Part shown: piece by piece, positions 1 through 64,000 of the stretch
Layout of the letters: the number at the start of each line of letters is the position of its first letter
How positions within the stretch are numbered: position 1 is the stretch's first letter
The notes under the pieces: model-generated
Told to the model about the DNA's origin: nothing
The model's database searches: none
What the model saw: only the letters and a program-made list of their open reading frames with translations
Assembly (NCBI RefSeq): GCF_006159205.1
Contig: NZ_CP040812.1
Location: 3,906,001 to 3,970,000 of the forward strand
DNA length: 64,000 nucleotides
Direction: 5' to 3'
DNA from: Antarcticibacterium flavum
Lineage (GTDB): Bacteria; Bacteroidota; Bacteroidia; Flavobacteriales; Flavobacteriaceae
Translations under genes and position numbers: made by a program

Positions 1-359
1 CACGGTTGAGCAATCTGTTCGATAAGTTCTTGGACAATGAGTTTTACACCATTACCAAGAAATTCGACAGGATGAGGGAATTTAAGATCATCGACACCAA
101 AGAATTTGTGGAGGATATCTTGCACAGAACTAAATTGTTTCGGTATGAATGTAGTGACAAGAACAATGATCCTTCAAAGAAATCCCGGGAAGTCCTTGAA
201 ATTCTGGATAATGAAGCCCTACTACTCAATGAACAACCCAATTTATGGATAGGCTATAATGCCTTTAACCAAATGCTTCACAATAAATTGAAGAAAAGCT
301 TTTCACAACAGGAACGCTTGGACAAAAAACTGTTCAATGCTGTCTATGAAATGGCTTGA
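1..359 (+). CDS. C-terminal part of a DUF932-like mobile-element protein (cut by window edge)
   Basis: The frame is open from the first bases of the window, so the gene starts upstream and only about the last 118 residues are visible. The end of the protein carries the pattern 'NLWIGYNAFNQMLHNKLKK', which resembles the 'T-W-x-x-Y-N-A-V-T' region near the end of DUF932-type plasmid and phage proteins. That family has no firmly assigned reaction and is often found next to ssb and mobilization genes, as here. The TTG at base 6 is an internal codon, not a start. Family assignment rests on a short motif and is tentative; an unrelated element protein is possible. Confidence 0.5.
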   Translation, partial: RLSNLFDKFLDNEFYTITKKFDRMREFKIIDTKEFVEDILHRTKLFRYECSDKNNDPSKKSREVLEILDNEALLLNEQPNLWIGYNAFNQMLHNKLKKSFSQQERLDKKLFNAVYEMA

Positions 360-449
360 TGTCATTAAAGGTTCATCCGGTACCTTAAACTGGATTTTTT
401 CTATTTTCAGCAAAAGAAATTAATTGAAAAGTTGGCTTTGCAATCCCAC

Positions 450-619
450 TCAGCCCATTTCCCTGCATTTCGCAGAAAAAGCTCCATTCCGGGAAAAGCG
501 CTTCATTACAAAGATCTTAGACACAACTCCAAAGCTTCCGATTCCCATTGCGCTAATCCTGCTGAAATACGCAGGAACGCTCCATTCCCATCTACACCTT
601 TGAAGTTAAGTCCGCTTGA
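450..619. repeat. Diverged direct repeat, unit 1
   Basis: This unit aligns along its length with 659-830. Shared blocks in the same order include 'CATTCCGGG', 'GACACAACTC', 'GATTCC', 'GCAGGAAC', 'CATTCCCA', 'ATCTACA' and 'AAGTCCGC'. It contains a hairpin at 558-575 with stem CCTGC/GCAGG and loop TGAAATAC. No coding role is visible. It could be a structured RNA, a site for an element protein, or the remnant of a duplicated sequence. Confidence 0.75.
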
Positions 620-658
620 AATCCTACTTTAAGAGGATAATCCGTTTTTATAATCCGG

Positions 659-830
659 TCAGCACATTGCCGCTCCATTTCGCGAAAAGCTGCATTCCGG
701 GCAAAGAGCTTTCCTGCAAAGGTCTTGGACACAACTCTAAAGATTCCGATTTCCATTACGTTAACCCTGCCTGAAAAACGGCAGGAACACTTCATTCCCA
801 ATCTACATCTTTAAAGCTAAGTCCGCCTGA
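659..830. repeat. Diverged direct repeat, unit 2
   Basis: Second copy of the unit at 450-619, separated from it by about 39 bp. Its hairpin at 766-785 has stem CCTGCC/GGCAGG and loop TGAAAAAC. It is one base pair longer than in unit 1, with both flanks of the stem changed together, so pairing is kept although the surrounding sequence has diverged. Confidence 0.75.
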
Positions 831-1025
831 TAGGAATTCCATTTTATCATTTAGTCCCGCTTCCTATGTTTTTGTACTTCACAAAAGGCATTTAGACCTA
901 CTCCCGAACCGCCGCTGTCCCAACCGTTTTTTTGTAAGCAAAATACCAACATTTGGAAGTTAAACGGACTGCATAACCGGTCGTACCTCCCTTTTATAAG
1001 TCCTTATTAATTCCAAATATTGAAA

Positions 1026-1238
1026 ATGTATCAGCAACAAAAAAAGGTAACAGCGGACGGCTCTATGGGAAGTAAATCTAAATCGAATATTATGAAATCT
1101 TACAAAAACATTAAAAAGGAAGCGGGACTAAAAAAACAAAAAAAGGAAAACGCTCTGGATATAATAAGTAAATCACTTCAAAAAAATATAAACCCAAACT
1201 ATCTGAAGGGTTCGGGTAGCATTTTAATTAATCTTTAA
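1026..1238 (+). CDS. Small Lys-rich protein of unknown function upstream of ssb
   Basis: A 70-residue ORF from the ATG at 1026 (a TTG lies two codons earlier). It is very rich in Lys, Asn and Ser, with several 'KK' runs, and ends in 'GSGSILINL'. It has no signal peptide, membrane segment or recognisable domain. It ends 10 bp before ssb and would be co-transcribed with it. High Lys content suggests a nucleic-acid-binding or disordered protein, but A-rich DNA also produces such ORFs by chance, so its reality is uncertain. Confidence 0.4.
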   Translation: MYQQQKKVTADGSMGSKSKSNIMKSYKNIKKEAGLKKQKKENALDIISKSLQKNINPNYLKGSGSILINL

Positions 1239-1248
1239 TTCTTTTATT

Positions 1249-1605
1249 ATGAGTACTTTAAAAAATCACGTACAGTTAATCGGAAATGTTGGCCAAGAGC
1301 CACAAATCACGAACCTTGAAAGCGGTAAAAAGGTAGCCCGTCTTTCACTCGCCACAAATGAGTATTACAAAAACAGCGAGGGCGAAAAAGTCCAAAATAC
1401 CGAATGGCACACGATTGTAGCCTGGGGCAAAACTGCCGAAATCATCGAGAAATATGCCGGAAAGGGCAAAGAAATCGGGGTAACGGGAAAACTGAAATCC
1501 CGAAGCTACGAGGACAAGGACGGTATCAAAAGGTATGTTACCGAAGTGGAAGCCAATGAAATCCTTTTGTTGGGAACTAAGAACGGCAATAATTCAGCCG
1601 ATTAA
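1249..1605 (+). CDS. ssb: Single-stranded DNA-binding protein
   Basis: The 118-residue product has the SSB OB-fold pattern: N-terminal 'LKNHVQLIGNVGQEP', then 'LATNEYYKN' and 'TEWHTIVAWGKTAEI', and finally 'KGKEIGVTGKLKSRSYEDK'. It coats single-stranded DNA. Chromosomal SSBs normally carry a long flexible tail ending in an acidic protein-interaction tip. Here the protein ends shortly after the OB fold with 'NGNNSAD', so it is a short version without a clear tip, as in many plasmid- and element-borne SSBs. Its place between DUF932-like and mobilization genes fits a role in conjugative transfer. A strong terminator follows directly. Confidence 0.93.
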   Translation: MSTLKNHVQLIGNVGQEPQITNLESGKKVARLSLATNEYYKNSEGEKVQNTEWHTIVAWGKTAEIIEKYAGKGKEIGVTGKLKSRSYEDKDGIKRYVTEVEANEILLLGTKNGNNSAD

Positions 1606-1616
1606 TCTAAAAATTA

Positions 1617-1654
1617 AAGAGGGCGTTTCCGTCTAAAGTTGCGCCCTCTTTTTT
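1617..1654 (+). terminator. Rho-independent terminator after ssb
   Basis: Stem AAGAGGGCG (1617-1625) pairs perfectly with CGCCCTCTT (1642-1650) around a 16-nt loop, followed by a run of T. It lies 12 bp after the ssb stop codon and closes the ssb transcript. Confidence 0.85.
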
Positions 1655-1683
1655 CATTATTAACTCCTTAAATAGAAATCACA

Positions 1684-2064
1684 ATGAAAGCACAATTTAA
1701 CGAAATCAAAGAGGGATTACAACATTTTCACGGTTCAGAAACCATTTTTCAAATCCCACTATTAAGAACCCGGTACACCAACGGAATGAAATATTTGGCG
1801 GAAGCTGCGGAATGTTTTTGGCTGATTACAGATACCTCCGCATTTGCTAAAACCTTGATGGATAAAAGCTATTTTGTAACCATCGACTTTAAAAGGCTAT
1901 CTAAGGAAAAACAGGATCATTCTGGGTACGAAGCCGAGTTAATTTATAGCGATGGAAACGGGAATATTTTTGAGACCCACCGATATAATGTAACGGATTT
2001 TCCATTGGATGAACTACGGTTATTTTTTGTGGATAATACGTTGATGCTGCCGAGCGAATATTAA
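1684..2064 (+). CDS. Element-borne protein resembling DUF6876
   Basis: A 126-residue soluble protein with no signal peptide. The opening 'QFNEIKEGLQHFHGSE' and the central 'GMKYLAEAAECFWLITD' match what I recall of the DUF6876 family, small proteins of unknown function found in Bacteroidota conjugative elements. It follows the ssb terminator by 30 bp and is followed 22 bp later by another small ORF, so the two probably form a transcript. No catalytic motif is visible. The family name is from memory and should be treated as tentative. Confidence 0.7.
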   Translation: MKAQFNEIKEGLQHFHGSETIFQIPLLRTRYTNGMKYLAEAAECFWLITDTSAFAKTLMDKSYFVTIDFKRLSKEKQDHSGYEAELIYSDGNGNIFETHRYNVTDFPLDELRLFFVDNTLMLPSEY

Positions 2065-2086
2065 CCCTTTCAAAAACCTAAAAATT

Positions 2087-2284
2087 ATGATTTATCTAAA
2101 TTTTTCAGACCTGAACGGGGAAGCCCAAGAACGGCTTTTGGAAAGTTCAAAAAACGACGTTGAGCAAAAATTTGGCGATGACATTCGGAACTATTCAAAA
2201 GAACATCACACCAATTTTGATGTGATGATCGAGGAAGAAGCACTACGGAATTTATACAGTTACACCTATGTGTTTAATATCTGA
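2087..2284 (+). CDS. Small acidic hypothetical protein of the element
   Basis: A 65-residue ORF with an ATG start, rich in Glu and Asp in the middle ('SKNDVEQKFGDDIRNY') and ending 'LRNLYSYTYVFNI'. No domain is recognised. It sits directly behind the DUF6876-like gene and before a terminator, which supports a real two-gene unit. Similar small ORFs accompany this gene type in flavobacterial elements, but I cannot assign a function. Confidence 0.6.
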   Translation: MIYLNFSDLNGEAQERLLESSKNDVEQKFGDDIRNYSKEHHTNFDVMIEEEALRNLYSYTYVFNI

Positions 2285-2304
2285 AATTGTTCAAATATTA
2301 ACGG

Positions 2305-2336
2305 AAAGACCTTTGAATTTTTCAGAGGTCTTTTTT
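2305..2336 (+). terminator. Rho-independent terminator of the DUF6876-like pair
   Basis: AAAGACCT (2305-2312) pairs with AGGTCTTT (2326-2333). The stem continues past one mismatch with TGAA/TTCA around a 3-nt loop, and a T-run follows. It lies 20 bp after the preceding stop codon. Confidence 0.8.
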
Positions 2337-2518
2337 ACTTAAACACATTCAATTAAATAAAAAATTGTTATCTTTATTTCGCTGAAATACAGCATTCAAT
2401 TTTACGTAGGGTCATCCATTTTTTGACTTTCGCCGATAGCCCTGCCCATCGAAAAATCACATAACAGGAAATTATTTCCCTAGAACTGGCAATTGTCTTT
2501 TGACCAAATTGTACGGAA

Positions 2519-2596
2519 TTTTCGTTCGCCTGTGGCGAACGAAAAGGAGTAGCAAGAGGGTAACACGCGATGCGATGTTTGGCACTCCTTTTCGTT
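2519..2596. other. Competing inverted repeats, candidate origin of transfer
   Basis: TTTTCGTTCGCC (2519-2530) pairs perfectly with GGCGAACGAAAA (2534-2545) around a 3-nt loop. The right arm of that hairpin, extended to AACGAAAAGGAGT (2538-2550), is also perfectly complementary to ACTCCTTTTCGTT (2584-2596). The middle segment can therefore pair with either side but not both at once. The stretch lies just upstream of the RHH mobilization gene and relaxase, where oriT usually sits. An attenuator-like switch is the alternative. The oriT role is inferred from position and structure only. Confidence 0.55.
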
Positions 2597-2652
2597 TTCA
2601 AATAACTGATATTCAGTAACTTGAAAAAATATAAAATTCCCGACCTTCTACA

Positions 2653-2707
2653 ATTTGCGACAAATACGCTGCAAACGCCCATTTTTAGGGAAGGATTTGC
2701 GACAAAT
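2653..2707. promoter_or_regulatory. Two identical palindromes before the mobilization gene
   Basis: The 13-bp palindrome ATTTGCGACAAAT (arms ATTTG/CAAAT) occurs at 2653-2665 and again at 2695-2707, a spacing of 42 bp and four DNA turns. The second copy ends 10 bp before the ATG at 2717. RHH mobilization proteins commonly bind short repeated palindromes near oriT and repress their own operon. These are good candidates for the binding sites of the protein encoded next door. Confidence 0.55.
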
Positions 2708-2716
2708 CGGCGAATT

Positions 2717-3097
2717 ATGGACTCATTTATCGGCATCAGGTTTAAAAAGGAAACGGCAAAACGTTTTCAGGAATTTTCAAGAACACACTTCAAATCACAC
2801 ACCGAAGCATTAGAAACAATGCTTGACTTTTTCTTCTACAACGAAATTTCCCCAAAAGAAAAACTAGGACCTACGGGAAGGACAATCGAAGCTTCAATCA
2901 AGAAGCGAATCAATGCGGTGATTGCCATTATGAGGGATATGGAAAAGAGCCAGACCAAACCCACTGTAGCAATGTTAGAATCCCTATTTCAAACCGAAGA
3001 ACCCAAAAAGAAACCGTTAATTTTGGAAAAGAAAATCATTGAAGAAAAGAATGAAGTACGCTTTCGAGAAAAGCTAAACGGGAACAACAATCTGTAA
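2717..3097 (+). CDS. BfmA/BtgA-type mobilization accessory protein
   Basis: The product begins 'MDSFIGIRFKKETAKRF', a ribbon-helix-helix-like N-terminus, and continues with 'SHTEALETMLDFFFYNEISP' and 'SIKKRINAVIAIMRDMEKSQ', a pattern of the BfmA/BtgA family. Such proteins bind the origin of transfer and help the relaxase nick DNA. The frame is open further upstream to a TTG at 2621. I prefer the ATG at 2717 because the family-like part begins there and because the upstream extension would run through two identical palindromes that look like operators. The relaxase gene starts 11 bp downstream, so the two are co-transcribed. Confidence 0.82.
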   Translation: MDSFIGIRFKKETAKRFQEFSRTHFKSHTEALETMLDFFFYNEISPKEKLGPTGRTIEASIKKRINAVIAIMRDMEKSQTKPTVAMLESLFQTEEPKKKPLILEKKIIEEKNEVRFREKLNGNNNL

Positions 3098-3108
3098 ATT
3101 TTTGAGCT

Positions 3109-4140
3109 ATGTACATTACCATCACACCTCAAAAATTAGGGAACAATTACTCGCAAAGTTCAGCGGATTTTGTGGGCTACCTGGAGAAGGAAAATCAGGA
3201 TCTGGAGCAGGGATCTATGGAACATTTTTTCAATCAATATGATGATGAAATATCAGCGGATGAAGTTGTAAAGGAAATTGATGGAAATGGTTCCAAACTC
3301 AAAAAGACGGAACCAAAATTCTATTCGATTACGGTCAGCCCTTCCAAATATGAACTGAACCGGTTACAGAACAATAGCGAGGATCTAAAAAGATACACCC
3401 GTGAACTGATGAAGAACTATGTGGCATCCTTCAATAGGGAAATCAACGGAAGACCGATTAGCATCGATGATATAAAATATTACGCAAAAATAGAACACCA
3501 ACGAACTTTTAAGGGAACGGATTGGCAGATTAGGGAAAACCAGCCAAATGCAACGAAAATCCTTCAGCTCAAAACAAAAATCAGAAACATTAAGGAGGGG
3601 CGATCTGAAGGCAATATTAAATTATTGCAGAGTGGAATTGATCGATTGGAAAAGGAAGCTTCGCACCAACAGGATGGAAAGCGAATTGTCCAGGGGATGC
3701 CAAAGGCAGGAAATCAAAGTCATATCCATATCATTGTAAGCAGAAAGGATGCCTCCAATACCTTTAGCCTTTCACCAGGGAGCAAGCATAAGGCATCGGA
3801 AGTCGAGATGCACGGTAAGAATGTAAAACGGGGCTTTCACCGTGATCAGTTTTTTGACCAGGCAGAAAAGACCTTTGACAGGACTTTTGTCTATCAAAGA
3901 AACTTTGCAGAGACCTATAAGGCTCGGAAGGATTTTATCAAAAACCCTAAAATCTATTTTGCATCGCTGATGAAATTGCCCATCAATGAAAGGGCAATCG
4001 CCTTTAAAATGATGAAGGAAAGTGATGTTCCAATGCTACCAAATATTCCGGTTACCCAGGCACAACTGGCAATGAAAGTATTTAATTGGTTGAGGCGTGG
4101 TGTGGACATCGCTATAAAATCAAGTTCAATAGGTATCTAA
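3109..4140 (+). CDS. Relaxase of the DUF5712 / MobB-like group
   Basis: A 343-residue protein starting 'MYITITPQKLGNNYSQSS', with the metal-binding relaxase signature 'QSHIHIIVSRKD' (H-x-H) near residue 205 and a short conserved N-terminus carrying Tyr residues that could act in nicking. These features match the DUF5712 mobilization proteins of Bacteroidota elements. It would nick oriT and stay attached to the transferred strand. The C-terminal 'AQLAMKVFNWLRRGVDIAI' looks amphipathic. The gene follows the RHH accessory protein by 11 bp. It appears full length, although the element is broken just downstream. Confidence 0.85.
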   Translation: MYITITPQKLGNNYSQSSADFVGYLEKENQDLEQGSMEHFFNQYDDEISADEVVKEIDGNGSKLKKTEPKFYSITVSPSKYELNRLQNNSEDLKRYTRELMKNYVASFNREINGRPISIDDIKYYAKIEHQRTFKGTDWQIRENQPNATKILQLKTKIRNIKEGRSEGNIKLLQSGIDRLEKEASHQQDGKRIVQGMPKAGNQSHIHIIVSRKDASNTFSLSPGSKHKASEVEMHGKNVKRGFHRDQFFDQAEKTFDRTFVYQRNFAETYKARKDFIKNPKIYFASLMKLPINERAIAFKMMKESDVPMLPNIPVTQAQLAMKVFNWLRRGVDIAIKSSSIGI

Positions 4141-4152
4141 GGAAAAACAATA

Positions 4153-4260
4153 ATGCAACTAGCCAATCCACTACATATACTATTAATTATCGTTTTGACA
4201 GCTTCAGTATTTTATGGACTGTATCGGATCTCAAAATATGCAGTACCCTTTTCTACATGA
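4153..4260 (+). pseudogene. Truncated start of a coupling-protein-like gene
   Basis: An ATG 12 bp after the relaxase stop opens a 35-codon frame beginning 'MQLANPLHILLIIVLTASVF', a single hydrophobic segment like the membrane anchor of a VirD4/TraG-type coupling protein, which normally follows the relaxase. From about base 4215 onward the DNA is instead the antisense of a P450 gene, so the anchor is cut after roughly 22 residues and the frame stops at 4258. This looks like a deletion or recombination junction. Identity of the lost gene is inferred from position. Confidence 0.4.
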
Positions 4261-4874
4261 ATTTTACCGTTACGGATTTCCTTAATAAGGTTACCAATCC
4301 ACTTTTCAGCTCTTTTCCGAGCCTGCTTTCCTCTCCAGTGCCTTGGACCGATGGCTCCAAAGGCATCTACCATAGCCCCAAAATCCCTGGCCCTTTGTTG
4401 CACTTCTTCTTCCCGCAGCGGAACTCCCGACCATGTACAGACTGCACGGCAAAGGAGCTCCTGTGCTTCGTTAAATAATATTATTTGCTCTTCTTTCTCC
4501 CATTTATCAATGTATTTTTCCCAGTAGCTTCGTTGGATTTCCAGGAACCCCCGAAGGCTATCCGGTTTCATCAAAGACATAAACATTTCTTTTCTTTGCC
4601 TGTGTGCTGAATTATCCAGTGTCTGGACGCCCTTTTGGCCAAACAATGTTTTTTGCACCCTTTTAGGAGTAGCTCCTTTGCGTTGAAACTTTTCAGTGTC
4701 ATAGAACACCTCTGCGGCTTCTTTTCCACTCATGCAAATTGCTTTCTTTAACATCAAACGGGTTCTAAAAATATCAGTCCCAAGCTTTTCACGCTTTTTC
4801 TGAATAAATTCATAGCCGTCGCGAAGCAGTATCAAACTACTATCAAAGTTTTTGTCTTTGGGAATCGTTGTCAT
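4212..4874 (-). pseudogene. N-terminal half of a CYP152-type fatty acid peroxygenase P450
   Basis: The 220 residues match the first half of CYP152 peroxygenases (P450 BSbeta/CypC type): 'SSLILLRDGYEFIQKK', 'DIFRTRLMLKKAICMSGKEA', 'LDNSAHRQRKEMFMSLM' and 'LLCRAVCTWSGVPL'. Full-length enzymes are about 410-420 residues and need the C-terminal haem loop with its Cys ligand, which is absent. Similarity ends near 'GTAYFEI', around base 4230, where mobilization-module DNA begins on the other strand. Intact enzymes hydroxylate fatty acids with hydrogen peroxide; this fragment cannot bind haem. The 5' part looks undamaged, so the truncation may be recent. Confidence 0.88.
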
Positions 4875-4986
4875 GTTCTTTATATTTCATTTTTTAGACC
4901 AGTAACATAAACTTAATACAAAGGGATTTAAGTCTTGTGGAATGACTAAATACTGCCTAATTTAATTTACAATGCACTTAAGGCCA

Positions 4987-6390
4987 CTAAATATGCAGCG
5001 GCCTGTCATCTGTAGCTGCCAAACAAGCCTCTTTAAAGGTCTCAGAAAATGTGGGATGCCCGTGGGACATTCGTGCAATATCTTCTGCGGATGCTCTAAA
5101 CTCCATTGCCACTACCGCTTCTGTATAACTGTCCGCGATGCGTGGGCCTATCATATGCACTCCCAATATCTCATCGGTTTCCTTATCTGCAATAACTTTT
5201 ATAAAGCCATCCGTATCCATACTTATTTTCGCCCTTGCATTGGCCTTAAAAGGAAAGGAGCCTGTTTTAATACTTCTTCCTGCTTCTTTTAACACTTCTT
5301 CGGTAAGTCCCACTCCGGCCACTTCCGGTTGAGTATAAATTATATTAGGTATGAGAGCATAATTGATATGGGGTCTTTGACCGGCTATTGTTTCAGCAAC
5401 AAAAACTCCTTCCTCACTTGCTTTGTGAGCCAGCATCGCACCTCGTACTACATCTCCAATTGCATAAATGCCTTTAACATTTGTTTCCAGATTTTCATCT
5501 ACATTTATTCTACCCTGTTTGTCTGTTTTAATGCCCAACTCTTCAAGTCCCAAATTATCAGAATAAGGTTTCCTACCGATAGCCATCAGGCAATAATCTC
5601 CTTGTAAAGTCATTTCTTTCTGATTGGCGACATTTTCGGCTATCAATTGAACCTCATTATCTAAAACATTAGCTTTAGTTACCTTTGTTCCCAGATAAAA
5701 ATCCATCCCCTGTTTTCTTAATGATTTATATAATTGCTTTCCTAAAGAACTATCCATACTGGCAATGAGGGTATCTAAGTATTCCACAATGGAAACCTTA
5801 GAACCCAAACGAGCGAAAACAGAACCTAATTCCACTCCAATTACCCCTCCACCAATAACCATTAAATGTTTAGGTATTTCTTTTAGGGCAAGTGCTTCCG
5901 TGGAGGAGATAACCCTCTTCTTATCGATGGTTATACCGGGTAGCGATGCAGGTTTTGACCCGGTAGCTATAATGATTTTATCTGTAGTGATGGTGTGGGT
6001 GTTTTCTTCACCCTTAATCTCAACGGTAGATTTGTCCTTAATTGTTCCTACACCTGTATAAACGGTTATCTTGTTCTTTTTCATCAAGTAAGATACCCCG
6101 TTAATGATTTCCTGAACTACGGTCTGTACCCTATTCCTCATTCCAACTATGTCTACAGACGCTTCCTTAAAATTAATACCAAATTCCTGAAACTGATTTT
6201 GTAGCTTGTAATAATGTTCCGAAGCTTCCAACCAGGCCTTGGAAGGAATGCAGCCTACATTCAGACAGGTTCCCCCAAGTGTATTATATTTTTCTATAAT
6301 GGCCACCTTAAAACCCAGCTGGGCACAACGTATTGCACTCACGTAACCTCCGGGTCCTGAACCTATTATTGTAACATCAAATTTTTCCAT
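4987..6390 (-). CDS. lpdA: Dihydrolipoyl dehydrogenase (lipoamide dehydrogenase)
   Basis: A full-length 467-residue flavoprotein. It has an N-terminal FAD Rossmann motif 'IIGSGPGGYVSAIRCAQLG', the redox disulfide in 'GGTCLNVGCIPSK' (Cys42, Cys47), a central NAD-binding 'IGGGVIGVELGSVFARLGS', and the dimer-interface 'HGHPTFSE' (His445, Glu450). It reoxidises dihydrolipoyl groups of 2-oxoacid dehydrogenase or glycine cleavage complexes. No E2 or other complex subunit is nearby and it lies in a stress and metal island, so it is probably an extra copy serving a redox role; that is inference. Confidence 0.95.
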   Translation of the reverse strand: MEKFDVTIIGSGPGGYVSAIRCAQLGFKVAIIEKYNTLGGTCLNVGCIPSKAWLEASEHYYKLQNQFQEFGINFKEASVDIVGMRNRVQTVVQEIINGVSYLMKKNKITVYTGVGTIKDKSTVEIKGEENTHTITTDKIIIATGSKPASLPGITIDKKRVISSTEALALKEIPKHLMVIGGGVIGVELGSVFARLGSKVSIVEYLDTLIASMDSSLGKQLYKSLRKQGMDFYLGTKVTKANVLDNEVQLIAENVANQKEMTLQGDYCLMAIGRKPYSDNLGLEELGIKTDKQGRINVDENLETNVKGIYAIGDVVRGAMLAHKASEEGVFVAETIAGQRPHINYALIPNIIYTQPEVAGVGLTEEVLKEAGRSIKTGSFPFKANARAKISMDTDGFIKVIADKETDEILGVHMIGPRIADSYTEAVVAMEFRASAEDIARMSHGHPTFSETFKEACLAATDDRPLHI

Positions 6391-6535
6391 TTTTTAAAAT
6401 TTAATTTTTAATTAAGATATTCACAACTAATCATATATTAACCTAGTCTTTATGAAACATTCGCGTTATATTTTCACTTTTCCCAATACTTTCTGATGAA
6501 ATTTACTGGACAATTTTTTTGGCATAGGTCAGATC

Positions 6536-6712
6536 TCATCCTTCCAGATCATAAAACCATTCTTCCGCCTGTTTAATGGCTTCGGTTATAGCTTCTTTTT
6601 CTGTGCACTTCCCCTGTATCATAAGCTCATTGGCTATTTCAAGGGCCTTCTTCCTAACAGTTCGGTTCAGGGAATCTAGGTCTGTCTTAAATTCTTCAAA
6701 CATCCAGTGCAT
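6536..6712 (-). CDS. Small protein of 58 residues, conserved-looking
   Basis: The ORF translates as a short helical protein starting 'MHWMFEEF', with 'VRKKALEIANELMIQG' followed by 'AITEAIKQAEEWFYDLEG'. This resembles small uncharacterised proteins with the pattern 'VR-x-KA-x-EIANAL ... A-x-x-x-AI-x-x-AEEW'. An alternative start is the ATG at 6703. It lies between lpdA and the CDF-like transporter, on the same strand. Function is unknown. The coherent amphipathic pattern argues for a real gene. Confidence 0.65.
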   Translation of the reverse strand: MHWMFEEFKTDLDSLNRTVRKKALEIANELMIQGKCTEKEAITEAIKQAEEWFYDLEG

Positions 6713-6772
6713 AATAATTTTTCTTTAATGCCTAACCAACTCCTCCTTTTCTTCCGGATACAACTCTGCTTT

Positions 6773-7399
6773 CTATACTGAAATTTCTCTTCCATTTTTA
6801 AAAGCCTCCCAACCTTCTTTTAAGGCATAGGGAACAATAAGAAAGGCGGCCACGGGATCTGCCCACCACCAGTCCAGATATTGTACTGCCAGAAGGCCAC
6901 CGAGAACCGCCACCGTTTGATAAAGACAAACAAAAGTGTCTTTGGAATCGGCTATCAATTCCTTACTGTCCAATTTCTTTCCATACTTGCGTTTGTACCA
7001 AATCAGAATGGGATTCACCACTAAGGATACGAGTAGTATAGTAAGGCCCATGGTGCTCCAGTCTGGAGTTTCTTTATTAAAAAACTTAGTTACAGAATCG
7101 TAGGTGATAAAAATGCTAACAATTAGAAAAGAAGTGGCAATTACATACAGGGTAATTTTTTCTCTTTTTTTCACCCGCTTATCACTAATATCCTTGATTT
7201 CCCCATGTAATCGCCACCCCAGGGTGCTTGCCGAAATAATTTCTATGATGCTATCCAGCCCCCAACCAATCAAAGCTGCGCTTCCGGAGATAAAACCGGC
7301 GGTTAGTGACACAGCTACCTCAATAGTATCATATATGACGTTATATATCTGGAGCTTCCTGGCTTTTTTCAGGTACTTTTCTCTTTGTTGATCTTCCAT
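6773..7399 (-). CDS. Short cation diffusion facilitator-like transporter
   Basis: A 208-residue membrane protein with about five hydrophobic segments. 'SLTAGFISGSAALIGWGLDS' near residue 31 and 'LIADSKDTFVCLYQTVAVLG' near residue 147 are the paired Asp-containing transport helices of CDF proteins. The usual C-terminal cytoplasmic dimerisation domain is missing: the protein ends soon after the last helix with 'WEAFKNGREISV'. It probably exports a divalent cation in exchange for protons. It lies 11 bp after the STAS gene, in a minus-strand series of stress genes. Confidence 0.85.
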   Translation of the reverse strand: MEDQQREKYLKKARKLQIYNVIYDTIEVAVSLTAGFISGSAALIGWGLDSIIEIISASTLGWRLHGEIKDISDKRVKKREKITLYVIATSFLIVSIFITYDSVTKFFNKETPDWSTMGLTILLVSLVVNPILIWYKRKYGKKLDSKELIADSKDTFVCLYQTVAVLGGLLAVQYLDWWWADPVAAFLIVPYALKEGWEAFKNGREISV

Positions 7400-7410
7400 A
7401 GGTTTATTTC

Positions 7411-7767
7411 TTAGCTGTTAATCCATTTTACTGCCTCAATTTTTTTTGTAGTCGCAAAATACTTAACCTCTGCAGAAGTAAAAGGTTTCATCAAATCCGT
7501 CATCCATTCTTCCCATTTTTTATCCCCTACCATGGCCACTTTTTCAAAGTCGTTGGCATGGTGAATATCGAATTTCAAATCTTTCCAAAAGGCTTTTGGT
7601 TTCCATCCTTCAAAACCCTCCATTTCAAAATACCACCGGATCTTCTGATATTTTTCCACTATGTTTTTTAGCCGGGGCAATAGCTTATCGTAATCGGCTT
7701 CGGTCAAGTTTCCTGTTGCCCTTGTGGCTATTAAATTCCCTTCAGTTTGTTCTAATATTTGTAGCAT
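7411..7767 (-). CDS. STAS/SpoIIAA-like protein
   Basis: A 118-residue soluble protein resembling the SpoIIAA-like STAS/SEC14 group: N-terminal 'MLQILEQTEGNLIATRATG', 'IRWYFEMEGFEGWKPKAFW', 'DFEKVAMVGDKKWEEWM' and 'VKYFATTKKIEAVKWI'. This group is often annotated as lipid- or nucleotide-binding, without a defined reaction. It lies between the truncated rpe and the CDF-like transporter, close enough for co-transcription. No unusual residue is visible. Confidence 0.85.
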   Translation of the reverse strand: MLQILEQTEGNLIATRATGNLTEADYDKLLPRLKNIVEKYQKIRWYFEMEGFEGWKPKAFWKDLKFDIHHANDFEKVAMVGDKKWEEWMTDLMKPFTSAEVKYFATTKKIEAVKWINS

Positions 7768-7802
7768 AACACCTTTTTTTGAATTATTATTTGATTTATT
7801 TT

Positions 7803-8366
7803 TTAAATTTCCTTCACGTTATTCTCATCAACTCCTCCATCTACTTCAATTAGGGCTTTTGAATTTTTATTTTGTATTAATCTTTTCAATTCCCTTATCT
7901 TTTTCAGCGTTTGGGGAATAAACTTCTGCCCCCCAAAACCCGGGTTTACAGACATCAGGCACACTGTATCTAACTCCTTGATAATGTATTCAAGACAATC
8001 TAAAGAAGTATGTGAATTTAAAGCCACCCCTGCTTTACAGTCCAGATTTTTTATTTGTTGCACCACACTGTGCAAATGAAGGCAGGCCTCAACGTGCACA
8101 GTAATTTGGTCTATTCCATATTTAGAAAAAAAATCCAGATACCTTTCAGGTTGGGCAATCATCAAGTGCAGCTCGACCGGTTTCTTATTGTACTTTTTTA
8201 TAGCTTGTAAAACAGGTGTTCCGAAGGAAATATTGGGAACAAACATTCCGTCCATGATATCCACATGCAGCCAGTCTGCTTCACTCCTGTTAATAGTCTC
8301 GAGAGTTTTGCCCAAGTAGGCAAAATCTGTCGAAAGAATGGAGGAGGCAACCATGAGATTTTTCAT
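7803..8366 (-). pseudogene. rpe: Ribulose-phosphate 3-epimerase missing its C-terminus
   Basis: The 187 residues follow the ribulose-phosphate 3-epimerase TIM barrel: 'VASSILSTDF', 'WLHVDIMDGMFVPNISFG' (His34, Asp36), 'PVELHLM', 'VCLMSVNPGFGGQKFI' and 'ALIEVDGGVDENNV' (Asp176). Normal enzymes are 215-230 residues and close the barrel with a Gly-Ser loop that binds the substrate phosphate. Here a TAA follows 'NNVKEI' and no remnant of that loop is found before the next gene. The catalytic Asp and His residues are present, but phosphate binding should be lost. It is most likely a decayed extra copy carried in the island. Confidence 0.8.
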
Positions 8367-8438
8367 ATAAGTTATGTTTTATCACCCATTTTAATATTTA
8401 AACCAAAATCCTTGAACACTGAATCTTCTTAAAGGAAA

Positions 8439-8891
8439 TTATAGAACAGGTTCCACTATAACCTCTGTTATTACAGAGTTAGAGATAAAGCATTCAGCAT
8501 GTGCTTTATGGTGAATTTTTTTCATTTCTTCTTCATCAGGTATATGTTCACCGGAGAATTCTACTTTGGGACGTAAAAAAACCCTGGTCACAGCCTGTTT
8601 ATTGTCCTTGTTTTTCTCAACCACAGCAACGGTTTCATCTTTATAACTCTTTATTATATACTTTTTAAAGGAGGCAATAGCGAGAAAAGTTAATAAGTGG
8701 CAGCTGGAAAGGGAAGCAGCGAAGGCTTCTTCAGGATTGACTAATTCAGCTTTCCCCAAAAACTCCGGAGCTGCAGATGCAGTGACTTCCGTCCCTCCCC
8801 CAAAGATCCACTGATGGGTACGGGTATAATTCTTATAGGAAAAATCCTCGGAATCTGGTTTCCATTCTAATTTTACTTTGAATTCTGACAT
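8439..8891 (-). CDS. OsmC-family peroxide/hydroperoxide reductase
   Basis: A 150-residue OsmC-family protein with both expected reactive cysteines, Cys64 in 'LSSCHLLTFL' and Cys134 in 'HAECFISNSVI', and the 'NPEEAFAASLSSC' helix. Such enzymes reduce organic hydroperoxides using thiols. It opens the rpe-STAS-CDF-like run on the minus strand. A partial second copy of its 5' end, with an in-frame stop, lies at 9696-9758. Confidence 0.92.
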   Translation of the reverse strand: MSEFKVKLEWKPDSEDFSYKNYTRTHQWIFGGGTEVTASAAPEFLGKAELVNPEEAFAASLSSCHLLTFLAIASFKKYIIKSYKDETVAVVEKNKDNKQAVTRVFLRPKVEFSGEHIPDEEEMKKIHHKAHAECFISNSVITEVIVEPVL

Positions 8892-9184
8892 AATTTTCTT
8901 GTTTTAAATTATACAATCTACTTTAGATAGTCTTTCTTAACCAAGAACGTTTAATAAAAAAATGTTCTATTATTTATATTCATTGATTTTAAATAATTGT
9001 GCCTGGAAAGGAAATCCTTGATTTAAGACAAACAGTTTTTAGAATTTCCTTTACAGGACTTAATATTATATTTTTAGTTTTAAATTTGGTTCGCCCTCTA
9101 TTTCTCTTCTAACACTTCATTTTTTGGTGTTTTTTCTTTAAGGAAAATATGCGACGCTATAAACACCGCATACTTTTCATTACA
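8892..9184. other. AT-rich spacer between the OsmC and Csp-like genes
   Basis: No coding frame of note. The spacer holds CCTTTACAGGACTTAAT (9048-9064), which recurs exactly at 9635-9651, and TTAAGACAAACAGTT (9023-9037), which recurs exactly at 13627-13641. These short exact repeats in intergenic DNA suggest duplicated or rearranged leader sequence. The OsmC promoter should also lie here, but I cannot place it. Confidence 0.5.
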
Positions 9185-9529
9185 TTAGCTTAACTGCACA
9201 TCGCCATGATGCCTATGGCATGCTTCCGCACATTCATTACAGGCTTGAGCACATTTCTTACAATGCTCATGATCGTGTTTTGCACATTCTTCAGCACACA
9301 TCCTGCAAGCTTTTTCACAGATCAAAAGATATTCATGCGCAAGGGCAGAATTTCTCTGTAGCAACCTAGCTGCCTGTATACAAATGTCAGCACAGTCAAT
9401 GTCCAACGGAATGCATCTTTCCATCATTCCGGTTTCTCCTTCTGCCAAGCTTTGAGCAGCGCAGTTTTCACAAGCTAAAGCACAGTTTAGCAAGGTTTGA
9501 ACGAGTTGTTCATGATTTTCATTTTTCAT
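9185..9529 (-). CDS. Four-helix-bundle copper-binding protein (Csp/DUF326-like)
   Basis: The 114 residues are rich in Cys and His arranged along helices: 'LLNCALACENCAAQSL', 'CIPLDIDCADICIQAARLL', 'CEKACRMCAEECAKH' and 'CKKCAQACNECAEACHRHHG'. This is the pattern of Csp-type copper storage proteins and DUF326, where Cys residues line the inside of a four-helix bundle and hold many Cu(I) ions. There is no signal peptide, so it is the cytosolic (Csp3-like) form. Neighbouring metal exporters agree with metal sequestration. Confidence 0.9.
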   Translation of the reverse strand: MKNENHEQLVQTLLNCALACENCAAQSLAEGETGMMERCIPLDIDCADICIQAARLLQRNSALAHEYLLICEKACRMCAEECAKHDHEHCKKCAQACNECAEACHRHHGDVQLS

Positions 9530-9695
9530 AATTAAATAGATTTAAATTATATGTAGAACTATTTCTACCAAGGTTGATAATATTTATCCTTCTTCAGCAT
9601 TATTTTTCATTTCATACCTCGTGGGCTTGCCAAGCCTTTACAGGACTTAATTTCTTTATTGTTGCCATAGCCTTTAACGGCAGGCAGTCCTTTTA

Positions 9696-9758
9696 TTTTT
9701 TATAGGAAAAATCTTAGGAATCGGATTTCCATTCTATTTTAACTTTAAATTCTGACAT
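9696..9758 (-). pseudogene. Fragment of a second osmC start
   Basis: Read on the minus strand from 9758, the DNA gives 'MSEFKVKIEWKSDS', a stop, then 'DFSYK', closely matching the first 20 residues of the OsmC gene at 8439-8891. The leader 'AAAACAAGAAAAT' before the ATG is shared as well. The rest of the gene is absent. The fragment overlaps the last codons of the P-type ATPase in another frame. Confidence 0.88.
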
Positions 9759-12297
9759 CATTTTCTTGTTTTAATTCAAAAATTTGCTTTAAACGGCCTC
9801 CGGGTAAGGCAGTTTTGTTTTTGTTATAAGCTAATAATCTCAAAGCGTTTGCGACCACCAGCAAGGTGGAGCCTTCGTGAACAAGCACCGCAATTCCTAT
9901 ATTGGCAAAGCCAAATATTGTGGCCGGAATCAATAAGGCCACAATTCCTAAACTTACCCACAGGTTTTGTTTGATGATACTTTTAGCTTTCCGGCTTAGG
10001 CCTATTGCAAAGGGCAGGGTCTCCAATTTATCGGCCATAAGGGCGATATCCGCTGTTTCCAGTGCCACATCCGATCCTGCTGCTCCCATTGCAATACCCA
10101 CGGTACTATGTGCCATGGCCGGGGCATCGTTTACGCCATCGCCCACCATAGCCACTTTGTCCTCCTGTTTTTTAAGTTTTTTAATTGCATCTACCTTCTC
10201 TTCAGGCAGAAGACTGCCCCAGGCATCGGTAAGGCCAATTTCCTTGGCCACGGCATCAGCTACTTTTTGGTTGTCCCCGGTAAGCATGATCATACGTTTA
10301 ATACCGATTTTTTTAAGCTCCACCAGGGTGGCTTTGGCTTCTTCCCGTGGAGTGTCCATCAGAGCAATAATTCCTATATATTCTTCATTCCTGCGTATCA
10401 ACATTGTCGTGTTCCCTGCAGCTTCCTGATCCCTGACTTTTTCTACGATTTCTTGTGAAGGCTTTTGGTCATCGAGCGCATCAAAAAGATCAAGATTGCC
10501 TATGTAGACCTTGTCTTCGCCCAGGCTTGCTTTTATGCCTTTTCCTAAAACAGCTTCCAAATCTCTTGCTTCCAGAATTTGTGTATTTCCCAACCGTTTT
10601 TTGCCGTCACGTACTACTGCTTTAGCAAGGGGATGATCACTCAAAGCTTCAACAGCTACTGCTGCCTTTAATAGTTCTTCCTCGGATATGTCAGTAAAAG
10701 TGATAATCTGAGTGAGCTTTGGTTTTCCTTCGGTAAGGGTACCGGTTTTGTCAAAAGCAATAGCGGTGAGCACGCCAAGGTCTTCCAGGGGCCGTCCTCC
10801 CTTTACAAGAACTCCACCCCTGGCTGCGCGGGCAACTCCACTAAGTACGGCACTGGGTGTGGAAATGGCCAGGGCACAGGGGCTGGCAGCAACTAAAACA
10901 GCCATTGCCCTGTAGAAACTCTCGCTAAAGGATTCATCGAGGACAAGGAAGGCGAAATTCAGCAGGACTACCAGGACAAGTACTGACGGAACAAAATATT
11001 TCTCAAATTTGTCGGTCAACAACTGGGTTGGCGATTTCTGGGTCTGGGCTTCGTTGACCAGCTTGACGAGCCTTGATAAGGTAGAATCCTGAGAGGTCTT
11101 TATCACTTTTACTTCAAGGGTACTATTGCCGTTGATGGTTCCCGCAAATACACGGTGTTTATCTTTTATTTCGCTTTCTTTTGAATAATCTTTGTCAGGG
11201 TCGGGTACAGAAGTTTTATCGACAGGAACGCTCTCGCCTGTGATTGGGGCCTGGTTCACACTACTATTACCATTGACAACAACGCCATCGGCAGAAATTT
11301 TGGTGTTGGATCTCACTACGACAATATCACCTACCTGAAGTTCTTCTATTTTTACTTCCCGGGTCTTTCCATCTCGTTTTATCAGAGCAGTTTTGGGTGC
11401 CAAATCAGCTAAAGCCGCAATAGATTTTCGGGCCTTGTTCATGGCATAATTTTCAAGGGCATGTCCAAGACTAAACAGGAAGAGCAGCAAGGCTCCTTCG
11501 GCCCATTCTCCTAAAATTGCCGCCCCAATAGCAGCCACCAGCATAAGGAAATCTATTTCAAAACCTCCTTTGGCAACAGTTTCAATGGCTTCCTTGGCAG
11601 TAAAATAGCCTCCAAAGAAATAGGCGCCTATGTATAATGCCAAACTTACCCATTCCGGCACAGTTTCTACGTACGAGAGGCCAAAACCGGTTCCCAATAG
11701 CACACCGCAAATGATGGAAAAGTACATCTCGGTATTTTTCCCGAAGATCCCGCCGTGGTCATGGGCGTGGCCTTCATCTTTAAGCTCTGCCTCCTCGTGG
11801 GAATGTTCATCGTTCTCAGCCGTTTCAAGCGATATTCTTTCATTCTTTTTGGCACTCCTGATTTTAAGGCCTTCGTTCCTCAGGATTTGACGAAAATCTT
11901 CTTCATTGGTTTTGGCCTTAATAAATTCCAGCCTTATAATTCCAGATTCGGAAACCGAGGCTTCCATTATCTCCTCCAATTCTCTCAGGGCATTTTGAAT
12001 TTTCCTTGCATGCCTTGCATGACGAATTCCCTCAACCTCCAGAAGGCTATGCCCAAACTCATTGGTCAATGATGCCCCGGCCTGTTTTGCGAGTTTTCTA
12101 ATTTGGGCAATGGATATAACGTCTGGATCGTAATGGAAACAAAGCTGAGGGGTATCATCCTCTTTTTCGGAAGCAATATGCACTTTTTCAATGCCTTCCC
12201 TATTTTGCAGGTGATCCATTAGCCGTTGGACACAACGGTCGTTTTCATCGGGAACTTCCGGCAGGAGTATTGGTAATTTTACTTGCGTCTTTTTCAT
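9745..12297 (-). CDS. P1B-4-like heavy-metal P-type ATPase
   Basis: An 850-residue ATPase with the phosphorylation loop 'DKTGTLT' (Asp516), hinge 'GDGVNDAPAMA', actuator 'GESVPVDK' and membrane motif 'SPCALAIS' (Cys474). SPC instead of CPC, together with 'HEGSTLLVVANALRLL' in a late helix, is typical of P1B-4 pumps (cobalt, zinc, iron or cadmium). The roughly 190-residue N-terminus lacks a CxxC metal-binding domain and carries a His/Glu-rich stretch 'HSHEEAELKDEGHAHDHGG' near residue 165. Residues from about 'KQENDVRI' to the end come from duplicated osmC leader, so the native C-terminus was replaced. It would export metal from the cytoplasm. Confidence 0.93.
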   Translation of the reverse strand: MKKTQVKLPILLPEVPDENDRCVQRLMDHLQNREGIEKVHIASEKEDDTPQLCFHYDPDVISIAQIRKLAKQAGASLTNEFGHSLLEVEGIRHARHARKIQNALRELEEIMEASVSESGIIRLEFIKAKTNEEDFRQILRNEGLKIRSAKKNERISLETAENDEHSHEEAELKDEGHAHDHGGIFGKNTEMYFSIICGVLLGTGFGLSYVETVPEWVSLALYIGAYFFGGYFTAKEAIETVAKGGFEIDFLMLVAAIGAAILGEWAEGALLLFLFSLGHALENYAMNKARKSIAALADLAPKTALIKRDGKTREVKIEELQVGDIVVVRSNTKISADGVVVNGNSSVNQAPITGESVPVDKTSVPDPDKDYSKESEIKDKHRVFAGTINGNSTLEVKVIKTSQDSTLSRLVKLVNEAQTQKSPTQLLTDKFEKYFVPSVLVLVVLLNFAFLVLDESFSESFYRAMAVLVAASPCALAISTPSAVLSGVARAARGGVLVKGGRPLEDLGVLTAIAFDKTGTLTEGKPKLTQIITFTDISEEELLKAAVAVEALSDHPLAKAVVRDGKKRLGNTQILEARDLEAVLGKGIKASLGEDKVYIGNLDLFDALDDQKPSQEIVEKVRDQEAAGNTTMLIRRNEEYIGIIALMDTPREEAKATLVELKKIGIKRMIMLTGDNQKVADAVAKEIGLTDAWGSLLPEEKVDAIKKLKKQEDKVAMVGDGVNDAPAMAHSTVGIAMGAAGSDVALETADIALMADKLETLPFAIGLSRKAKSIIKQNLWVSLGIVALLIPATIFGFANIGIAVLVHEGSTLLVVANALRLLAYNKNKTALPGGRLKQIFELKQENDVRI

Positions 12298-12378
12298 TCT
12301 TTCTATTGTTTTTTGGTTTTTCCGGTAAACTCTCTGAAAACTTTTTATTGGTGATGAGCTTTCAAATTAGGAGTGCCT

Positions 12379-12663
12379 TCACTTCCTCGAGTTTCTACTT
12401 CGTCTTTTAAGCTTAAAAATCCTTCTCCTTACAGTGACCATAAGCGCAAGAGCTATCCCCATTATTGAAAAAAGGAGGTTTATCAAGATTTGATCTTCAT
12501 CATTAAAGTTAAATACTTCCTGATAACTTTCTTGGAGGTATGTCCACCAACTTTTGTCCCCCTCTAAATAGTTAATTTGAAAGGAAAGGACCAGCGGTTG
12601 CACGATAAAAATTCCAAAGATCACACCTGTTAGAATCGCAATAAAAATTTTTCGCCTCCTCAT
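12379..12663 (-). CDS. Small two-helix membrane protein
   Basis: A 94-residue protein with a positively charged start 'MRRRKIF', one membrane helix (about 8-26), a loop rich in Trp, Tyr and Asp, a second helix (about 60-80), and a strongly basic tail 'RRRIFKLKRRSRNSRK'. No family is recognised. It lies between the ATPase and the Fur-like regulator on the same strand, so it may be a pump accessory, but the sequence shows nothing specific. Confidence 0.6.
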   Translation of the reverse strand: MRRRKIFIAILTGVIFGIFIVQPLVLSFQINYLEGDKSWWTYLQESYQEVFNFNDEDQILINLLFSIMGIALALMVTVRRRIFKLKRRSRNSRK

Positions 12664-12796
12664 AATTTCTTGTGTTTTCGGTCGCCCACTTTTTTAAAGG
12701 TAACTGTTCCGGCAAATTACTTCTTCTTCAGAAATCTTTACTTTGCTCAAACTTTTTTAGATGATTAACATAATTAAAAATGTACTATCAGTTGAA

Positions 12797-13218
12797 TTAA
12801 CTTGATCTCCTACTGCACTTGCTGCAAATCCCCGTCATAACAAGATTGGCGTCCATTGCTTTAAACCCTGCGGGTAAGGTAATATGCGGGATTTTTTGTT
12901 CGGTCAGGCACACTGTCTCATCACAGCTATTACAGTGAAAGTGCAAATGGAGGTCGTTGCCAATTTCGCATTCGCAATTTTCTTGACAAAGGGAATATTT
13001 TATTACGCCCGTTCCATCTTCGATCTTATGCACGATCCCTTTTTCCTCAAATGTTTTTATAGTACGAAAGAGGGTGCTCCTTTCAGAATTTTGAAAATCT
13101 TTTTCAAGTCCCCAATACTTAATGCTACTTCTGAATCTGTAAAACGATTTAAGACCAACAAGCGCATAGCGGTGGGTCGTATCTCTTTGCTTTCAAGTTT
13201 TTTTATTAATTCTTCCAT
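12797..13218 (-). pseudogene. Fur-family metal regulator with a frameshift
   Basis: The N-terminal frame from 13218 gives 'MEELIKKLESKEIRPTAMRL' and reaches the DNA-binding domain. Around base 13105 one base is missing: the sequence reads TTGAAAAAG where a G more restores the frame. The other frame then continues 'EKDFQNSERSTLFRTIKTFE', 'GIVHKIEDGTG', 'HLHFHCNSCDETVCL' and 'GICSKCSRR', with the His/Cys metal sites of Fur/Zur proteins. Assembled, the product has normal length (about 141 residues). Such regulators accompany metal ATPases in Bacteroidota. Either the gene is broken, which would derepress the pumps, or the read has an error. Confidence 0.85.
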
Positions 13219-13235
13219 TCCTGAACAAAACAGTT

Positions 13236-13574
13236 TTACAATTCATGTCTTTTGATAGATTTTCCCGTCTTTATTTGAAAGGCATCTTCGATATCAGAAA
13301 CGTAGATGATCCCGTCGCCCGGGTTCATTGTCTTTCCATTTTCGACTATGATATCTATGGCTTTTTGTGCTTCTTCATTTTGACACACTAGTTCCAATTT
13401 CACTACCGGACTATCTGTAATACGAAAATCAAGTGACGGTCTGGCTCCTTTTGCCTTAAATGCACCGGTCCCTTCGCCCTGCGAAATGGTCATGCTTTTA
13501 AATCCCGACTCGCTTAAAGCTTCAATAACTTTTTGAACCCTCTTGGGCTTGACAAATGCTTTTATTTCTTTCAT
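13236..13574 (-). CDS. P-II-like signalling protein linked to metal efflux
   Basis: A 112-residue protein starting 'MKEIKAFVKPKRVQKVIEAL' with the P-II-like ferredoxin-fold pattern and 'NPGDGIIYVSDIEDAFQIKT' near the end. The classical T-loop Tyr uridylylation motif is not evident: the region reads 'GTGAFKAKGARPSLDF'. P-II-like proteins next to CusA/CzcA genes are common in Bacteroidota and probably respond to metals or nucleotides rather than nitrogen. It lies between the adaptor gene and the Fur-like gene. No glnB partners such as amtB or glnA are near. Confidence 0.85.
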   Translation of the reverse strand: MKEIKAFVKPKRVQKVIEALSESGFKSMTISQGEGTGAFKAKGARPSLDFRITDSPVVKLELVCQNEEAQKAIDIIVENGKTMNPGDGIIYVSDIEDAFQIKTGKSIKRHEL

Positions 13575-13674
13575 TTCTTAAAATTTTTATTGGTCTAATT
13601 TTATTTAAAACCCGGCCTGCCATAAATTAAGACAAACAGTTGCGGACAAGCCAGGTTCCAAAAAATAACTTATT

Positions 13675-14907
13675 TTAATGCCCATGAGAAGTCTGGCTCT
13701 TCTTCATCTCTGCTATTAGGTAATATGCATTGTTCCAGGCCACTTTAGCCCCTTCCGGTAGTGGCTCCAGGAGTTTAATTTCAACCCAGCCTTCATTTTC
13801 TTCTCCTGTCACTACTTCCACCGGCTTAAACGACCACTCGGTTTCCCCATCTTCCTCGTGCTTTTCAGCAATGAAGATGTAGGATTTTCCTTCTTCCTCA
13901 ATAATGGCCTCCTCCGGCAAAGCCGTCACCTCCGTACCGGCGCCTGTAATAATCCTTCCGTTGATGTACATGCCAGGAACAAGGTTTTTTGTATCCTCCT
14001 GTATCTCTGCATGAACGTGAACAGCTTTGGGATTCTGCTCAAACTTTTTACCGATGGAATATATTTGGGCAGTATAAGTTTTGCTAGGGATAGATTCCAT
14101 TTTAAGAAGGACCTTTTGCCCAACTTTTATTTTATATACATCTTTAGCAAATACCATCAAATCTGCATGTATATGTTCAATATCGATAACTTCAAAAAGT
14201 TCGGTTTGAGGATCCACGTATTGTCCTACCTGAATTCTCACATCTTCAACGCTACCTTTGATTGGACTCACAACAGGTATATTCTCAATTAAATTACCGT
14301 CTCTTATTGTCGATACATTTAAATTTAATTGTCTTAACTGAGACTCCAAACCTTGCACTTCTGCCTGTATCACCCGATAATCAGCCTTCGCCTGTTGAAA
14401 TTGTTTACCTGATCCCACTCCCTGCTCGTGGAGTGTTTGTTGGCGATTAAATTCTTGCTCCAGATTCTGCATACGACTGTAAGCTGTCATATAATCGGTT
14501 TGAAGCCTGGTGAGGTTGGGGTGAGAAAGATACGCCAGGGTTTGGCCTTTTCTAACTTCATCCCCCTCAATAACTTCAATAGAGGTAACGTTGGCTCCTA
14601 AAACAGCAGTTACTGTAGCTTCATATTGTGGTGGCACTTCCAGTTCTCCTGTGGCTTCAACTACGTCTGAAAGGGTTCTGGTCGCCAGTGTGTCTATTTT
14701 TATGCCCAGGCTGTTGAACTTGAGGCTGGAAAGATGCACTTCTCCCAATCCGCCTTCTTCTCCTTCTTCATCTTCTTCATGACCGGCTTCTTCCGTAGCA
14801 AGGTCTTCGCCGGTTCCGGTAGCTTCTTCGCCTTCTCCGCCGTTGCACGAAGTAAGGATCGATACCATAATGAGCAGTGTGAACAGTTTTATGATGTGCT
14901 TTTTCAT
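13675..14907 (-). CDS. RND efflux periplasmic adaptor (CusB/CzcB type), lipoprotein
   Basis: A 410-residue membrane-fusion protein. The start 'MKKHIIKLFTLLIMVSILTSC' is a lipoprotein signal with lipobox LTSC, followed by an acidic stretch rich in Glu and Gly. The body shows the adaptor hairpin ('QTLAYLSHPNLTRLQTDYMT') and the lipoyl half-motif 'PVVSPIKGSVEDVRIQVGQY'. The C-terminus is His-rich ('SQTSHGH'). It links the inner-membrane RND pump to the outer-membrane channel; both are encoded just upstream as one fusion gene, 30 bp away. Confidence 0.93.
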   Translation of the reverse strand: MKKHIIKLFTLLIMVSILTSCNGGEGEEATGTGEDLATEEAGHEEDEEGEEGGLGEVHLSSLKFNSLGIKIDTLATRTLSDVVEATGELEVPPQYEATVTAVLGANVTSIEVIEGDEVRKGQTLAYLSHPNLTRLQTDYMTAYSRMQNLEQEFNRQQTLHEQGVGSGKQFQQAKADYRVIQAEVQGLESQLRQLNLNVSTIRDGNLIENIPVVSPIKGSVEDVRIQVGQYVDPQTELFEVIDIEHIHADLMVFAKDVYKIKVGQKVLLKMESIPSKTYTAQIYSIGKKFEQNPKAVHVHAEIQEDTKNLVPGMYINGRIITGAGTEVTALPEEAIIEEEGKSYIFIAEKHEEDGETEWSFKPVEVVTGEENEGWVEIKLLEPLPEGAKVAWNNAYYLIAEMKKSQTSHGH

Positions 14908-14937
14908 TTTTATATCTTTGTCTATTAATTAATTGTT

Positions 14938-17900
14938 TTATTCCGAAGTATTTATATAATATTCGAGTTGAGAGCGGCTGTCGAGATAATTGCCCAATGC
15001 GTCCCAGGCATTTACTTCTATCCGTACAGCATCCCGGATGTTTTGCAGGAAAGTCACATAGTCAATAGCTCCCTCCCGATAAGCGATAATGGCTCCTGTC
15101 CGTTGCTCTATGGCTAATGGGAGCGCTTCTTCCTGATAATATGTCCAGGAATTAAGCCACTTCAGGTATTCTTCGCGTGCCTCAGCATAAGCTGTCTTTA
15201 GCTCAAACTGCGTTTGCTGTAAATTTGCCTCAGCTATTTCCCTGTCTATCCTGGCAGATTGTGTCCTCCCCAGCTCGGGTCCAAAGAACAAAGGAATGCT
15301 GATGCCAACCTGATACTGGTAGAAGCCTGTCTGCCCGTCGATTTTTTGTCTACCGTACTGCGCCTGAAATTTCGGAAGAAACTGCGATCGCCTTTCCCTT
15401 ATAGTTGCATCAGCCACCTCTACCCGTTGCTCATACACATTGAGCAGAGGATGATTATCAAGGGGTTGCAGTAATTCACTTATGGGCTCATCAAACTGAT
15501 CGGCAGGAACATTAGGTACCGTATAAAGTGTGTCACTGGCAAACCACAGGTTGAATCGCTGCAGGGCACTTAAATAATCCCGATATGCCTGCTCTTTTTG
15601 TATTTCAACCTCATTGCCCTGGTTTACTGTAGCCAGGTATTCTAGCCTGGAGATCGTTTCTGTTTCCAGCCTTATTTGTGCAGCCCTTTCAATATCGGTG
15701 AATGCGGAGTCCAGACTCCGCAAAGTTTCATATGCATTTTTTGCGGCATATACCGACGCCCAGGCCTGACTTACCTCCAGTTCTACTTCAAGAATGGAAA
15801 GATCAAGAGCTTCTTCTGCCAGGGCCACTCGTTCCTTCTGCAAGCGAAGGCGCGGAACGATACCGAAGATATCGATATCCTGTTGCTGAACTCCAATTTG
15901 AGTATATACCCCAAGATCAGGATTATTGGAACCATCACTTATTTCTTCTGCTCCGGTAAATATTACAGTGTTCCCAAGGTTCCAGGCGGTTTTTTTCAAA
16001 GCTTCCTGGCTTTCTATTTCCAGAGTGGCGGCCTTTATACTTGGAAAGGCTTCTACAGCACGTTTCTTTGCCTCTTCTATAGTTAGAGTTTGAAGGGAAT
16101 CCTGTTGTTGAACTGACTCGGCCTGAACCAAAAGATTTCCCTCAAGGGATCTGTCTTGTGCCTGTGCGGGTGCACTAAAACCAACTAAACCTCCAATCGA
16201 TAGCATTGCTACTAAAATGGCGGGCGCTGGAGCAAAACCATTATTATTCTTATTTCTTTTATTTTTCATATTTTCTACTATTGTATAGAGGACAGGCAGT
16301 ACCACCAGAGTCAGTAAGGTGGCTGTAAACATCCCACCTATAACCACCGTTGCTAAAGGCCGCTGGACTTCTGCCCCGGCCGAAGAAGAAAATGCCATAG
16401 GCATAAATCCTAAAATATCTGTTACCGCTGTAAGCATAATTGGCCTTATTCGTTCTTTCGCACCCATAAAAATCCGATCTTTAATACTGGTCACGCCTTC
16501 TTCTTTAAGAGAATTGAATCGGTTCACCAGCACCAGTCCGTTTAGTACTGCCACCCCAAAGAGCACGATAAAGCCTACACCTGCAGAAATACTAAAGGGC
16601 ATATCCCTTAACCAGAGCGCGAAAATACCCCCAATGGCCGCTAATGGAATGGCCATATAAATCATAATAGACTGCGAGAATGACTTCAGGGCAAAATACA
16701 ACAGCACAAAGATCAGGAAGAGTGCGATAGGCACCACGATAATCAAGCGGTCTTTGGCGCTTTGAAGGTTCTCAAATTCCCCACCGTATTCGATGTAGTA
16801 TCCCGGGGGTAAATCAAGTTCAGCATCCAGTCGTGCCTGAATATCCTTTACTACAGACTCTACATCCCGTCCCCGGGTATTCACCCCTACATACGTTCTT
16901 CGATAGGTGTCGTCGCGCGATATCTGCATCGGCCCCGGCACATAACCTATATCGGCTATTTCACTGATAGGAATCTGCGTACCATCATCAAGGTCGATGT
17001 ACAAGGTTTTTAAATCATCAATGCTTTGTCGGTGTGCTTCGTCAAAGCGAACCACCAGGTCGAAACGCCTTTCTCCTTCAAAAACAACCCCGGCAACTCC
17101 GCCTGCAAATGCGGTACTTATATACTCATTGATTTTTTGAATATCCAGCCCGTATTGAGCGAGTTTATCCCGGTTATAACGGACTGTCATTTGTGGGAGA
17201 CCAGAAGTTCTCTCTGCATTTACATCTGCTGTTCCGGGCACAGTTTGAATAATCTCTGCCATTTCCTGAACCTTAGTGGATAGAACTTCCAGATCCTCGC
17301 CATAGAGTTTTACCGCAATATCTTCTCTTACCCCTTCCAATAGCTCATTAAACCTTAGCTCTATAGGCTGGGTAAAAACCAGGTTGACACCGGTCAGATT
17401 TTTGTTGAGCAGGTCCTGAATTTGTTCAATAAGTCCTTCTTTGGATTCAGCAGACACCCATTTTTCTGTGTCTTTTTCGAGTATTATATACATATCGGCG
17501 ATATCCATTGGCATAGGGTCAGTCGGAATATCGGCCACCCCAATACGGGCTGTTACCGTTTCGATTTCAGGGAAGTTCTCCAATAACAAAGTTTCAATTT
17601 TCTTCGAGACTTCTATGGATTCAGTCAACGAACTCCCGGGCCTGATCAAAGCTTGCATGGCAATATCACCTTCATCCAACTGTGGAATAAATTCTCCCCC
17701 CATAGTGGAGAAAACATAGCCTGCAGCTCCTAATAAAACGATAGATCCTATGATCACCGCCGCTCTGAGACGAAGGGAAGCTTTTAAAAGCGGAAGATAG
17801 GCACGATGAATACCACCAATAATTTTATCACTGATTCTTTCCAGCCATCGCTCTAATCTGCCATACCAGTTTTTCTTGTTTTGAATGGGTTTCATAAACA

Positions 17901-19407
17901 ATGCAGCCATCATCGGTACATAGGTGAGACACAAGATAATGGCACCAATCATCGCAAAACCAAATGTATAGGCCATTGGCTTAAACATCTTTCCTTCAAC
18001 CCCGGTGAGAAACAGAATAGGTGTAAATACAATAAGGATGATAATCTGTCCGAAAAAGGCCGACCCCATCATGGTACTCCCCGCATCATAAGCTACCTCA
18101 TCCATCACCCCCCGGTTAAACTTGAGCTTCCCAGCCCTAATACGCTTTTGTATTTCATAAACAGTACCTTCTATGATAATGACGGCTCCGTCAATGATTA
18201 TCCCGAAGTCGATGGCTCCCAGGCTCATCAGGTTTGCCCAAACACCAAACTGTTTCATTAAAATGAAGGCAAAAAGCAAAGATAAGGGAATGGTAGTGGC
18301 GGTAATCAGGCCTCCGCGCAAACTACCTAATAGGAATACCAGAGCGAAGATTACGATTAAGGCTCCTTCCAGTAAGTTTTTAGTCACGGTATCGGTTGTT
18401 CTTCCGATAAGGGCACTTTGATCAATAATAGGTTGTATTTCAAGCCCTTCAGGCAATGATATTTCTACCTCCGCCATTCTGTCCTGAACCCTCTTTATCA
18501 CAGCATTAGGGTTAGATCCCTTGAGCATCATAATAATACCACCCACGGCTTCCTCTCCATCCTTCGTAAAAGCCCCATAGCGCACTTGACTTCCGAATCT
18601 CACTTCTTCGGATAGATCTCCAATAGTGACAGGAGTGCCACCTTCATTGGTTACAACTATTTTCCTTATATCGTCTAAGGATTGCACCAGGCCTTCGCCC
18701 CGAATGAAATTGGCCATTCTCGTCTTTTCAATATAAGCTCCACCGGTATTTACATTATTCCGTGCCAGAGCCTCATATACCTGGGAGATGCTTACATCCA
18801 GCGCATTTAATTTCTCAGGGCTAATAGCTACTTCGTACTGTTTGATGTATCCCCCAAAGGAATTCACTTCCACAACCCCTTCCAGCAAGGTTAACTGCCT
18901 CTTTATAATCCAGTCCTGAATGCTTCGGAGCTCCGTAGGGGTGTAATTGTCCTCAAAACCAGGTTGCGGCTGGATGGTATATTCATAAATCTGTCCCAGC
19001 CCGGTGGAAATAGGTCCCATAGTTGGGCTGCCAAAATTTTCGGGAATGGTTTCCTGCAGCTCGGTCAATTTTTCCTGAACCAGCTGCCGGGGCAAATAGG
19101 TGCCCATATCATCTTCAAAAACAATGGTTACAACCGAAAGTCCGAAACGGGAAACCGATCTTAATTCAGTCACCCCGGGAAGATTACCCATAGCCAGTTC
19201 GACCGGATAAGTGATAAACTGTTCAATATCTTCAGTACCTAAGCTGGGAGATTGGGTAATTACCTGTACCTGGTTATTTGTAATATCAGGAACCGAACCC
19301 AGGTTCACGGTCATCATAGACCAGATTCCGGCTCCAATTAGAGCCAATGTAAGTAGACCCACTATAAACTTGTTGTTTATAGAAAATCCAATGATCTTAT
19401 TAATCAT
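14938..19407 (-). CDS. CusA/CzcA heavy-metal RND pump fused to a TolC-like channel
   Basis: The first about 1045 residues are an HME-RND transporter: 'IIGFSINNKFIVGLLTLAL', 'GSVPDITNNQVQVITQSPSL', the TM4 charged segment 'MSLGAIDFGIIIDGAVIIIE' and 'FIVLFGVAVLNGLVLV'. A Lys/Asn-rich linker is followed by a hydrophobic segment ending 'SAPAQAQD', which looks like an internal signal peptide with cleavage before Asp1085. Residues 1085-1489 are an outer-membrane-factor (TolC/OEP) domain. One polypeptide thus encodes inner pump and outer channel and must be cut to reach both membranes. The adaptor gene follows 30 bp downstream. Metal specificity cannot be read here. Confidence 0.94.
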   Translation of the reverse strand: MINKIIGFSINNKFIVGLLTLALIGAGIWSMMTVNLGSVPDITNNQVQVITQSPSLGTEDIEQFITYPVELAMGNLPGVTELRSVSRFGLSVVTIVFEDDMGTYLPRQLVQEKLTELQETIPENFGSPTMGPISTGLGQIYEYTIQPQPGFEDNYTPTELRSIQDWIIKRQLTLLEGVVEVNSFGGYIKQYEVAISPEKLNALDVSISQVYEALARNNVNTGGAYIEKTRMANFIRGEGLVQSLDDIRKIVVTNEGGTPVTIGDLSEEVRFGSQVRYGAFTKDGEEAVGGIIMMLKGSNPNAVIKRVQDRMAEVEISLPEGLEIQPIIDQSALIGRTTDTVTKNLLEGALIVIFALVFLLGSLRGGLITATTIPLSLLFAFILMKQFGVWANLMSLGAIDFGIIIDGAVIIIEGTVYEIQKRIRAGKLKFNRGVMDEVAYDAGSTMMGSAFFGQIIILIVFTPILFLTGVEGKMFKPMAYTFGFAMIGAIILCLTYVPMMAALFMKPIQNKKNWYGRLERWLERISDKIIGGIHRAYLPLLKASLRLRAAVIIGSIVLLGAAGYVFSTMGGEFIPQLDEGDIAMQALIRPGSSLTESIEVSKKIETLLLENFPEIETVTARIGVADIPTDPMPMDIADMYIILEKDTEKWVSAESKEGLIEQIQDLLNKNLTGVNLVFTQPIELRFNELLEGVREDIAVKLYGEDLEVLSTKVQEMAEIIQTVPGTADVNAERTSGLPQMTVRYNRDKLAQYGLDIQKINEYISTAFAGGVAGVVFEGERRFDLVVRFDEAHRQSIDDLKTLYIDLDDGTQIPISEIADIGYVPGPMQISRDDTYRRTYVGVNTRGRDVESVVKDIQARLDAELDLPPGYYIEYGGEFENLQSAKDRLIIVVPIALFLIFVLLYFALKSFSQSIMIYMAIPLAAIGGIFALWLRDMPFSISAGVGFIVLFGVAVLNGLVLVNRFNSLKEEGVTSIKDRIFMGAKERIRPIMLTAVTDILGFMPMAFSSSAGAEVQRPLATVVIGGMFTATLLTLVVLPVLYTIVENMKNKRNKNNNGFAPAPAILVAMLSIGGLVGFSAPAQAQDRSLEGNLLVQAESVQQQDSLQTLTIEEAKKRAVEAFPSIKAATLEIESQEALKKTAWNLGNTVIFTGAEEISDGSNNPDLGVYTQIGVQQQDIDIFGIVPRLRLQKERVALAEEALDLSILEVELEVSQAWASVYAAKNAYETLRSLDSAFTDIERAAQIRLETETISRLEYLATVNQGNEVEIQKEQAYRDYLSALQRFNLWFASDTLYTVPNVPADQFDEPISELLQPLDNHPLLNVYEQRVEVADATIRERRSQFLPKFQAQYGRQKIDGQTGFYQYQVGISIPLFFGPELGRTQSARIDREIAEANLQQTQFELKTAYAEAREEYLKWLNSWTYYQEEALPLAIEQRTGAIIAYREGAIDYVTFLQNIRDAVRIEVNAWDALGNYLDSRSQLEYYINTSE

Positions 19408-19498
19408 GTAAAAAAGTTTAATTCAGTTATAAAAAAGAGGGTAAGCCATTGAAGTGATCAATGACATTAGGATATAAGTATCCTATAAATAAAGGAAA

Positions 19499-19891
19499 TT
19501 AAACTTGGGGAGGTTGAAAAATTCCGCCTAGGGCGGCAGAAGAAAACGGGGGCTGGTAAAAAACACTTATACTTTGATCCTCTAAAGGTTCAATTACAGC
19601 TAGCTCAAAAGTATCTGAGTTAACAAACGAAAATCCATGAGAACATACATGATGGCCCTGTAAGGGGAGTTCGCCGTCATGTCCATCGTCCTGGTGTCTA
19701 TTCAAATTTTTCTGATCTCCGTAGTGGTAGTCTAGAAATTCAATAAAGCCAATACCGCTACCTGCTGCTTGTTCATTATAGTGCTCAACAAGATTTGGTA
19801 TTTTTAGTAACTCACAACACCAATCCATTACTGGTCCCGAAGATTGGAACAAGAAAATGAAGGACAAAAAAGTGGTTGCTAATATTTTCAT
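19499..19891 (-). CDS. Small periplasmic Cys/His-rich protein upstream of the RND pump
   Basis: From the ATG at 19891 the protein starts 'MKILATTFLSFIFLFQSS', a signal-peptide-like segment. It has 'MDWCCELLKIPNLVEHYNEQ', several His-rich patches ('HQDDGHDGELPLQGHHVCSH') and the C-terminal 'GIFQPPQV'. The Cys-Cys, His and terminal PP features recall the short HYC_CC_PP-type proteins found before CusA genes in Bacteroidota. A periplasmic metal-binding role is likely. It leads the cus-type operon, about 90 bp before the pump gene. Confidence 0.75.
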   Translation of the reverse strand: MKILATTFLSFIFLFQSSGPVMDWCCELLKIPNLVEHYNEQAAGSGIGFIEFLDYHYGDQKNLNRHQDDGHDGELPLQGHHVCSHGFSFVNSDTFELAVIEPLEDQSISVFYQPPFSSAALGGIFQPPQV

Positions 19892-20152
19892 ATGGGCACA
19901 AAAGTAATAAAAAAAAACTTGCAATTGGATTGCAAAAAATGAACTTCAAAAAAGAGAGAGAGACTTTGCGGTTTTCTTTTGATGAATTTCTAAGAATTTA
20001 AATAGGCAGGACTTATGAGTAGTTTTCCCGAAACAGTGTCCCGGAAAAAATTTATTGGACAAAGGTAAATGTATTAAGTATTCTTTTCATCCATATTTAA
20101 TAATTTGCTTAAATAAGAAATAAATTTTATATTAACAGCCTTAAAACAACTT

Positions 20153-20524
20153 ATGAAACTTGAAATTACCTGTACACGTGCTGAAGCTAACCATGCACAG
20201 CTTTTAAATTGTCAAGCCACAATTGGAAATTTGGACAACGGTTTCCGGCAAATGACTAAACTCTTGTCTATTGCCGGTAATGATGTGCGTTTGAAGATTC
20301 TCTTCCTTTTAAATATGGAGAATGAATTATGCCCCTGTGATATAGCAGACATTTTGAAAATGAGTATGCCGGCGATTTCACAACATCTCCGGAAAATGAA
20401 AGATGCCGGCTTCATTGCCTCCAGAAGGGAGGGACAAACTTTGTATTATTCGCTGGTAAAATCTGAAATCCAGGTTCTGGATAACATCTTCACTTCAATT
20501 AAATCATTAAAAAAATCCGCTTAA
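20153..20524 (+). CDS. ArsR/SmtB-family metal-responsive repressor
   Basis: A 123-residue winged-helix protein. The recognition region is 'MSMPAISQHLRKMKDAGFI', preceded by 'NELCPCDIADILKM' with Cys60 and Cys62, the alpha-3 type thiol pair that senses soft metals or metalloids in ArsR and CadC relatives. The wing is 'SRREGQTLYYSLV'. Additional Cys7 and Cys20 in the N-terminus could add ligands. It starts the plus-strand operon and would repress the downstream merTP-like gene, which begins 1 bp after its stop. The shared region with the divergent RND operon may hold operators for both. Confidence 0.92.
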   Translation: MKLEITCTRAEANHAQLLNCQATIGNLDNGFRQMTKLLSIAGNDVRLKILFLLNMENELCPCDIADILKMSMPAISQHLRKMKDAGFIASRREGQTLYYSLVKSEIQVLDNIFTSIKSLKKSA

Positions 20525-20525
20525 A

Positions 20526-21134
20526 ATGGATACATCCCAAAATAAATCTAATAGAGCTGCTTTAGGCGGAGTAGTAGCAGCTATAGCGGCTTCTTTATGT
20601 TGTATTGCCCCGGTTCTTGCTTTAGTCGCGGGCACGAGTGGCATGGTGACTACCTTTTCGTGGATGGAACCTTTTCGGCCGTTTTTAATTGCTCTCACGG
20701 TGTTAGTTCTGGGCTTGGCCTGGTATCAAAAGTTGAGATATAGAAAAGAAGCTGAAAGTGATTGCGGATGTGCAGAAGATGAAAAACAATCCTTTTTGCA
20801 GTCAAAGAAGTTTTTACTGGTTGTAACATTATTTGCAGGGCTCATGATGGCTTTTCCAACTTACTCCGAGGTGTTTTACAGCCAGCCTAACAAGGAAGTG
20901 GTCTATGTCTCACAATCAAATATTGTTAAAGAGATATTTGTTGTAGAAGGAATGACCTGCGCAGGATGTGAAGCACCGGTGGAAAGTGAAGTCAATAAAC
21001 TAGAGGGTATTTTATCAGTCAAGGCGAGTTATGAAAATGCCAATACGGTAGTCGAATATGACAAAACAAAAGTAGATAAGGCTGCAATTATTACAGCCAT
21101 AAGCAGGACCGGTTATAAAGTAGTAGATAAGTAA
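20526..21134 (+). CDS. merTP: MerTP-type mercuric/metal transport protein
   Basis: A 202-residue fusion of a MerT-like membrane part and a MerP-like heavy-metal-associated domain. Helix 1 carries the vicinal Cys pair 'IAASLCCIAPVLAL' (Cys25, Cys26), and a cytoplasmic loop has 'SDCGCAED' (Cys80, Cys82). The C-terminal HMA domain has 'VEGMTCAGCEAPVESE' (Cys145, Cys148). MerT proteins pass Hg(II) into the cell for reduction. The gene lies between the ArsR repressor and a disulfide reductase, 15 bp before the latter, forming a mer-like operon without a classical merA. Confidence 0.92.
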   Translation: MDTSQNKSNRAALGGVVAAIAASLCCIAPVLALVAGTSGMVTTFSWMEPFRPFLIALTVLVLGLAWYQKLRYRKEAESDCGCAEDEKQSFLQSKKFLLVVTLFAGLMMAFPTYSEVFYSQPNKEVVYVSQSNIVKEIFVVEGMTCAGCEAPVESEVNKLEGILSVKASYENANTVVEYDKTKVDKAAIITAISRTGYKVVDK

Positions 21135-21149
21135 CCTAAAAAAAGTGAG

Positions 21150-22496
21150 ATGAAAAAGTATGATGTATTTGTAATAGGTTCAGGAATGGCAGGAATGAAT
21201 GTTGCCAATAAATGTGCTTCTAAAGGCCTTAGGGTAGGAATAACAGATGAATTGCCCTATGGTGGTACTTGTGCCCTTCGTGGATGTGATCCAAAAAAGA
21301 TCATGCTCGGCCCTACTGAAGCAAAACATTTGGCTGATAATTTTTACGAGAAGCAAATTTCTGAAGTGCCAGCTATTTACTGGCAAGAAGCAATGAAATT
21401 CAAACAGGATTTTGTGGATGCTATGCCACCTAAAATTGAAAAAGGTTACCAAAAAAACGAAATTGATACCTTTCATGAATCAGCAAAATTTATTTCTGAA
21501 ACTCAATTGAAGATAGGAAATAAAATTATAGAAGCCGGAAAGATCCTAATAGCTACGGGTGCAAAGCCGAGAAAGCTGGATATTCCGGGTGAGGAGTATG
21601 CTATTAGCAGTACAGATTTTCTCAATTTCAAATCCCTGCCATCCTCTTTGCTGTTTATTGGCGGTGGGTACATCGCTTTTGAGTTTGCACATATGGCTGC
21701 CCGTTTTGGCAGTAAAGTGACCATAATTCACAGGGGGAAAAGGCCACTGGAGAATTTTGATCCTTTTATAGTAGATCAATTAACTGAAGCTACCAGGAAG
21801 TTAGACATACAATTAATTTTGAACACCAACGTTACGGCGATTGAAGAGGCGAATGGGGCTTTTCGCGTAACCGGAAAAGGTGAAAGTGGGGAAAAGAAAT
21901 GGGAGGCTGCGCAGGTGATTAATTCTGCTGGAAGGCCTCCTGCCATTTTTGATTTGGACCTGCAGAAAGCAAATATCGCCTTTGGTAAAAAAGGAGTTGA
22001 AGTGAATGAATATTTGCAAAGCACCACCAATCCAAATGTCTATGCTGCCGGGGATGCAGCAGATACAGATGGTATTCCCCTTACACCGGTTGCCGTTATG
22101 GAAGGGCATATTGTAGCATCCAATATATTAAAAGGCAACACTAAAAAACCAGATTACACCGCCATTCCCACCGTGGTTTTTACGCTGCCCACAATGGCTT
22201 CGGTAGGACTTACTGAAGAAGAAGCCACTAAAAAAGGTCTTAATTTTAAGGTGAACAAGAACCGTGTTCCCGACTGGTTTACCGCCCAAAGGATCAACGA
22301 GAAAAACTATGCCTATAAGACACTCGTCGAGAAAGAAAGCGGAAAAATTTTGGGAGCACATCTCATTGGCCCACATGCCGAGGAAGTAATAAATCTTTTT
22401 GCCCTGGCTATAAAAGTCGGATTCACTTCCAAAGATTTAAAAACCATGATCTTAACCTATCCTTCATCAAGTTCAGATGTGGTTTATATGGTATGA
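21150..22496 (+). CDS. FAD-dependent disulfide oxidoreductase, MerA/glutathione-reductase-like
   Basis: A 448-residue class I pyridine nucleotide-disulfide oxidoreductase: FAD motif 'VIGSGMAGMNVANKCASKG', redox disulfide 'GGTCALRGCDPKK' (Cys41, Cys46), NAD(P) motif 'IGGGYIAFEFAHMAARFGS', and 'NVYAAGDAADT'. It lacks the N-terminal HMA domain and the C-terminal Cys-Cys of mercuric reductases. The usual dimer-interface His-Pro is replaced by Tyr-Pro (Tyr437, 'LTYPSSSSD'); MerA also uses Tyr near its metal site. It follows merTP by 15 bp, so a role in metal or thiol reduction is plausible, but the substrate is unknown. Confidence 0.85.
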   Translation: MKKYDVFVIGSGMAGMNVANKCASKGLRVGITDELPYGGTCALRGCDPKKIMLGPTEAKHLADNFYEKQISEVPAIYWQEAMKFKQDFVDAMPPKIEKGYQKNEIDTFHESAKFISETQLKIGNKIIEAGKILIATGAKPRKLDIPGEEYAISSTDFLNFKSLPSSLLFIGGGYIAFEFAHMAARFGSKVTIIHRGKRPLENFDPFIVDQLTEATRKLDIQLILNTNVTAIEEANGAFRVTGKGESGEKKWEAAQVINSAGRPPAIFDLDLQKANIAFGKKGVEVNEYLQSTTNPNVYAAGDAADTDGIPLTPVAVMEGHIVASNILKGNTKKPDYTAIPTVVFTLPTMASVGLTEEEATKKGLNFKVNKNRVPDWFTAQRINEKNYAYKTLVEKESGKILGAHLIGPHAEEVINLFALAIKVGFTSKDLKTMILTYPSSSSDVVYMV

Positions 22497-22517
22497 TTAA
22501 CTAAAAATAATAAAAAA

Positions 22518-22742
22518 ATGAATTTTTTTATCACCAAATCAACAATCACTTGCCCCAATTGCGGCCACTCTAAACAAGAAGAAATGCCAACAGATGCCTG
22601 CCAGTTTTTTTATGAATGCGAAGAGTGCAAAGAAGTACTGAAGCCAAATGCAGGAGACTGCTGTGTATTCTGTTCTTATGGCAGCGTACCCTGTCCTCCT
22701 ATCCAACAAAATAATACTTGCGGGTCGTCTAATTATTGCTAA
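22518..22742 (+). CDS. GDCCVxC-domain small Cys-rich protein
   Basis: A 74-residue protein matching the GDCCVxC family: 'TITCPNCGHSKQEEMPTDAC', 'YECEECKEVLKPNAGDCC' and then 'VFCSYGSVPCPPIQ', with 13 Cys in total. Some relatives are selenoproteins; here all key positions are plain Cys codons. It closes the ArsR-MerTP-oxidoreductase operon, 21 bp after the oxidoreductase. It probably binds a soft metal or shuttles thiols, which would explain how an oxidoreductase without its own metal-binding tail receives substrate. That partnership is inferred. Confidence 0.88.
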   Translation: MNFFITKSTITCPNCGHSKQEEMPTDACQFFYECEECKEVLKPNAGDCCVFCSYGSVPCPPIQQNNTCGSSNYC

Positions 22743-22862
22743 TAAATTGACAATAAAAAAGATGGTTCATGGATATAAGAATAGGTAAAAGTGCTTAAAA
22801 ATACCTGTAGGTCAAAATCAAAAGATTTATAGAAGTGATGTTTTCTATTTAATAATTGTTTT

Positions 22863-24191
22863 ATGAGTGATTATAAGAAAGGGAGTTTAACCCTTGCCAA
22901 TGCAGTGGCAATGGGAACTGGAGTAATGATTGGAGCAGGTATTTTTGCTCTTCTGGGGCAAATCGCTGAACTCTCTGGACAATATTTCGCACTATCTTTT
23001 ATAGTGGGAGGGGTAATTTCAGGATTTAGTGCTTATTCATATATTAAAATGGCCGATGCTTATCCTTCCGCAGGGGGGATAGCTATGTTCCTGAAAAAGG
23101 CCTACGGGAAAGGCACAATTACAGCATTTGCAGCTCTTCTAATGGCTTTTTCCATGGTGCTGAACGAAAGCCTCGTAGCCCGCACCTTTGGAACTTATAC
23201 TATGCAGCTCTTCAATGGGAGCCAGGACAGCTTTCTGGTTCCGGCGCTGGGAGTGGGACTTTTGGTAGCTGCGTTTATTATAAACATTCTGGGGAACGAG
23301 ATAATAGGAAAGACAGCGATGACTACCGCAGCCCTAAAGATTGGAGGAATTCTTGTTTTTGCTGTAGGGGCGCTGTGGGCAGCCGATTTTAATATCGGTT
23401 CCGCCTTACCTTCGCAAGGGTCGCAGAATAAGATAAGCGAATACATTGCCTCACTTGCTCTTTCCATTTTAGCTTATAAAGGCTTTACCACGATAACCAA
23501 TAGTGGGGGTGAAGTAAAGAACCCTCATAAAAACATAGGCCGTGCAATTATACTTTCCCTGCTCATTTGCGCAACCATATATTTTCTCACGGCCCTGGCA
23601 GTGGGCGCGAACCTCAGCATTGAGCAGATTATACAAGCAAAAGATTATTCTCTGGCAGAAGCTGCTCGTCCACTATTCGGGAACTATGGACTTTATTTTA
23701 CGGTGGGGATCGCCATAATCGCAACAATTACAGGAGTTATTTTCAGTATTTTTGCTGTCTCCCGAATGACTGCAATGCTTACGAACATGAAATTGATCCC
23801 GCACTCACATTTTGGAATGCCAGGAAACATTCAGCAACACATGCTGGTATATATTACAGTGCTTTCCATCACCCTTACCATTCTTTTTGATCTTTCGGGA
23901 ATTGCTGCTATGGGAGCTATTTTCTATCTTATCATGGATATTATCATCCACGTGGGAGTGCTACGACATATGAAAGAAAAAGTAAAGGCAAACCCGGTGA
24001 TTGTAATTACGGCTATTGTGCTGGACGTCGTTGTGTTATTAGGATTTATTTGGGTGAGGGCACAAACAAACTTGACGGTTATTATTGTTTCCGGAGCCCT
24101 TATAGTATTTACCTTTTTCGGGGAAAAGATTTTTCTTGGCTTAGGTAATAAAAAAGGAAAAGGGAAAGAGAAACATCATCACGAGGATTAA
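22863..24191 (+). CDS. APC-superfamily amino acid/polyamine permease
   Basis: A 442-residue membrane protein with about 12 helices. The first helix carries the APC motif 'AMGTGVMIGAGIFALLG', and 'SYIKMADAYPSAGGIAMFLK' follows. The C-terminus is a basic, His-ending tail ('KGKGKEKHHHED'). It imports or exchanges amino acids or amines; the substrate cannot be read from sequence. It lies 120 bp after the GDCCVxC gene on the same strand and may or may not be part of that transcript. Confidence 0.9.
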   Translation: MSDYKKGSLTLANAVAMGTGVMIGAGIFALLGQIAELSGQYFALSFIVGGVISGFSAYSYIKMADAYPSAGGIAMFLKKAYGKGTITAFAALLMAFSMVLNESLVARTFGTYTMQLFNGSQDSFLVPALGVGLLVAAFIINILGNEIIGKTAMTTAALKIGGILVFAVGALWAADFNIGSALPSQGSQNKISEYIASLALSILAYKGFTTITNSGGEVKNPHKNIGRAIILSLLICATIYFLTALAVGANLSIEQIIQAKDYSLAEAARPLFGNYGLYFTVGIAIIATITGVIFSIFAVSRMTAMLTNMKLIPHSHFGMPGNIQQHMLVYITVLSITLTILFDLSGIAAMGAIFYLIMDIIIHVGVLRHMKEKVKANPVIVITAIVLDVVVLLGFIWVRAQTNLTVIIVSGALIVFTFFGEKIFLGLGNKKGKGKEKHHHED

Positions 24192-24755
24192 TTTAGTCAT
24201 AAAGGAAATATTTATAGGAAACTGAACCTCAGGTAAAGTAATCTGACTTAGTAAAATAGTATATCATAAAGCACAAATGACAACCTTACTATTAAATAAT
24301 TTTGATGGAGAAATAAAACCTAATTCAAGCTTGTTGTCGTCTTGTGACTTTTTATCTGCTGTAAAAATTATTCCTGCATATTTTATTTAATCTGAGGTCA
24401 TTTGTTATAATTTATATCGAAAATTTCGGTTATCTTTGGTTTACGGAAAAGAATTGAAGCGAAGGTTACCTATTCGGTTACCTCGTTTTATAGAAGTAAG
24501 TTAATTGTTTGATAATCAAAATATTGTGGGTTGATAGATTAGTTCTGCCACCCCGACTTAAAAAGCCTGATGCACACCGCATCAGGCTTTTTTAATTTTA
24601 TGGATATAACTTTTCTCTCGTTTTGAAAATGTTGGAAGTCCCCCTTTGACAACAAAAAAGCCCCGCATTTTTCAATGTGAGGCGTATTTCAAAAACTTTT
24701 TACCTTTCCAGTAGCAGGTTTAATCCTTCTTTTTGTTATTTCAAAAGTATATTCC
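24192..24755. other. Gene-poor spacer at the right side of the metal island
   Basis: No credible gene; a 37-codon frame from the ATG at 24277 is probably chance. The spacer is AT-rich and holds a strong hairpin terminator (24560-24593) and a weaker imperfect hairpin near 24652-24678 that could serve the minus-strand receiver gene. The words just before the terminator look tRNA-like at first glance, but no cloverleaf forms. This spacer is the most natural place for a border between the accessory island and the chromosomal backbone; that is inference. Confidence 0.55.
24560..24593. terminator. Strong hairpin terminator
   Basis: The A-run plus GCCTGATGC (24565-24573) pairs with GCATCAGGC (24579-24587) around a 5-nt loop and is followed by a T-run, so it can work in both directions. 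It lies about 370 bp after the permease, too far to be its obvious terminator, which leaves open what transcript it ends. Confidence 0.8.
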
Positions 24756-25142
24756 TTAATCTTTCTTATCTGCTACATTTTTGGACATACTCAAAGTTGA
24801 CTCTATACTCTCCAGGAAGCTGTCAACTTCAAATGGTTTTTCAATAAAATTATTGGCTCCTGCAGCAATACAAATTTTACTTGCCCCATCTAGGCCCGAC
24901 ATCATAAGTATTGGTGTATTGGAAATACCTTCTGTATCCCTTATATCAGCACAAATTTCTGTGCCATCCACCCCGCTTAATAATTTATCCATGATGACAA
25001 GGTCGAAAGGTTCCTCCTGTAATTTTTGTACAGTTTCCCCGGGTAACCTTAAAAGAGTTACGTCATATCCATTCATTTCAAGTTGGTCATTAAGGATTAT
25101 ACCTAAATAATGATCGTCCTCAACAAGTAAAATTTTGCTCAT
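24756..25142 (-). CDS. Single-domain response regulator
   Basis: A 128-residue receiver without an output domain. It has the acidic pair 'LVEDD' (residues 9-10), phospho-acceptor Asp52 in 'LVIMDKLLSG', the Thr/Ser position 'MMSGLDG' and Lys102 in 'FIEKPF'. All catalytic positions are intact. It is divergent from the giant poly-HAMP hybrid kinase, with about 440 bp between the starts. Pairing with that kinase is plausible from position but not proven. Confidence 0.92.
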   Translation of the reverse strand: MSKILLVEDDHYLGIILNDQLEMNGYDVTLLRLPGETVQKLQEEPFDLVIMDKLLSGVDGTEICADIRDTEGISNTPILMMSGLDGASKICIAAGANNFIEKPFEVDSFLESIESTLSMSKNVADKKD

Positions 25143-25579
25143 TTAGATTCTTTTTATCTAATTAATTTATCTTTCCCAAACTCCTGCCACTCGCCCGGAC
25201 AACGACCATATTAAAAGCGTTTAGATCCTGTGAGGATATATTCCTTTTAATGCCGCTTAATACAATGCCAAAAATAAGAATAAAACTTACAAAATCAAGC
25301 ACTGTTAATACTCCTCCAAGATCACTTTCACATAATACTCTTCCGTTAAGTTTTTCGCCTATCCATATGATGTTTGATCACCCTTAAAGTTTAGAGGGAT
25401 TACGGAAAACTTTTTGGTAATCAGTTCTCCAGGTTAATAAGGAATTTTTTTTAACACATTTCACAAAATTTTCACATAAAGTTCGAATTTAAAGTACTTT
25501 TTTTACGGCCATTAAAATTATTAATCCGAAGTATTTATCCAATATTTACTGTGTTTAGTTAATTTAAACCTACCCTAAA
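25143..25579. other. Divergent promoter region between receiver and poly-HAMP kinase
   Basis: No coding frame. The stretch is AT-rich and should hold the promoters of two divergent signalling genes. I see no clear flavobacterial -33/-7 pair, palindrome or riboswitch. Confidence 0.5.
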
Positions 25580-28500
25580 ATGGCCAAAAAAACTACTACC
25601 CCCTCGACCCGGACCAAAAAAACTTCATCCCCTAAATCCACTGCAACTAAACCACCTATCGTGAAACGATCCAAACGGGTGGCAGATGAGGATATGTTCA
25701 AAGACAGTGATTATATGCACGAGCAGTTGGACAGGCTCATATTCGCACTGGAAGCATTTAGGGAAGGAGATATCTCAGTGCGATTATCAAAAGAACGCAA
25801 TGATAAATTTGCCGATGTAGCTGAAGCCTACAATACGATGGTGGAAATGATTGGAGGGGTAAGTACAGAGGTATCCCGTATCTCCCGTGTTGGTGGTATT
25901 GAAGGGAATCTTGATGCCAGGGCCGAGTTTAAAGCCTCGACCGGGGTGTGGAAGGATATGATCGATAACATTAACATTCTTATTGAAGCAATTGCGAAAC
26001 CGGTACTTGAGGTAAGCCGTATCCTTAACAGTATTGCTGCAGGAAAGCTGGAAGATAAATTTAGCCTTACTGTAACCGGCGATTTCCGGGCGATGGCAGA
26101 TGTTATTAACCGCACCCTAGGCAGTTTGAACATCTTTGCTGAGCAGGTAACGCTGGTGGCCCGCGAGGTGGGGGTTGAAGGAAAGCTGGGGGGGCAGGCG
26201 AGTGTTCCAAACGTCTCTGGTACCTGGAAGGATCTTACAGACAATGTAAACCATATGGCAACCAACCTTACTGAGCAGGTACGGGAGATCGCAAGGGTGA
26301 CTACGGCCGTGGCCGATGGGGATCTTTCCCGAAAAATTACCGAAGAAGGAAAAGGAGGGGAAGTACTTGGATTATCAACCACGATAAACAGGATGGTTGA
26401 TTCCCTGAATATCTTTGCTGCAGAGGTTACCAACGTGGCGCGTGAGGTAGGGGTGGAAGGAAAACTCGGTGGCCAGGCAAACGTTCCAAACGTTGCGGGA
26501 ACCTGGAAAGACCTTACCGTGAACGTGAACACCATGGCATCCAACCTTACCGCCCAGGTACGGGAGATCGCAGGAGTAGCAACATCTGTTGCGAATGGTG
26601 ACCTTTCCAAGAAAATTTCGATAAACGTAAAAGGGGAGATCGCAGAACTTAAGGATACCATTAACCAGATGGTGGACTCCCTGAACATATTCTCTGATGA
26701 GGTAACGCGTGTGGCCCGCGAAGTGGGAACTGAAGGAAAGCTGGGAGGACAGGCAGAAGTGCCAGATGTTGCAGGTACCTGGAAGGATCTTACAGATAAT
26801 GTGAATACCATGGCGAGCAACCTTACTAATCAGGTAAGGGAGATTGCTTCTGTAACCACCGCGGTGGCACAGGGAGACCTTTCACAAAAAATTACAGAAG
26901 AAGGAAAAGGAGGGGAGGTATTGATACTTTCCAACACCATTAATAGCATGGTTGACTCCCTTACCCTGTTTGCGGCAGAGGTTACCCGTGTGGCCAGGGA
27001 GGTGGGCACAGAAGGAAAGCTGGGAGGCCAGGCGACTGTACCAAGTGCGGCCGGTACCTGGAAGGATCTTACAGATAATGTGAATATCATGGTAAGCAAC
27101 GTTACAACCCAGGTGAGGGAAATTGCAAATGTTGCAACCGCGGTGGCAGATGGGGACCTTTCGCAAAAGATCTCCATTGATGTAAAAGGAGAGATCGCAG
27201 AACTTAAGGATACGATCAACCAGATGGTGGACTCCCTGAACATATTCTCAGATGAGGTAACCCGTGTGGCACGTGAAGTGGGAACCGAAGGGATCCTGGG
27301 AGGCCAGGCAAAGGTGCCAGATGTAGCCGGTACCTGGAAGGATCTTACAGATAATGTGAACTATATGGCATCCAACCTTACCACACAGGTAAGGGAGATC
27401 GCAAATGTGGCAACTGCCGTGGCAAAAGGAGATCTCGCACAAAAGATCGCCATTGAAGCCAAGGGAGAAATAGCAGAACTAAAAGAAACCATCAACACGA
27501 TGGTGGATTCCCTAAATATATTTTCAGATGAGGTAACCCGTGTGGCACGTGAGGTGGGAACCGAAGGGATCCTGGGTGGACAGGCCGAAGTACCTAATGT
27601 AGGGGGAGCCTGGCTGGAACTTACCGAGAACGTAAATACGATGGCATCCAACCTTACCACCCAGGTGAGGGAGATCGCCTCTGTAACCAAGGCGGTGGCA
27701 AACGGTGATTTATCTAAAAAGATATCTGAAGAGGAAAAAGGAGGGGAAGTACTTGAACTTTCCACCATTATAAACACCATGGTGGACTCACTGAACATTC
27801 TTTCCAACGAGGTGACCCGTGTGGCCCGGGAGGTAGGAACCGAAGGGATGCTGGGAGGACAGGCAGAGGTGCCAGATGTTGCCGGTGCCTGGCTGGACCT
27901 TACCCGAAATGTGAACACCATGGCGAGTAACCTTACCAGCCAGGTGAGGGAGATCGCCAATGTAGCAACTGCGGTAGCAAACGGGGATCTTTCACAAAAG
28001 ATCTCCATTGATGTAAAAGGTGAGATAGCTGAACTTAAGGATACTATTAACCAGATGGTGGACTCCCTGAACGTTTTTGCTGCAGAGGTAACCCGTGTGG
28101 CGCGTGAGGTAGGAACCGAAGGTAAACTGGGAGGCCAGGCAGAAGTACCTAATGTTGCAGGTACCTGGAAAGGCCTCACAGATAATGTAAACACGATGGC
28201 GAGTAACCTTACCACCCAGGTGAGGGAGATCGCATCGGTAACCACTGCGGTTGCACACGGGGATCTTTCGCAAAAGATCTCGGAGCAGGGGAAAGGAGGA
28301 GAGGTACTGGAACTTTCCACCACGATCAACATCATGGTTGACGCTCTTAACATTTTTGCAGATGAGGTAACCAACGTGGCACGTGAGGTGGGTACAGAAG
28401 GTATCCTGGGAGGCCAGGCAGAGGTGCCAAACGTGGCGGGATCCTGGAAGGACCTTACAGATAATGTGAACCAGATGGCGAGCAACCTTACCTCCCAGGT

Positions 28501-31500
28501 AAGGGATATTGCAGGAGTATCTACTGCACTTGCACGTGGTGATTTCTCCAGGAAGATCGATGTGGAGGTGAAAGGTGAGGTACAGGAACTTAAGAATAAT
28601 ATAAATGCGATGGTAGACTCCTTTACTACCATTGTAAAAGCGGCCAATACTATTGCTGAAGGTAACTTCGCCATTGAGATGCCACTGCGTTCTGAAGCAG
28701 ATCAACTTGGTATTGCATTGAACACGATGACCGAGAACCTGAAACGAATTTCTGAAGAGAATGAGAATGAAGCCTGGATCAAGACCGGGCAGGCGGGTCT
28801 TAACGACAGGATGCGTGGAGAGCAGGACCTGTTGACCTTATCAAAGAATATTATTTCCTACCTCACTAAATACCTGGGTGGCCAGGTGGGGGTTATCTAC
28901 CTTGCTGAAAAGCACAAGGATAAAAAGCAATTGAGGATGACAGGTTCCTATGCCTTTACCCACAGGAAATCCCTTAAGACGACCTTTGAATTTGGTGAAG
29001 GACTTGCTGGACAGGCGGCGCTTGAGAAAGAAGTAATTGTCCTGTCGGGAATACCATCAGATTATATAAGTGTTTCATCGGGTCTCGGGGAAAAGAAGCC
29101 AAGCAACATCCTCGTTCAGCCATTTATTATTGATGGGGAAGTAAAGGGGGTCATAGAAATTGGATCTTTCAAGACCTTTAATGACAGTCAGCTGGAATTA
29201 ATGCGTTCAGTAGGAGAAAATATCGCGATCACGACCAACTCGTCCCTGGATAGGGAAAAGATGAAAGACCTGCTGGAGGAATCACAAAGACAGTCTGAAG
29301 AACTACTTAAACAGCAGGAAAAATTACAGATACAGAGTAAGGAATTGCAAATGGCCAATGATGACCTGGAGTCCAAGACCAAGGATCTGGAAATGCAGAA
29401 AGAAGACCTGCAATCGAGTAGGGTTGAGGTAGAGCGCAAAGCCAAGGAGCTTGAACTGGCCAGTAAATATAAATCTGAGTTCCTGGCAAATATGTCACAT
29501 GAACTTAGAACACCATTAAACAGCCTTCTTATCTTGTCCAAGGACCTTAGTGATAACAGGAAAGGAAACCTGTTAAAGGATCAGCAAAAATCTGCCAGTA
29601 TCATTTACGAAGGTGGATTAAACCTGCTGAATCTTATCAACGATATCCTGGACCTTTCTAAGGTAGAAGCAGGAAAGCTTCAAATTCATCCCGAGGAAGT
29701 TATGGTTGACAGCCTGGTGAATAACCTGCAGGATCAATTTGAGCCACTGGCCAAATCCAAAAAGCTGAAATTCACAATTCAAAGTAAAACAAATGCCCCT
29801 GAAAGGATAATAACAGATGGGCAGCGGCTGGAGCAGATCATCAAGAACCTTATTTCCAATGCCATTAAGTTTACTGAAAAAGGAGCAGTGAGTGTCTCCA
29901 TTGGAAAACCTGATGAAAGGGTGAACTTCAGGGAAATAACCTTGTCAAAATCTGAAGTGTTGGAAATTTCAGTTAAAGACAGCGGTATTGGAATTCCTGA
30001 AGCCAAGCGAATGATGATCTTTGAGGCATTTCAACAGGCAGAAGGAGGTACCAGTCGTCAATATGGCGGGACAGGATTGGGATTAACAATTTCAAGAGAA
30101 TTATCCAGATTACTGGGCGGTGAGATACATATAGAAAGTACAGAGGGCAAAGGAAGCATTTTTACGGTATTCATTCCTTTAGACCTTACAAGTGCTCCCA
30201 TAAAGGAAATGGATGATGCAATATCCTCTTACACAGAGCCCAATTATGACAAATCTCAAAATAATGGAGTACCGTTGGTGACAAAAACTAACGCATCAAT
30301 TGGTGAGAATTATATGTGTGACGACAGGGAGAACTTAAAAGCTTCAGAATATTCCTTGTTGATTTTTGAAAGTGATAAAAATATTGCTCAAACTGTAAAA
30401 AAGATTGGCAAACAATACGGCTTTAAATTGCTGTGCGCCATGGATGGCAAGGAGGGAATGAAATTGGCGGCTCAATACCAGCCAAATGGGATAATTCTGG
30501 ATGACGAACTGGAAGATATGAAAGGGCTTAAGGTACTGGAGCATCTAAAGTTCAATTTGAAGACCAGGCACATTCCGGTTTATTTTATGGCAGCAGAGGA
30601 TTATAGCAGGGAGGCACTTGGGAAAGGAGCCATGGGCTTCAGTCTTAAACCGGTTGCTTTTAAAGATATAGAATATGCTATCCAAAAAATTGAAAATCTA
30701 CGTACATCCCCATCACGGGAGTTGCTTATCATTGAAGATGATGCGCCTACTTTGAAGGCCATTAAAAGTATGCTCGAGAACCAGGAAATGAATATTTCCA
30801 CGGCGGTTACCGGGAAGGCTGGACTGGAAAAATTATTGGCTAAAAATTTCGATTGTGTGATCCTTGACCTTAACCTGCCCGATATTAATGGGTTTGAGGT
30901 GCTGAAGAAATTGAAATCTGCAGAAAAAGAAAATAATGTACCCGTGGTTGTATACACCGGTAAGGAGCTTACAAAAAAAGAAGTAAAAGAACTCAATAAG
31001 TTTACTGAAAGCGTTTTAATCAAAGGCGCGTCATCACCCGAGACGCTTCTTGATGAAGTTTCATTAATCCTTCATAGTGATGAGAGCAAATTCTCCAGCC
31101 GCCAGAAAAAGATCATGGCAGATCTTCATGATCCTAAACATTTCCTACAGGATAAAACTGTATTGTTGGTAGATGATGATGGGCGTAATTCCTATGCAAT
31201 TTCCAAGGCCTTATACGATTCGGGGATGAAAGTGATCATTGCAGACAATGGTAAAATGGCAATTGAGAAACTGGAAGAGGAAAAAGATATAGATATAGTT
31301 TTAATGGATGTTATGATGCCTGTGATGGATGGTTATGAAGCTATGAAAAGAATAAGAGAAAGGACCGAGTTTAAGAATATCCCTATTATATCTCTAACCG
31401 CAAAAGCAATGCCTGAGGATAAAGCAAAATGCCTTGAAGCAGGTGCAAATGATTACCTTACCAAACCTGTTAATATCGATAAATTGTTGAACATTGTGCA

Positions 31501-31519
31501 ATTGTGGCTGCATCAATAA
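25580..31519 (+). CDS. Giant soluble poly-HAMP hybrid histidine kinase with three receivers
   Basis: A 1979-residue protein with no signal peptide or membrane segment. A Lys/Thr-rich start is followed by a degenerate HAMP region (about 60-195), then nine near-identical HAMP-containing units (196-1027). A GAF-like domain follows (about 1075-1220), then a coiled coil (1225-1300). The HisKA motif '[15 protein letters not shown]' carries His1307, and the ATPase shows 'NAIKFTEKG' and '[11 protein letters not shown]'. Three receivers carry Asp1641, Asp1763 and Asp1910. The plan recalls fungal group III (Nik1-type) kinases, where HAMP stacks sense osmotic or cell-wall stress in the cytosol. The HAMP stack probably carries conformational signals rather than binding a ligand. 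No Hpt domain is present, so a partner must receive the phosphate. Confidence 0.94.
26165..28660 (+). repeat. Nine tandem coding repeats of 276 or 279 bp (HAMP units)
   Basis: Starting at each 'EVG(V/T)EG', nine units follow without gaps. Type A units (93 codons, containing 'KGGEVL') and type B units (92 codons, containing 'KGE' followed by 'IAEL' or 'VQEL') occur in the order A B A B B A B A B. The distance from the first to the ninth unit is 2220 bp, exactly four A plus four B. DNA identity between units is high, so copy number could change by recombination. Confidence 0.93.
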
Positions 31520-31557
31520 GAAGGTTTTTTTTTAGATCAGTCATATTTTGAGCATAC

Positions 31558-31593
31558 AAAGCAGCCTCTCAATTTCACTGAGAGGCTGCTTTT
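31558..31593. terminator. Bidirectional terminator between kinase and surE
   Basis: AAAGCAGCCTCTCA (31558-31571) pairs perfectly with TGAGAGGCTGCTTT (31579-31592) around a 7-nt loop, with A and T runs outside. It lies between convergent genes; the surE stop is 155 bp further on. Confidence 0.88.
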
Positions 31594-31748
31594 ATATTTA
31601 CCAGAGAATTTTCTGGTCAAATTCGAAAAAGGATAAACTAACTAAAATTTATAAGGGCTACTTATTAGGTACTTTAGATTCACGTGGGCTTCCTGTGAGG
31701 GAGGATGGAAAAGCCGCGAAATGGATGTCCTTACGTTATTACATCTTT

Positions 31749-32477
31749 CTACTTATTTGCCCTCTCCCGTAGATAATCTTTATCTGTTAGATCAAGTATT
31801 AATGGGGTAATACTGGTCATTCCATGTTTGATTGCCCAGCGGTCACTGCCTTCTTCCTCCGGTTCCAGCGGTATAACTGTAAACCAGTAATGCTGCCTTC
31901 CCATAGGATCTTTGTTGGCTACAACCTTCCCGTCGTACTCCCGAACCGAAAGGTTGGTCCATATGATCTCCCCGTTGGGATTTCTGGGAAAATTGATGTT
32001 TAGCAGTTCACGATCCTTTTCGTTAACCACTTGTTTTAATGCCTTTGCCACGTGAGGTTTTAGCGCCTCAAAATCGGGTTCATCATCACCCACAGAGACA
32101 CTAAAGGCTATTCCCCTCACCCCAAACAATACCGCCTGCCTGGCGGCAGATAGTGTGCCTGAATGCCAGGCAGAATTCCCAATATTAGAGCCAAGGTTTA
32201 TACCCGAAACTACCAGGTCTATTTCATCAAAAAGGTGTGTTCCCATCGCAACACAATCTGCCGGAGTACCATTTACCCGGTAAGCTTCCATTCCTTCAAA
32301 ATGAATGGGAGATTTTTTATAAGTAATGGGTTTGCCAGAGGTTATTGCCTGCCCCATGCCAGACTGTTCAACATCTGGAGCCATTACGATCACTTCCCCG
32401 TATTCCGAAGCTACTTCAGCCAGGCACATAAGTCCCGGGCTGTATATTCCGTCGTCATTTGTAACCAATATCTTCAT
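31749..32477 (-). CDS. surE: 5'/3'-nucleotidase SurE
   Basis: A 242-residue SurE phosphatase with N-terminal 'MKILVTNDDGIYSPG' (Asp8, Asp9 metal ligands), 'VMAPDVEQSGMGQAIT', 'VNGTPADCVAMG' and 'VVSGINLGSNIGNSAWHSGT'. It dephosphorylates nucleoside monophosphates, and relatives are linked to stationary-phase survival. The length is normal. It sits alone between the giant kinase and the lipid kinase gene and looks like chromosomal backbone. Confidence 0.95.
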   Translation of the reverse strand: MKILVTNDDGIYSPGLMCLAEVASEYGEVIVMAPDVEQSGMGQAITSGKPITYKKSPIHFEGMEAYRVNGTPADCVAMGTHLFDEIDLVVSGINLGSNIGNSAWHSGTLSAARQAVLFGVRGIAFSVSVGDDEPDFEALKPHVAKALKQVVNEKDRELLNINFPRNPNGEIIWTNLSVREYDGKVVANKDPMGRQHYWFTVIPLEPEEEGSDRWAIKHGMTSITPLILDLTDKDYLRERANK

Positions 32478-32694
32478 TTCTTTTTCTTTTTATAGGTTGT
32501 TTCTTCAGCAAAGAATTAAAATACAAAATTCTCAATTTTAGATTGGTATAAAATCCTTTCAACAGCAGGATTTTATGTTACTTATAACACATTGGGCTGG
32601 TTCTCTTAATAAATTTATATCATAAGGTATCGTTAAGGAACTTTGCATCCAATCAAATCTCAGTAAATTTATTTTTTCTGAAAATTCACAACCC

Positions 32695-33597
32695 ATGAAG
32701 AAGATACAGGTAATCCATAATCCTACTGCAGGAGATGCAGAGCAAAGTAAGAAGAAGTTGCTTGCCAGCCTTAAAGAGAATGGCAGGGAGATTTCCTATG
32801 CTTCTACAGATGATGATGGATGGGAAAAATTCACACTTGATGAAGAGGATTTGATCGTTCTTTGCGGTGGCGACGGGACTGTGCGGAAACTAGCGGGGGT
32901 ATTACTTCAAAAAAAGAAAAAACAACGTAAAATTCCCATTTACCTTGTCCCGGCAGGTACGGCAAATAATATAGCTACCACTCTCGAATTACCATTTCCA
33001 CGAGATTTTACTTTTCAAAAAAACCTTAAGAATTACCAGCTTTTTGACTACGGAAAGATAGCTGGGCTTGATGAATTCGAATTCTTTTTAGAGGGCATTG
33101 GTTTTGGCTTCTTTCCTGAATTGATTCGAAGAATGAAAGAAGGGAAAGAGATCCCCGATGAAACGGCAGAAGAAAAATTACAACGTACCCTTAAGGTGTG
33201 CAGGGACATCGTGGAGCACATGAAACCCCTGAAGATAAAGGTTGAAGCCGATGGGGAAAAGATCAAAGGAAAATTCCTATTGGCAGAGGTTTTGAATACA
33301 AAACATATAGGCCCCAATTTGAAACTGGCACCGCATGCCCATCCCGGGGACGGTTTGATGGACCTTCTACTTATTTCGCCAGAGCATCGTGAGCTTCTCC
33401 TGGAATATATAGACAGCCTTATAGCTGGTAATAAGGAAGACGTTGACGTTCATAAATTCGTGAAAGTAATGAAGGTGAAAAAAGTTAAAATGAAAGGCAA
33501 TACTTCCCAAATGCACGTGGATGACTCTATTTTAACGGGTGAGGAGAAATATAAATTTAAGCTAAAGGTAAAAGAGGGAGAGTTTATGTTTATCTAG
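32695..33597 (+). CDS. YegS-like lipid (diacylglycerol-family) kinase
   Basis: A 300-residue protein of the diacylglycerol kinase catalytic superfamily: 'VIHNPTAGDAEQSKKKLL', the nucleotide loop 'LCGGDGTVRKLAGVL' (GGDGT at 58-62) and 'LVPAGTANNIATTL'. The second domain shows 'AEVLNTKHIGPNLKLAPHAH' and 'GDGLMDLLLISPEHR'. It phosphorylates a lipid or sphingoid alcohol; the substrate is unknown. Its end overlaps the end of the convergent PepSY gene by 8 bp. Confidence 0.92.
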   Translation: MKKIQVIHNPTAGDAEQSKKKLLASLKENGREISYASTDDDGWEKFTLDEEDLIVLCGGDGTVRKLAGVLLQKKKKQRKIPIYLVPAGTANNIATTLELPFPRDFTFQKNLKNYQLFDYGKIAGLDEFEFFLEGIGFGFFPELIRRMKEGKEIPDETAEEKLQRTLKVCRDIVEHMKPLKIKVEADGEKIKGKFLLAEVLNTKHIGPNLKLAPHAHPGDGLMDLLLISPEHRELLLEYIDSLIAGNKEDVDVHKFVKVMKVKKVKMKGNTSQMHVDDSILTGEEKYKFKLKVKEGEFMFI

Positions 33598-34726
33598 AAA
33601 CATCCTCAACCCTGGTTTTCTTTTTATTCCTGCGCCCCCACCATAGCATAAATCCGCTTACAGGCAGGCCTGCAACAAAAAGGCTCCCAAAGAATGCTAT
33701 GATCTTGCCGGGCAAACCAAAGTATTGTCCTGTATGAAGGCCATAGCTCATTTCCTGTAATTTCATACCGTTGCTTTTGTCTGCGTAAAAGTGCTGTTTT
33801 AATAATTCTCCTGTTGCAGGATGAAAGTAAAAATTGGACTGATGGTCATATTCAAGTGCATCGGGATAAGCCCCGGTGACAACGGGAGCATCCGGTCCCT
33901 GGTCCCACACAAAGTACATCCCGCTGTTTGGCATCATTTCAAAAGTTTTTATCATTGAAATATCCAAAGCATTTCCCGTGGATTCAATAGTAGTGCTGTC
34001 TATTTCCAGCCTTATTTCATCCTCCGGGTGCTCCTTTCCAAGATTTCCAAGTATATAAAAACCTTCATTCATCCATTCATAGGAGAAGCTAAGGCCGGTA
34101 AGGGCAAGGAACAGGGCGAGAAAGGAAACATAGAAGCCGGTGGTCCTGTGCCAGTCATAATTTACGCGACGCCACCTGGCATTCCATTTTATTTTGAGAT
34201 TGGTCTTAAAGCTCTTCTTCTTTTTGGGCCACCACAGGATGATCCCGGTGATAAGCATAAGAATAAAAATAAGCGTTGAAGCACCAACTATTTGCTTGCC
34301 TATGGCCTCCGGCAGTAGTAAATGCATATGCAGGTCTTCGATGATAAGGAAAAAATCATTTTCAAGATCCTGTACATGCGCAAGTTCAGCAGTATAAGGG
34401 TTAAAATAGATATGATGCGGACTTTCCTCAATTATTGCAAAGACGTGCGCCGGCCGTTCCCTGGTTTGGTAAACCACCATGCTGGCATCTGCACCGGGGA
34501 AAAGTTCCAGGACATTATTTTTAAGGACAGAGGGAGCTACAAATTTTGCATCCCGGGGAGTGACTTTTCGCCAGTCGCGGGTGAGGTCCTGGATCTCATC
34601 GTGGAAAACAAAAATACAGCCGGTAACTGCGACAATAAAAACAATGATCCCGGTAAGAAGTCCAAGCCACAAATGTAAACGGCCGGCCCATTTCTTCCAG
34701 ATATGTTGTTTTTTCTTTTTTGACAT
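33590..34726 (-). CDS. PepSY-associated membrane protein of iron uptake
   Basis: A 378-residue membrane protein: 'WAGRLHLWLGLLTGIIVFIV' with the first helix, PepSY-like periplasmic parts ('PSVLKNNVLELFPGADASM'), then 'LHMHLLLPEAIGKQIVGAST' and 'WRRVNYDWHRTTGFYVSFLA', with His residues set at membrane helices and a basic tail. Such PepSY_TM proteins accompany siderophore receptors and are thought to reduce or release iron in the periplasm. It lies 62 bp after the TonB receptor gene, with a terminator hairpin between, so its expression is probably read-through from that transcript. No operator copy precedes it. Confidence 0.9.
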   Translation of the reverse strand: MSKKKKQHIWKKWAGRLHLWLGLLTGIIVFIVAVTGCIFVFHDEIQDLTRDWRKVTPRDAKFVAPSVLKNNVLELFPGADASMVVYQTRERPAHVFAIIEESPHHIYFNPYTAELAHVQDLENDFFLIIEDLHMHLLLPEAIGKQIVGASTLIFILMLITGIILWWPKKKKSFKTNLKIKWNARWRRVNYDWHRTTGFYVSFLALFLALTGLSFSYEWMNEGFYILGNLGKEHPEDEIRLEIDSTTIESTGNALDISMIKTFEMMPNSGMYFVWDQGPDAPVVTGAYPDALEYDHQSNFYFHPATGELLKQHFYADKSNGMKLQEMSYGLHTGQYFGLPGKIIAFFGSLFVAGLPVSGFMLWWGRRNKKKTRVEDVSR

Positions 34727-34737
34727 ATTATAAAAAA

Positions 34738-34767
34738 GCCGTCTGAGAAAATACTTTTTCAGACGGC
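34738..34767 (-). terminator. Terminator between receptor and PepSY gene
   Basis: GCCGTCTGA (34738-34746) pairs with TCAGACGGC (34759-34767) and is followed, in minus-strand sense, by a T-run. It lies 21 bp after the receptor stop and directly before the PepSY start, so it may lower, not abolish, expression of the second gene. Confidence 0.82.
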
Positions 34768-34788
34768 AAATTTAGGCTTTATTTCAAA

Positions 34789-37269
34789 CTAAAAATTATA
34801 GGTGAAGCTGGCTGCAAAATTCCTTGGCATTTGCGGATTTATAGTAGACCAGCCGTTAAAATATTCCTGATCTGTAAGATTATTAAGCTTTAAAATGATC
34901 GAGAATTTCTCTACATTATAAAATGCTGAGGCATTTAAAACAGTATAGGAGGGGAGGGTGAATACTCCACCCACTGCACGGTTGAATATCATATTTTCAC
35001 TAGCATAATTTCCACCAAATCCAAGCCCGAAGCCTTCATACTTCCCTGTTGGGATCCTGTAGCTTGCCCAAAGGTTGGCAAGGTCCTGTGGCCCGGCAGA
35101 TTCCGGACGTCTTCCAAGGAAATCTGTTTGGTCTGATACTGTAAGCTTACTGTCGTTATGGCTATAGCCTGCAATGATGTTTAGTCCTGCAAATGGAGTG
35201 GCAGTAATGCTCGCTTCGTAACCCCTGCTGTAACGCTCTCCATCCTGCACATAAAAGAATGGCCTTCCGGTCTCTTCCATTACTATATTTGAAACCTGGA
35301 TATCATAGTAACTAATGCTGGCAGAAACTTTGTTTTTTACCAGATTTAACTTGGTACCGGCTTCAAACTGCCTTGCCCTTTCCGGATCAAAGGTAACGGT
35401 AGTCGTAACCCCTTGTGCAGGATCTCCTTGTTGTTGAGGAGCCACATTGCTGAAACCATCCATATAATTTGCAAAAAGAGATACCCTTTCCAGTATTGGC
35501 TGATATACAATCCCGAATTTTGGGGAAAGTGCCGTCTGGCTGTTGTTATCGCTTTCAAACTGGTCTATCCTCAAACTTGCCATTGCTGATAGGTTTGGAG
35601 TGAAATTAAGAACATTAGAAATGTAAGCACTGTAAATATCCTCACGGGTGGTATTATTATTCAAAGCAGCACCGGCGAGAAGATTGTTGCTTGCAGCGGC
35701 AGAAAGTCGTCCACTATCGTTATTTCTAATGTAGGCTGAAGGATCATAGATGCCAAAGACGCTCTCGTTCACATTCTGCAATCCTGCATTTCCAATGTAA
35801 ACATTGCCGTTTGCCACGTATCCTGAACTGTTGTCAATTACCTGCCTGTTGAAATAATCCAGTCCTACCACCATACGGTTTCTCAATCCCGCGATCCTGA
35901 AATCCCCAATGAAATTCTGCTGAACATCTGTTGTTAGGGTAGTGGAATTTTGATTGTTCATATAGCGGGTAAATACAAGACCTTCATCAAGATTGGTCAC
36001 AGACCCTTCAATTTCTTCTCTTCCCTGGTAGAACCGGGTGGTTTCATACAGGTAAGAATAATGTCCTTTAGCTTTTGAAGATCCTCTTGAAAACACAGTT
36101 TGAGATGTCCAGGATGAAGATAATTTGTAATTCATCATCCCCTGCAGGCTGTAATTAGGATTTTCCATTGTGAGATCATTGCTGGTATAGCTGCGATTGG
36201 TGTCATATCCCAGCTCTTCAATGTTGGTTGCTCTTAAAGGTGCCCCGCGGTCAACAAAAAGCATTGTTGGATTGGTGGTTTCACCCTTAAAAATTTCTGT
36301 ATTCACAAGAAAGGATAACCTGTCATTTACTTTATAGCTTAAAGAAGGAGCTATGAAGAAAGATTCCCTGAAGCCCAGGTCCTGGAAGCTGTTTTGTTTG
36401 TGATAGGCAGTATTTACACGCAGGGCAACCTTTCCTGTCTCGTCAAGTGGTGTATTAACATCGGCCGTTACGCGGTTCATCCCGAAGCTTCCCATAGTGT
36501 AGGATACATTTCCGCCGAAATAGTCGTAAGGCTTTTTGGTCACGATATTAATAAGGCCACCGTAGGAGATAAGGCTGCTTCCATATAAAGTCCCGGAAGG
36601 GCCTTTTACCACTTCGATCCGTTCAATATTTGCAGGATCCGGGCTGCCGTTGGTGAGGCCGGGCAAACCGTTCATAAGAGTAGGCTGCACAGGGAAACCG
36701 CGTAGGGAGAAATAGCCGGCACCATCATTTCCCCTTCCGGTAGATTCCCACAATTTTGTGATTCCCGGAGAATTCTTGAGGGCATCATCAAAACTGGTGA
36801 TAACCTGTTCTTCCATAAGCTCTGCAGTGATATTATTATATACCTGCGGATTTTCAATATCCTTTAAAGGCAGTTTTGCAACATATTCACTTTTTGCACG
36901 GGTGAATTCATTGATATTTCCATTTGCACGCACCACTACTTCCTCCAGGTCCTGCTCGTTATTATTGAGGATAATGGTGGAGAGGGTAGTTGTTTGCCCG
37001 GGTTGTACAGATACTGCAATTTCTTTAGTTTGATATCCTACAAAGGAGATCCTGAGGGTATAATTCCCCCCGGGAATATTGCGAAGGAGGAATTCCCCGT
37101 TTGAGCGGGATTCAGTTCCCAGGACAGTGCCGGGGATTTCAATGTTGGCATCGGTTACAGCCATTCCGTTCTTGTTGATGATGTTTCCTTCAATACTTCC
37201 GGTAGACTGGCTAAAACCGGTAGAAAAATTGAAAAGGAGTAGGGCTAACAGAAGATATTTCTGGATCAT
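34789..37269 (-). CDS. TonB-dependent siderophore receptor with CarboxypepD_reg domain
   Basis: An 826-residue outer-membrane receptor. It has signal peptide 'MIQKYLLLALLLFNFSTGFS', a CarboxypepD_reg-like domain (about 25-105, 'GSIEGNIINKNGMAVTDANI'), and a plug domain with 'FDDALKNSPGITKLWEST', 'YFSLRGFPVQPTLMNGLPG' and 'IERIEVVKGPSGTLYGSSLI'. A 22-strand-type barrel ends in 'RNFAASFTYNF' with the terminal Phe. Plug features fit ferric-siderophore receptors of the FhuA/FpvA class. An operator-like site sits 15 bp upstream of the start. PepSY genes flank it on both sides. Confidence 0.94.
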   Translation of the reverse strand: MIQKYLLLALLLFNFSTGFSQSTGSIEGNIINKNGMAVTDANIEIPGTVLGTESRSNGEFLLRNIPGGNYTLRISFVGYQTKEIAVSVQPGQTTTLSTIILNNNEQDLEEVVVRANGNINEFTRAKSEYVAKLPLKDIENPQVYNNITAELMEEQVITSFDDALKNSPGITKLWESTGRGNDGAGYFSLRGFPVQPTLMNGLPGLTNGSPDPANIERIEVVKGPSGTLYGSSLISYGGLINIVTKKPYDYFGGNVSYTMGSFGMNRVTADVNTPLDETGKVALRVNTAYHKQNSFQDLGFRESFFIAPSLSYKVNDRLSFLVNTEIFKGETTNPTMLFVDRGAPLRATNIEELGYDTNRSYTSNDLTMENPNYSLQGMMNYKLSSSWTSQTVFSRGSSKAKGHYSYLYETTRFYQGREEIEGSVTNLDEGLVFTRYMNNQNSTTLTTDVQQNFIGDFRIAGLRNRMVVGLDYFNRQVIDNSSGYVANGNVYIGNAGLQNVNESVFGIYDPSAYIRNNDSGRLSAAASNNLLAGAALNNNTTREDIYSAYISNVLNFTPNLSAMASLRIDQFESDNNSQTALSPKFGIVYQPILERVSLFANYMDGFSNVAPQQQGDPAQGVTTTVTFDPERARQFEAGTKLNLVKNKVSASISYYDIQVSNIVMEETGRPFFYVQDGERYSRGYEASITATPFAGLNIIAGYSHNDSKLTVSDQTDFLGRRPESAGPQDLANLWASYRIPTGKYEGFGLGFGGNYASENMIFNRAVGGVFTLPSYTVLNASAFYNVEKFSIILKLNNLTDQEYFNGWSTINPQMPRNFAASFTYNF

Positions 37270-37283
37270 TTTAATTGTAAGTT

Positions 37284-37304
37284 TATTTAGACTTATTTTA
37301 AATA
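37284..37304 (-). promoter_or_regulatory. Iron-box-like operator before the TonB receptor
   Basis: TATTTA and TAAATA half-sites frame a 21-bp site whose core reads TTTAGACTTATTTTAAAT on the plus strand. It ends 15 bp from the receptor start and matches 19 of 21 positions with the site at 38680-38700. Probable binding site of a Fur- or DtxR-type iron repressor; the binding protein is inferred. Confidence 0.68.
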
Positions 37305-37477
37305 GAGGCGCAAATGTAGAAAGGGATTTCGATTAAAAAAAGCTTATTTATAATATTTATAAATAAATTTTCGGCCGGAAAGCCTTATCAATACAGTTTC
37401 AATGAGTTAGGTGGGATTAATTTTTAAAGAAAGGACAGCTAAAAACTACCGCGGTAGAGATCACTGGAAAATCAAGG

Positions 37478-38665
37478 TTAATCTGTCACCGCAAGTACAC
37501 GCTCCTTTTCAGTTCTTATTCCCCTGGCAGGCTTCTTTTTAAATTCCCGGCCATACCATAGCAGGAATCCTGTAACCGGAAGGCTGGCACAAATAAGGCT
37601 GGCAAAAAAGGCGAGCACCTTGCCTGGAATACCTCCTATTGCTCCCACATGAATATCATAGTTCATCCTCATCACCTTTTCAGGGAAGCCGGTTTCAGCA
37701 TATACTCCATAAATGGTGGGAGATGTTATTTCTTCCAGGGTATTTTGGTCATAGAAGCGGTAATCTGCATCATAGTAAATTCCTTCAGTATAACCTATTT
37801 CCACATAAATTGATTCCTCATCTGTGGCAGGATAATGGAATTCCAGGTCCACTGCCTGCGGGTATTCATCTTTTAATATATAATACAACCGATCCATGCT
37901 TCCAACACCCGTATCAATTTTCTCCCCGCTGAAATTTTCGGGTACCCTCCACAGGGTTTCCTTGTCACCTCCCAGGCTGCTATATGCAACTGCTTTAAAA
38001 TTTTCAAATGCCATAACCAGCCCTGTAAAGACGATGACCACGGCCACTATACTTATGTAGAAACCAATAACAGAGTGCAGGTCATAATTCTTTCTCTTCC
38101 ATTTTGTGGTTTCTTTCCAGTCCAGGGTTAATCGCTGCTTTCGGTTTTTTCTGTTCTTAGGCCACCACAATACGATCCCGCTTATAAGCATAATCGCGAA
38201 GATCACAGTACCCCATGCTACTACCTGTTCTCCAATTGGCTTGGGGAGCCATAGATAACGATGGCCCTCGAGGACAAAAGGAAAAAACCCTGTGAGATTA
38301 TTCTCTATATGTAAAACCTCCCCGCTGTAAGGATGTAAATAGACGGTGTGATAGAACTCTGGCTCATATTCATAGAAGATCACTTTTACAGGCTCATCCT
38401 CTGCCCCGTATAAAGTCCCGTGGACATGTCTCTCTGGAAATACTTCATGGGCGAGTTCTCTTGCTTTAATTGGCAGGATTACCGGTGCATCCTGTTTCGC
38501 GATCTCCGGGAGGGGAGAGGTAAAGGCTTCGATCTCCTCTTGAAATGCCCAAAGACACCCTGTAATAGCCATGATAAAAATTATAAGGTCACTTCCCAAT
38601 CCCAGGAACAGGTGTGCTTTTCGTACCAGTTTCCTGAAAGTGCTATTTGTTCTTTTCTTCTTCAT
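37478..38665 (-). CDS. Second PepSY-associated membrane protein
   Basis: A 395-residue relative of the PepSY protein at 33590-34726, with 'LVRKAHLFLGLGSDLIIFIM', 'VLEGHRYLWLPKPIGEQVVA', 'RKNYDLHSVIGFYISIVAVV' and, near the end, 'MNYDIHVGAIGGIPGKVLAF'. The His residues near the helices are kept. It precedes the TonB receptor by about 210 bp on the same strand and carries its own operator-like site, so the two are likely co-regulated. Two different PepSY proteins around one receptor could act on different ligands or steps. Confidence 0.9.
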   Translation of the reverse strand: MKKKRTNSTFRKLVRKAHLFLGLGSDLIIFIMAITGCLWAFQEEIEAFTSPLPEIAKQDAPVILPIKARELAHEVFPERHVHGTLYGAEDEPVKVIFYEYEPEFYHTVYLHPYSGEVLHIENNLTGFFPFVLEGHRYLWLPKPIGEQVVAWGTVIFAIMLISGIVLWWPKNRKNRKQRLTLDWKETTKWKRKNYDLHSVIGFYISIVAVVIVFTGLVMAFENFKAVAYSSLGGDKETLWRVPENFSGEKIDTGVGSMDRLYYILKDEYPQAVDLEFHYPATDEESIYVEIGYTEGIYYDADYRFYDQNTLEEITSPTIYGVYAETGFPEKVMRMNYDIHVGAIGGIPGKVLAFFASLICASLPVTGFLLWYGREFKKKPARGIRTEKERVLAVTD

Positions 38666-38679
38666 GGGAAGACAGTTGT

Positions 38680-38700
38680 TATTTAGACTTATTAAAAATA
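38680..38700 (-). promoter_or_regulatory. Iron-box-like operator before the second PepSY gene
   Basis: The core TTTAGACTTATTAAAAATA lies exactly 15 bp upstream of the PepSY start, as the matching site does at the receptor gene. Same sequence and same spacing at two functionally linked genes argue for a shared repressor. Confidence 0.68.
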
Positions 38701-39058
38701 AAGTGCTAAAGTAAAACGCAGCATCAACCTGGGCAAGATTATTTTGTTTTTTTTATCAATAAAAAGGTAAAGTCCTTAGCGTTTTAAAATAAATAGGAGT
38801 TTCAGCAAATATTTTTCAATTTCCAGCATTTATCTCCCGCACAGGAGCCAGCGTTGCACCTCCAATGCTTTCCCACGATTCATAAAGACCAATTTGAAAG
38901 GTTATCCTTGTTAAGAGCAAATTGACCCAAAAATTTAATTTCATAAGAAAGATCTTACAAGTATTACACATATTAACTTAATTTTAATATATTGGACCAT
39001 TGTTATGAGTGTTTTGTCGATAATATGCTTGTAGCAAATAGATTACGGCCCCCTAACT
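38701..39058. other. Divergent intergenic region before exopolysaccharide cassette 1
   Basis: No gene is seen. The right part (about 38950-39050) is AT-rich and probably holds the promoter for the receiver-HEAT-GT2 cassette; I cannot point to exact -33/-7 boxes. Confidence 0.5.
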
Positions 39059-39406
39059 ATGAAAAAAGCGTTGATCATTCAGGAAGACATAGTTCTTCTT
39101 AATATACTGGAGCGGTTAATGACCCTTAATTCCTATGACTGCAGGGCAGTAAGGACCATAGCCGATCTCGACATCGAAGATCAATCCCTTAATTATGACC
39201 TTATAATTTCAGAAATACTCTTCGAGGGGATTGCACCCCTGGATTTTGTGTTTCAAATACAGGAGATCATAACGCACAAAGAATTCATTATTCTCAGCAA
39301 TATGGGACAGCCTAAGGTGAGAAGAGAAATTATGGAATCTAACAAAGTAAAAGGTTTCTTCTCCGTGCCTTTCGACCTGGACCATATTCAAAAATTGATC
39401 TTATAA
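39059..39406 (+). CDS. Degenerate receiver (pseudo-receiver) leading cassette 1
   Basis: A 115-residue receiver-fold protein starting 'MKKALIIQEDIVLLNILERL'. The phosphorylation position in 'YDLIISEILFEG' is Glu52 instead of Asp, and the conserved Lys before Pro is Val ('GFFSVPFD'). It therefore should not be phosphorylated. Glu can mimic the phosphorylated state, so it may be a constantly active form. The next gene begins 1 bp after its stop. The matching gene of cassette 2 (56357-56728) is intact. Confidence 0.85.
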   Translation: MKKALIIQEDIVLLNILERLMTLNSYDCRAVRTIADLDIEDQSLNYDLIISEILFEGIAPLDFVFQIQEIITHKEFIILSNMGQPKVRREIMESNKVKGFFSVPFDLDHIQKLIL

Positions 39407-39407
39407 T

Positions 39408-40457
39408 ATGGTAGCATCAACCCTCGTTCTCCTCATCAAGTTATTACTTGCCTTTCTCCTGGGAACCTGGTTGATAATTGGAATAAGCCTGGTTTACAGG
39501 AAAAGGCGTACTGCACATCTTCAAAAGCTTGAAACGGCTTTTGCCAGGGTGACGGCAAGCTATCTTTATCCCTTACCGGGAGAACCATTTGATCTTATTG
39601 AAGCAAATCGCAGCTTCAGGAAACTGGGAATACGTCCCTCTAAACCCCGGAATGTCCAGTATCTTGTGGACCTTATGATTCGTACTCAGAGATCGCTGCT
39701 GGGTAAGAATTATCATAAGCTTGAAATACTATACAGCCAGATTCCACCTTACCGGGTCTCGGTGAATAAGTTGCGCAGCAAAATGTGGTATGTCAAAGCA
39801 ATGGGCATCAGGGAGATCTATGAAATGGGCCAAAAACAATATATAAAGGAGATCACAAAGGAAAGAAACCACCCCAATATTTATGTAAGGCGGGAATCTC
39901 AAATTGCCATGGTTGTATTCCTGGGCTGGAAAAGTTTACGATTCTTACCCTATCTAAAAAGGGAAATGACTTTATGGCAACAAATAAAGGTTGTTGAAAA
40001 ACTGCACGACCTTTACCCAATTGCTAATTTAACATACCTTCGAAAGGGCTATGATAGCGACCGCCCTTATGCCAATGAATTATTAATGAGGATTATTAGA
40101 AAATTTGACCTTTCCAGCGAGATAGGCTACATCCTGAAATTTATTGATTCTGAAAAGTTCGACACCAGGGAAACCGCTATATATTGCATATCATCATTTA
40201 CACTTAACGACCTGCAACTTGATCTTTTAAAATCCAGGTTTTTTAATATTCCCAATTTTGAACAACAGGTGCAGTTGCTAAAATATATTGACAGGACTTC
40301 TAAAAATATTGATCTTGATTTCTTTAAAAAACTACTTTATGAGGGAAATGATATTATTAAATTAAGCACTGCAGAAATCCTGTGGAATCATGGGTATATT
40401 GAGGAAGTCCAGGATTTTTATTACAGGCAATACGACGTGCAGCCACAACCGGCTTAG
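39408..40457 (+). CDS. Membrane-anchored helical-repeat (HEAT-like) protein, cassette 1
   Basis: A 349-residue protein with one N-terminal membrane helix ('LVLLIKLLLAFLLGTWLIIG'), a basic stretch, and then an all-helical body of HEAT-like repeats, for example 'NHPNIYVRRESQIAMVVFLG' and 'DTRETAIYCISSFTLNDLQL'. The repeat body would be cytoplasmic. It stands between a receiver and a glycan synthase with 1-3 bp spacing, so it may be the adaptor that carries the receiver's signal to the synthase. 'NHPNxYV' is shared with the protein at 56740-57645. Confidence 0.82.
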   Translation: MVASTLVLLIKLLLAFLLGTWLIIGISLVYRKRRTAHLQKLETAFARVTASYLYPLPGEPFDLIEANRSFRKLGIRPSKPRNVQYLVDLMIRTQRSLLGKNYHKLEILYSQIPPYRVSVNKLRSKMWYVKAMGIREIYEMGQKQYIKEITKERNHPNIYVRRESQIAMVVFLGWKSLRFLPYLKREMTLWQQIKVVEKLHDLYPIANLTYLRKGYDSDRPYANELLMRIIRKFDLSSEIGYILKFIDSEKFDTRETAIYCISSFTLNDLQLDLLKSRFFNIPNFEQQVQLLKYIDRTSKNIDLDFFKKLLYEGNDIIKLSTAEILWNHGYIEEVQDFYYRQYDVQPQPA

Positions 40458-40459
40458 TG

Positions 40460-41896
40460 ATGGAGGGGAGCATTTATCAATATATCTACTGGACGGTAAA
40501 TTCCCTCTTTTTCATCTATGGAATGTCTCTTCTTACTATTTATTTTGGAGGAATTATATTATCTGATATTGCTGTAAAGAGAAATAAAAGAAAATCCCAA
40601 TTTCTTTTAACCAAAGATATTGTAAGCGCAACCGATATACCATCTGTAACCCTGGTTGCACCTGCTTTTAATGAAGGTGTGACAATAGTGGACAATGTCA
40701 AATCGCTCCTTTCTATACAATATCCTTTTTATGACCTCATATTGGTCAATGACGGAAGCACAGATAATTCCATGGAGTTACTAATTAAGGAATTTGAACT
40801 GGAACCCTTTGACTCCACCTTCATAACTCAACCTATTCCAACAGCTACTGTAAATAAAATATATCGAAGCAACAAAATACAATATAAGCAGCTCACGGTT
40901 ATTGATAAGAACAACGGAGGCCGATCTGATGCCATTAATGCAGGAATCAATTTTGCGCAAAGTGAACTTATTTTGTGTACAGATGCAGATTGTATTATAG
41001 AACAGGATGCCCTTTTAAAAATGGTGAGACCATATCTTGAAGAAGGGGAGAAGGAGATCATTGCCTGTGGTGGGTCTATTGGAATTGCCAATGATTCTTT
41101 GATCCAGGATGGAATTTTAAAAGAATTGCGCCTGCCCCGGAATCTTGTCCCTATGATCCAGGTGGTGGAATATATAAGGGCTTTCCTTATTGGGAGAATG
41201 GGGTGGGGAGAGATAAATGGTTTAATGCTGGTATCTGGTGCCTTTGGAATGTATCCCAGGACAAGGCTTTTGGAAGTTGGTGGTTTTAATCATGCGACAG
41301 TAGGAGAGGACCTGGAATTATGTATTAGGTTAAGAGTGCATATGGAAAGGCTGAAAAAGCCTTATAAGGTAGTTTATATCCCCGAAACCCTATGTTGGAC
41401 AGAAGCCCCGCCAGATTATAATATTCTTGTAAAACAACGGGATAGATGGGCGAGAGGTCTATGGGAGACGCTTTCAATTCATAAATACCTTTTCATCAAT
41501 CCCAGGTACCGGAATATGGGAATTTTCTTTTTCCCTTACTGGTGCTTTTTTGAGTTTGGGGCACCTATAGTGGAATTCCTGGGGTTAGTGAGTATAATAG
41601 TTTTTGGCCTCCTGGGATGGATCAACTGGAATACAGCAATTCTTTTGTTTACGGCAGTGTATCTTCTTGGTTGTATTTTTTCCACGATCGCGATCTATTT
41701 GTACGTCCGCAATTTTAGGCATTATGCCACCCCGAAACAGGTTATCGAACTGCTCCTGGCCGCTTACCTGGAACCATTCTTATATCACCCGGTTTTGCTG
41801 TTTGGTCAAATGAAGGGTTATTACAAGAAGCTGTTTAAAATAAAATCGGGCTGGGGTTCTATGACCAGAAAGGGGTTTACAACAACAAATTCCTAA
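40460..41896 (+). CDS. Processive GT2 glycosyltransferase (exopolysaccharide synthase), cassette 1
   Basis: A 478-residue membrane synthase: one N-terminal helix, a GT2 domain and three or four C-terminal helices. Motifs are 'VNDGS' (Asp98), 'DADC' (175-178), 'GEDLEL' (282-287) and 'QRDRW' (326-330), the D, DxD, catalytic-base and QxxRW set of processive synthases such as PgaC, hyaluronan synthase and BcsA. The C-terminus ends 'GWGSMTRKGF'. It would polymerise a sugar from a UDP donor and push it through the inner membrane; the sugar is unknown. The ATG at 40460 is preferred over the GTG one codon earlier. Its end overlaps the convergent YaiO gene by 4 bp. Confidence 0.92.
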   Translation: MEGSIYQYIYWTVNSLFFIYGMSLLTIYFGGIILSDIAVKRNKRKSQFLLTKDIVSATDIPSVTLVAPAFNEGVTIVDNVKSLLSIQYPFYDLILVNDGSTDNSMELLIKEFELEPFDSTFITQPIPTATVNKIYRSNKIQYKQLTVIDKNNGGRSDAINAGINFAQSELILCTDADCIIEQDALLKMVRPYLEEGEKEIIACGGSIGIANDSLIQDGILKELRLPRNLVPMIQVVEYIRAFLIGRMGWGEINGLMLVSGAFGMYPRTRLLEVGGFNHATVGEDLELCIRLRVHMERLKKPYKVVYIPETLCWTEAPPDYNILVKQRDRWARGLWETLSIHKYLFINPRYRNMGIFFFPYWCFFEFGAPIVEFLGLVSIIVFGLLGWINWNTAILLFTAVYLLGCIFSTIAIYLYVRNFRHYATPKQVIELLLAAYLEPFLYHPVLLFGQMKGYYKKLFKIKSGWGSMTRKGFTTTNS

Positions 41897-43140
41897 AACC
41901 TGTATCTGTACCCTACAGAACCAATAAACTGAGTTCCCTGCCGGTTTGCAGTAATATCTTCATATAAGGCCCCTGCACCTACCTGAACCAGGTGGTGGAC
42001 TCCCAAGCTAAAATTAACTCCCAGGGTGCCGTAATAAGCCTCCAGCAGCGGATTTTCCAGCGCCTGGGTTGACAATACGCGTTCATCTGGCGAGATACCG
42101 TTACCAATTCTCAGGAATAGAAAATTATCTGCAGTACTTAAATAATACCTCACATTCCCCTGGTAATTTCTTACCAGTTCGCCACCTATCTCTGGCCCCA
42201 GGAATGCCCGGGCATTAAAATAGAATTTCCCCTGGTAAAGGGTCAAACCAAGAATTCCCGTGGAGAGGTCATTCCCGTTAAACCTTTGGAACCTGCCACC
42301 AATTTCTCCTTCAAAGACTTTCGCAAAATTATAGAACAATGAAAGGCTTCCCCGAAAATCGGGAAAAAGTTCCCCGTTGGATACCCCCATATTTGCAAAG
42401 GCATAAAACCTATCATTAAAAACAGGATAAGCTTCAAGTTCATAGAGATTGCCTTTTTTAAAAGACCTGTCTGAATATGTAACCCTGGCGATTGTAGCAG
42501 TGCGGCCAAAGTTATGCTGGTATTCCCCGCTTATGCTATGCCAGGGATCATTACGGGAATAATCTTCACTAAAACCAATATACTGGTAATTAATTCCAAC
42601 CTCATCTGTTACGCTACGGTTCAAAATTAATTGTAAAGCATATCGCTCCTCTCCTGTAAGGCCGGGACCTTGAAACAAGTCCATAGCCAGGTCGCGGGCG
42701 TCCTTTCTCCTTTTAAGCTGCAGGTATAACTGGGCCTTTCGTATTTGGAGGCCGTTATCTTCTGGATATATTTTTTCAACTCTTTCGATGAAATTAAGAG
42801 CCTGTAGTTCTCCCTGGAATCTATTAACACGTTGAAGAACCAGTGGTTTTACATCTACATATTCCGGGGCGGTTTCCAGTAAAAGATCAAGATCCTCATC
42901 GGCAGCAGCATAATTTTCCAGTGCCCAATAATTCCTTATTTGCAGGATCCTTATATCGTGGTATTCGGGTGCAAGTTCAAGTCCACGCCTGGTATAGGCC
43001 AGGGATCTTTCAAAATTGCTGTTTTGATATTCCTCCCTGGCCAGTTCATAGATCTTATCTGAATTTGTTTCTGTAATTTCCTGGGCTTTCAGGCTAAAAG
43101 TGAGTAGTAGAAGGAGGGGGGCAAGTAAATAGATCTTCAT
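41893..43140 (-). CDS. TPR plus YaiO-type outer-membrane beta-barrel
   Basis: A 415-residue secreted protein with signal 'MKIYLLAPLLLLLTFSLKAQ'. The first half holds TPR-like repeats ('AREEYQNSNFERSLAYTRRG', 'YWALENYAAADEDLDLLLE'). The second half is a beta-barrel of alternating strands ending 'FIGSVGYRYRF' with a terminal Phe. This is the YaiO family architecture, as in exopolysaccharide export proteins that pair a periplasmic TPR scaffold with an outer-membrane pore. It converges on the GT2 synthase gene with 4 bp of overlap and probably forms its exit channel. Confidence 0.9.
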   Translation of the reverse strand: MKIYLLAPLLLLLTFSLKAQEITETNSDKIYELAREEYQNSNFERSLAYTRRGLELAPEYHDIRILQIRNYWALENYAAADEDLDLLLETAPEYVDVKPLVLQRVNRFQGELQALNFIERVEKIYPEDNGLQIRKAQLYLQLKRRKDARDLAMDLFQGPGLTGEERYALQLILNRSVTDEVGINYQYIGFSEDYSRNDPWHSISGEYQHNFGRTATIARVTYSDRSFKKGNLYELEAYPVFNDRFYAFANMGVSNGELFPDFRGSLSLFYNFAKVFEGEIGGRFQRFNGNDLSTGILGLTLYQGKFYFNARAFLGPEIGGELVRNYQGNVRYYLSTADNFLFLRIGNGISPDERVLSTQALENPLLEAYYGTLGVNFSLGVHHLVQVGAGALYEDITANRQGTQFIGSVGYRYRF

Positions 43141-43212
43141 AGAGGGGTATTGAGATATTTTTCAAAAGTAAATTTTAAAAAGGGAACTCCATAATTTAAT
43201 TTTAAGTTGATC

Positions 43213-46200
43213 CTATTCCTCAATTTCTACTCTAATACCTTTGGTATGACCGGAAAATTCCGGGGCATACATGCTTTCGATATTAGTGATACCATTGGAA
43301 AAATTTCCTGCATTGTTTGCCCTTACCGTATATTCCAAAACATAGGTCCCTTTGTTAAGATTGTCAAAGAAAAAATGGGTAGCGGCATCGCGGGTGCTTT
43401 GATAATAGGCAGTGCCATCCTGGTACTTGTATTCACTTAGGACGTTAGTTGGTTCAAAGCCACTGGCCCGCATATCCTTGAGATGAATAAAATCCATATC
43501 TGCAGTTGTTCGTACTACTAATCTTACCGTCACAAGGTCACCTATTTTTAAAGGTGTTTTTGTAGAGATCCTTTTTAAAGATCTTCCTTCTTTGGCTGAT
43601 ATGTTGAGGAAGAGCTCTTTTTCAACATTTAGCGGACTTTCATTATGCATCTGTATCTTATCGAGATCTTCGAAATATTGCCAGTAAACACCTCCATATC
43701 CTGCAGTACTGTTTCGGTTTTCTATTTTAATGTTAGAGAAGCTGCTATCTATCTCCTCAGCTTTCCAGTTCAGTTTTAGGTACCCCGTACCGGCCTCTAT
43801 ATTGATTTCATCCAGTTTTTCCTTTGCCACCGGCCTTCCCCCTAAAGAGATATCCGTGTTTGCACTGGTTTGCAGCCAGTCATTTCCCTGCATCAATAAA
43901 GCGTAAGTTGCCTCTGTGGTAGCCTTTGTAGTTGGCCAGTGGTTGCTTCGCTTATTCTGAAGAAGCCATATCTTTAATTCTTGTATGGTTTCTTCCTCTC
44001 CTCCAAGTTCAGTATAGGCTTCAATAAGTAAAGCCTGAGTTTCAATTGGAGAGCGGTACCAGAACCAACCGGCTTTATTTTCCTTCCAGTACATCCCGTA
44101 ATCCTGTGATCTCACTGCAGATTCCTTTAATGCCTTAAGGATCATTGCGGCGGTTTCTCTTTCGCCCATCCTCATCAATACAAGGGATAAAAGACCCTTT
44201 TCGTAGAGACTTCTCTCGTTCCACTCCTTTTTTTGCACCTGAATTATTTTTTCTGCCAACTCCAGGATTTCGGGGGATAGGGGATGTTCCTCCATATAGA
44301 AGCTACGGGCATACAGGTAATGCAGATTATTGATACTCCTGTAGAAATATTCAGGATCATTATTAAATACCCTTCTGTTTCTTTCTTCTTTTAAAATATT
44401 TGAATCCAGATACCCGGTTGCTTTTTCGATTAGCCTTTCATCATTGATCTTAATATCCAGAGCTTTAAGATGGCCCAGCCCGGCTACAATATGACGTGTA
44501 ATGAAATAATTATCTTCCCCGCCTGAGAACCACGGCCAGGCGCCTGAAGGCTTTTGCATTTGCGCAAGGCGTTTTACCAGCTCCTCTTTTTCCGTCGCCA
44601 GTTTATCTGTATCAAATAACTGTGCAATATGCTTCTTTTGCGCAGTTTCTGAAGCGGCATCCCTCACCCAGGGAGTTTCAGCAAGAATAATGGATTTTAA
44701 TTCCTCATTTTTTTCCAGCTCGCTCACCTGCGCCCCGCTTGCCAACCAGGAATCAAAGACCTCTTTGATCTGTGGCCTGCTCTCAATAATATGCTGTGCC
44801 ACGCTGTTGGCATAAAGTCGTGCAAATGTTTGCTCAGAGCATTCGTGTTCAAATTCTATTAGGTAAGGCAAACTTTGAATGGCAAACCAGGCGGGATTCG
44901 AACTGTATTCCAGGCTGTATTTATGATGGTCCAGACTTTCAGAATTATTCTCCTTCAGATTCTTAAAGTCATAAGTTTTTGTTTTCCCTGAGCGCACAAA
45001 GAGAGGGAGGCTTTCTGTTACCAGCATCCTGTTGCTAAGAACCGGCAGGACGTTTTCCTCCCCATCAGAAAAGTTCCCTGCCTTTGCCAGGATCCTGTAA
45101 GTAACTGCGGGAATACCCTTGGGAACAGTAAGGTTCCAGGAAACTGCAGCACTGTTTGATGCTGTAATAGTAAAGTTCCTGCTACTTTCTGTATTTCCCA
45201 GCTCAAGATCAATTGGTTCCATGGTTAGGGCATTGAACAATTGCAGGATCGCAGTACCACCAAGGGTTTCATCTGAAAGATTTGAAATTTTTGATTTGAA
45301 GACAATGCTATCTCCCTCACGAAGAAATCTTGGTGGGTTTGGGGTAACACTCAATTCTTTTTGAGTAATCACCCCGCCTTCATACATGGCGGTAGTCCAG
45401 TCTATCGTGTGGGCGAGCAGGCGTAGTTTCCAGCGGGTAAGAGCCTCGGGGGAAGTAAAGCTGAACTGCAGCTTACCTTTTCTATCTACTTTAATTTCCG
45501 GAAAGAAAAAAGCAGTCTCATCCAGGTTCTTTCGTGCCTGTACATTTTGAAGCTCCGTAAGTCCTTGTTTAGTGGTAATGATCACAACCCCATTTGCCCC
45601 TTTAGCACCATATAAAGCGGTGGCTTCATCTCCTTTTAAGATCTCCACCCCGGTAATATCTTCCGGTCTCAGGTCGTGGCTGGAGACGGGTTTCCCGTCA
45701 ATGATAAATAGCGGACTTTCTGCCGAATTTAAAGAGGAAGCTCCCCTTATACGTATCATTTCCCCGCTACTATCTTCAGCTATGGAAACACCTGCTACTT
45801 TTCCCTGTAATAAATGTGCAGCATTCCCTGCATCCAGGGCATTCTCCTCACTATCCTCAACAGTGGCATAGGCTACAGCTACTACTTCCTCGAGCTGTTC
45901 TGAGTTTTCCTCCAATACGATAAAAGCTTCCCTGGAATCACCTATTGTATGCGCATATGGAAGAAAACCTATATAGGAAAAGATCAATTCATCTCCCGGC
46001 TTTGTATCCAGGGCAAATTCACCCTCAAAGTTGGTTTGAGTACCTGTTTGAGTACCTTTTATCATCACATTCACTCCAGGGATAGGAAGCCCGTCTGTAT
46101 CAGTCACGATTCCACGGGTATTTCCCTCAAGGGTTTTTAAGCTTGCAGCGGCCTTTTTATTACCCAGGTACCTTCTGTATTCATAGGAATTTGGATTGGA

Positions 46201-49200
46201 GTAATAAAAACCAAATAATTCCAGCCGGTCAAAAACCCGTTGTCCTGGTCGGTAATGTCTCACGTATGAAATATTGCCAGAGAAGGAGGAGACAGACCTG
46301 GTGGTGTTGTTAGTATAATATGGAAACCTGGTATAAGATTGTTCAAAGGCTGTGGCAGTACTCCAGGCTTTGGTTGTAAACTGGTCAAGGGAAGCGTCAT
46401 ACATGGAAGCCAGCACCTCAGCATCTGGAATGGAATTTTTTTCGTCCTTTACCGTAAAGCTCCATTTCTCTTCGAGGCCGGGTTGAATTTTATTTCTGAA
46501 GGTTTCAGTTTCAATAGTAAGGGCTTTTTTCACCTGCGGAAGACGAATTCTGCGGGCTTCCTTTATTACTGAATTATTTTTGATACCGTAAATTTGAACC
46601 TCCAGTTCCTCGCCGGTTAATTGACTGATTGGTATTTCTACCAATGCTCTCCCATCCAGGCTAAGACGTTTCTTAAAAAGCTTTCTATAACCTTCATAGG
46701 CTGAAATTTCAAGGTTGAGGTCTTTGTATGCTGTTTGGAGTAAAAGTTCCAACTTGCCGTCTTCCAGGAATTCTGAATTCTGGATGCTGTAGCTAAATCG
46801 TTGATGATCTGGCAAATACTTATCCTCTGGATTTACAACCTCAAAGGCTTTCTGAGCTTTGGCAGTGCTATTTTCGTTTCGGCTTTCAGTTTCTACAATA
46901 TATTTACCAGATTCCCATTTTTCACTCACAGGCACCTCGATTTCCAAATTCCCGGTGCTTTGAATATTTCCTTCATACACCATTTTCCCCTTAGGCCATT
47001 CTTCTGGCTGCAGATTTTTACCATAGGGTTCTTCAGGAAAAAGTTGGATAAATTCATCTTCTGGTATAAGCTGTATCTCGGGAGCCTCCCACAGCCTTTC
47101 CCTTGTGATCCTTCCCGGGCCCTGTAACTTATAGATCTTGAGGCTACCTGTTACCGGTACCTGGTTATCATTGAGATTTGTGTTTTCAATTTCTAATTTT
47201 AGTTTTTCGCCGGTGTTCACACTTTGCGGCAGGTTAATACTTGTAAATAAGTTTTTATACCCAACTTTTAAAGTTGTTTTAGCCTCACGGGTTTCCCCGC
47301 TCACATCTGTGACCGTAGCGTTTACATTGTATAGGTACAGGAGGTTTTCATCTTCGAGGTCGGCTTCATCTGCCAGGGCATTAAAAGTGATCTCAAATTT
47401 TCCGTTGGCATCTGTGATGATGGTATCTTTTATTACAGGAACCGGGTCACTGTAGGTGTAAGACCACCAGCGCCTTTCCATTTTTTGCCGTGTTACCTCA
47501 TAAATTAATTTGGTATTATTTATTCCAGATCCCATATAGGAGGCAGCATTTCCTGTTACAGAAACACTATCGCCGGGTTTAAAGGAGTTCGTGGTATCAT
47601 CAAATATTACTTCAAATGTGGGGCGTTTATATTCTTCAACACTAAATGACAATCTGCTGTCATAATAATCCCCATTCTCATAGATCTTATTCCAGAAGAG
47701 AGATTCCTCTTCATAATCTTCTTCAGCATAGATCTCAAATTCTCCGGTGATCCCCTTAGGCGGTAACCTAAATTCCCCGTTAAAAGAGCCAAATTTATTG
47801 GTAAGTAGCCTAAATGTTTGGATCTCCTCCCCATTAGGATCATCAACAAAAACCTCCACATACGTATTAGGAACCGCGGTGGTTTTTCCCTTTTTGTATT
47901 GTAATAAAACTCCTTTAAAAAAAACCTTTTGGCCCGGGCGGTAGATTGCGCGGTCCAGGTAAAGCATGGTTCTTGCAAGAGGTTGATCTTCGTCCCTGTC
48001 TTTTTCCTCATAGTAATAACCATCTCTATAATAGGTGCTAAGGGTATCCCCATCTTTGGTGAGGGTAATTCCATCATTTCTTCGATATTCTTTATTTTTT
48101 TCGAGAATGATCTCCCCGTCTTTGTTCGTTCTTCCCACTACAGTCCGGGACTGTGCGTATTTAAATTCAATTTTTACATTTTGCACGGGTTCTCCTGTAG
48201 TTCTGTCAAGACTTTTATAAGTAGTGTACTTATCAAAATTTATTTGTGAAAGCGTGAGCCTGGTGACTCTCATAAAACCAAAGGCATTACTCTCCTTAAT
48301 ATCTTTGGCTCCAACGTGTACGAGGTAGGTTCCTTTTTCCAAAGGGGGAAGCACAATCTCGGTAGAATGTACGTTATAGTCATTGCCATTTGGAAGAAAG
48401 ACCTTTTGCTCTACAAGCGCCTCCTTTTTAAGCAGTGGAAGAATACCAGCATCCCTGTTCCTGTAATTTAGATTATCTGGAAAGCTGTGGGCAACTTTGT
48501 AGATCTTTAGTTGTAAACTATCCAGGCTCTTATAGGAAATATGCATGAGATTATGATCTCCCGGAGTGACCGGGGTGGGTATTTTGACTGCAAGTTCAAT
48601 ACTAGTAATTCTACTTATGAGGTTATAGGCTTTTTGAGCTGAATCTGTATTCGGAAACTCTCTCGTTATCTTTTCTGCCAGTGCAACAGCTCTTTTCAAA
48701 AAGGCAGGATGTAGTAACCTCCCGTCTTTATCGGTTTCCCTGGAGCGGTCATAAAGGATCATTGCCATATCAAATAGGACCAGGGCCTGGACTTCCTCGC
48801 CATCATATTGAGCAGCCAGTTTTTCCAGGGCTGCTTCATAAAGCTTCCATTTTTCCTCTCCTGTGTAATTGGAATTGACATACTCCAACCTGTTGAGCTG
48901 TGCAAAGACTTTCGGCATGGTATTATTACTGGCCTGGTGCAGTCTCTCCAGCTTTTGCCAGGTTTGCAGCACCTTTACACCAGATGTATAATGCGCGGCT
49001 TCAGGAAAAGAAAGGCTAATGAATTCCTGAGTTTCAGAATACAGATCGGGGGAGCTAAAGGAGAATTGATCCCGGGCATTGACCTCTGTAAAATTGGAAG
49101 AATTGGAATAGAATTCCAGGGCACGGTGTGCCAGTACATCAAATAAGGTGGGCCTGTATTTTCGCGTTAAAGGAAGGGAATAAAGCAACTCTTCAATATC

Positions 49201-49704
49201 TCCTGCAGGAGTTGTGATAAGGGCTTTTTCGTTTCTAAGGGAAAGTTCAAAAGCCTTATGGATTGAATCCCGCAAAGTGGTATTTGACCAGGTTTCGATC
49301 TCTCCATTTTCCGGGTCATCGATATGGCTACGACTTCCAATTCTCCATCGGTTATTCTGAAAATACTGACTTAAAAAAGTGGCTTTATAACTTTGGAGTA
49401 TATTCCGGTAAGGAACAGGCAATCCGGCAATACTGTTGTTTATATTCTCAAGGATATACCGGTTACTGTTTTCGTGATTTACCTGGTAAAATTTATAATG
49501 GTAGATCTTTGCTTTTATAAATTGTAAATGATCCCTGTTCTTTTTAGCTATAGAAAGAAGTCCTGTAGTAAGGGAATCGGCTGTTTCTGTACGGCCCAGC
49601 ATTTCCAGGGAGTCGATAGCCTTCCAATTTTCTGAATATTTATAATTTTGAGAATGAGTGATGCCGGTGATGAGCAGTATAACTGCCAGGAATGATCTTT
49701 TCAT
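43213..49704 (-). CDS. Giant alpha-2-macroglobulin with embedded CarboxypepD_reg and TonB-plug segment
   Basis: A 2163-residue secreted protein (signal 'MKRSFLAVILLITGITHS'). The N-terminal region is helical and is followed by macroglobulin domains with 'YLDRAIYRPGQKVFFKGVLL'. At about 1195-1265 a CarboxypepD_reg-like domain appears ('GIVTDTDGLPIPGVNVMIKG'), followed at about 1270-1385 by a TonB-receptor plug-like domain ('LQGKVAGVSIAEDSS', 'IRIRGASSLNSAESPLFIID', 'VEILKGDEATALYGAKGANG'). The A2M core resumes ('EALTRWKLRLLAHTID'), and a thioester motif CxEQ is present as 'ECSEQTF' (Cys1622, Gln1625). Macroglobulins trap proteases. The plug insert may dock it to an outer-membrane partner. Confidence 0.9.
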   Translation of the reverse strand: MKRSFLAVILLITGITHSQNYKYSENWKAIDSLEMLGRTETADSLTTGLLSIAKKNRDHLQFIKAKIYHYKFYQVNHENSNRYILENINNSIAGLPVPYRNILQSYKATFLSQYFQNNRWRIGSRSHIDDPENGEIETWSNTTLRDSIHKAFELSLRNEKALITTPAGDIEELLYSLPLTRKYRPTLFDVLAHRALEFYSNSSNFTEVNARDQFSFSSPDLYSETQEFISLSFPEAAHYTSGVKVLQTWQKLERLHQASNNTMPKVFAQLNRLEYVNSNYTGEEKWKLYEAALEKLAAQYDGEEVQALVLFDMAMILYDRSRETDKDGRLLHPAFLKRAVALAEKITREFPNTDSAQKAYNLISRITSIELAVKIPTPVTPGDHNLMHISYKSLDSLQLKIYKVAHSFPDNLNYRNRDAGILPLLKKEALVEQKVFLPNGNDYNVHSTEIVLPPLEKGTYLVHVGAKDIKESNAFGFMRVTRLTLSQINFDKYTTYKSLDRTTGEPVQNVKIEFKYAQSRTVVGRTNKDGEIILEKNKEYRRNDGITLTKDGDTLSTYYRDGYYYEEKDRDEDQPLARTMLYLDRAIYRPGQKVFFKGVLLQYKKGKTTAVPNTYVEVFVDDPNGEEIQTFRLLTNKFGSFNGEFRLPPKGITGEFEIYAEEDYEEESLFWNKIYENGDYYDSRLSFSVEEYKRPTFEVIFDDTTNSFKPGDSVSVTGNAASYMGSGINNTKLIYEVTRQKMERRWWSYTYSDPVPVIKDTIITDANGKFEITFNALADEADLEDENLLYLYNVNATVTDVSGETREAKTTLKVGYKNLFTSINLPQSVNTGEKLKLEIENTNLNDNQVPVTGSLKIYKLQGPGRITRERLWEAPEIQLIPEDEFIQLFPEEPYGKNLQPEEWPKGKMVYEGNIQSTGNLEIEVPVSEKWESGKYIVETESRNENSTAKAQKAFEVVNPEDKYLPDHQRFSYSIQNSEFLEDGKLELLLQTAYKDLNLEISAYEGYRKLFKKRLSLDGRALVEIPISQLTGEELEVQIYGIKNNSVIKEARRIRLPQVKKALTIETETFRNKIQPGLEEKWSFTVKDEKNSIPDAEVLASMYDASLDQFTTKAWSTATAFEQSYTRFPYYTNNTTRSVSSFSGNISYVRHYRPGQRVFDRLELFGFYYSNPNSYEYRRYLGNKKAAASLKTLEGNTRGIVTDTDGLPIPGVNVMIKGTQTGTQTNFEGEFALDTKPGDELIFSYIGFLPYAHTIGDSREAFIVLEENSEQLEEVVAVAYATVEDSEENALDAGNAAHLLQGKVAGVSIAEDSSGEMIRIRGASSLNSAESPLFIIDGKPVSSHDLRPEDITGVEILKGDEATALYGAKGANGVVIITTKQGLTELQNVQARKNLDETAFFFPEIKVDRKGKLQFSFTSPEALTRWKLRLLAHTIDWTTAMYEGGVITQKELSVTPNPPRFLREGDSIVFKSKISNLSDETLGGTAILQLFNALTMEPIDLELGNTESSRNFTITASNSAAVSWNLTVPKGIPAVTYRILAKAGNFSDGEENVLPVLSNRMLVTESLPLFVRSGKTKTYDFKNLKENNSESLDHHKYSLEYSSNPAWFAIQSLPYLIEFEHECSEQTFARLYANSVAQHIIESRPQIKEVFDSWLASGAQVSELEKNEELKSIILAETPWVRDAASETAQKKHIAQLFDTDKLATEKEELVKRLAQMQKPSGAWPWFSGGEDNYFITRHIVAGLGHLKALDIKINDERLIEKATGYLDSNILKEERNRRVFNNDPEYFYRSINNLHYLYARSFYMEEHPLSPEILELAEKIIQVQKKEWNERSLYEKGLLSLVLMRMGERETAAMILKALKESAVRSQDYGMYWKENKAGWFWYRSPIETQALLIEAYTELGGEEETIQELKIWLLQNKRSNHWPTTKATTEATYALLMQGNDWLQTSANTDISLGGRPVAKEKLDEINIEAGTGYLKLNWKAEEIDSSFSNIKIENRNSTAGYGGVYWQYFEDLDKIQMHNESPLNVEKELFLNISAKEGRSLKRISTKTPLKIGDLVTVRLVVRTTADMDFIHLKDMRASGFEPTNVLSEYKYQDGTAYYQSTRDAATHFFFDNLNKGTYVLEYTVRANNAGNFSNGITNIESMYAPEFSGHTKGIRVEIEE

Positions 49705-49891
49705 ATATAGCTTTAACCTTCCGGGGGTAGGGGAGCCGGTTCTGAATTTGAATATAGGAAAATTTTGTTAAAGTGTGGGAAGCATACAAAAAGGCGAAAA
49801 TTCTTCAGTCATCAACTTACCCTCCAGGTAGAAATAAAACCGGATAGTTTTTATAGAAATTGCCCGAAGATTAGAGATCAAAGTCTTTTCC

Positions 49892-50203
49892 TTAAAAATG
49901 AGCGGCAAAAACAAAAAGTATAGAGATCATAAGCAGGAACAAACTTAGGAGGTAAAAAGTTTTTCCCTTGATGCGTGCTTTCTCTCCAAATTCCTCGATT
50001 TCCTGTTCCTGGGTAGGAGAGGCGAAAAGTGGGATATTTAATATATCTCTGCCTTTTTGAGTAAGTACAATTTTTTCTTCAGTAATTTCTATTAGGTCAT
50101 GTTTCAGGAGTTCATTGAATTTTCCCGTGATTTCGGGCTCCTGAAGGATGGTGATAGGGTTACCTGTCAAAATAAGCTTTAATAGATTTTCGTACTGTTT
50201 CAT
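49892..50203 (-). CDS. Small protein with winged-helix-like start and C-terminal membrane anchor
   Basis: A 103-residue protein. 'ITGKFNELLKHDLIEITEEK' plus 'IVLTQKGRDILNIPL' looks like a winged-helix core, followed by a linker and one C-terminal membrane helix ('FYLLSLFLLMISILFVFAAH'). No family is recognised. A tail-anchored DNA-binding-like fold is unusual, but the fold call rests on pattern only. Confidence 0.6.
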   Translation of the reverse strand: MKQYENLLKLILTGNPITILQEPEITGKFNELLKHDLIEITEEKIVLTQKGRDILNIPLFASPTQEQEIEEFGEKARIKGKTFYLLSLFLLMISILFVFAAHF

Positions 50204-50639
50204 TTGCTTTTAAAGGAGATTCAACTGTGCAAAGCTAAACCCTTTGGTTAGAGGAAAATATGACTTCAATCAGCTGGTGGGTAAATATAAAAATTGGTAA
50301 TTCGTAAGACGTGAATTCGTGAGGTGTAGTTTTGTTATGTGGTAATTCGCAATAGCTTAATTGGGGAGCAGGCCCGGTGGAATTGATTTGGGTGACACAA
50401 CCAATTTGGCGTAATGAAAAACCGGATTTATTTTTTCTTTTTAAACGCCCCTGCCAGGATAAGGGTGAGAAAAACAATACCAACGCTGAATAATGTCCAC
50501 CAGATCATAAAATCCTATTTACCTGTAAGGTAAGACTTTCCACATAAATTTTAATAAAAAAAATTATGGGGCGTGTAAAGGAAATATGTTTTTCATTTAT
50601 CTTTACTTCTCCCCCTGAATATTATTTTCTAAGACTTTT
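50204..50639. other. Intergenic stretch with degenerate short repeats and a microprotein ORF
   Basis: Around 50296-50350 the words GTAATTCGTAA, GTGAATTCGTGA and GTAATTCGC recur with small changes, a decayed short tandem repeat of the kind seen between flavobacterial genes. A 26-codon ORF (50428-50508, minus) lies to the right. Nothing else stands out. Confidence 0.45.
50428..50508 (-). CDS. Possible single-helix microprotein
   Basis: A 26-residue ORF starting 'MIWWTLFSVGIVFLTLILAG' and ending in four Lys. It is one membrane helix with a basic cytoplasmic tail, and AGGA stands 6 bp before the ATG. Such microproteins often accompany membrane complexes, but no partner can be named and a chance ORF is possible. 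Confidence 0.35.
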   Translation of the reverse strand: MIWWTLFSVGIVFLTLILAGAFKKKK

Positions 50640-50861
50640 ATGCGTAAATACCTCCCAATCATTAAACGCCTCTTCATGGTGTTGTTCCTTGTTTGCTACA
50701 CCCTGGCAACACTTTGTGTGCTTGATATCCTTTCGTACGACCACCAGTACCATTATTTCTTCTTCATTGGTTCCTTTTTCCTTTTGCTATATTTTGGAAC
50801 CTATTTTTATGATTGGATCCAGGGGCCCTTTAAAGGGTTTTATAATAAGTTGAGCAGGTAG
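50640..50861 (+). CDS. Small two-helix membrane protein
   Basis: A 73-residue protein with basic start 'MRKYLPIIKRLF' and two hydrophobic segments ('VLFLVCYTLATLCVLDIL' and 'YFFFIGSFFLLLYFGTYFY'), ending in a basic tail. A longer overlapping frame (50566-50853) has no such organisation and is probably a shadow. No family is recognised. Confidence 0.55.
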   Translation: MRKYLPIIKRLFMVLFLVCYTLATLCVLDILSYDHQYHYFFFIGSFFLLLYFGTYFYDWIQGPFKGFYNKLSR

Positions 50862-51110
50862 GAGGCAACAAAGTTTCTTTTAATATAACCTTACTCTATT
50901 TTTCTCTCATAATATAAGTATACTAAGTCCACTTTTTCAGGATATTAATTAAATTATAATAAACTCCTCTCTCTTTTTTCATAAATTTAGAAAAGGAAGT
51001 CGGGAAGACTTTTCATTGATTTTAAAGCTTATCAATAAACAATTGCACTTCCTGGTTGATCTTAATTTTCCGGATTTGTTCAGGTATGCTTCAAGTAAAC
51101 CCTGGTGCTA

Positions 51111-51929
51111 ATGAATAAGAGAAACAGAATTATAATACTGGTAGATTTTTCTGAATATTCAGAGAACCTGATTGAATTTGGCTTTTCACTCTCCAAAAAA
51201 TTAAATGGCAAACTGGTTTTTGTACATCAGGTTGCAGGGGTAGTACCGGCCCTGGCCGATGAGGGGAGCCGCAATGAGATTCTCAAAGCTGAAATTTCTG
51301 ATGCTCACATACATTTGCGGGATCTGTTGAAAGAAAGGATCCAGGATGAAAACGCAATTCATATAAGCCCAAAACCAATTCTTTCAATTCTTAAGGAGTT
51401 GTCCAACGAGCTTTATTTTGACTGGGTGCTTACGGGCCTTAAGACCACCGGGGTTTTAAAACGTCTCTTTATTGGAAGTACACCTCTTTCTATTATTGAT
51501 GAGTCCAATCATTTAACCCTGGCAGTTCCCATAAAAACCCCTGTAGCTATTCCCCAAAAGCTTTTGGTAGGGGTTACTCCCAAGTTTCCAATGAACAGGG
51601 AGCAATTTCAGGTAGTTTTAACGTCGCTTACTGGCCATATAAAGCAAATAGAGTTTTTTACTGTGCTAAAGGATGACGAGGATGAAGATAAAGCTAAAGT
51701 ATATCTGCAGAAACTTCAGAAGGAATTTGATACCCTAAAAAGTGAGTTTAGCATTTATAAGGGGGACAATGCGCTGGACCTTTTGAAGAAACAGGTACAC
51801 TTAACTATGGACTCCTTTCTTGTACTTCAACAGGGATCACGAACTCTTAACGATAAGTTATTCAGGAAGTTCATGATAAATGAGGTGGTTTACGGGGCAC
51901 AAACGCCATTAATAGTTTTATCTTCATGA
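51111..51929 (+). CDS. Tandem universal stress protein
   Basis: The 272-residue product has an N-terminal UspA fold ('NRIIILVDFSEYSENLIEFG', 'ILSILKELSNELYFDWVLTG') and a second, weaker half. The usual nucleotide loop G-x2-G-x9-G-S/T is partly kept as 'GVLKRLFIGSTPLSII'. I choose the ATG at 51111; a GTG lies two codons earlier. Its last bases overlap the antiporter start (ATGA), so the two are translationally coupled. Many Usp proteins regulate membrane transporters, and that fits here. Confidence 0.88.
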   Translation: MNKRNRIIILVDFSEYSENLIEFGFSLSKKLNGKLVFVHQVAGVVPALADEGSRNEILKAEISDAHIHLRDLLKERIQDENAIHISPKPILSILKELSNELYFDWVLTGLKTTGVLKRLFIGSTPLSIIDESNHLTLAVPIKTPVAIPQKLLVGVTPKFPMNREQFQVVLTSLTGHIKQIEFFTVLKDDEDEDKAKVYLQKLQKEFDTLKSEFSIYKGDNALDLLKKQVHLTMDSFLVLQQGSRTLNDKLFRKFMINEVVYGAQTPLIVLSS

Positions 51930-53590
51930 ACTGGATTTCTGGCATATCGGACAATCCTTTTTATGAATTTTCTATCATCCTTGCCCTGGCGGCATTGCTG
52001 GGCGCAATTGGCCGCCTATTAAAACAGCCTCTAATTGTGATGTTCATCGCATTAGGGATCATTGTGGGCCCTGCGGTCCTTGATGTGGTTAAATCTCCAG
52101 AATCTATTCACTTACTGGCAGAGATTGGAATTGCAGTACTGCTGTTTATAGTAGGTTTAAAACTTGATCTACGAATAATAAGATCTGTAGGAAAGATTTC
52201 CCTGCTCACAGGGATGGGGCAGGTGATCTTTACCTCCCTATTTGGTTATTTTATTGGTTTAATCCTCGGCTTCTCTTCCCTTCATAGTTTTTATATAGCT
52301 GTCGCACTTACATTTTCCAGTACGATCATCATCGTCAAATTACTTTCAGATAAAAAGGAAATAGACTCCCTGCACGGGCAAATAGCTATTGGTTTCTTAA
52401 TAGTACAGGATATAGTTGTTATCCTGGTGATGATCATACTTTCAGCCATGCAACAGGATGGGGAAACTTCGCTCACCGGAGATATCATTAAAACTGTGGG
52501 TTCCGGCCTGGGATTGGCTGTCTTTACTTTGATTGCAATTAAATGGATAGTACCAGGCCTTAGTGCGTTTCTCGCAAAGTCACAGGAACTTCTTATCCTC
52601 TTCGCCATTGCCTGGGCAGTCTCTATTGCTGCAGTGAGTGAACTCATAGGCTTTAGTAGTGAAGTAGGTGCATTTTTGGCAGGTATTACCCTTGCTTCTT
52701 CAGATTTTAAAGAGGTTATAAGCAGCCGCCTGGTAACTTTAAGGGATTTCCTGCTCCTGTTCTTCTTTGTAAATCTGGGTAGCAATCTGGACCTGTCCAT
52801 AATCGGCAGCCAGATCTATCCCGCCCTAATTTTTTCTGCTTTTGTACTTATAGGCAATCCCTTGATCGTTCTTATCATCATGGGTATCCTGGGATATCGA
52901 AAACGTACCTCCTTTCTGGCGGGTTTAACCGTTGCTCAAATAAGTGAGTTCTCCTTAATTTTTGCCGGATTGGGGTACAGTGTGGGCCATATTACCAACG
53001 AAGTGGTGGGGTTAATTACCCTTGTAGGATTGATCACGATTGGCCTTTCTACTTATCTCATTCTATACTCGCATCAAATTTTTAAGATCCTGTCTCCTGC
53101 ACTTGATATTTTCCAAAGAAGCAAAAATTATACTGAAATTGAGAGCATTGACAAGGAGGAAGTTTACGATGTAGTGATCCTGGGCCTTGGAAGGTTTGGC
53201 AGGCGCCTTGGTGAAATGCTTGAGGAACATTCAGAAGTGCGATATCTGGGGGTAGATTTTGATCCCGTATTAATCGCCGAGTGGAAAGCCAAGGGTAAGG
53301 GGATTATTTATGGAGATATGGAGGACCCGGACCTTCTGGAGCAAATACCATATGATAGAAGCAATATCATCATTAGCACAGTGGCAAATACCGAACTTTC
53401 CCAACAGCTAAAAAAACTCCTGGATCTAAACGGGTATACCGGGAATTATTTTGTTACTGCAACCACAGAACAGGATTATAAGGATTTAAGGGATTTTGGA
53501 TTTGATGACGAGCATATTTTAAGGCCACATCAAATGGCAGCCGCCACTTTTTATGAAGCTTTCCTGAAGCATAATGTAAACAAGGCCTAA
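51926..53590 (+). CDS. Kef/CPA2-type cation:proton antiporter with TrkA-N domain
   Basis: A 554-residue protein. The first about 385 residues form 11-13 helices of the CPA2 family ('LGIIVGPAVLDVV', 'IGIAVLLFIVGLKLDLRII', 'ALTFSSTIIIVKLLSDKKE', 'IGFLIVQDIVVILVMIIL'). The C-terminal cytosolic TrkA-N/RCK domain starts 'YDVVILGLGRFGRRLGEML' with a nucleotide-binding Rossmann motif. It would exchange K+ or Na+ for protons under ligand control. It is coupled to the universal stress protein upstream by a 4-bp overlap. Confidence 0.93.
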   Translation: MNWISGISDNPFYEFSIILALAALLGAIGRLLKQPLIVMFIALGIIVGPAVLDVVKSPESIHLLAEIGIAVLLFIVGLKLDLRIIRSVGKISLLTGMGQVIFTSLFGYFIGLILGFSSLHSFYIAVALTFSSTIIIVKLLSDKKEIDSLHGQIAIGFLIVQDIVVILVMIILSAMQQDGETSLTGDIIKTVGSGLGLAVFTLIAIKWIVPGLSAFLAKSQELLILFAIAWAVSIAAVSELIGFSSEVGAFLAGITLASSDFKEVISSRLVTLRDFLLLFFFVNLGSNLDLSIIGSQIYPALIFSAFVLIGNPLIVLIIMGILGYRKRTSFLAGLTVAQISEFSLIFAGLGYSVGHITNEVVGLITLVGLITIGLSTYLILYSHQIFKILSPALDIFQRSKNYTEIESIDKEEVYDVVILGLGRFGRRLGEMLEEHSEVRYLGVDFDPVLIAEWKAKGKGIIYGDMEDPDLLEQIPYDRSNIIISTVANTELSQQLKKLLDLNGYTGNYFVTATTEQDYKDLRDFGFDDEHILRPHQMAAATFYEAFLKHNVNKA

Positions 53591-53874
53591 TTGAAGATTT
53601 ATCGCTTAATAGCAACTTTTAATCTTCCAACTTGTTGACACTAAAGTCAAGAAAATTAAAACCTTATCACTTAAAGGGTCGTGATGTGCTGCTATAACTA
53701 GCAATAATTAATTAACATATGTTCATGTAAAAAATAGTAACTCATTATTCTGAAATTCCTACATTGCAGCCTGAAATTAAACAGTTGTTTTATGACCTGT
53801 TATATTGATATATTAAATAAAAACAGCTTCTTCTAAATAGCCCAAGCCCCTCATTTTTTATCCCCTCCCTTTCC
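53591..53874. other. Spacer before cassette 2
   Basis: No gene. The spacer is AT-rich and should hold the promoter for the kinase-receiver-HEAT-GT2 run; there is no obvious hairpin terminator for the antiporter. Confidence 0.45.
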
Positions 53875-56382
53875 ATGACATATATTTTAAAGAAAGACAA
53901 TAATGAGGAAATACGGCGTTTGCAAACCCTCCTTTCATACAATATTCTCGACACTCCCGGGGAAGAGGAGTTTGATGGCCTGGTAAAACTTATTTCCATA
54001 ATTTGCAATTCCCCAATTGCTTTAATTTCCATGTTGGATGATAAAAGGCAATGGTATAAGGCTAAAGTTGGGGTAGTGCAGGATGAAGTGCCAAAGGAAG
54101 ATACGATTTGCCAGTTCACCCTGGAGCAGGATGACCTCCTGGAAATACCAGATGCAAGGGAGGATGACCGGGTTCGCGGTAATGACCATGTAACGGCAGA
54201 GGGAGGTATTCGGTTTTATGCAGGGGTGAATATAAAAGCAAGCAATGGGCATAAAATAGGAACTGTATGTGTGGTAGATACTGTCCCCCGGGAATTAAAT
54301 GAAGACCAAAGACTGGCCCTAAAGCTGGTGGCAGATCAAACCATGGCACTGCTGGAAACCCGTAAAAAAAATAAAGAGCTGGGAAACGAGCTGGAGTTAG
54401 TCATAAATGAAAAGATAAAGAAAACACAACTTCAACTTCTTCAAAAGGAAACAGAATATAACCTTTTGCTTAAAGCGATAAGAAAATCCAATGGGGTAGT
54501 GGAGTTTTCACCAGATGGTGTAATAAGATCTGTAAATAAAAATTTTCTAAAGGTCCTGGGATATCCCCGGGAAGAGGTAATTGGGAAGCATCACGAAATT
54601 TTTCTTGATGAAGATCAAAAATTGGCAAGTGAGGAGTTTTGGTCATCGTTACGAAATGGAGAATTTCATACAGGAAGATTTAAAAGGCTTCAAAAAGATG
54701 GTTCTCCTGTATGGATTCAGGCCACTTATAATCCCATTACAAATCAAAAGGATGAAGTTATAAAGGTGGTAAAGATAAGCCGGGATATTACCAAAGAAAT
54801 TGAAGCCGAAAGGGCATTGCAGCAATCCAGGGACCTTGCTGAAGAATTAAATAATCAAAAGGATAATTTCATAGCCAATATGAGCCACGAAATAAGAACT
54901 CCAATTCATGCTATCCTTGGGTTTACAGAACTGCTTCTGGAAAAAGAGCAGGATCCTTCAAAGGAATCCTACCTTAAATCGGTTAAAACAGCGGGAGACA
55001 ATCTTTTATACATAATTAACGATATTCTGGACCTCTCCAAACTGGAAGCAGGAGTAATACATCTTGAGAAAGAGCCTTTTGATCTTTCACTGGTAATACA
55101 AAATGTCTTTTCAATTCTTCATTTAAAGGCGCATCAAAAAAAGCTGTTATTCCAATATCATATAGAACCCGATGTTGAATTTCAGCTTATTGGCGATAGG
55201 AACAGGTTAACGCAAATATTGATCAATCTACTTGGGAATGCTATAAAATTCACAGCAGCAGGAAGAGTTGAGGTTTTTATAAAATCTGTCAAATCTGTCC
55301 CTGAAAACAATGAAAGTACCCGGCTGCAATTTAAAGTAGTTGATACAGGCATTGGTATTCCTGCAAAGAAACTGGACGCTATTTTTGACCGATTTTCGCA
55401 GGGAGAGGAAGACACCTCCCGTAAATATGGAGGCACAGGTTTAGGACTTAATATTTCCAGGCAGCTCATTGAGAAACAGGGAGGTACTGTGGGGGTAGAA
55501 AGTACAATAGGTAAGGGATCTGTCTTTACATTTGAGCTCACCTTTGGCAGGGGAATTATCAATGCACAATTAGAAAAAGAGAAGTCCCCGGCTGCCACCC
55601 GCGATATCAACAAGGCCAGTATCTTGCTTTGTGAAGATAATGAGCTTAACCAGAGGTTAATAAAGGCAATTCTTAATGAAAAAGGCTATGAAGTTGACCT
55701 GGCTGAAAATGGAGAAAAAGGCATAGAATTGTTACGTATCAAGAAGTACGACCTTATCTTAATGGATATTCAAATGCCTGTAAAGGATGGCTATGACGCT
55801 ACTAAAGCAATAAGACAGGAACTTGAAATTTCCACTCCAATCATAGCTTTGACTGCAAATTTCATGCTTTCAGAAAGGATCAAATGTCATGAGCTGGGAA
55901 TGAATGATTACTTATCGAAACCCTTTCCAAAGGAAGATCTGTTGAATATCATAGAGCTTACGATACAGGGAAACAGCTATCATAAGATATTGAAACCCAA
56001 TGTTACTTTTAAGGATAAACCTATTATCTCCCTGGAGAACCTCAATGACCTGACGGAAGGGGATGAAAATTTCAGGCAGGAAATGATCTTGCTTCTGGTC
56101 AACCAGGCAGAAAAGATGTTTGAAGAAATCCAGGGTCATTCTGAAAATAAAAATGTTGTCGAAATTGCTGCAACAGCACATAAATTAAAGACATCTCTTG
56201 GAGTTATTGATGCCGACCTCACATTGCTGAATAAGCTTGAAGATCTCAAAAATCACGATCCTGGAAATAGGGATTATACCGGCCTGGTAGTCTCTTTGGG
56301 CTTACAGCTTAAGGAGATTTTTAGTATATTGAAAGAATTAATAAATACCCCTCAAAATGAAGACCCTACTAGTAGAAGATGA
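53875..56382 (+). CDS. Hybrid histidine kinase GAF-PAS-HisKA-HATPase-REC-Hpt
   Basis: An 835-residue soluble kinase. A GAF domain of the 'LDTPGEEEFDGLVKLI' type (about 20-160) is followed by a short coiled coil and a PAS domain ('VVEFSPDGVIRSVNKNFLKV', about 190-310). HisKA has His338 in 'MSHEIRTPIHAILGF', the ATPase shows 'NAIKFTAAG' and 'DTGIGIPAKK', the receiver has Asp631 in 'LILMDIQMPVKDG', and a C-terminal Hpt domain has His769 in 'ATAHKLKTSLGVI'. It contains His-Asp-His of a phosphorelay; the fourth Asp is in the receiver gene that overlaps its end by 26 bp. Both sensory domains are cytosolic. Confidence 0.95.
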   Translation: MTYILKKDNNEEIRRLQTLLSYNILDTPGEEEFDGLVKLISIICNSPIALISMLDDKRQWYKAKVGVVQDEVPKEDTICQFTLEQDDLLEIPDAREDDRVRGNDHVTAEGGIRFYAGVNIKASNGHKIGTVCVVDTVPRELNEDQRLALKLVADQTMALLETRKKNKELGNELELVINEKIKKTQLQLLQKETEYNLLLKAIRKSNGVVEFSPDGVIRSVNKNFLKVLGYPREEVIGKHHEIFLDEDQKLASEEFWSSLRNGEFHTGRFKRLQKDGSPVWIQATYNPITNQKDEVIKVVKISRDITKEIEAERALQQSRDLAEELNNQKDNFIANMSHEIRTPIHAILGFTELLLEKEQDPSKESYLKSVKTAGDNLLYIINDILDLSKLEAGVIHLEKEPFDLSLVIQNVFSILHLKAHQKKLLFQYHIEPDVEFQLIGDRNRLTQILINLLGNAIKFTAAGRVEVFIKSVKSVPENNESTRLQFKVVDTGIGIPAKKLDAIFDRFSQGEEDTSRKYGGTGLGLNISRQLIEKQGGTVGVESTIGKGSVFTFELTFGRGIINAQLEKEKSPAATRDINKASILLCEDNELNQRLIKAILNEKGYEVDLAENGEKGIELLRIKKYDLILMDIQMPVKDGYDATKAIRQELEISTPIIALTANFMLSERIKCHELGMNDYLSKPFPKEDLLNIIELTIQGNSYHKILKPNVTFKDKPIISLENLNDLTEGDENFRQEMILLLVNQAEKMFEEIQGHSENKNVVEIAATAHKLKTSLGVIDADLTLLNKLEDLKNHDPGNRDYTGLVVSLGLQLKEIFSILKELINTPQNEDPTSRR

Positions 56383-56728
56383 TGAGTTCCTATTGAAATC
56401 CCTTTCTTTTTTTTTAAGATCAAAAGGTTATACTGTTACAGGTTTTGATAATGGTCTGGATGCCATGCAATACCTGGAAAATCACGAGAATGAAATAGAT
56501 ATCGTGATAACAGACCTTAATCTTCCCTTCGCAGGAGGTCAGCAGGTAATACGCAGCCTGAGGACTAGCCGGGGCCAAAAGCTTCCTCTCATTGTCCTTA
56601 CATCTTCTGGTGTGGAATCAACAGAACTGGAAGTCTTTGATCTGGGAGCAGATGAGTTTATTTCCAAACCTTTTAGCCCTGCCGTTTTGCTTAAACGCAT
56701 GGAAAAGCTAGTTGTTAAACAATCCTGA
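56357..56728 (+). CDS. Intact single-domain response regulator leading cassette 2
   Basis: A 123-residue receiver with 'LLVEDDEF', Asp53 in 'IVITDLNLPFAGG', 'VLTSSG' and Lys104 in 'FISKPFSP'. All active-site positions are intact. It starts inside the end of the Hpt-containing kinase (26-bp overlap) and lies 11 bp before the HEAT-like gene. It is the natural final Asp of the phosphorelay. Having no output domain, it must act by protein contact, most simply with the HEAT-like protein or the synthase. Confidence 0.93.
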   Translation: MKTLLVEDDEFLLKSLSFFLRSKGYTVTGFDNGLDAMQYLENHENEIDIVITDLNLPFAGGQQVIRSLRTSRGQKLPLIVLTSSGVESTELEVFDLGADEFISKPFSPAVLLKRMEKLVVKQS

Positions 56729-56739
56729 TCCTTATATTC

Positions 56740-57645
56740 TTGGATATAATTTTAACTACCGTTTTTTCTCCTTTACACTTTTTGTCAAATGAAGGCTTGA
56801 TCCTTTACAGGCCACTAGTGGCGAGCAGTGAAGGTTTGATTCCTTTTTATTTTACTGTAAGAAATTTACTGTTATTAGTCATATTTTGCCTTGTCGCGGT
56901 TTCCCTGCTGTTCTTTTTAATGACCCTTTACAAAAAAGTCTATAGAATACGGGAGATCAGGAAAAAGAAAGAATATCAGGAACAAATAGATGAATTGCTG
57001 TTCAAATTTCTCTTTGATGAGTCCTCAGTAAGTGAAATGGCTATCCATCCTTTTTTTAAGGAACATAATGGCGAGAGGCTTTTTCAACAGCTTACGATTA
57101 AAGCTCTTATTGGCCTTCATCATAATTACAGTGGGATCTATAGCAAAAAGCTGGAACAGTTCTTTGCAGAATCTGGCCTGGCTGCTTATTCTCTTTCCAA
57201 ACTTAATTCAGCTAACTGGGCGCATATTGTAGAAGGAATAAGGGACCTTTCGAGCCTTAAGTACTTACCGGCCTATCCAAGGATCGTAAGTTACAAGAAC
57301 CATCCAAACAGTTATGTACAAACTGAGGTATTGCTTGGAATGATTAAGCTTAAAGGAATATCAGAACTATTGAAATTCAAAAATTCCGGCGTTTATTTTA
57401 ATGACTGGATACAGAGTAATATCCTTTTTGTTGTCAAGAACTATAGGATCCCAGCACCTGCCAATCTTGATGAACTTCTTGAGAGCAGAAATAGGTCTGT
57501 TTTCCTGCTGGCAGTACGATTAATGAATTATTACAGTTTACCGGAGCATTATGAGGCTTTGACCCGGATGTTTGAAAAAATGGATGATAAGGTGCTAAAA
57601 AAAGAAATGTCTTTGCTATTAAATAAAACAGAGCAGCTTCAATGA
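56740..57645 (+). CDS. Membrane-anchored helical-repeat (HEAT-like) protein, cassette 2
   Basis: A 301-residue relative of the protein at 39408-40457. It has a membrane helix at about 43-62 ('LLLLVIFCLVAVSLLFFLM'), a basic stretch, then HEAT-like helices with 'NHPNSYVQTEVLLGMIKLKG', matching the 'NHPNIYVRRE' region of the first copy. It uses a TTG start at 56740, because no ATG precedes the membrane helix. Its stop overlaps the GT2 start by 4 bp. Function is inferred from the conserved three-gene order. Confidence 0.8.
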   Translation: MDIILTTVFSPLHFLSNEGLILYRPLVASSEGLIPFYFTVRNLLLLVIFCLVAVSLLFFLMTLYKKVYRIREIRKKKEYQEQIDELLFKFLFDESSVSEMAIHPFFKEHNGERLFQQLTIKALIGLHHNYSGIYSKKLEQFFAESGLAAYSLSKLNSANWAHIVEGIRDLSSLKYLPAYPRIVSYKNHPNSYVQTEVLLGMIKLKGISELLKFKNSGVYFNDWIQSNILFVVKNYRIPAPANLDELLESRNRSVFLLAVRLMNYYSLPEHYEALTRMFEKMDDKVLKKEMSLLLNKTEQLQ

Positions 57646-59072
57646 CAGGTAATTACACAATAGATCTGGTTATAACGGTATTTAATTACCTCATTCTTTT
57701 CTTCGCTATTTTTGTGATGTTTTCCTATGTGGCCCTGGCTATTATTTCAGGAGTTCATCTAAAAGCCTACTTAAAAAAGAACAGGTTCGTTAATTATAAT
57801 GCGTTGCTGGCCCTGGACAGTGCCCCCAAAGTTTCATTGATAGCACCGGCCTATAATGAAGGGAGGACAATTGAAGAAAATGTTAGGTCATTGCTATCCA
57901 TCAACTATAACAATTTTGACGTGATCGTAGTTAACGATGGTAGTAAGGATGATTCCATCCCCGTTCTTAAAGCAGCGTTTGATCTTGTAGAGAGCTCATT
58001 GACTTATAAGGATAAAATTCCTACCAAAAAGGTTAAGGCAATTTACACATCTGCAAATCCCGCGTTTTCCAGATTAATAGTTGTAGACAAGGAGAATGGA
58101 GGAAAGGCAGATGCTTTAAACACAGGGATCAATGTATCCCGCAACCCGTATATTGTTTGTATAGATGTGGATTGTATTATGGATAAGGATGTGCTTTTAA
58201 AACTAGCCAAACCTTATTTGGAGCAGTCAGATAAAAAGATCATTGCTACCGGGGGCGTGGTAAGAATAGCCAATTCATGTGTTATCAAATCGGGAAAACT
58301 TGTAGAGGTGAAGGCTCCGGAGAACTTCCTGGCGCGGGTGCAGGTAATAGAATATTTAAGAGCTTTTATCCTTGGAAGAATGGCCTGGAGTAAAATGGAT
58401 GGCCTCCTTATCATAAGCGGTGCTTTTGGCATGTTTGATCGTGAGGTTGCCATAAGTAGTGGGGGATATGACACCAAAACTGTAGGAGAGGATATGGAGC
58501 TTATAGTTAGGATGAGAAGGTACATGGTAGATAAAGGGGAGCCTTACACTGTACAATATATCCCAGATCCCTTATGCTGGACAGAAGCACCCGAAAGTTA
58601 TAAGATCCTGGGAAAACAACGCAGCCGCTGGATGCGTGGAACTATAGAAACCCTCTGGACCCACAGGAGGATGATGTTCAATCCTAAATACAGGACATTA
58701 GGGCTACTGAGTTATCCCTATTGGTTGTTTGCTGAATATTACGCCCCTTTGATTGAGGTTACAGGACTAATTATAAGTTTAGTTCTTGCATTTTTAGGGA
58801 TTATAAGCTGGGAATTCTTCTTTTTATTCCTGCTGCTGGTGTATGTATTTGCAGTGATGTTTTCCATGATGGCTTTGTATACAGAGGAATCAACTTATAA
58901 GAAATATGAGACCATCCGGGATTTGAGAAAACTGGCAACTGTAGCTTTGCTCGAACCACTAATTTTTCATCCTTTTACCGTTTATGCAGCTTTAAAAGGA
59001 AACTGGGAAAAATTAACGGGAAACAAAGGTTGGGGGGAAATGACCCGCACCGGTTTTGATAAGAAAAATTGA
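57642..59072 (+). CDS. Processive GT2 glycosyltransferase (exopolysaccharide synthase), cassette 2
   Basis: A 476-residue synthase with the same layout as the cassette 1 enzyme: 'VNDGS' (Asp99), 'DVDC' (175-178), 'GEDMEL' (282-287), 'QRSRW' (326-330), C-terminal helices and 'GWGEMTRTGF'. The catalytic motifs fall at nearly identical residue numbers in both copies, so they are paralogues. The DxD motif differs (DVD versus DAD), and the N-terminal segment has been rewritten. No YaiO-type exit barrel is adjacent to this copy. Confidence 0.92.
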   Translation: MTGNYTIDLVITVFNYLILFFAIFVMFSYVALAIISGVHLKAYLKKNRFVNYNALLALDSAPKVSLIAPAYNEGRTIEENVRSLLSINYNNFDVIVVNDGSKDDSIPVLKAAFDLVESSLTYKDKIPTKKVKAIYTSANPAFSRLIVVDKENGGKADALNTGINVSRNPYIVCIDVDCIMDKDVLLKLAKPYLEQSDKKIIATGGVVRIANSCVIKSGKLVEVKAPENFLARVQVIEYLRAFILGRMAWSKMDGLLIISGAFGMFDREVAISSGGYDTKTVGEDMELIVRMRRYMVDKGEPYTVQYIPDPLCWTEAPESYKILGKQRSRWMRGTIETLWTHRRMMFNPKYRTLGLLSYPYWLFAEYYAPLIEVTGLIISLVLAFLGIISWEFFFLFLLLVYVFAVMFSMMALYTEESTYKKYETIRDLRKLATVALLEPLIFHPFTVYAALKGNWEKLTGNKGWGEMTRTGFDKKN

Positions 59073-59114
59073 ATTAAGATTTAATGTTTTCCCTGTAATT
59101 AAGGGTAGCAATAA

Positions 59115-59160
59115 AATGAAGGAAAGGCCATTTAAAGATTTAAATGGCCTTTCCTTCATT
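59115..59160. terminator. Long perfect bidirectional terminator
   Basis: A perfect 22-bp inverted repeat with a 2-nt loop; the arms begin AATGAAGGAAAGG and end CCTTTCCTTCATT. It lies 42 bp after the GT2 stop and 17 bp before the end of the convergent lipoprotein gene and can end both transcripts. Confidence 0.9.
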
Positions 59161-59177
59161 TGAAGATATATTATGGA

Positions 59178-59966
59178 TTACAAACTTTCATCATCTGGTA
59201 CAACTATCATTGTGAGAATCACAGAATCTGTGCAATCACCTGTTCCAAGGGTATAGGTGGTAGTGTATTCCCCCAATTGACTTTCCCTGGCTGGATCATT
59301 AAAGTCGTCAATTAGATCCCATATGGAAGGACTATAAGTTCCTTCTTTTTTTGGAACACCTGGAGCAAGCATATTTGCATATATCTTTCTAACTTCGTCC
59401 CAACTAGGCAATTTTCTAGCTTCACTCAAAGTAATTTCCCTGGAATTATCAGGACCGGCATTCACAGGATGTTCTTTAATTTCATATCCAAAATAGGCCC
59501 AGTTTCCCTGTTTAACTTCAATATCTCCTGTCCAAAAACCTTCTGCTCCATTAAAGGTGGTGTAGCTGGCTATAACCAGATTATTAGAATAATCACCCAG
59601 AGGGAATTTATAAGATTGTTCCTGAACTCCCGGACCAAGTGGATCCTGAATTTCCAGCCATTCGGGTTTCAAATTTCCTTTTCCTTTGGTAGGGAAGCCT
59701 GAAAAATCATGGGCTAGATGCAAAGCAATGGAAGACAAGTTGTTTTCACCCTTTGCTTTAATAGAAATATAGAGAAAGTCTCTGTCATTCCTAACATCAA
59801 TTGTTCCAAGCGTGCTATAGTCAAACGTGGTTACAATACATCCGTCACTTTCAAAAGTGGCATTGATCTCCTGGATAGGCATTACTGCATTTTCCAGTTC
59901 CTGTTCATCAACACTGCAAGCACCAAGGCAAATTACAGTGCAAAATAAAAATAATAGTTTCTTCAT
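59178..59966 (-). CDS. Lipoprotein of unknown function
   Basis: A 262-residue protein with lipoprotein signal 'MKKLLFLFCTVICLGAC' (lipobox LGAC). The body is rich in beta-strand pattern, and the C-terminal part 'YTTTYTLGTGDCTDSVILTM' resembles Ig-like or PKD-type strands of flavobacterial surface proteins. No family is recognised. It converges with cassette 2 across a strong shared terminator and could be surface exposed. Confidence 0.75.
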   Translation of the reverse strand: MKKLLFLFCTVICLGACSVDEQELENAVMPIQEINATFESDGCIVTTFDYSTLGTIDVRNDRDFLYISIKAKGENNLSSIALHLAHDFSGFPTKGKGNLKPEWLEIQDPLGPGVQEQSYKFPLGDYSNNLVIASYTTFNGAEGFWTGDIEVKQGNWAYFGYEIKEHPVNAGPDNSREITLSEARKLPSWDEVRKIYANMLAPGVPKKEGTYSPSIWDLIDDFNDPARESQLGEYTTTYTLGTGDCTDSVILTMIVVPDDESL

Positions 59967-60217
59967 GATTCCATCAATTAAGTTAAGTGTCAGGAATTTA
60001 CATCTGGTTTTTGAACGAGAAAAGGAAATAATTAATTATTCGATAAGAAGAAGATTAATGCGGATGTAGAACTTAAAAGTTTTCGGCTTTTCCTACATTT
60101 TGTCAGACCTCTTAGGATTTAATTATATTCCTAATGCTGTGGATTCTAAAAAACCAAAACTTTTATCTACCTTACTTTAGGAAACATCAAGATTAATAAA
60201 TAGTTTATTCAACAACA

Positions 60218-60679
60218 ATGATATCAAAACACAAGGAGTCCGGGAAAAAAGAGCAAAACGGAATACCACCTAAAGTTACAGGCATTGGCGGAATTTTTTT
60301 CATAAGTGATGACCCCGGAAGGAGTAGGGAGTGGTATGCAAATAACCTGGGGCTTGAGGTAAACCAATGGGGTTCCAGCTTTGAATTTCGCAATGCCAAT
60401 AGGCCTGAGGAAATTAACTACCTGCAGTGGAGCCCATCTAAACCGGGAAGCGAGCATTTTGCACCTTCGAAAAAAGAATTTATGATCAACTACAGAGTGC
60501 AAAATATTGAAGGACTGGTTAAGAAATTGAAGTCAAACGGGGTGGAGGTCCTGGATGAAATTGAAAATTTTGATTATGGGAAGTTTGTACACATCATGGA
60601 TCACGAAGGTAATAAGATAGAACTGTGGGAGCCGGTAGATCACGTTTTCACAGCAATGGACCTTAAAACCACGAAATAA
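60218..60679 (+). CDS. VOC-family (glyoxalase/dioxygenase fold) protein
   Basis: A 153-residue vicinal-oxygen-chelate protein: 'GIGGIFFISDDPGRSREWYA', 'NLGLEVNQWGSSFEF', 'MINYRVQNIEGLVKKLKSNG' and 'HIMDHEGNKIELWEP' with the C-terminal metal-ligand Glu. It may be an isomerase, dioxygenase or antibiotic-binding protein; the substrate is not deducible. It looks like a stand-alone gene. Confidence 0.88.
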   Translation: MISKHKESGKKEQNGIPPKVTGIGGIFFISDDPGRSREWYANNLGLEVNQWGSSFEFRNANRPEEINYLQWSPSKPGSEHFAPSKKEFMINYRVQNIEGLVKKLKSNGVEVLDEIENFDYGKFVHIMDHEGNKIELWEPVDHVFTAMDLKTTK

Positions 60680-60742
60680 TTTATTAGGATTAGGTATTAG
60701 GAGAATCACTTCACGCATTCCCTTTAAAAATATATTATCAGT

Positions 60743-61168
60743 ATGAATCCGCTACTTCGAAATGTGCTGGCTATCCTGGCAGGAATTGTTATAGGAAGTA
60801 TAGTAAATATGGGAATTATTACCATAAGTTCATCAGTAATTCCCCCACCTGCAGGGGCAGATGTAACAAATATGGAAGGTCTTTTAAAATCAATGCATTT
60901 ATTTGAACCAAAACACTTTTTAATGCCCTTTCTCGCTCATGCGCTTGGTACCCTGGCAGGTGCATTTCTTTGCGCCGTTATTGCCGCAAATAACAAATTA
61001 AAATTAGCGATGGTAATAGGGCTATTCTTTTTCGCAGGTGGGATCACTAATATCTATTTGTTACCATCACCTGCCTGGTTCTCTGTTCTCGACCTGGTGC
61101 TAGCATATTTCCCCATGGCCTGGCTGGGAGGGAAAATGGCATTGGTGGCAAAAAAGGGTAGAGGGTAG
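60743..61168 (+). CDS. Four-helix membrane protein of unknown function
   Basis: A 141-residue protein with four hydrophobic segments ('VLAILAGIVIGSIVNMGIIT', 'FLMPFLAHALGTLAGAFLC', 'LAMVIGLFFFAGGITNIYLL', 'VLDLVLAYFPMAWLGGKMAL') and a basic tail. A Pro/Ala-rich loop 'SSVIPPPAGADV' follows the first helix. Similar small integral membrane proteins occur widely in Bacteroidota without known function. Confidence 0.75.
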   Translation: MNPLLRNVLAILAGIVIGSIVNMGIITISSSVIPPPAGADVTNMEGLLKSMHLFEPKHFLMPFLAHALGTLAGAFLCAVIAANNKLKLAMVIGLFFFAGGITNIYLLPSPAWFSVLDLVLAYFPMAWLGGKMALVAKKGRG

Positions 61169-61201
61169 GGGCAAGCCCTACCCCTACTTTTCACATTTTT
61201 T

Positions 61202-61236
61202 CAACTGACAACCGACAACCTACAACCGACAACCCC
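61202..61236. repeat. Heptanucleotide tandem repeat
   Basis: Five consecutive 7-bp units, CAACTGA, CAACCGA, CAACCTA, CAACCGA and CAACCCC, lie at the end of the adaptor gene's stop region. Such heptamer arrays are scattered in the genomes of some cyanobacteria and flavobacteria, with no agreed function. Confidence 0.75.
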
Positions 61237-62369
61237 TACTCCCCAATTAACCTGAAACTTCCATTGGTGAGGAATCGGGCATTGGCTTCAAAATCGGCAG
61301 TGTTTTCAATTGCTTTGTAACCGTTGTAGGTAGCTGCAGGTCTCACTTCTTTTTTCTGGAATATATAATTTCCATTCTCCTCTCCAAGGAGATGCAGGAC
61401 ATAAGAAAAACCTTCCTGTTCAATGACAGCTTCCTCGGGTAGGGCCTGCTGTTTGGTTTTATTTGTTACAATCCCGGCTTCCACAAACATACCTACGGTA
61501 AGTTTCTCAACCAGGCTATCGGGCAAATGCCCGTGTATGAGCACTGTCCTGCTTTGCCTGTCTATTGCTTTGCCTACAAGGTATACTTCCCCGCTAAAGC
61601 TATTTGAATTTCCCTCAGGGGTTTTAAAGATGATCTCCTGTCCTTTTTTTATTTGCATCACATCTTTTTCAAAAGCTATTAACTCCAGGTGCATGTGTTC
61701 TTTCTCTACAATTTCCATGATGCGATCCTGCGCCGTAACAAACATCCCTTTGCTTACGTCCACTGCTGTGATACTTCCGCTAATAGGTGAGTAAATTGTA
61801 ATTTCAGAAGTGATCTTTCCCTGCTCCACTAGGGAAGGTGAAATATTCAGCATTTGCAGTTTTTGGCGCAAGCCGTTGTACATTGCCATATTCCTTCGAT
61901 AATCACTTTCTGCCTGCAGGAACTTTTTTTCTGAGGTTACCTTCTCTTCAAAAAGGGTTTGCTGCCGGTCAAATTCAGCTTTTAAATATTTAAGCTGCTC
62001 TGCCACTTCCAGATATTGCTGTTGTATCTCGATATAGTCAGGATTCTCAAGGGTAATAAGCGGCTGGCCCTTTTTTACATCATCGCCCACCAACAGCGGG
62101 TTTCTCTTAACGTAACCCCCAACAAAGGCATTTATCACCGCGCGATTCTCCGGTGGAACGTCTATTTCTCCTGTAGTTTGTACAATTTCAGGAAATTCCA
62201 GGGTCTCAAATGTTCCAATTTTCATCCCACTGCTTTCAAACTGTTGCCGGGTGACAGTGATCTCATTGGTGTTTGAGGTTTCTTCCCCTGTACTTTCTGT
62301 TTCCTCTTTACAGCCTATAAAAGAAAGTGAAAGGACCAATATGAGTTTATAATGTAAATTTTTCATCAA
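61236..62369 (-). CDS. RND efflux periplasmic adaptor, second copy
   Basis: A 377-residue membrane-fusion lipoprotein (signal 'LILVLSLSFIGC', lipobox FIGC) related to the adaptor at 13675-14907. It has 'GQPLITLENPDYIEIQQQYL', 'TIYSPISGSITAVDVSKGMF' and 'GQEIIFKTPEGNSNSF'. It lacks the acidic stretch and His-rich tail of the first copy. It follows the second CusA-TolC fusion, overlapping it by 4 bp. Same gene order, different ligand patches: it probably exports another substrate. Confidence 0.92.
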   Translation of the reverse strand: MMKNLHYKLILVLSLSFIGCKEETESTGEETSNTNEITVTRQQFESSGMKIGTFETLEFPEIVQTTGEIDVPPENRAVINAFVGGYVKRNPLLVGDDVKKGQPLITLENPDYIEIQQQYLEVAEQLKYLKAEFDRQQTLFEEKVTSEKKFLQAESDYRRNMAMYNGLRQKLQMLNISPSLVEQGKITSEITIYSPISGSITAVDVSKGMFVTAQDRIMEIVEKEHMHLELIAFEKDVMQIKKGQEIIFKTPEGNSNSFSGEVYLVGKAIDRQSRTVLIHGHLPDSLVEKLTVGMFVEAGIVTNKTKQQALPEEAVIEQEGFSYVLHLLGEENGNYIFQKKEVRPAATYNGYKAIENTADFEANARFLTNGSFRLIGE

Positions 62370-64000
62370 TTTAAGATTAGGTAATTTATTGAAATGACCG
62401 TTTGGTTATAAGAATTCAAACTTTCCAGATAATTAAGGATGATCTCATTAGCACTTTCCAGACTAAGGATATACTGGAAAAAATCCAGCTCACCATTCTG
62501 GTAGCTTAAATTTGCTGTTTTAAGGATCTCTTCTGAAAGTTCCATGCCTTCTTCTTCAAAATAGGAGAGGGCTTCTTTATGTTTCCGCAATTCAGCCTGA
62601 AGCCTTAGATACCTGGCCTGTAGATCAATTCTTATGTTATCAGCTTCTTCAGCAGCGCGATCCTCAGCTATGGTTGCAGCCTTTATCCGCGCAGATTTGG
62701 CCGGAAATAAAAGCGGGATCTTTAAACCTAGCTGGTAACCATAGAGATTATAGTCCAGGCCGGAATTGCTTCCGCCGAAATAATCCAGGCTTATATCCGG
62801 AAGCAGGCGGTTCCTGTTCAATTTTTTCTCAGCATTCTGCAGTGCTACAAGCGATTCAGCCAGATCCAGGATAACGTTATCCTGAAAGCCAATATTCTTT
62901 ATCTCCAGTTTAGGCAGGGGTATTTTAAGAATATTTATTGGCATGGAAGCTTGCACCAGCCTCATTAATTCCTCGCGGGCAGCAACCACATCTTCACCCG
63001 CCTGCCGGTAGCGGGTTTGTAATTCCCTTTGTTTGGCCTGGGCAGTGATCTTCTCCAGGTAATTGGTTTCCCCCAGTTCAAATCTTCGGCGGGCAGAATA
63101 GGAGAACCTGTCATAAAGGCTGTCAAGGTAGGCATACACTTGCTCCCGCTCCATTTCATACTGTAATTGATAGTAAGCTGCAGCTACTGCACCTTCAAGT
63201 CTCAGGACCTCCAGGTTATTACGTAAGGTTTGCACCTCCAGGCCGGCTTTGTTCCTATTGAGGGCAGCAGTATAAACCGTGGGAAAGGCGAATTCCTGTT
63301 TGATCCCGAAAACCTCAACCGGCTGTTCATTGATTGCCAGGTTATTTTGATCATAATGATAATACACTTCAGTATTATCAAAATCAAAAGCCGTATTAAC
63401 CAAAGCCTTCGCTTCCTCCACCTCCAGGGCAGATGCTCTCAGGCTAGCATTATTTTCCAGTGCCAGGTTTCTTATTTCCTCAAAATTAAAAGGTTGTTCC
63501 TGCGAGAAGCCTGGAACTGCAAAGAGTAGCAGTATGAACAACAACGGCTTATTTTTATTTCTGAATTTTAATGCAGGTTTGCCCGTATCCCCAAAGATCG
63601 AATAAAGTACCGGGACTACCACCAGGGTTAACAGGGTAGCAGTTACCAGCCCTCCAATTACAACTGTAGCCAAAGGCCTTTGTACCTCGGCCCCGGCATT
63701 GGTAGAAACTGCCATAGGCAGGAATCCCAGTGCCGCCGCAGAGGCCGTAAGCAGCACGGCTCGAAGCCGGTCTTTTGCCCCTTTTCTTACCAGGTTATCA
63801 TTATGTTCCATACCATCCTTTTTAAGGTCTTTAAAATGTTCGATCAATACTATCCCGTTCAACACCGCTATACCAAACAGGGCTATAAAGCCCACCCCGG
63901 CAGAGATACTAAAGGGCATATCCCGTATCCACAACAATAATATTCCACCAACTGCAGCCAGGGGAATAGCAGAGTAGATAATTAGTGCTTCCTTAACCGA
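62366..64000 (-). CDS. CusA/CzcA RND pump fused to TolC-like channel, second copy (cut by window edge)
   Basis: The frame is open to the last base of the window, so the N-terminal pump part lies outside. Visible are the end of the RND domain ('MPFSISAGVGFIALFGIAVL', 'VEHF'-like loop and 'TVVIGGLVTATLLTLVVVPV'), a basic linker and a signal-peptide-like segment 'PLLFILLLFAVPGFSQ'. A full outer-membrane-factor domain of about 375 residues then begins 'FNFEEIRNLALENNASLRAS'. The TTG at 63937 is internal. The layout repeats that of 14938-19407, including the internal signal peptide before the channel. Confidence 0.93.
   Translation of the reverse strand, partial: SVKEALIIYSAIPLAAVGGILLLWIRDMPFSISAGVGFIALFGIAVLNGIVLIEHFKDLKKDGMEHNDNLVRKGAKDRLRAVLLTASAAALGFLPMAVSTNAGAEVQRPLATVVIGGLVTATLLTLVVVPVLYSIFGDTGKPALKFRNKNKPLLFILLLFAVPGFSQEQPFNFEEIRNLALENNASLRASALEVEEAKALVNTAFDFDNTEVYYHYDQNNLAINEQPVEVFGIKQEFAFPTVYTAALNRNKAGLEVQTLRNNLEVLRLEGAVAAAYYQLQYEMEREQVYAYLDSLYDRFSYSARRRFELGETNYLEKITAQAKQRELQTRYRQAGEDVVAAREELMRLVQASMPINILKIPLPKLEIKNIGFQDNVILDLAESLVALQNAEKKLNRNRLLPDISLDYFGGSNSGLDYNLYGYQLGLKIPLLFPAKSARIKAATIAEDRAAEEADNIRIDLQARYLRLQAELRKHKEALSYFEEEGMELSEEILKTANLSYQNGELDFFQYILSLESANEIILNYLESLNSYNQTVISINYLILN

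Follow-up and report, generated by a model that had tools for sequence, protein, structure and literature searches.

Two cassettes of the same build lie in a 64,000-nt stretch of the Antarcticibacterium flavum genome (GCF_006159205.1, NZ_CP040812.1, 3,906,001–3,970,000), which we call the window and to which all positions refer. Each cassette consists of a receiver, a HEAT-like membrane protein and a GT2-family synthase. Copy 1 (39059–41896) is accompanied by a convergent TPR-YaiO barrel, and copy 2 (56357–59072) lies behind a hybrid kinase (Table 1). Every ORF named in the initial annotation is found there and is open. GT1 denotes the synthase of copy 1; GT2 denotes the synthase of copy 2 and is also the family name of both glycosyltransferases.

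Table 1. Genes of the two cassettes, with positions in the window
Feature	Position	Strand	Description
RR1	39059..39406	+	stand-alone degenerate receiver, 115 aa
HEAT1	39408..40457	+	one N-terminal membrane helix, then alpha-solenoid
GT1	40457..41896	+	membrane GT2-family synthase; motifs NDGS, DADC, GED, QRDRW
YaiO	41893..43140	-	TPR-YaiO outer-membrane beta-barrel; convergent with GT1, 4-base overlap
HK	53875..56382	+	hybrid histidine kinase GAF-PAS-HisKA-HATPase-REC plus C-terminal Hpt-like segment
RR2	56357..56728	+	canonical stand-alone receiver; 26-base overlap with kinase gene
HEAT2	56740..57645	+	HEAT-like membrane protein, shorter than HEAT1; uncertain start codon, listed as TTG
GT2 (copy 2)	57642..59072	+	membrane GT2-family synthase, 43% identical to GT1

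Receivers, kinase and HEAT proteins

RR2 is a good match to the Pfam Response_reg family (84.8 bits) and has every phosphotransfer residue that was checked, namely E7-D8-D9, Asp53, Thr82 and Lys104 (KP). RR1 scores 24.2 bits, below the cut-off of 30.2. Its acidic triad is Q8-E9-D10 and a Ser stands at the Thr/Ser position, while Glu52 takes the place of the phospho-Asp and Val103 that of the conserved Lys (QED, E, S and VP in the residue check). The residue set of a phosphorylatable receiver is complete in RR2 and lacks its Asp and Lys in RR1. The two receivers have no meaningful BLAST similarity (best E 1.4). A lone receiver had been proposed as the phospho-switch of both copies; the residues checked are compatible with this for RR2, but Glu52 and Val103 rule out RR1 as a phosphorylated on-switch of copy 1. 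RR1 belongs to a clade of 31 rows, in all of which the conserved Lys is missing. The Asp is retained in 28 of these 31, so loss of phosphorylation across the clade is uncertain. An AHKLK segment, which we take to be the Hpt motif, is visible at the C-terminus of the kinase. The Hpt ascribed to this kinase by the initial annotation is plausible, although the PF01627 score of 14.6 bits is below the cut-off of 24.6. Kinase-size proteins matching the receiver profile on the same strand and within 7 kb, centre to centre, accompany 47 of 82 rows with Lys-keeping receivers and 2 of 31 Lys-less ones.

HEAT1 and HEAT2 show a weak but real relationship (27% over 92 aa, E 6e-7). The solenoid of HEAT1 carries NHPNIYVRRESQ and TLWQQIK segments, and the shared 'NHPNxYV' of the initial annotation is indeed present in both proteins, within a segment conserved across the family. 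HEAT1 reaches 13.7 bits against Pfam HEAT_2 (cut-off 27.7) and HEAT2 has no Pfam HEAT family match of its own; relatives in the same family score 28.4–47.3 bits on Pfam HEAT. Among solved chains, the family profile finds a synthetic fusion protein at 2e-22 and alphaRep proteins from 5.6e-15. Matches to designed HEAT chains lie mostly at profile positions 250–345, a C-terminal part that HEAT2 largely lacks. HEAT2 has no in-frame ATG near its 5' end, so its start is uncertain. Of 128 HEAT rows, 124 are more positive after the membrane helix. The prediction is thus that a single helix holds the HEAT protein in the membrane and that the solenoid lies in the cytosol, where the receiver and the synthase active site are also expected, in agreement with the membrane HEAT adaptor of the initial annotation.

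Synthases and export

An alignment of 464 positions, with 2 gap positions, gives 43% identity between GT1 and GT2 of copy 2. Their catalytic motifs had been described as kept, and the residues concerned are invariant in 124 of 124 synthases, both window copies included; the QRDRW positions are likewise invariant (124/124). Q..RW is a mark of processive synthases. With D, D, D and QxxRW in place, both enzymes are predicted on their residues to be inner-membrane processive GT2-family synthases. The nearest solved chains to GT1 are those of cellulose synthase BcsA (E 1.5e-7, residues 60–405). Among NCBIfam models, both synthases come closest to PgaC/IcaA (TIGR03937), with scores of 120.9 and 139.5 bits and a cut-off of 422.3; on CelA/cellulose synthase TIGR03030 they score 52.0 and 30.7 bits (cut-off 699.1). 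Being so far below these cut-offs, equivalog for TIGR03937, they are identified neither as PNAG synthase nor as cellulose synthase. Membrane helices above a plain hydropathy threshold number three in GT1 and two in GT2 of copy 2, in a scan that can undercount.

The YaiO protein of copy 1 scores 146.4 bits against Pfam PF19413 (cut-off 23.9) and 107.4 against TIGR04390 (cut-off 32), and its TPR matches are below the Pfam cut-off. Copy 1 has a TPR plus outer-membrane beta-barrel exporter, and copy 2 has no YaiO of its own. A single PF19413 match was found in the A. flavum genome by a search that detects the E. coli control. As copy 2 lacks a YaiO and one is found in the genome, the two synthases may share it. 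In the clade of copy 2, 11 of 15 members own a YaiO, and the sister locus of copy 2 (L135) has the order HK-RR-YaiO-HEAT-GT2. A coherent set for synthesis and export had been proposed for the locus. The TPR-YaiO barrel fits the outer-membrane step, but the treatment of copies 1 and 2 as one set has only indirect support, since 11 of 15 rows of this clade own a YaiO and copy 2 does not. Copy 2 could instead be a decaying or orphaned cassette, copy 1 alone being functional; the barrel that L135 and ten further rows of the 15 possess would fit this, as would the missing ATG start of HEAT2. All four genes of copy 2 are open, however, its GT2 keeps every catalytic residue checked, and three loci of the clade (L169, L171 and L172) likewise have no YaiO near the cassette, so that its absence is a recurring state. 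We consider decay unlikely and retain sharing of the barrel as our reading.

In a survey of 100 loci for which the HEAT protein was the sole bait, an LtaS-like phosphotransferase domain adjoins the synthase or is fused to it in 42. It is plausible that this domain is a polymer-decorating enzyme. A search of A. flavum for an LtaS-like enzyme, made with one relative as query and no positive control, found none. Could these synthases glycosylate a membrane lipid or protein and make no exopolysaccharide at all? The GT2 family is broad, the PgaC and CelA scores are far below their cut-offs, and the three and two helices counted are fewer than a BcsA-type channel needs, subject to the undercounting of the scan. 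Nevertheless, QRDRW is invariant in all 124 synthases, the nearest solved relatives are BcsA chains, and genes for TPR-beta-barrel exporters and for LtaS-like enzymes are repeatedly linked to them, which makes such a glycosylation role unlikely and leaves exopolysaccharide synthesis as the preferred function.

Conservation and descent of the cassettes

The co-occurrence check proposed by the initial annotation was run in other genomes, and the gene order is kept far outside A. flavum. A GT2-family synthase lies immediately downstream of the HEAT gene in 99 of the 100 surveyed loci. A receiver is near by our rule in 89 (one of them, L144, doubtful), and a YaiO-type match is present in 75 and absent from 25. 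Of 392 genomes sampled from the phylum, at least 57 show a HEAT match with an E-value no higher than 1e-20; this hand count is a lower bound, with at most five candidates scored per genome. Plasmid HEAT-GT2 pairs, partly recognized by annotation, occur in Alphaproteobacteria, Deinococcota, Bacillota and haloarchaea. The HEAT homology is weak in Alphaproteobacteria and haloarchaea, where our profile gives E-values from 3e-5 to 3e-8 or does not match, and the assignment is partly annotation-based. Three haloarchaea and two Bacillota were examined, and in none of them does a YaiO match accompany the HEAT-GT2 pair, as expected if YaiO serves the outer-membrane step only. The receiver-HEAT-GT2 arrangement is no local oddity; it is found again in many bacteria and in some archaea. 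The Halosolutus locus has glmS and a sugar nucleotidyltransferase gene next door.

The distances of HEAT and GT2-family proteins correlate strongly (Mantel r 0.874, n=124; best of 999 permutations 0.072), and the two evolve as a unit. This result and the downstream synthase in 99 of 100 loci place the arrangement far outside what chance would produce. Copies 1 and 2 fall in separate, well-supported clades. This rules out a recent tandem duplication, which the word 'duplicated' had implied, and points to two old lineages.

By the same rule the receiver is absent from 10 of 99 HEAT-GT2 loci (L176 and L180 are near contig ends) and from 4 of 11 plasmid loci with HEAT upstream (H2, H8, H11 and H12, belonging to Deinococcus, Planococcus, Paenibacillus and Bacteroides), so it is not obligatory. 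These loci would suit a HEAT protein that is a scaffold joining the synthase to periplasmic export parts, with the receiver controlling something else, such as kinase output or phosphate flow. Some HEAT proteins also have a long N-terminal extension ahead of the membrane helix, with sub-cut-off matches to LysM (L158) and SPOR (L157), which would reach the periplasm, and in the pooled partial Mantel test the direction reverses and the receiver tracks GT2 more strongly than HEAT. On the other side, the receiver gene abuts or overlaps the HEAT gene in many loci and is near it in the 89 mentioned, and in linear partial Mantel tests receiver distances track HEAT beyond GT2 in both receiver classes. 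Rank-based tests weaken this preference (0.23 vs 0.19 in the Lys-keeping set), and coevolution of receiver and HEAT is only suggestive. Among the labelled ORFs of the survey, none is labelled as both receiver and HEAT, the fusion that a Rosetta stone search would look for. A pure scaffold seems to us somewhat unlikely, and we favor the HEAT protein as the target of the receiver.

Relation to known systems and proposed mechanism

The Bcs, Pga and Alg systems of Gram-negatives share control by c-di-GMP, which is the textbook regulation of synthase-dependent exopolysaccharides. GGDEF and PilZ have no match in the A. flavum genome, while the control searches find them in 8 and 5 of 14 genomes; c-di-GMP control of the cassettes is thus unsupported in this organism. 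Lacking this element, the cassettes appear to be a variant of synthase-dependent exopolysaccharide secretion and not a plain member of it. They share with PgaABCD (PNAG) an inner-membrane GT2-family synthase and a TPR-beta-barrel outer-membrane exporter, but the exporter is the PgaA porin there and a YaiO barrel here, and the synthases are far from PgaC. We know of no HEAT protein or receiver from Pga. The TPR of PgaA plays a scaffold role, according to the accessible part of PMC9384988. Bcs type II (BcsE, BcsG) comes close through BcsA, the nearest solved structure to GT1. To our knowledge, it has no HEAT adaptor. In the portion of PMC11470070 at hand, BcsG is the pEtN transferase of cellulose secretion and the Bcs synthase is c-di-GMP-dependent. 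The former has a parallel in the LtaS-like enzyme that adjoins, or is fused with, many synthases here; the latter differs from A. flavum, in which neither GGDEF nor PilZ matched. In the available text of PMC7439463, the receiver of BcsE is regarded as degenerate and phosphotransfer as an unlikely mode of action for it. In BcsE this receiver is joined to a GGDEF module, whereas RR1 is a separate protein. In the E. coli yaiO-yaiP neighbourhood a YaiO barrel adjoins a GT2-family gene, like in copy 1. We know of no HEAT protein or receiver there, nor of an established function. Among stand-alone CheY-like regulators, RR2 is alike in its phosphotransfer residues and sits behind a kinase; RR1, without Asp and Lys, is unlike them, and the proposed target here is a membrane HEAT protein.

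We think it fairly probable that the cassettes carry out synthase-dependent polysaccharide export in which control lies not with c-di-GMP but with a receiver that acts on a cytosolic HEAT adaptor. Each cassette would be the inner-membrane core of the secretion system. The processive GT2-family enzyme would polymerize and extrude the sugar chain, the membrane-anchored HEAT solenoid on the cytosolic side would control or assemble the synthase, and the stand-alone receiver would give the HEAT protein its cue. Phosphorylation of RR2 in copy 2 would come from the hybrid kinase, probably via its Hpt-like end, and phosphorylated RR2 would bind HEAT2 and switch the synthase on. As RR1 has lost some residues of phosphorylation chemistry, it is more likely a constitutive or differently controlled subunit of a HEAT1-GT1 complex. 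The single TPR-YaiO barrel would export one or both products through the outer membrane, and two-component input would replace the c-di-GMP control of classical systems. We infer that a polysaccharide is made, that receiver and HEAT protein are in contact, that the effect is activation and not repression, and that YaiO is shared.

More tentatively, the same device may work across domains. A receiver phosphorylated by a kinase/Hpt relay would bind the HEAT solenoid and gate the processive synthase directly, the Lys having been lost once (the 31 rows, all flavobacterial). This would be a post-translational, c-di-GMP-free polysaccharide switch common to Bacteroidota, Alphaproteobacteria and haloarchaea. 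In the Lys-less flavobacterial lineage, the receiver would have become a different kind of switch or a permanent member of the synthase complex. Such a receiver-HEAT-synthase core would be a widespread and apparently undescribed alternative to c-di-GMP control. It allows receivers whose chemistry is intact to be compared, in a natural setting, with one Lys-less lineage, and suggests a role for gene sets annotated merely as 'HEAT repeat', 'response regulator' and 'glycosyltransferase'.

The set of receiver, HEAT and GT2 is not described in the literature covered, which comprised titles and starts of abstracts with few subscription papers or preprints. In the accessible part of a transcriptome paper with both HEAT and glycosyltransferase, the mentions stand in separate table rows. 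A text search of the available portions found no YaiO in PMC9601211 and no HEAT in PMC4293000, which deals with the fpgA GT2 of F. psychrophilum. Among the matches listed for YaiO, many are E. coli detection work.

Organisation and conservation of the two cassettes

Both cassettes are present in the window as the initial annotation described them, and an ORF check finds all of their genes open. Copy 1 comprises a stand-alone receiver (RR1), a HEAT-like membrane protein (HEAT1) and a membrane synthase of family GT2 (GT1), with a convergent TPR-YaiO barrel; copy 2 comprises a hybrid kinase, RR2, HEAT2 and the synthase GT2. By coordinates, RR1 and HEAT1 are spaced by one base; the overlaps are one base for HEAT1 and GT1, 26 bases for the kinase gene and RR2, and 4 bases for HEAT2 and GT2. 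The synthases share 43% identity, HEAT1 and HEAT2 are weakly related, and BLAST comparison of RR1 with RR2 gives no meaningful similarity. The host genome, a single 4.35-Mb contig, yields a single YaiO match, the barrel of copy 1, so copy 2, if it exports a polymer, would share this barrel or use an unrecognised exporter.

A HEAT profile (A1), built from 22 HEAT proteins, was searched in 392 genomes from the phylum as well as 149 relatives. At E 0.001 it matches in 136 and 51 of these, respectively, generic HEAT proteins included; at E 1e-20 or better at least 57 of the 392 match, ten of which carry no closer label than 'same phylum' and so lie outside the window's class. From 97 regions and the window, 100 HEAT loci were collected without the synthase as bait. 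In 99 of them a same-strand GT2 synthase lies no more than 150 bases downstream of HEAT; the protein of the sole exception, L189, has strong generic HEAT matches. A receiver is found in 89 loci by rule (a same-strand receiver-profile match of 95–170 aa within 2.2 kb upstream, any such ORF at most 120 bases upstream, or, downstream, a receiver match within 6 kb), the call at L144 being probably false. A YaiO-profile match is near 75 cassettes, placed upstream or downstream, convergently, or in the gap that separates receiver from HEAT. The co-occurrence check proposed in the initial annotation thus bears out a gene order conserved outside this genome. Several other genomes (e.g. G002, G003, G007, G014) also hold two cassettes.

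On sequence evidence, HEAT and GT2 form one evolutionary unit: their distances correlate over 124 pairs with r 0.874, against 0.072 for the best of 999 permutations. All 124 GT2 sequences share the residues D, D, D, E-D and Q..RW. In a GT2 tree of 124 rows made by a quick method, 59 of the 121 inner branches are starred (95 or better) and 35 are open. Copy 1 falls in a 31-row clade with support 100 and stem 0.8; copy 2, next to same-genus L135, belongs to one of 15 rows. The copies are therefore old coexisting lineages. YaiO is near the cassette in 11 of the 15 rows of copy 2's clade, the others being copy 2, L169, L171 and L172.

Receivers, HEAT proteins and proposed control of the synthase

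In copy 1's clade the conserved Lys is replaced in 31/31 receivers (V 12, I 6, F 6, L 4, A 2, T 1), and the phosphorylation-site position holds Asp in 28, Glu in 2 (window, Aquimarina L057) and Gly in 1 (L059). Because of its receiver residues and this clade pattern, RR1 is judged an intact, degenerate receiver that is probably not phosphorylated; the Asp kept in 28 rows advises caution in extending this to the rest of the clade. RR2, from its sequence, is a normal receiver. Outside copy 1's clade, 82 rows keep Lys, 79 of them with Asp too. The three Lys rows lacking it (L156, L177, L188) and the Emticicia plasmid receiver, which reads Asn and Arg at the Asp and Lys positions, indicate that degenerate receivers arise outside this clade as well. 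A kinase-size receiver-profile protein lies on the same strand within 7 kb in 47/82 Lys rows versus 2/31 Lys-less rows. In eight same-genus cassettes of another clade a receiver-profile protein of 251–252 aa precedes the receiver; the single one tested, from L110, is REC-Hpt.

In 124 of 128 HEAT proteins the best membrane window is followed by a more positive flank than the one preceding it (mean +4.1 versus −0.5), which places the predicted HEAT solenoid in the cytosol; in some rows this window is only weakly hydrophobic (lowest 0.35). By the measure used, more than 80 residues precede the helix in four members (L158, L170, L175 and L181), and the helix rule missed the long N-terminus of L157; LysM (L158) and SPOR (L157) matches, both below cut-off, are consistent with a periplasmic N-terminus in such proteins. 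Against solved chains, the HEAT family profile finds a synthetic fusion protein (2e-22) and designed alphaRep proteins (from 5.6e-15); these matches fall mainly in the profile's C-terminal part. HEAT proteins of 635–985 aa with long C-terminal tails occur at L126–L132, L145, L147, L150 and L152; acidic residues abound in both tails read (L127, L145), and in L126 the profile match extends to residue 799.

In classical synthase systems c-di-GMP is the control input. GGDEF and PilZ searches give no match in the host genome; of 14 control genomes, they are positive in 8 and 5, respectively. On the simplest reading, receiver and HEAT would stand in for c-di-GMP as input to the synthase. Partial Mantel coefficients for HEAT-receiver given GT2 versus GT2-receiver given HEAT are 0.44 versus 0.21 in the 82 Lys rows, 0.85 versus 0.09 in the 31 Lys-less rows and 0.18 versus 0.32 over all 113 (linear); by rank they are 0.23 versus 0.19, 0.62 versus 0.36 and 0.14 versus 0.39. 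They lend no more than weak support to a putative receiver-HEAT contact within receiver classes. The parts resemble those of the Pga and Bcs systems. Searches of open-access journal literature turned up no paper describing the receiver-HEAT-GT2 set, which is therefore filed, within that scope, as a previously unreported variant of synthase-dependent secretion. BcsE, a regulator of cellulose secretion, shows that such a protein can include a degenerate receiver; PMC7439463 judges this receiver unlikely to act by phosphotransfer.

Plasmid loci in other phyla

Run against plasmids with GT2 as query, tblastn gives 33 records, and 14 loci were examined among the 20 matches listed. HEAT lies directly upstream of the synthase in 11 (Emticicia, Bacteroides, Salinirubellus, Halosolutus, Mesorhizobium, Paenibacillus, Erythrobacter, Haloarcula, Planococcus, Deinococcus, Devosia); none is seen in H15, H16 and H17, whose GT2 matches are at 30% identity or less. 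The HEAT profile matches 7 of these 11 proteins, and the calls in Deinococcus, Salinirubellus, Halosolutus and Planococcus come from annotation. With the Haloarcula protein as query, those of Salinirubellus (2e-42) and Halosolutus (7e-35) are retrieved. Since this profile gives weak matches (3e-5 to 3e-8) or none in Alphaproteobacteria and archaea, remote HEAT homology there is likely rather than proven. A receiver adjoins the HEAT or TPR/YaiO gene in the same upstream run in seven (Emticicia, Salinirubellus, Halosolutus, Mesorhizobium, Erythrobacter, Haloarcula, Devosia). YaiO matches are absent from the three haloarchaeal and two Bacillota loci examined and present in the remaining six; those of Deinococcus (2.8e-9) and Erythrobacter (2.8e-13) are weak and, like that of Devosia, annotated only as TPR proteins. 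The bolder case is that receiver-HEAT-GT2 would be a cross-domain switch. At the Halosolutus locus glmS and a sugar nucleotidyltransferase adjoin the synthase, hinting at an amino-sugar polymer there, not for the window's cassettes. The unannotated 11.8-kb record MT836222.1, from human faeces and labelled as phage in a phage collection, carries a relative of the haloarchaeal synthase.

Neighbouring genes and gene variants

An LtaS-like alkaline-phosphatase-superfamily domain, nearest among solved chains to VP1736 (E 8e-21) and LtaS (E 3e-7), occurs at 42 of the 100 HEAT-baited loci, separate or fused to the synthase. Single-chain fusions of 1134–1270 aa (L108, L142, L162 and others), three of them checked with Pfam, are possibly all-in-one synthases and decorating enzymes; L162 has an additional TPR match near its end. 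A GDPD-domain protein of 616-aa type, of interest beside the LtaS-like enzymes of other loci, is near six same-genus cassettes (L115, L116, L118, L120–L122), directly downstream of the synthase in L121. Two further families recur near cassettes: one of 735 aa that has a DUF4838 domain, at 12 loci, and an unknown one of 391 aa, at 13. HEAT, YaiO or GT2 genes are split into at least two ORFs in Tenacibaculum, Lacinutrix, G013, Emticicia and Devosia.

Coordinates of other window genes, split-gene loci and the phage-labelled synthase relative
Feature	Locus or record	Coordinates	Strand	Remark
RND efflux pump fused to outer-membrane efflux protein, one 1489-aa ORF	Window	14938-19407	-	
Hybrid kinase, 1979 aa	Window	25580-31519	+	Nine or ten tandem HAMP matches, GAF domain, three receivers
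Bacterial alpha-2-macroglobulin, 2163 aa	Window	43213-49704	-	Domain search
Split gene	L058	7101-7994		Pieces kept as separate ORFs
Split gene	L054	9434-10673		Pieces kept as separate ORFs
Split gene	L112			Pieces kept as separate ORFs
Split gene	L195	7373-8601		Pieces kept as separate ORFs
Split gene	L204	3683-5260		Pieces kept as separate ORFs
GT2 relative of haloarchaeal synthase	MT836222.1	6922-8148		35.9% identity

In the window alpha-2-macroglobulin, CarboxypepD_reg-like and TonB-receptor Plug domains are inserted between MG2 and A2M, and a homologue is near the cassette of Christiangramia L045.
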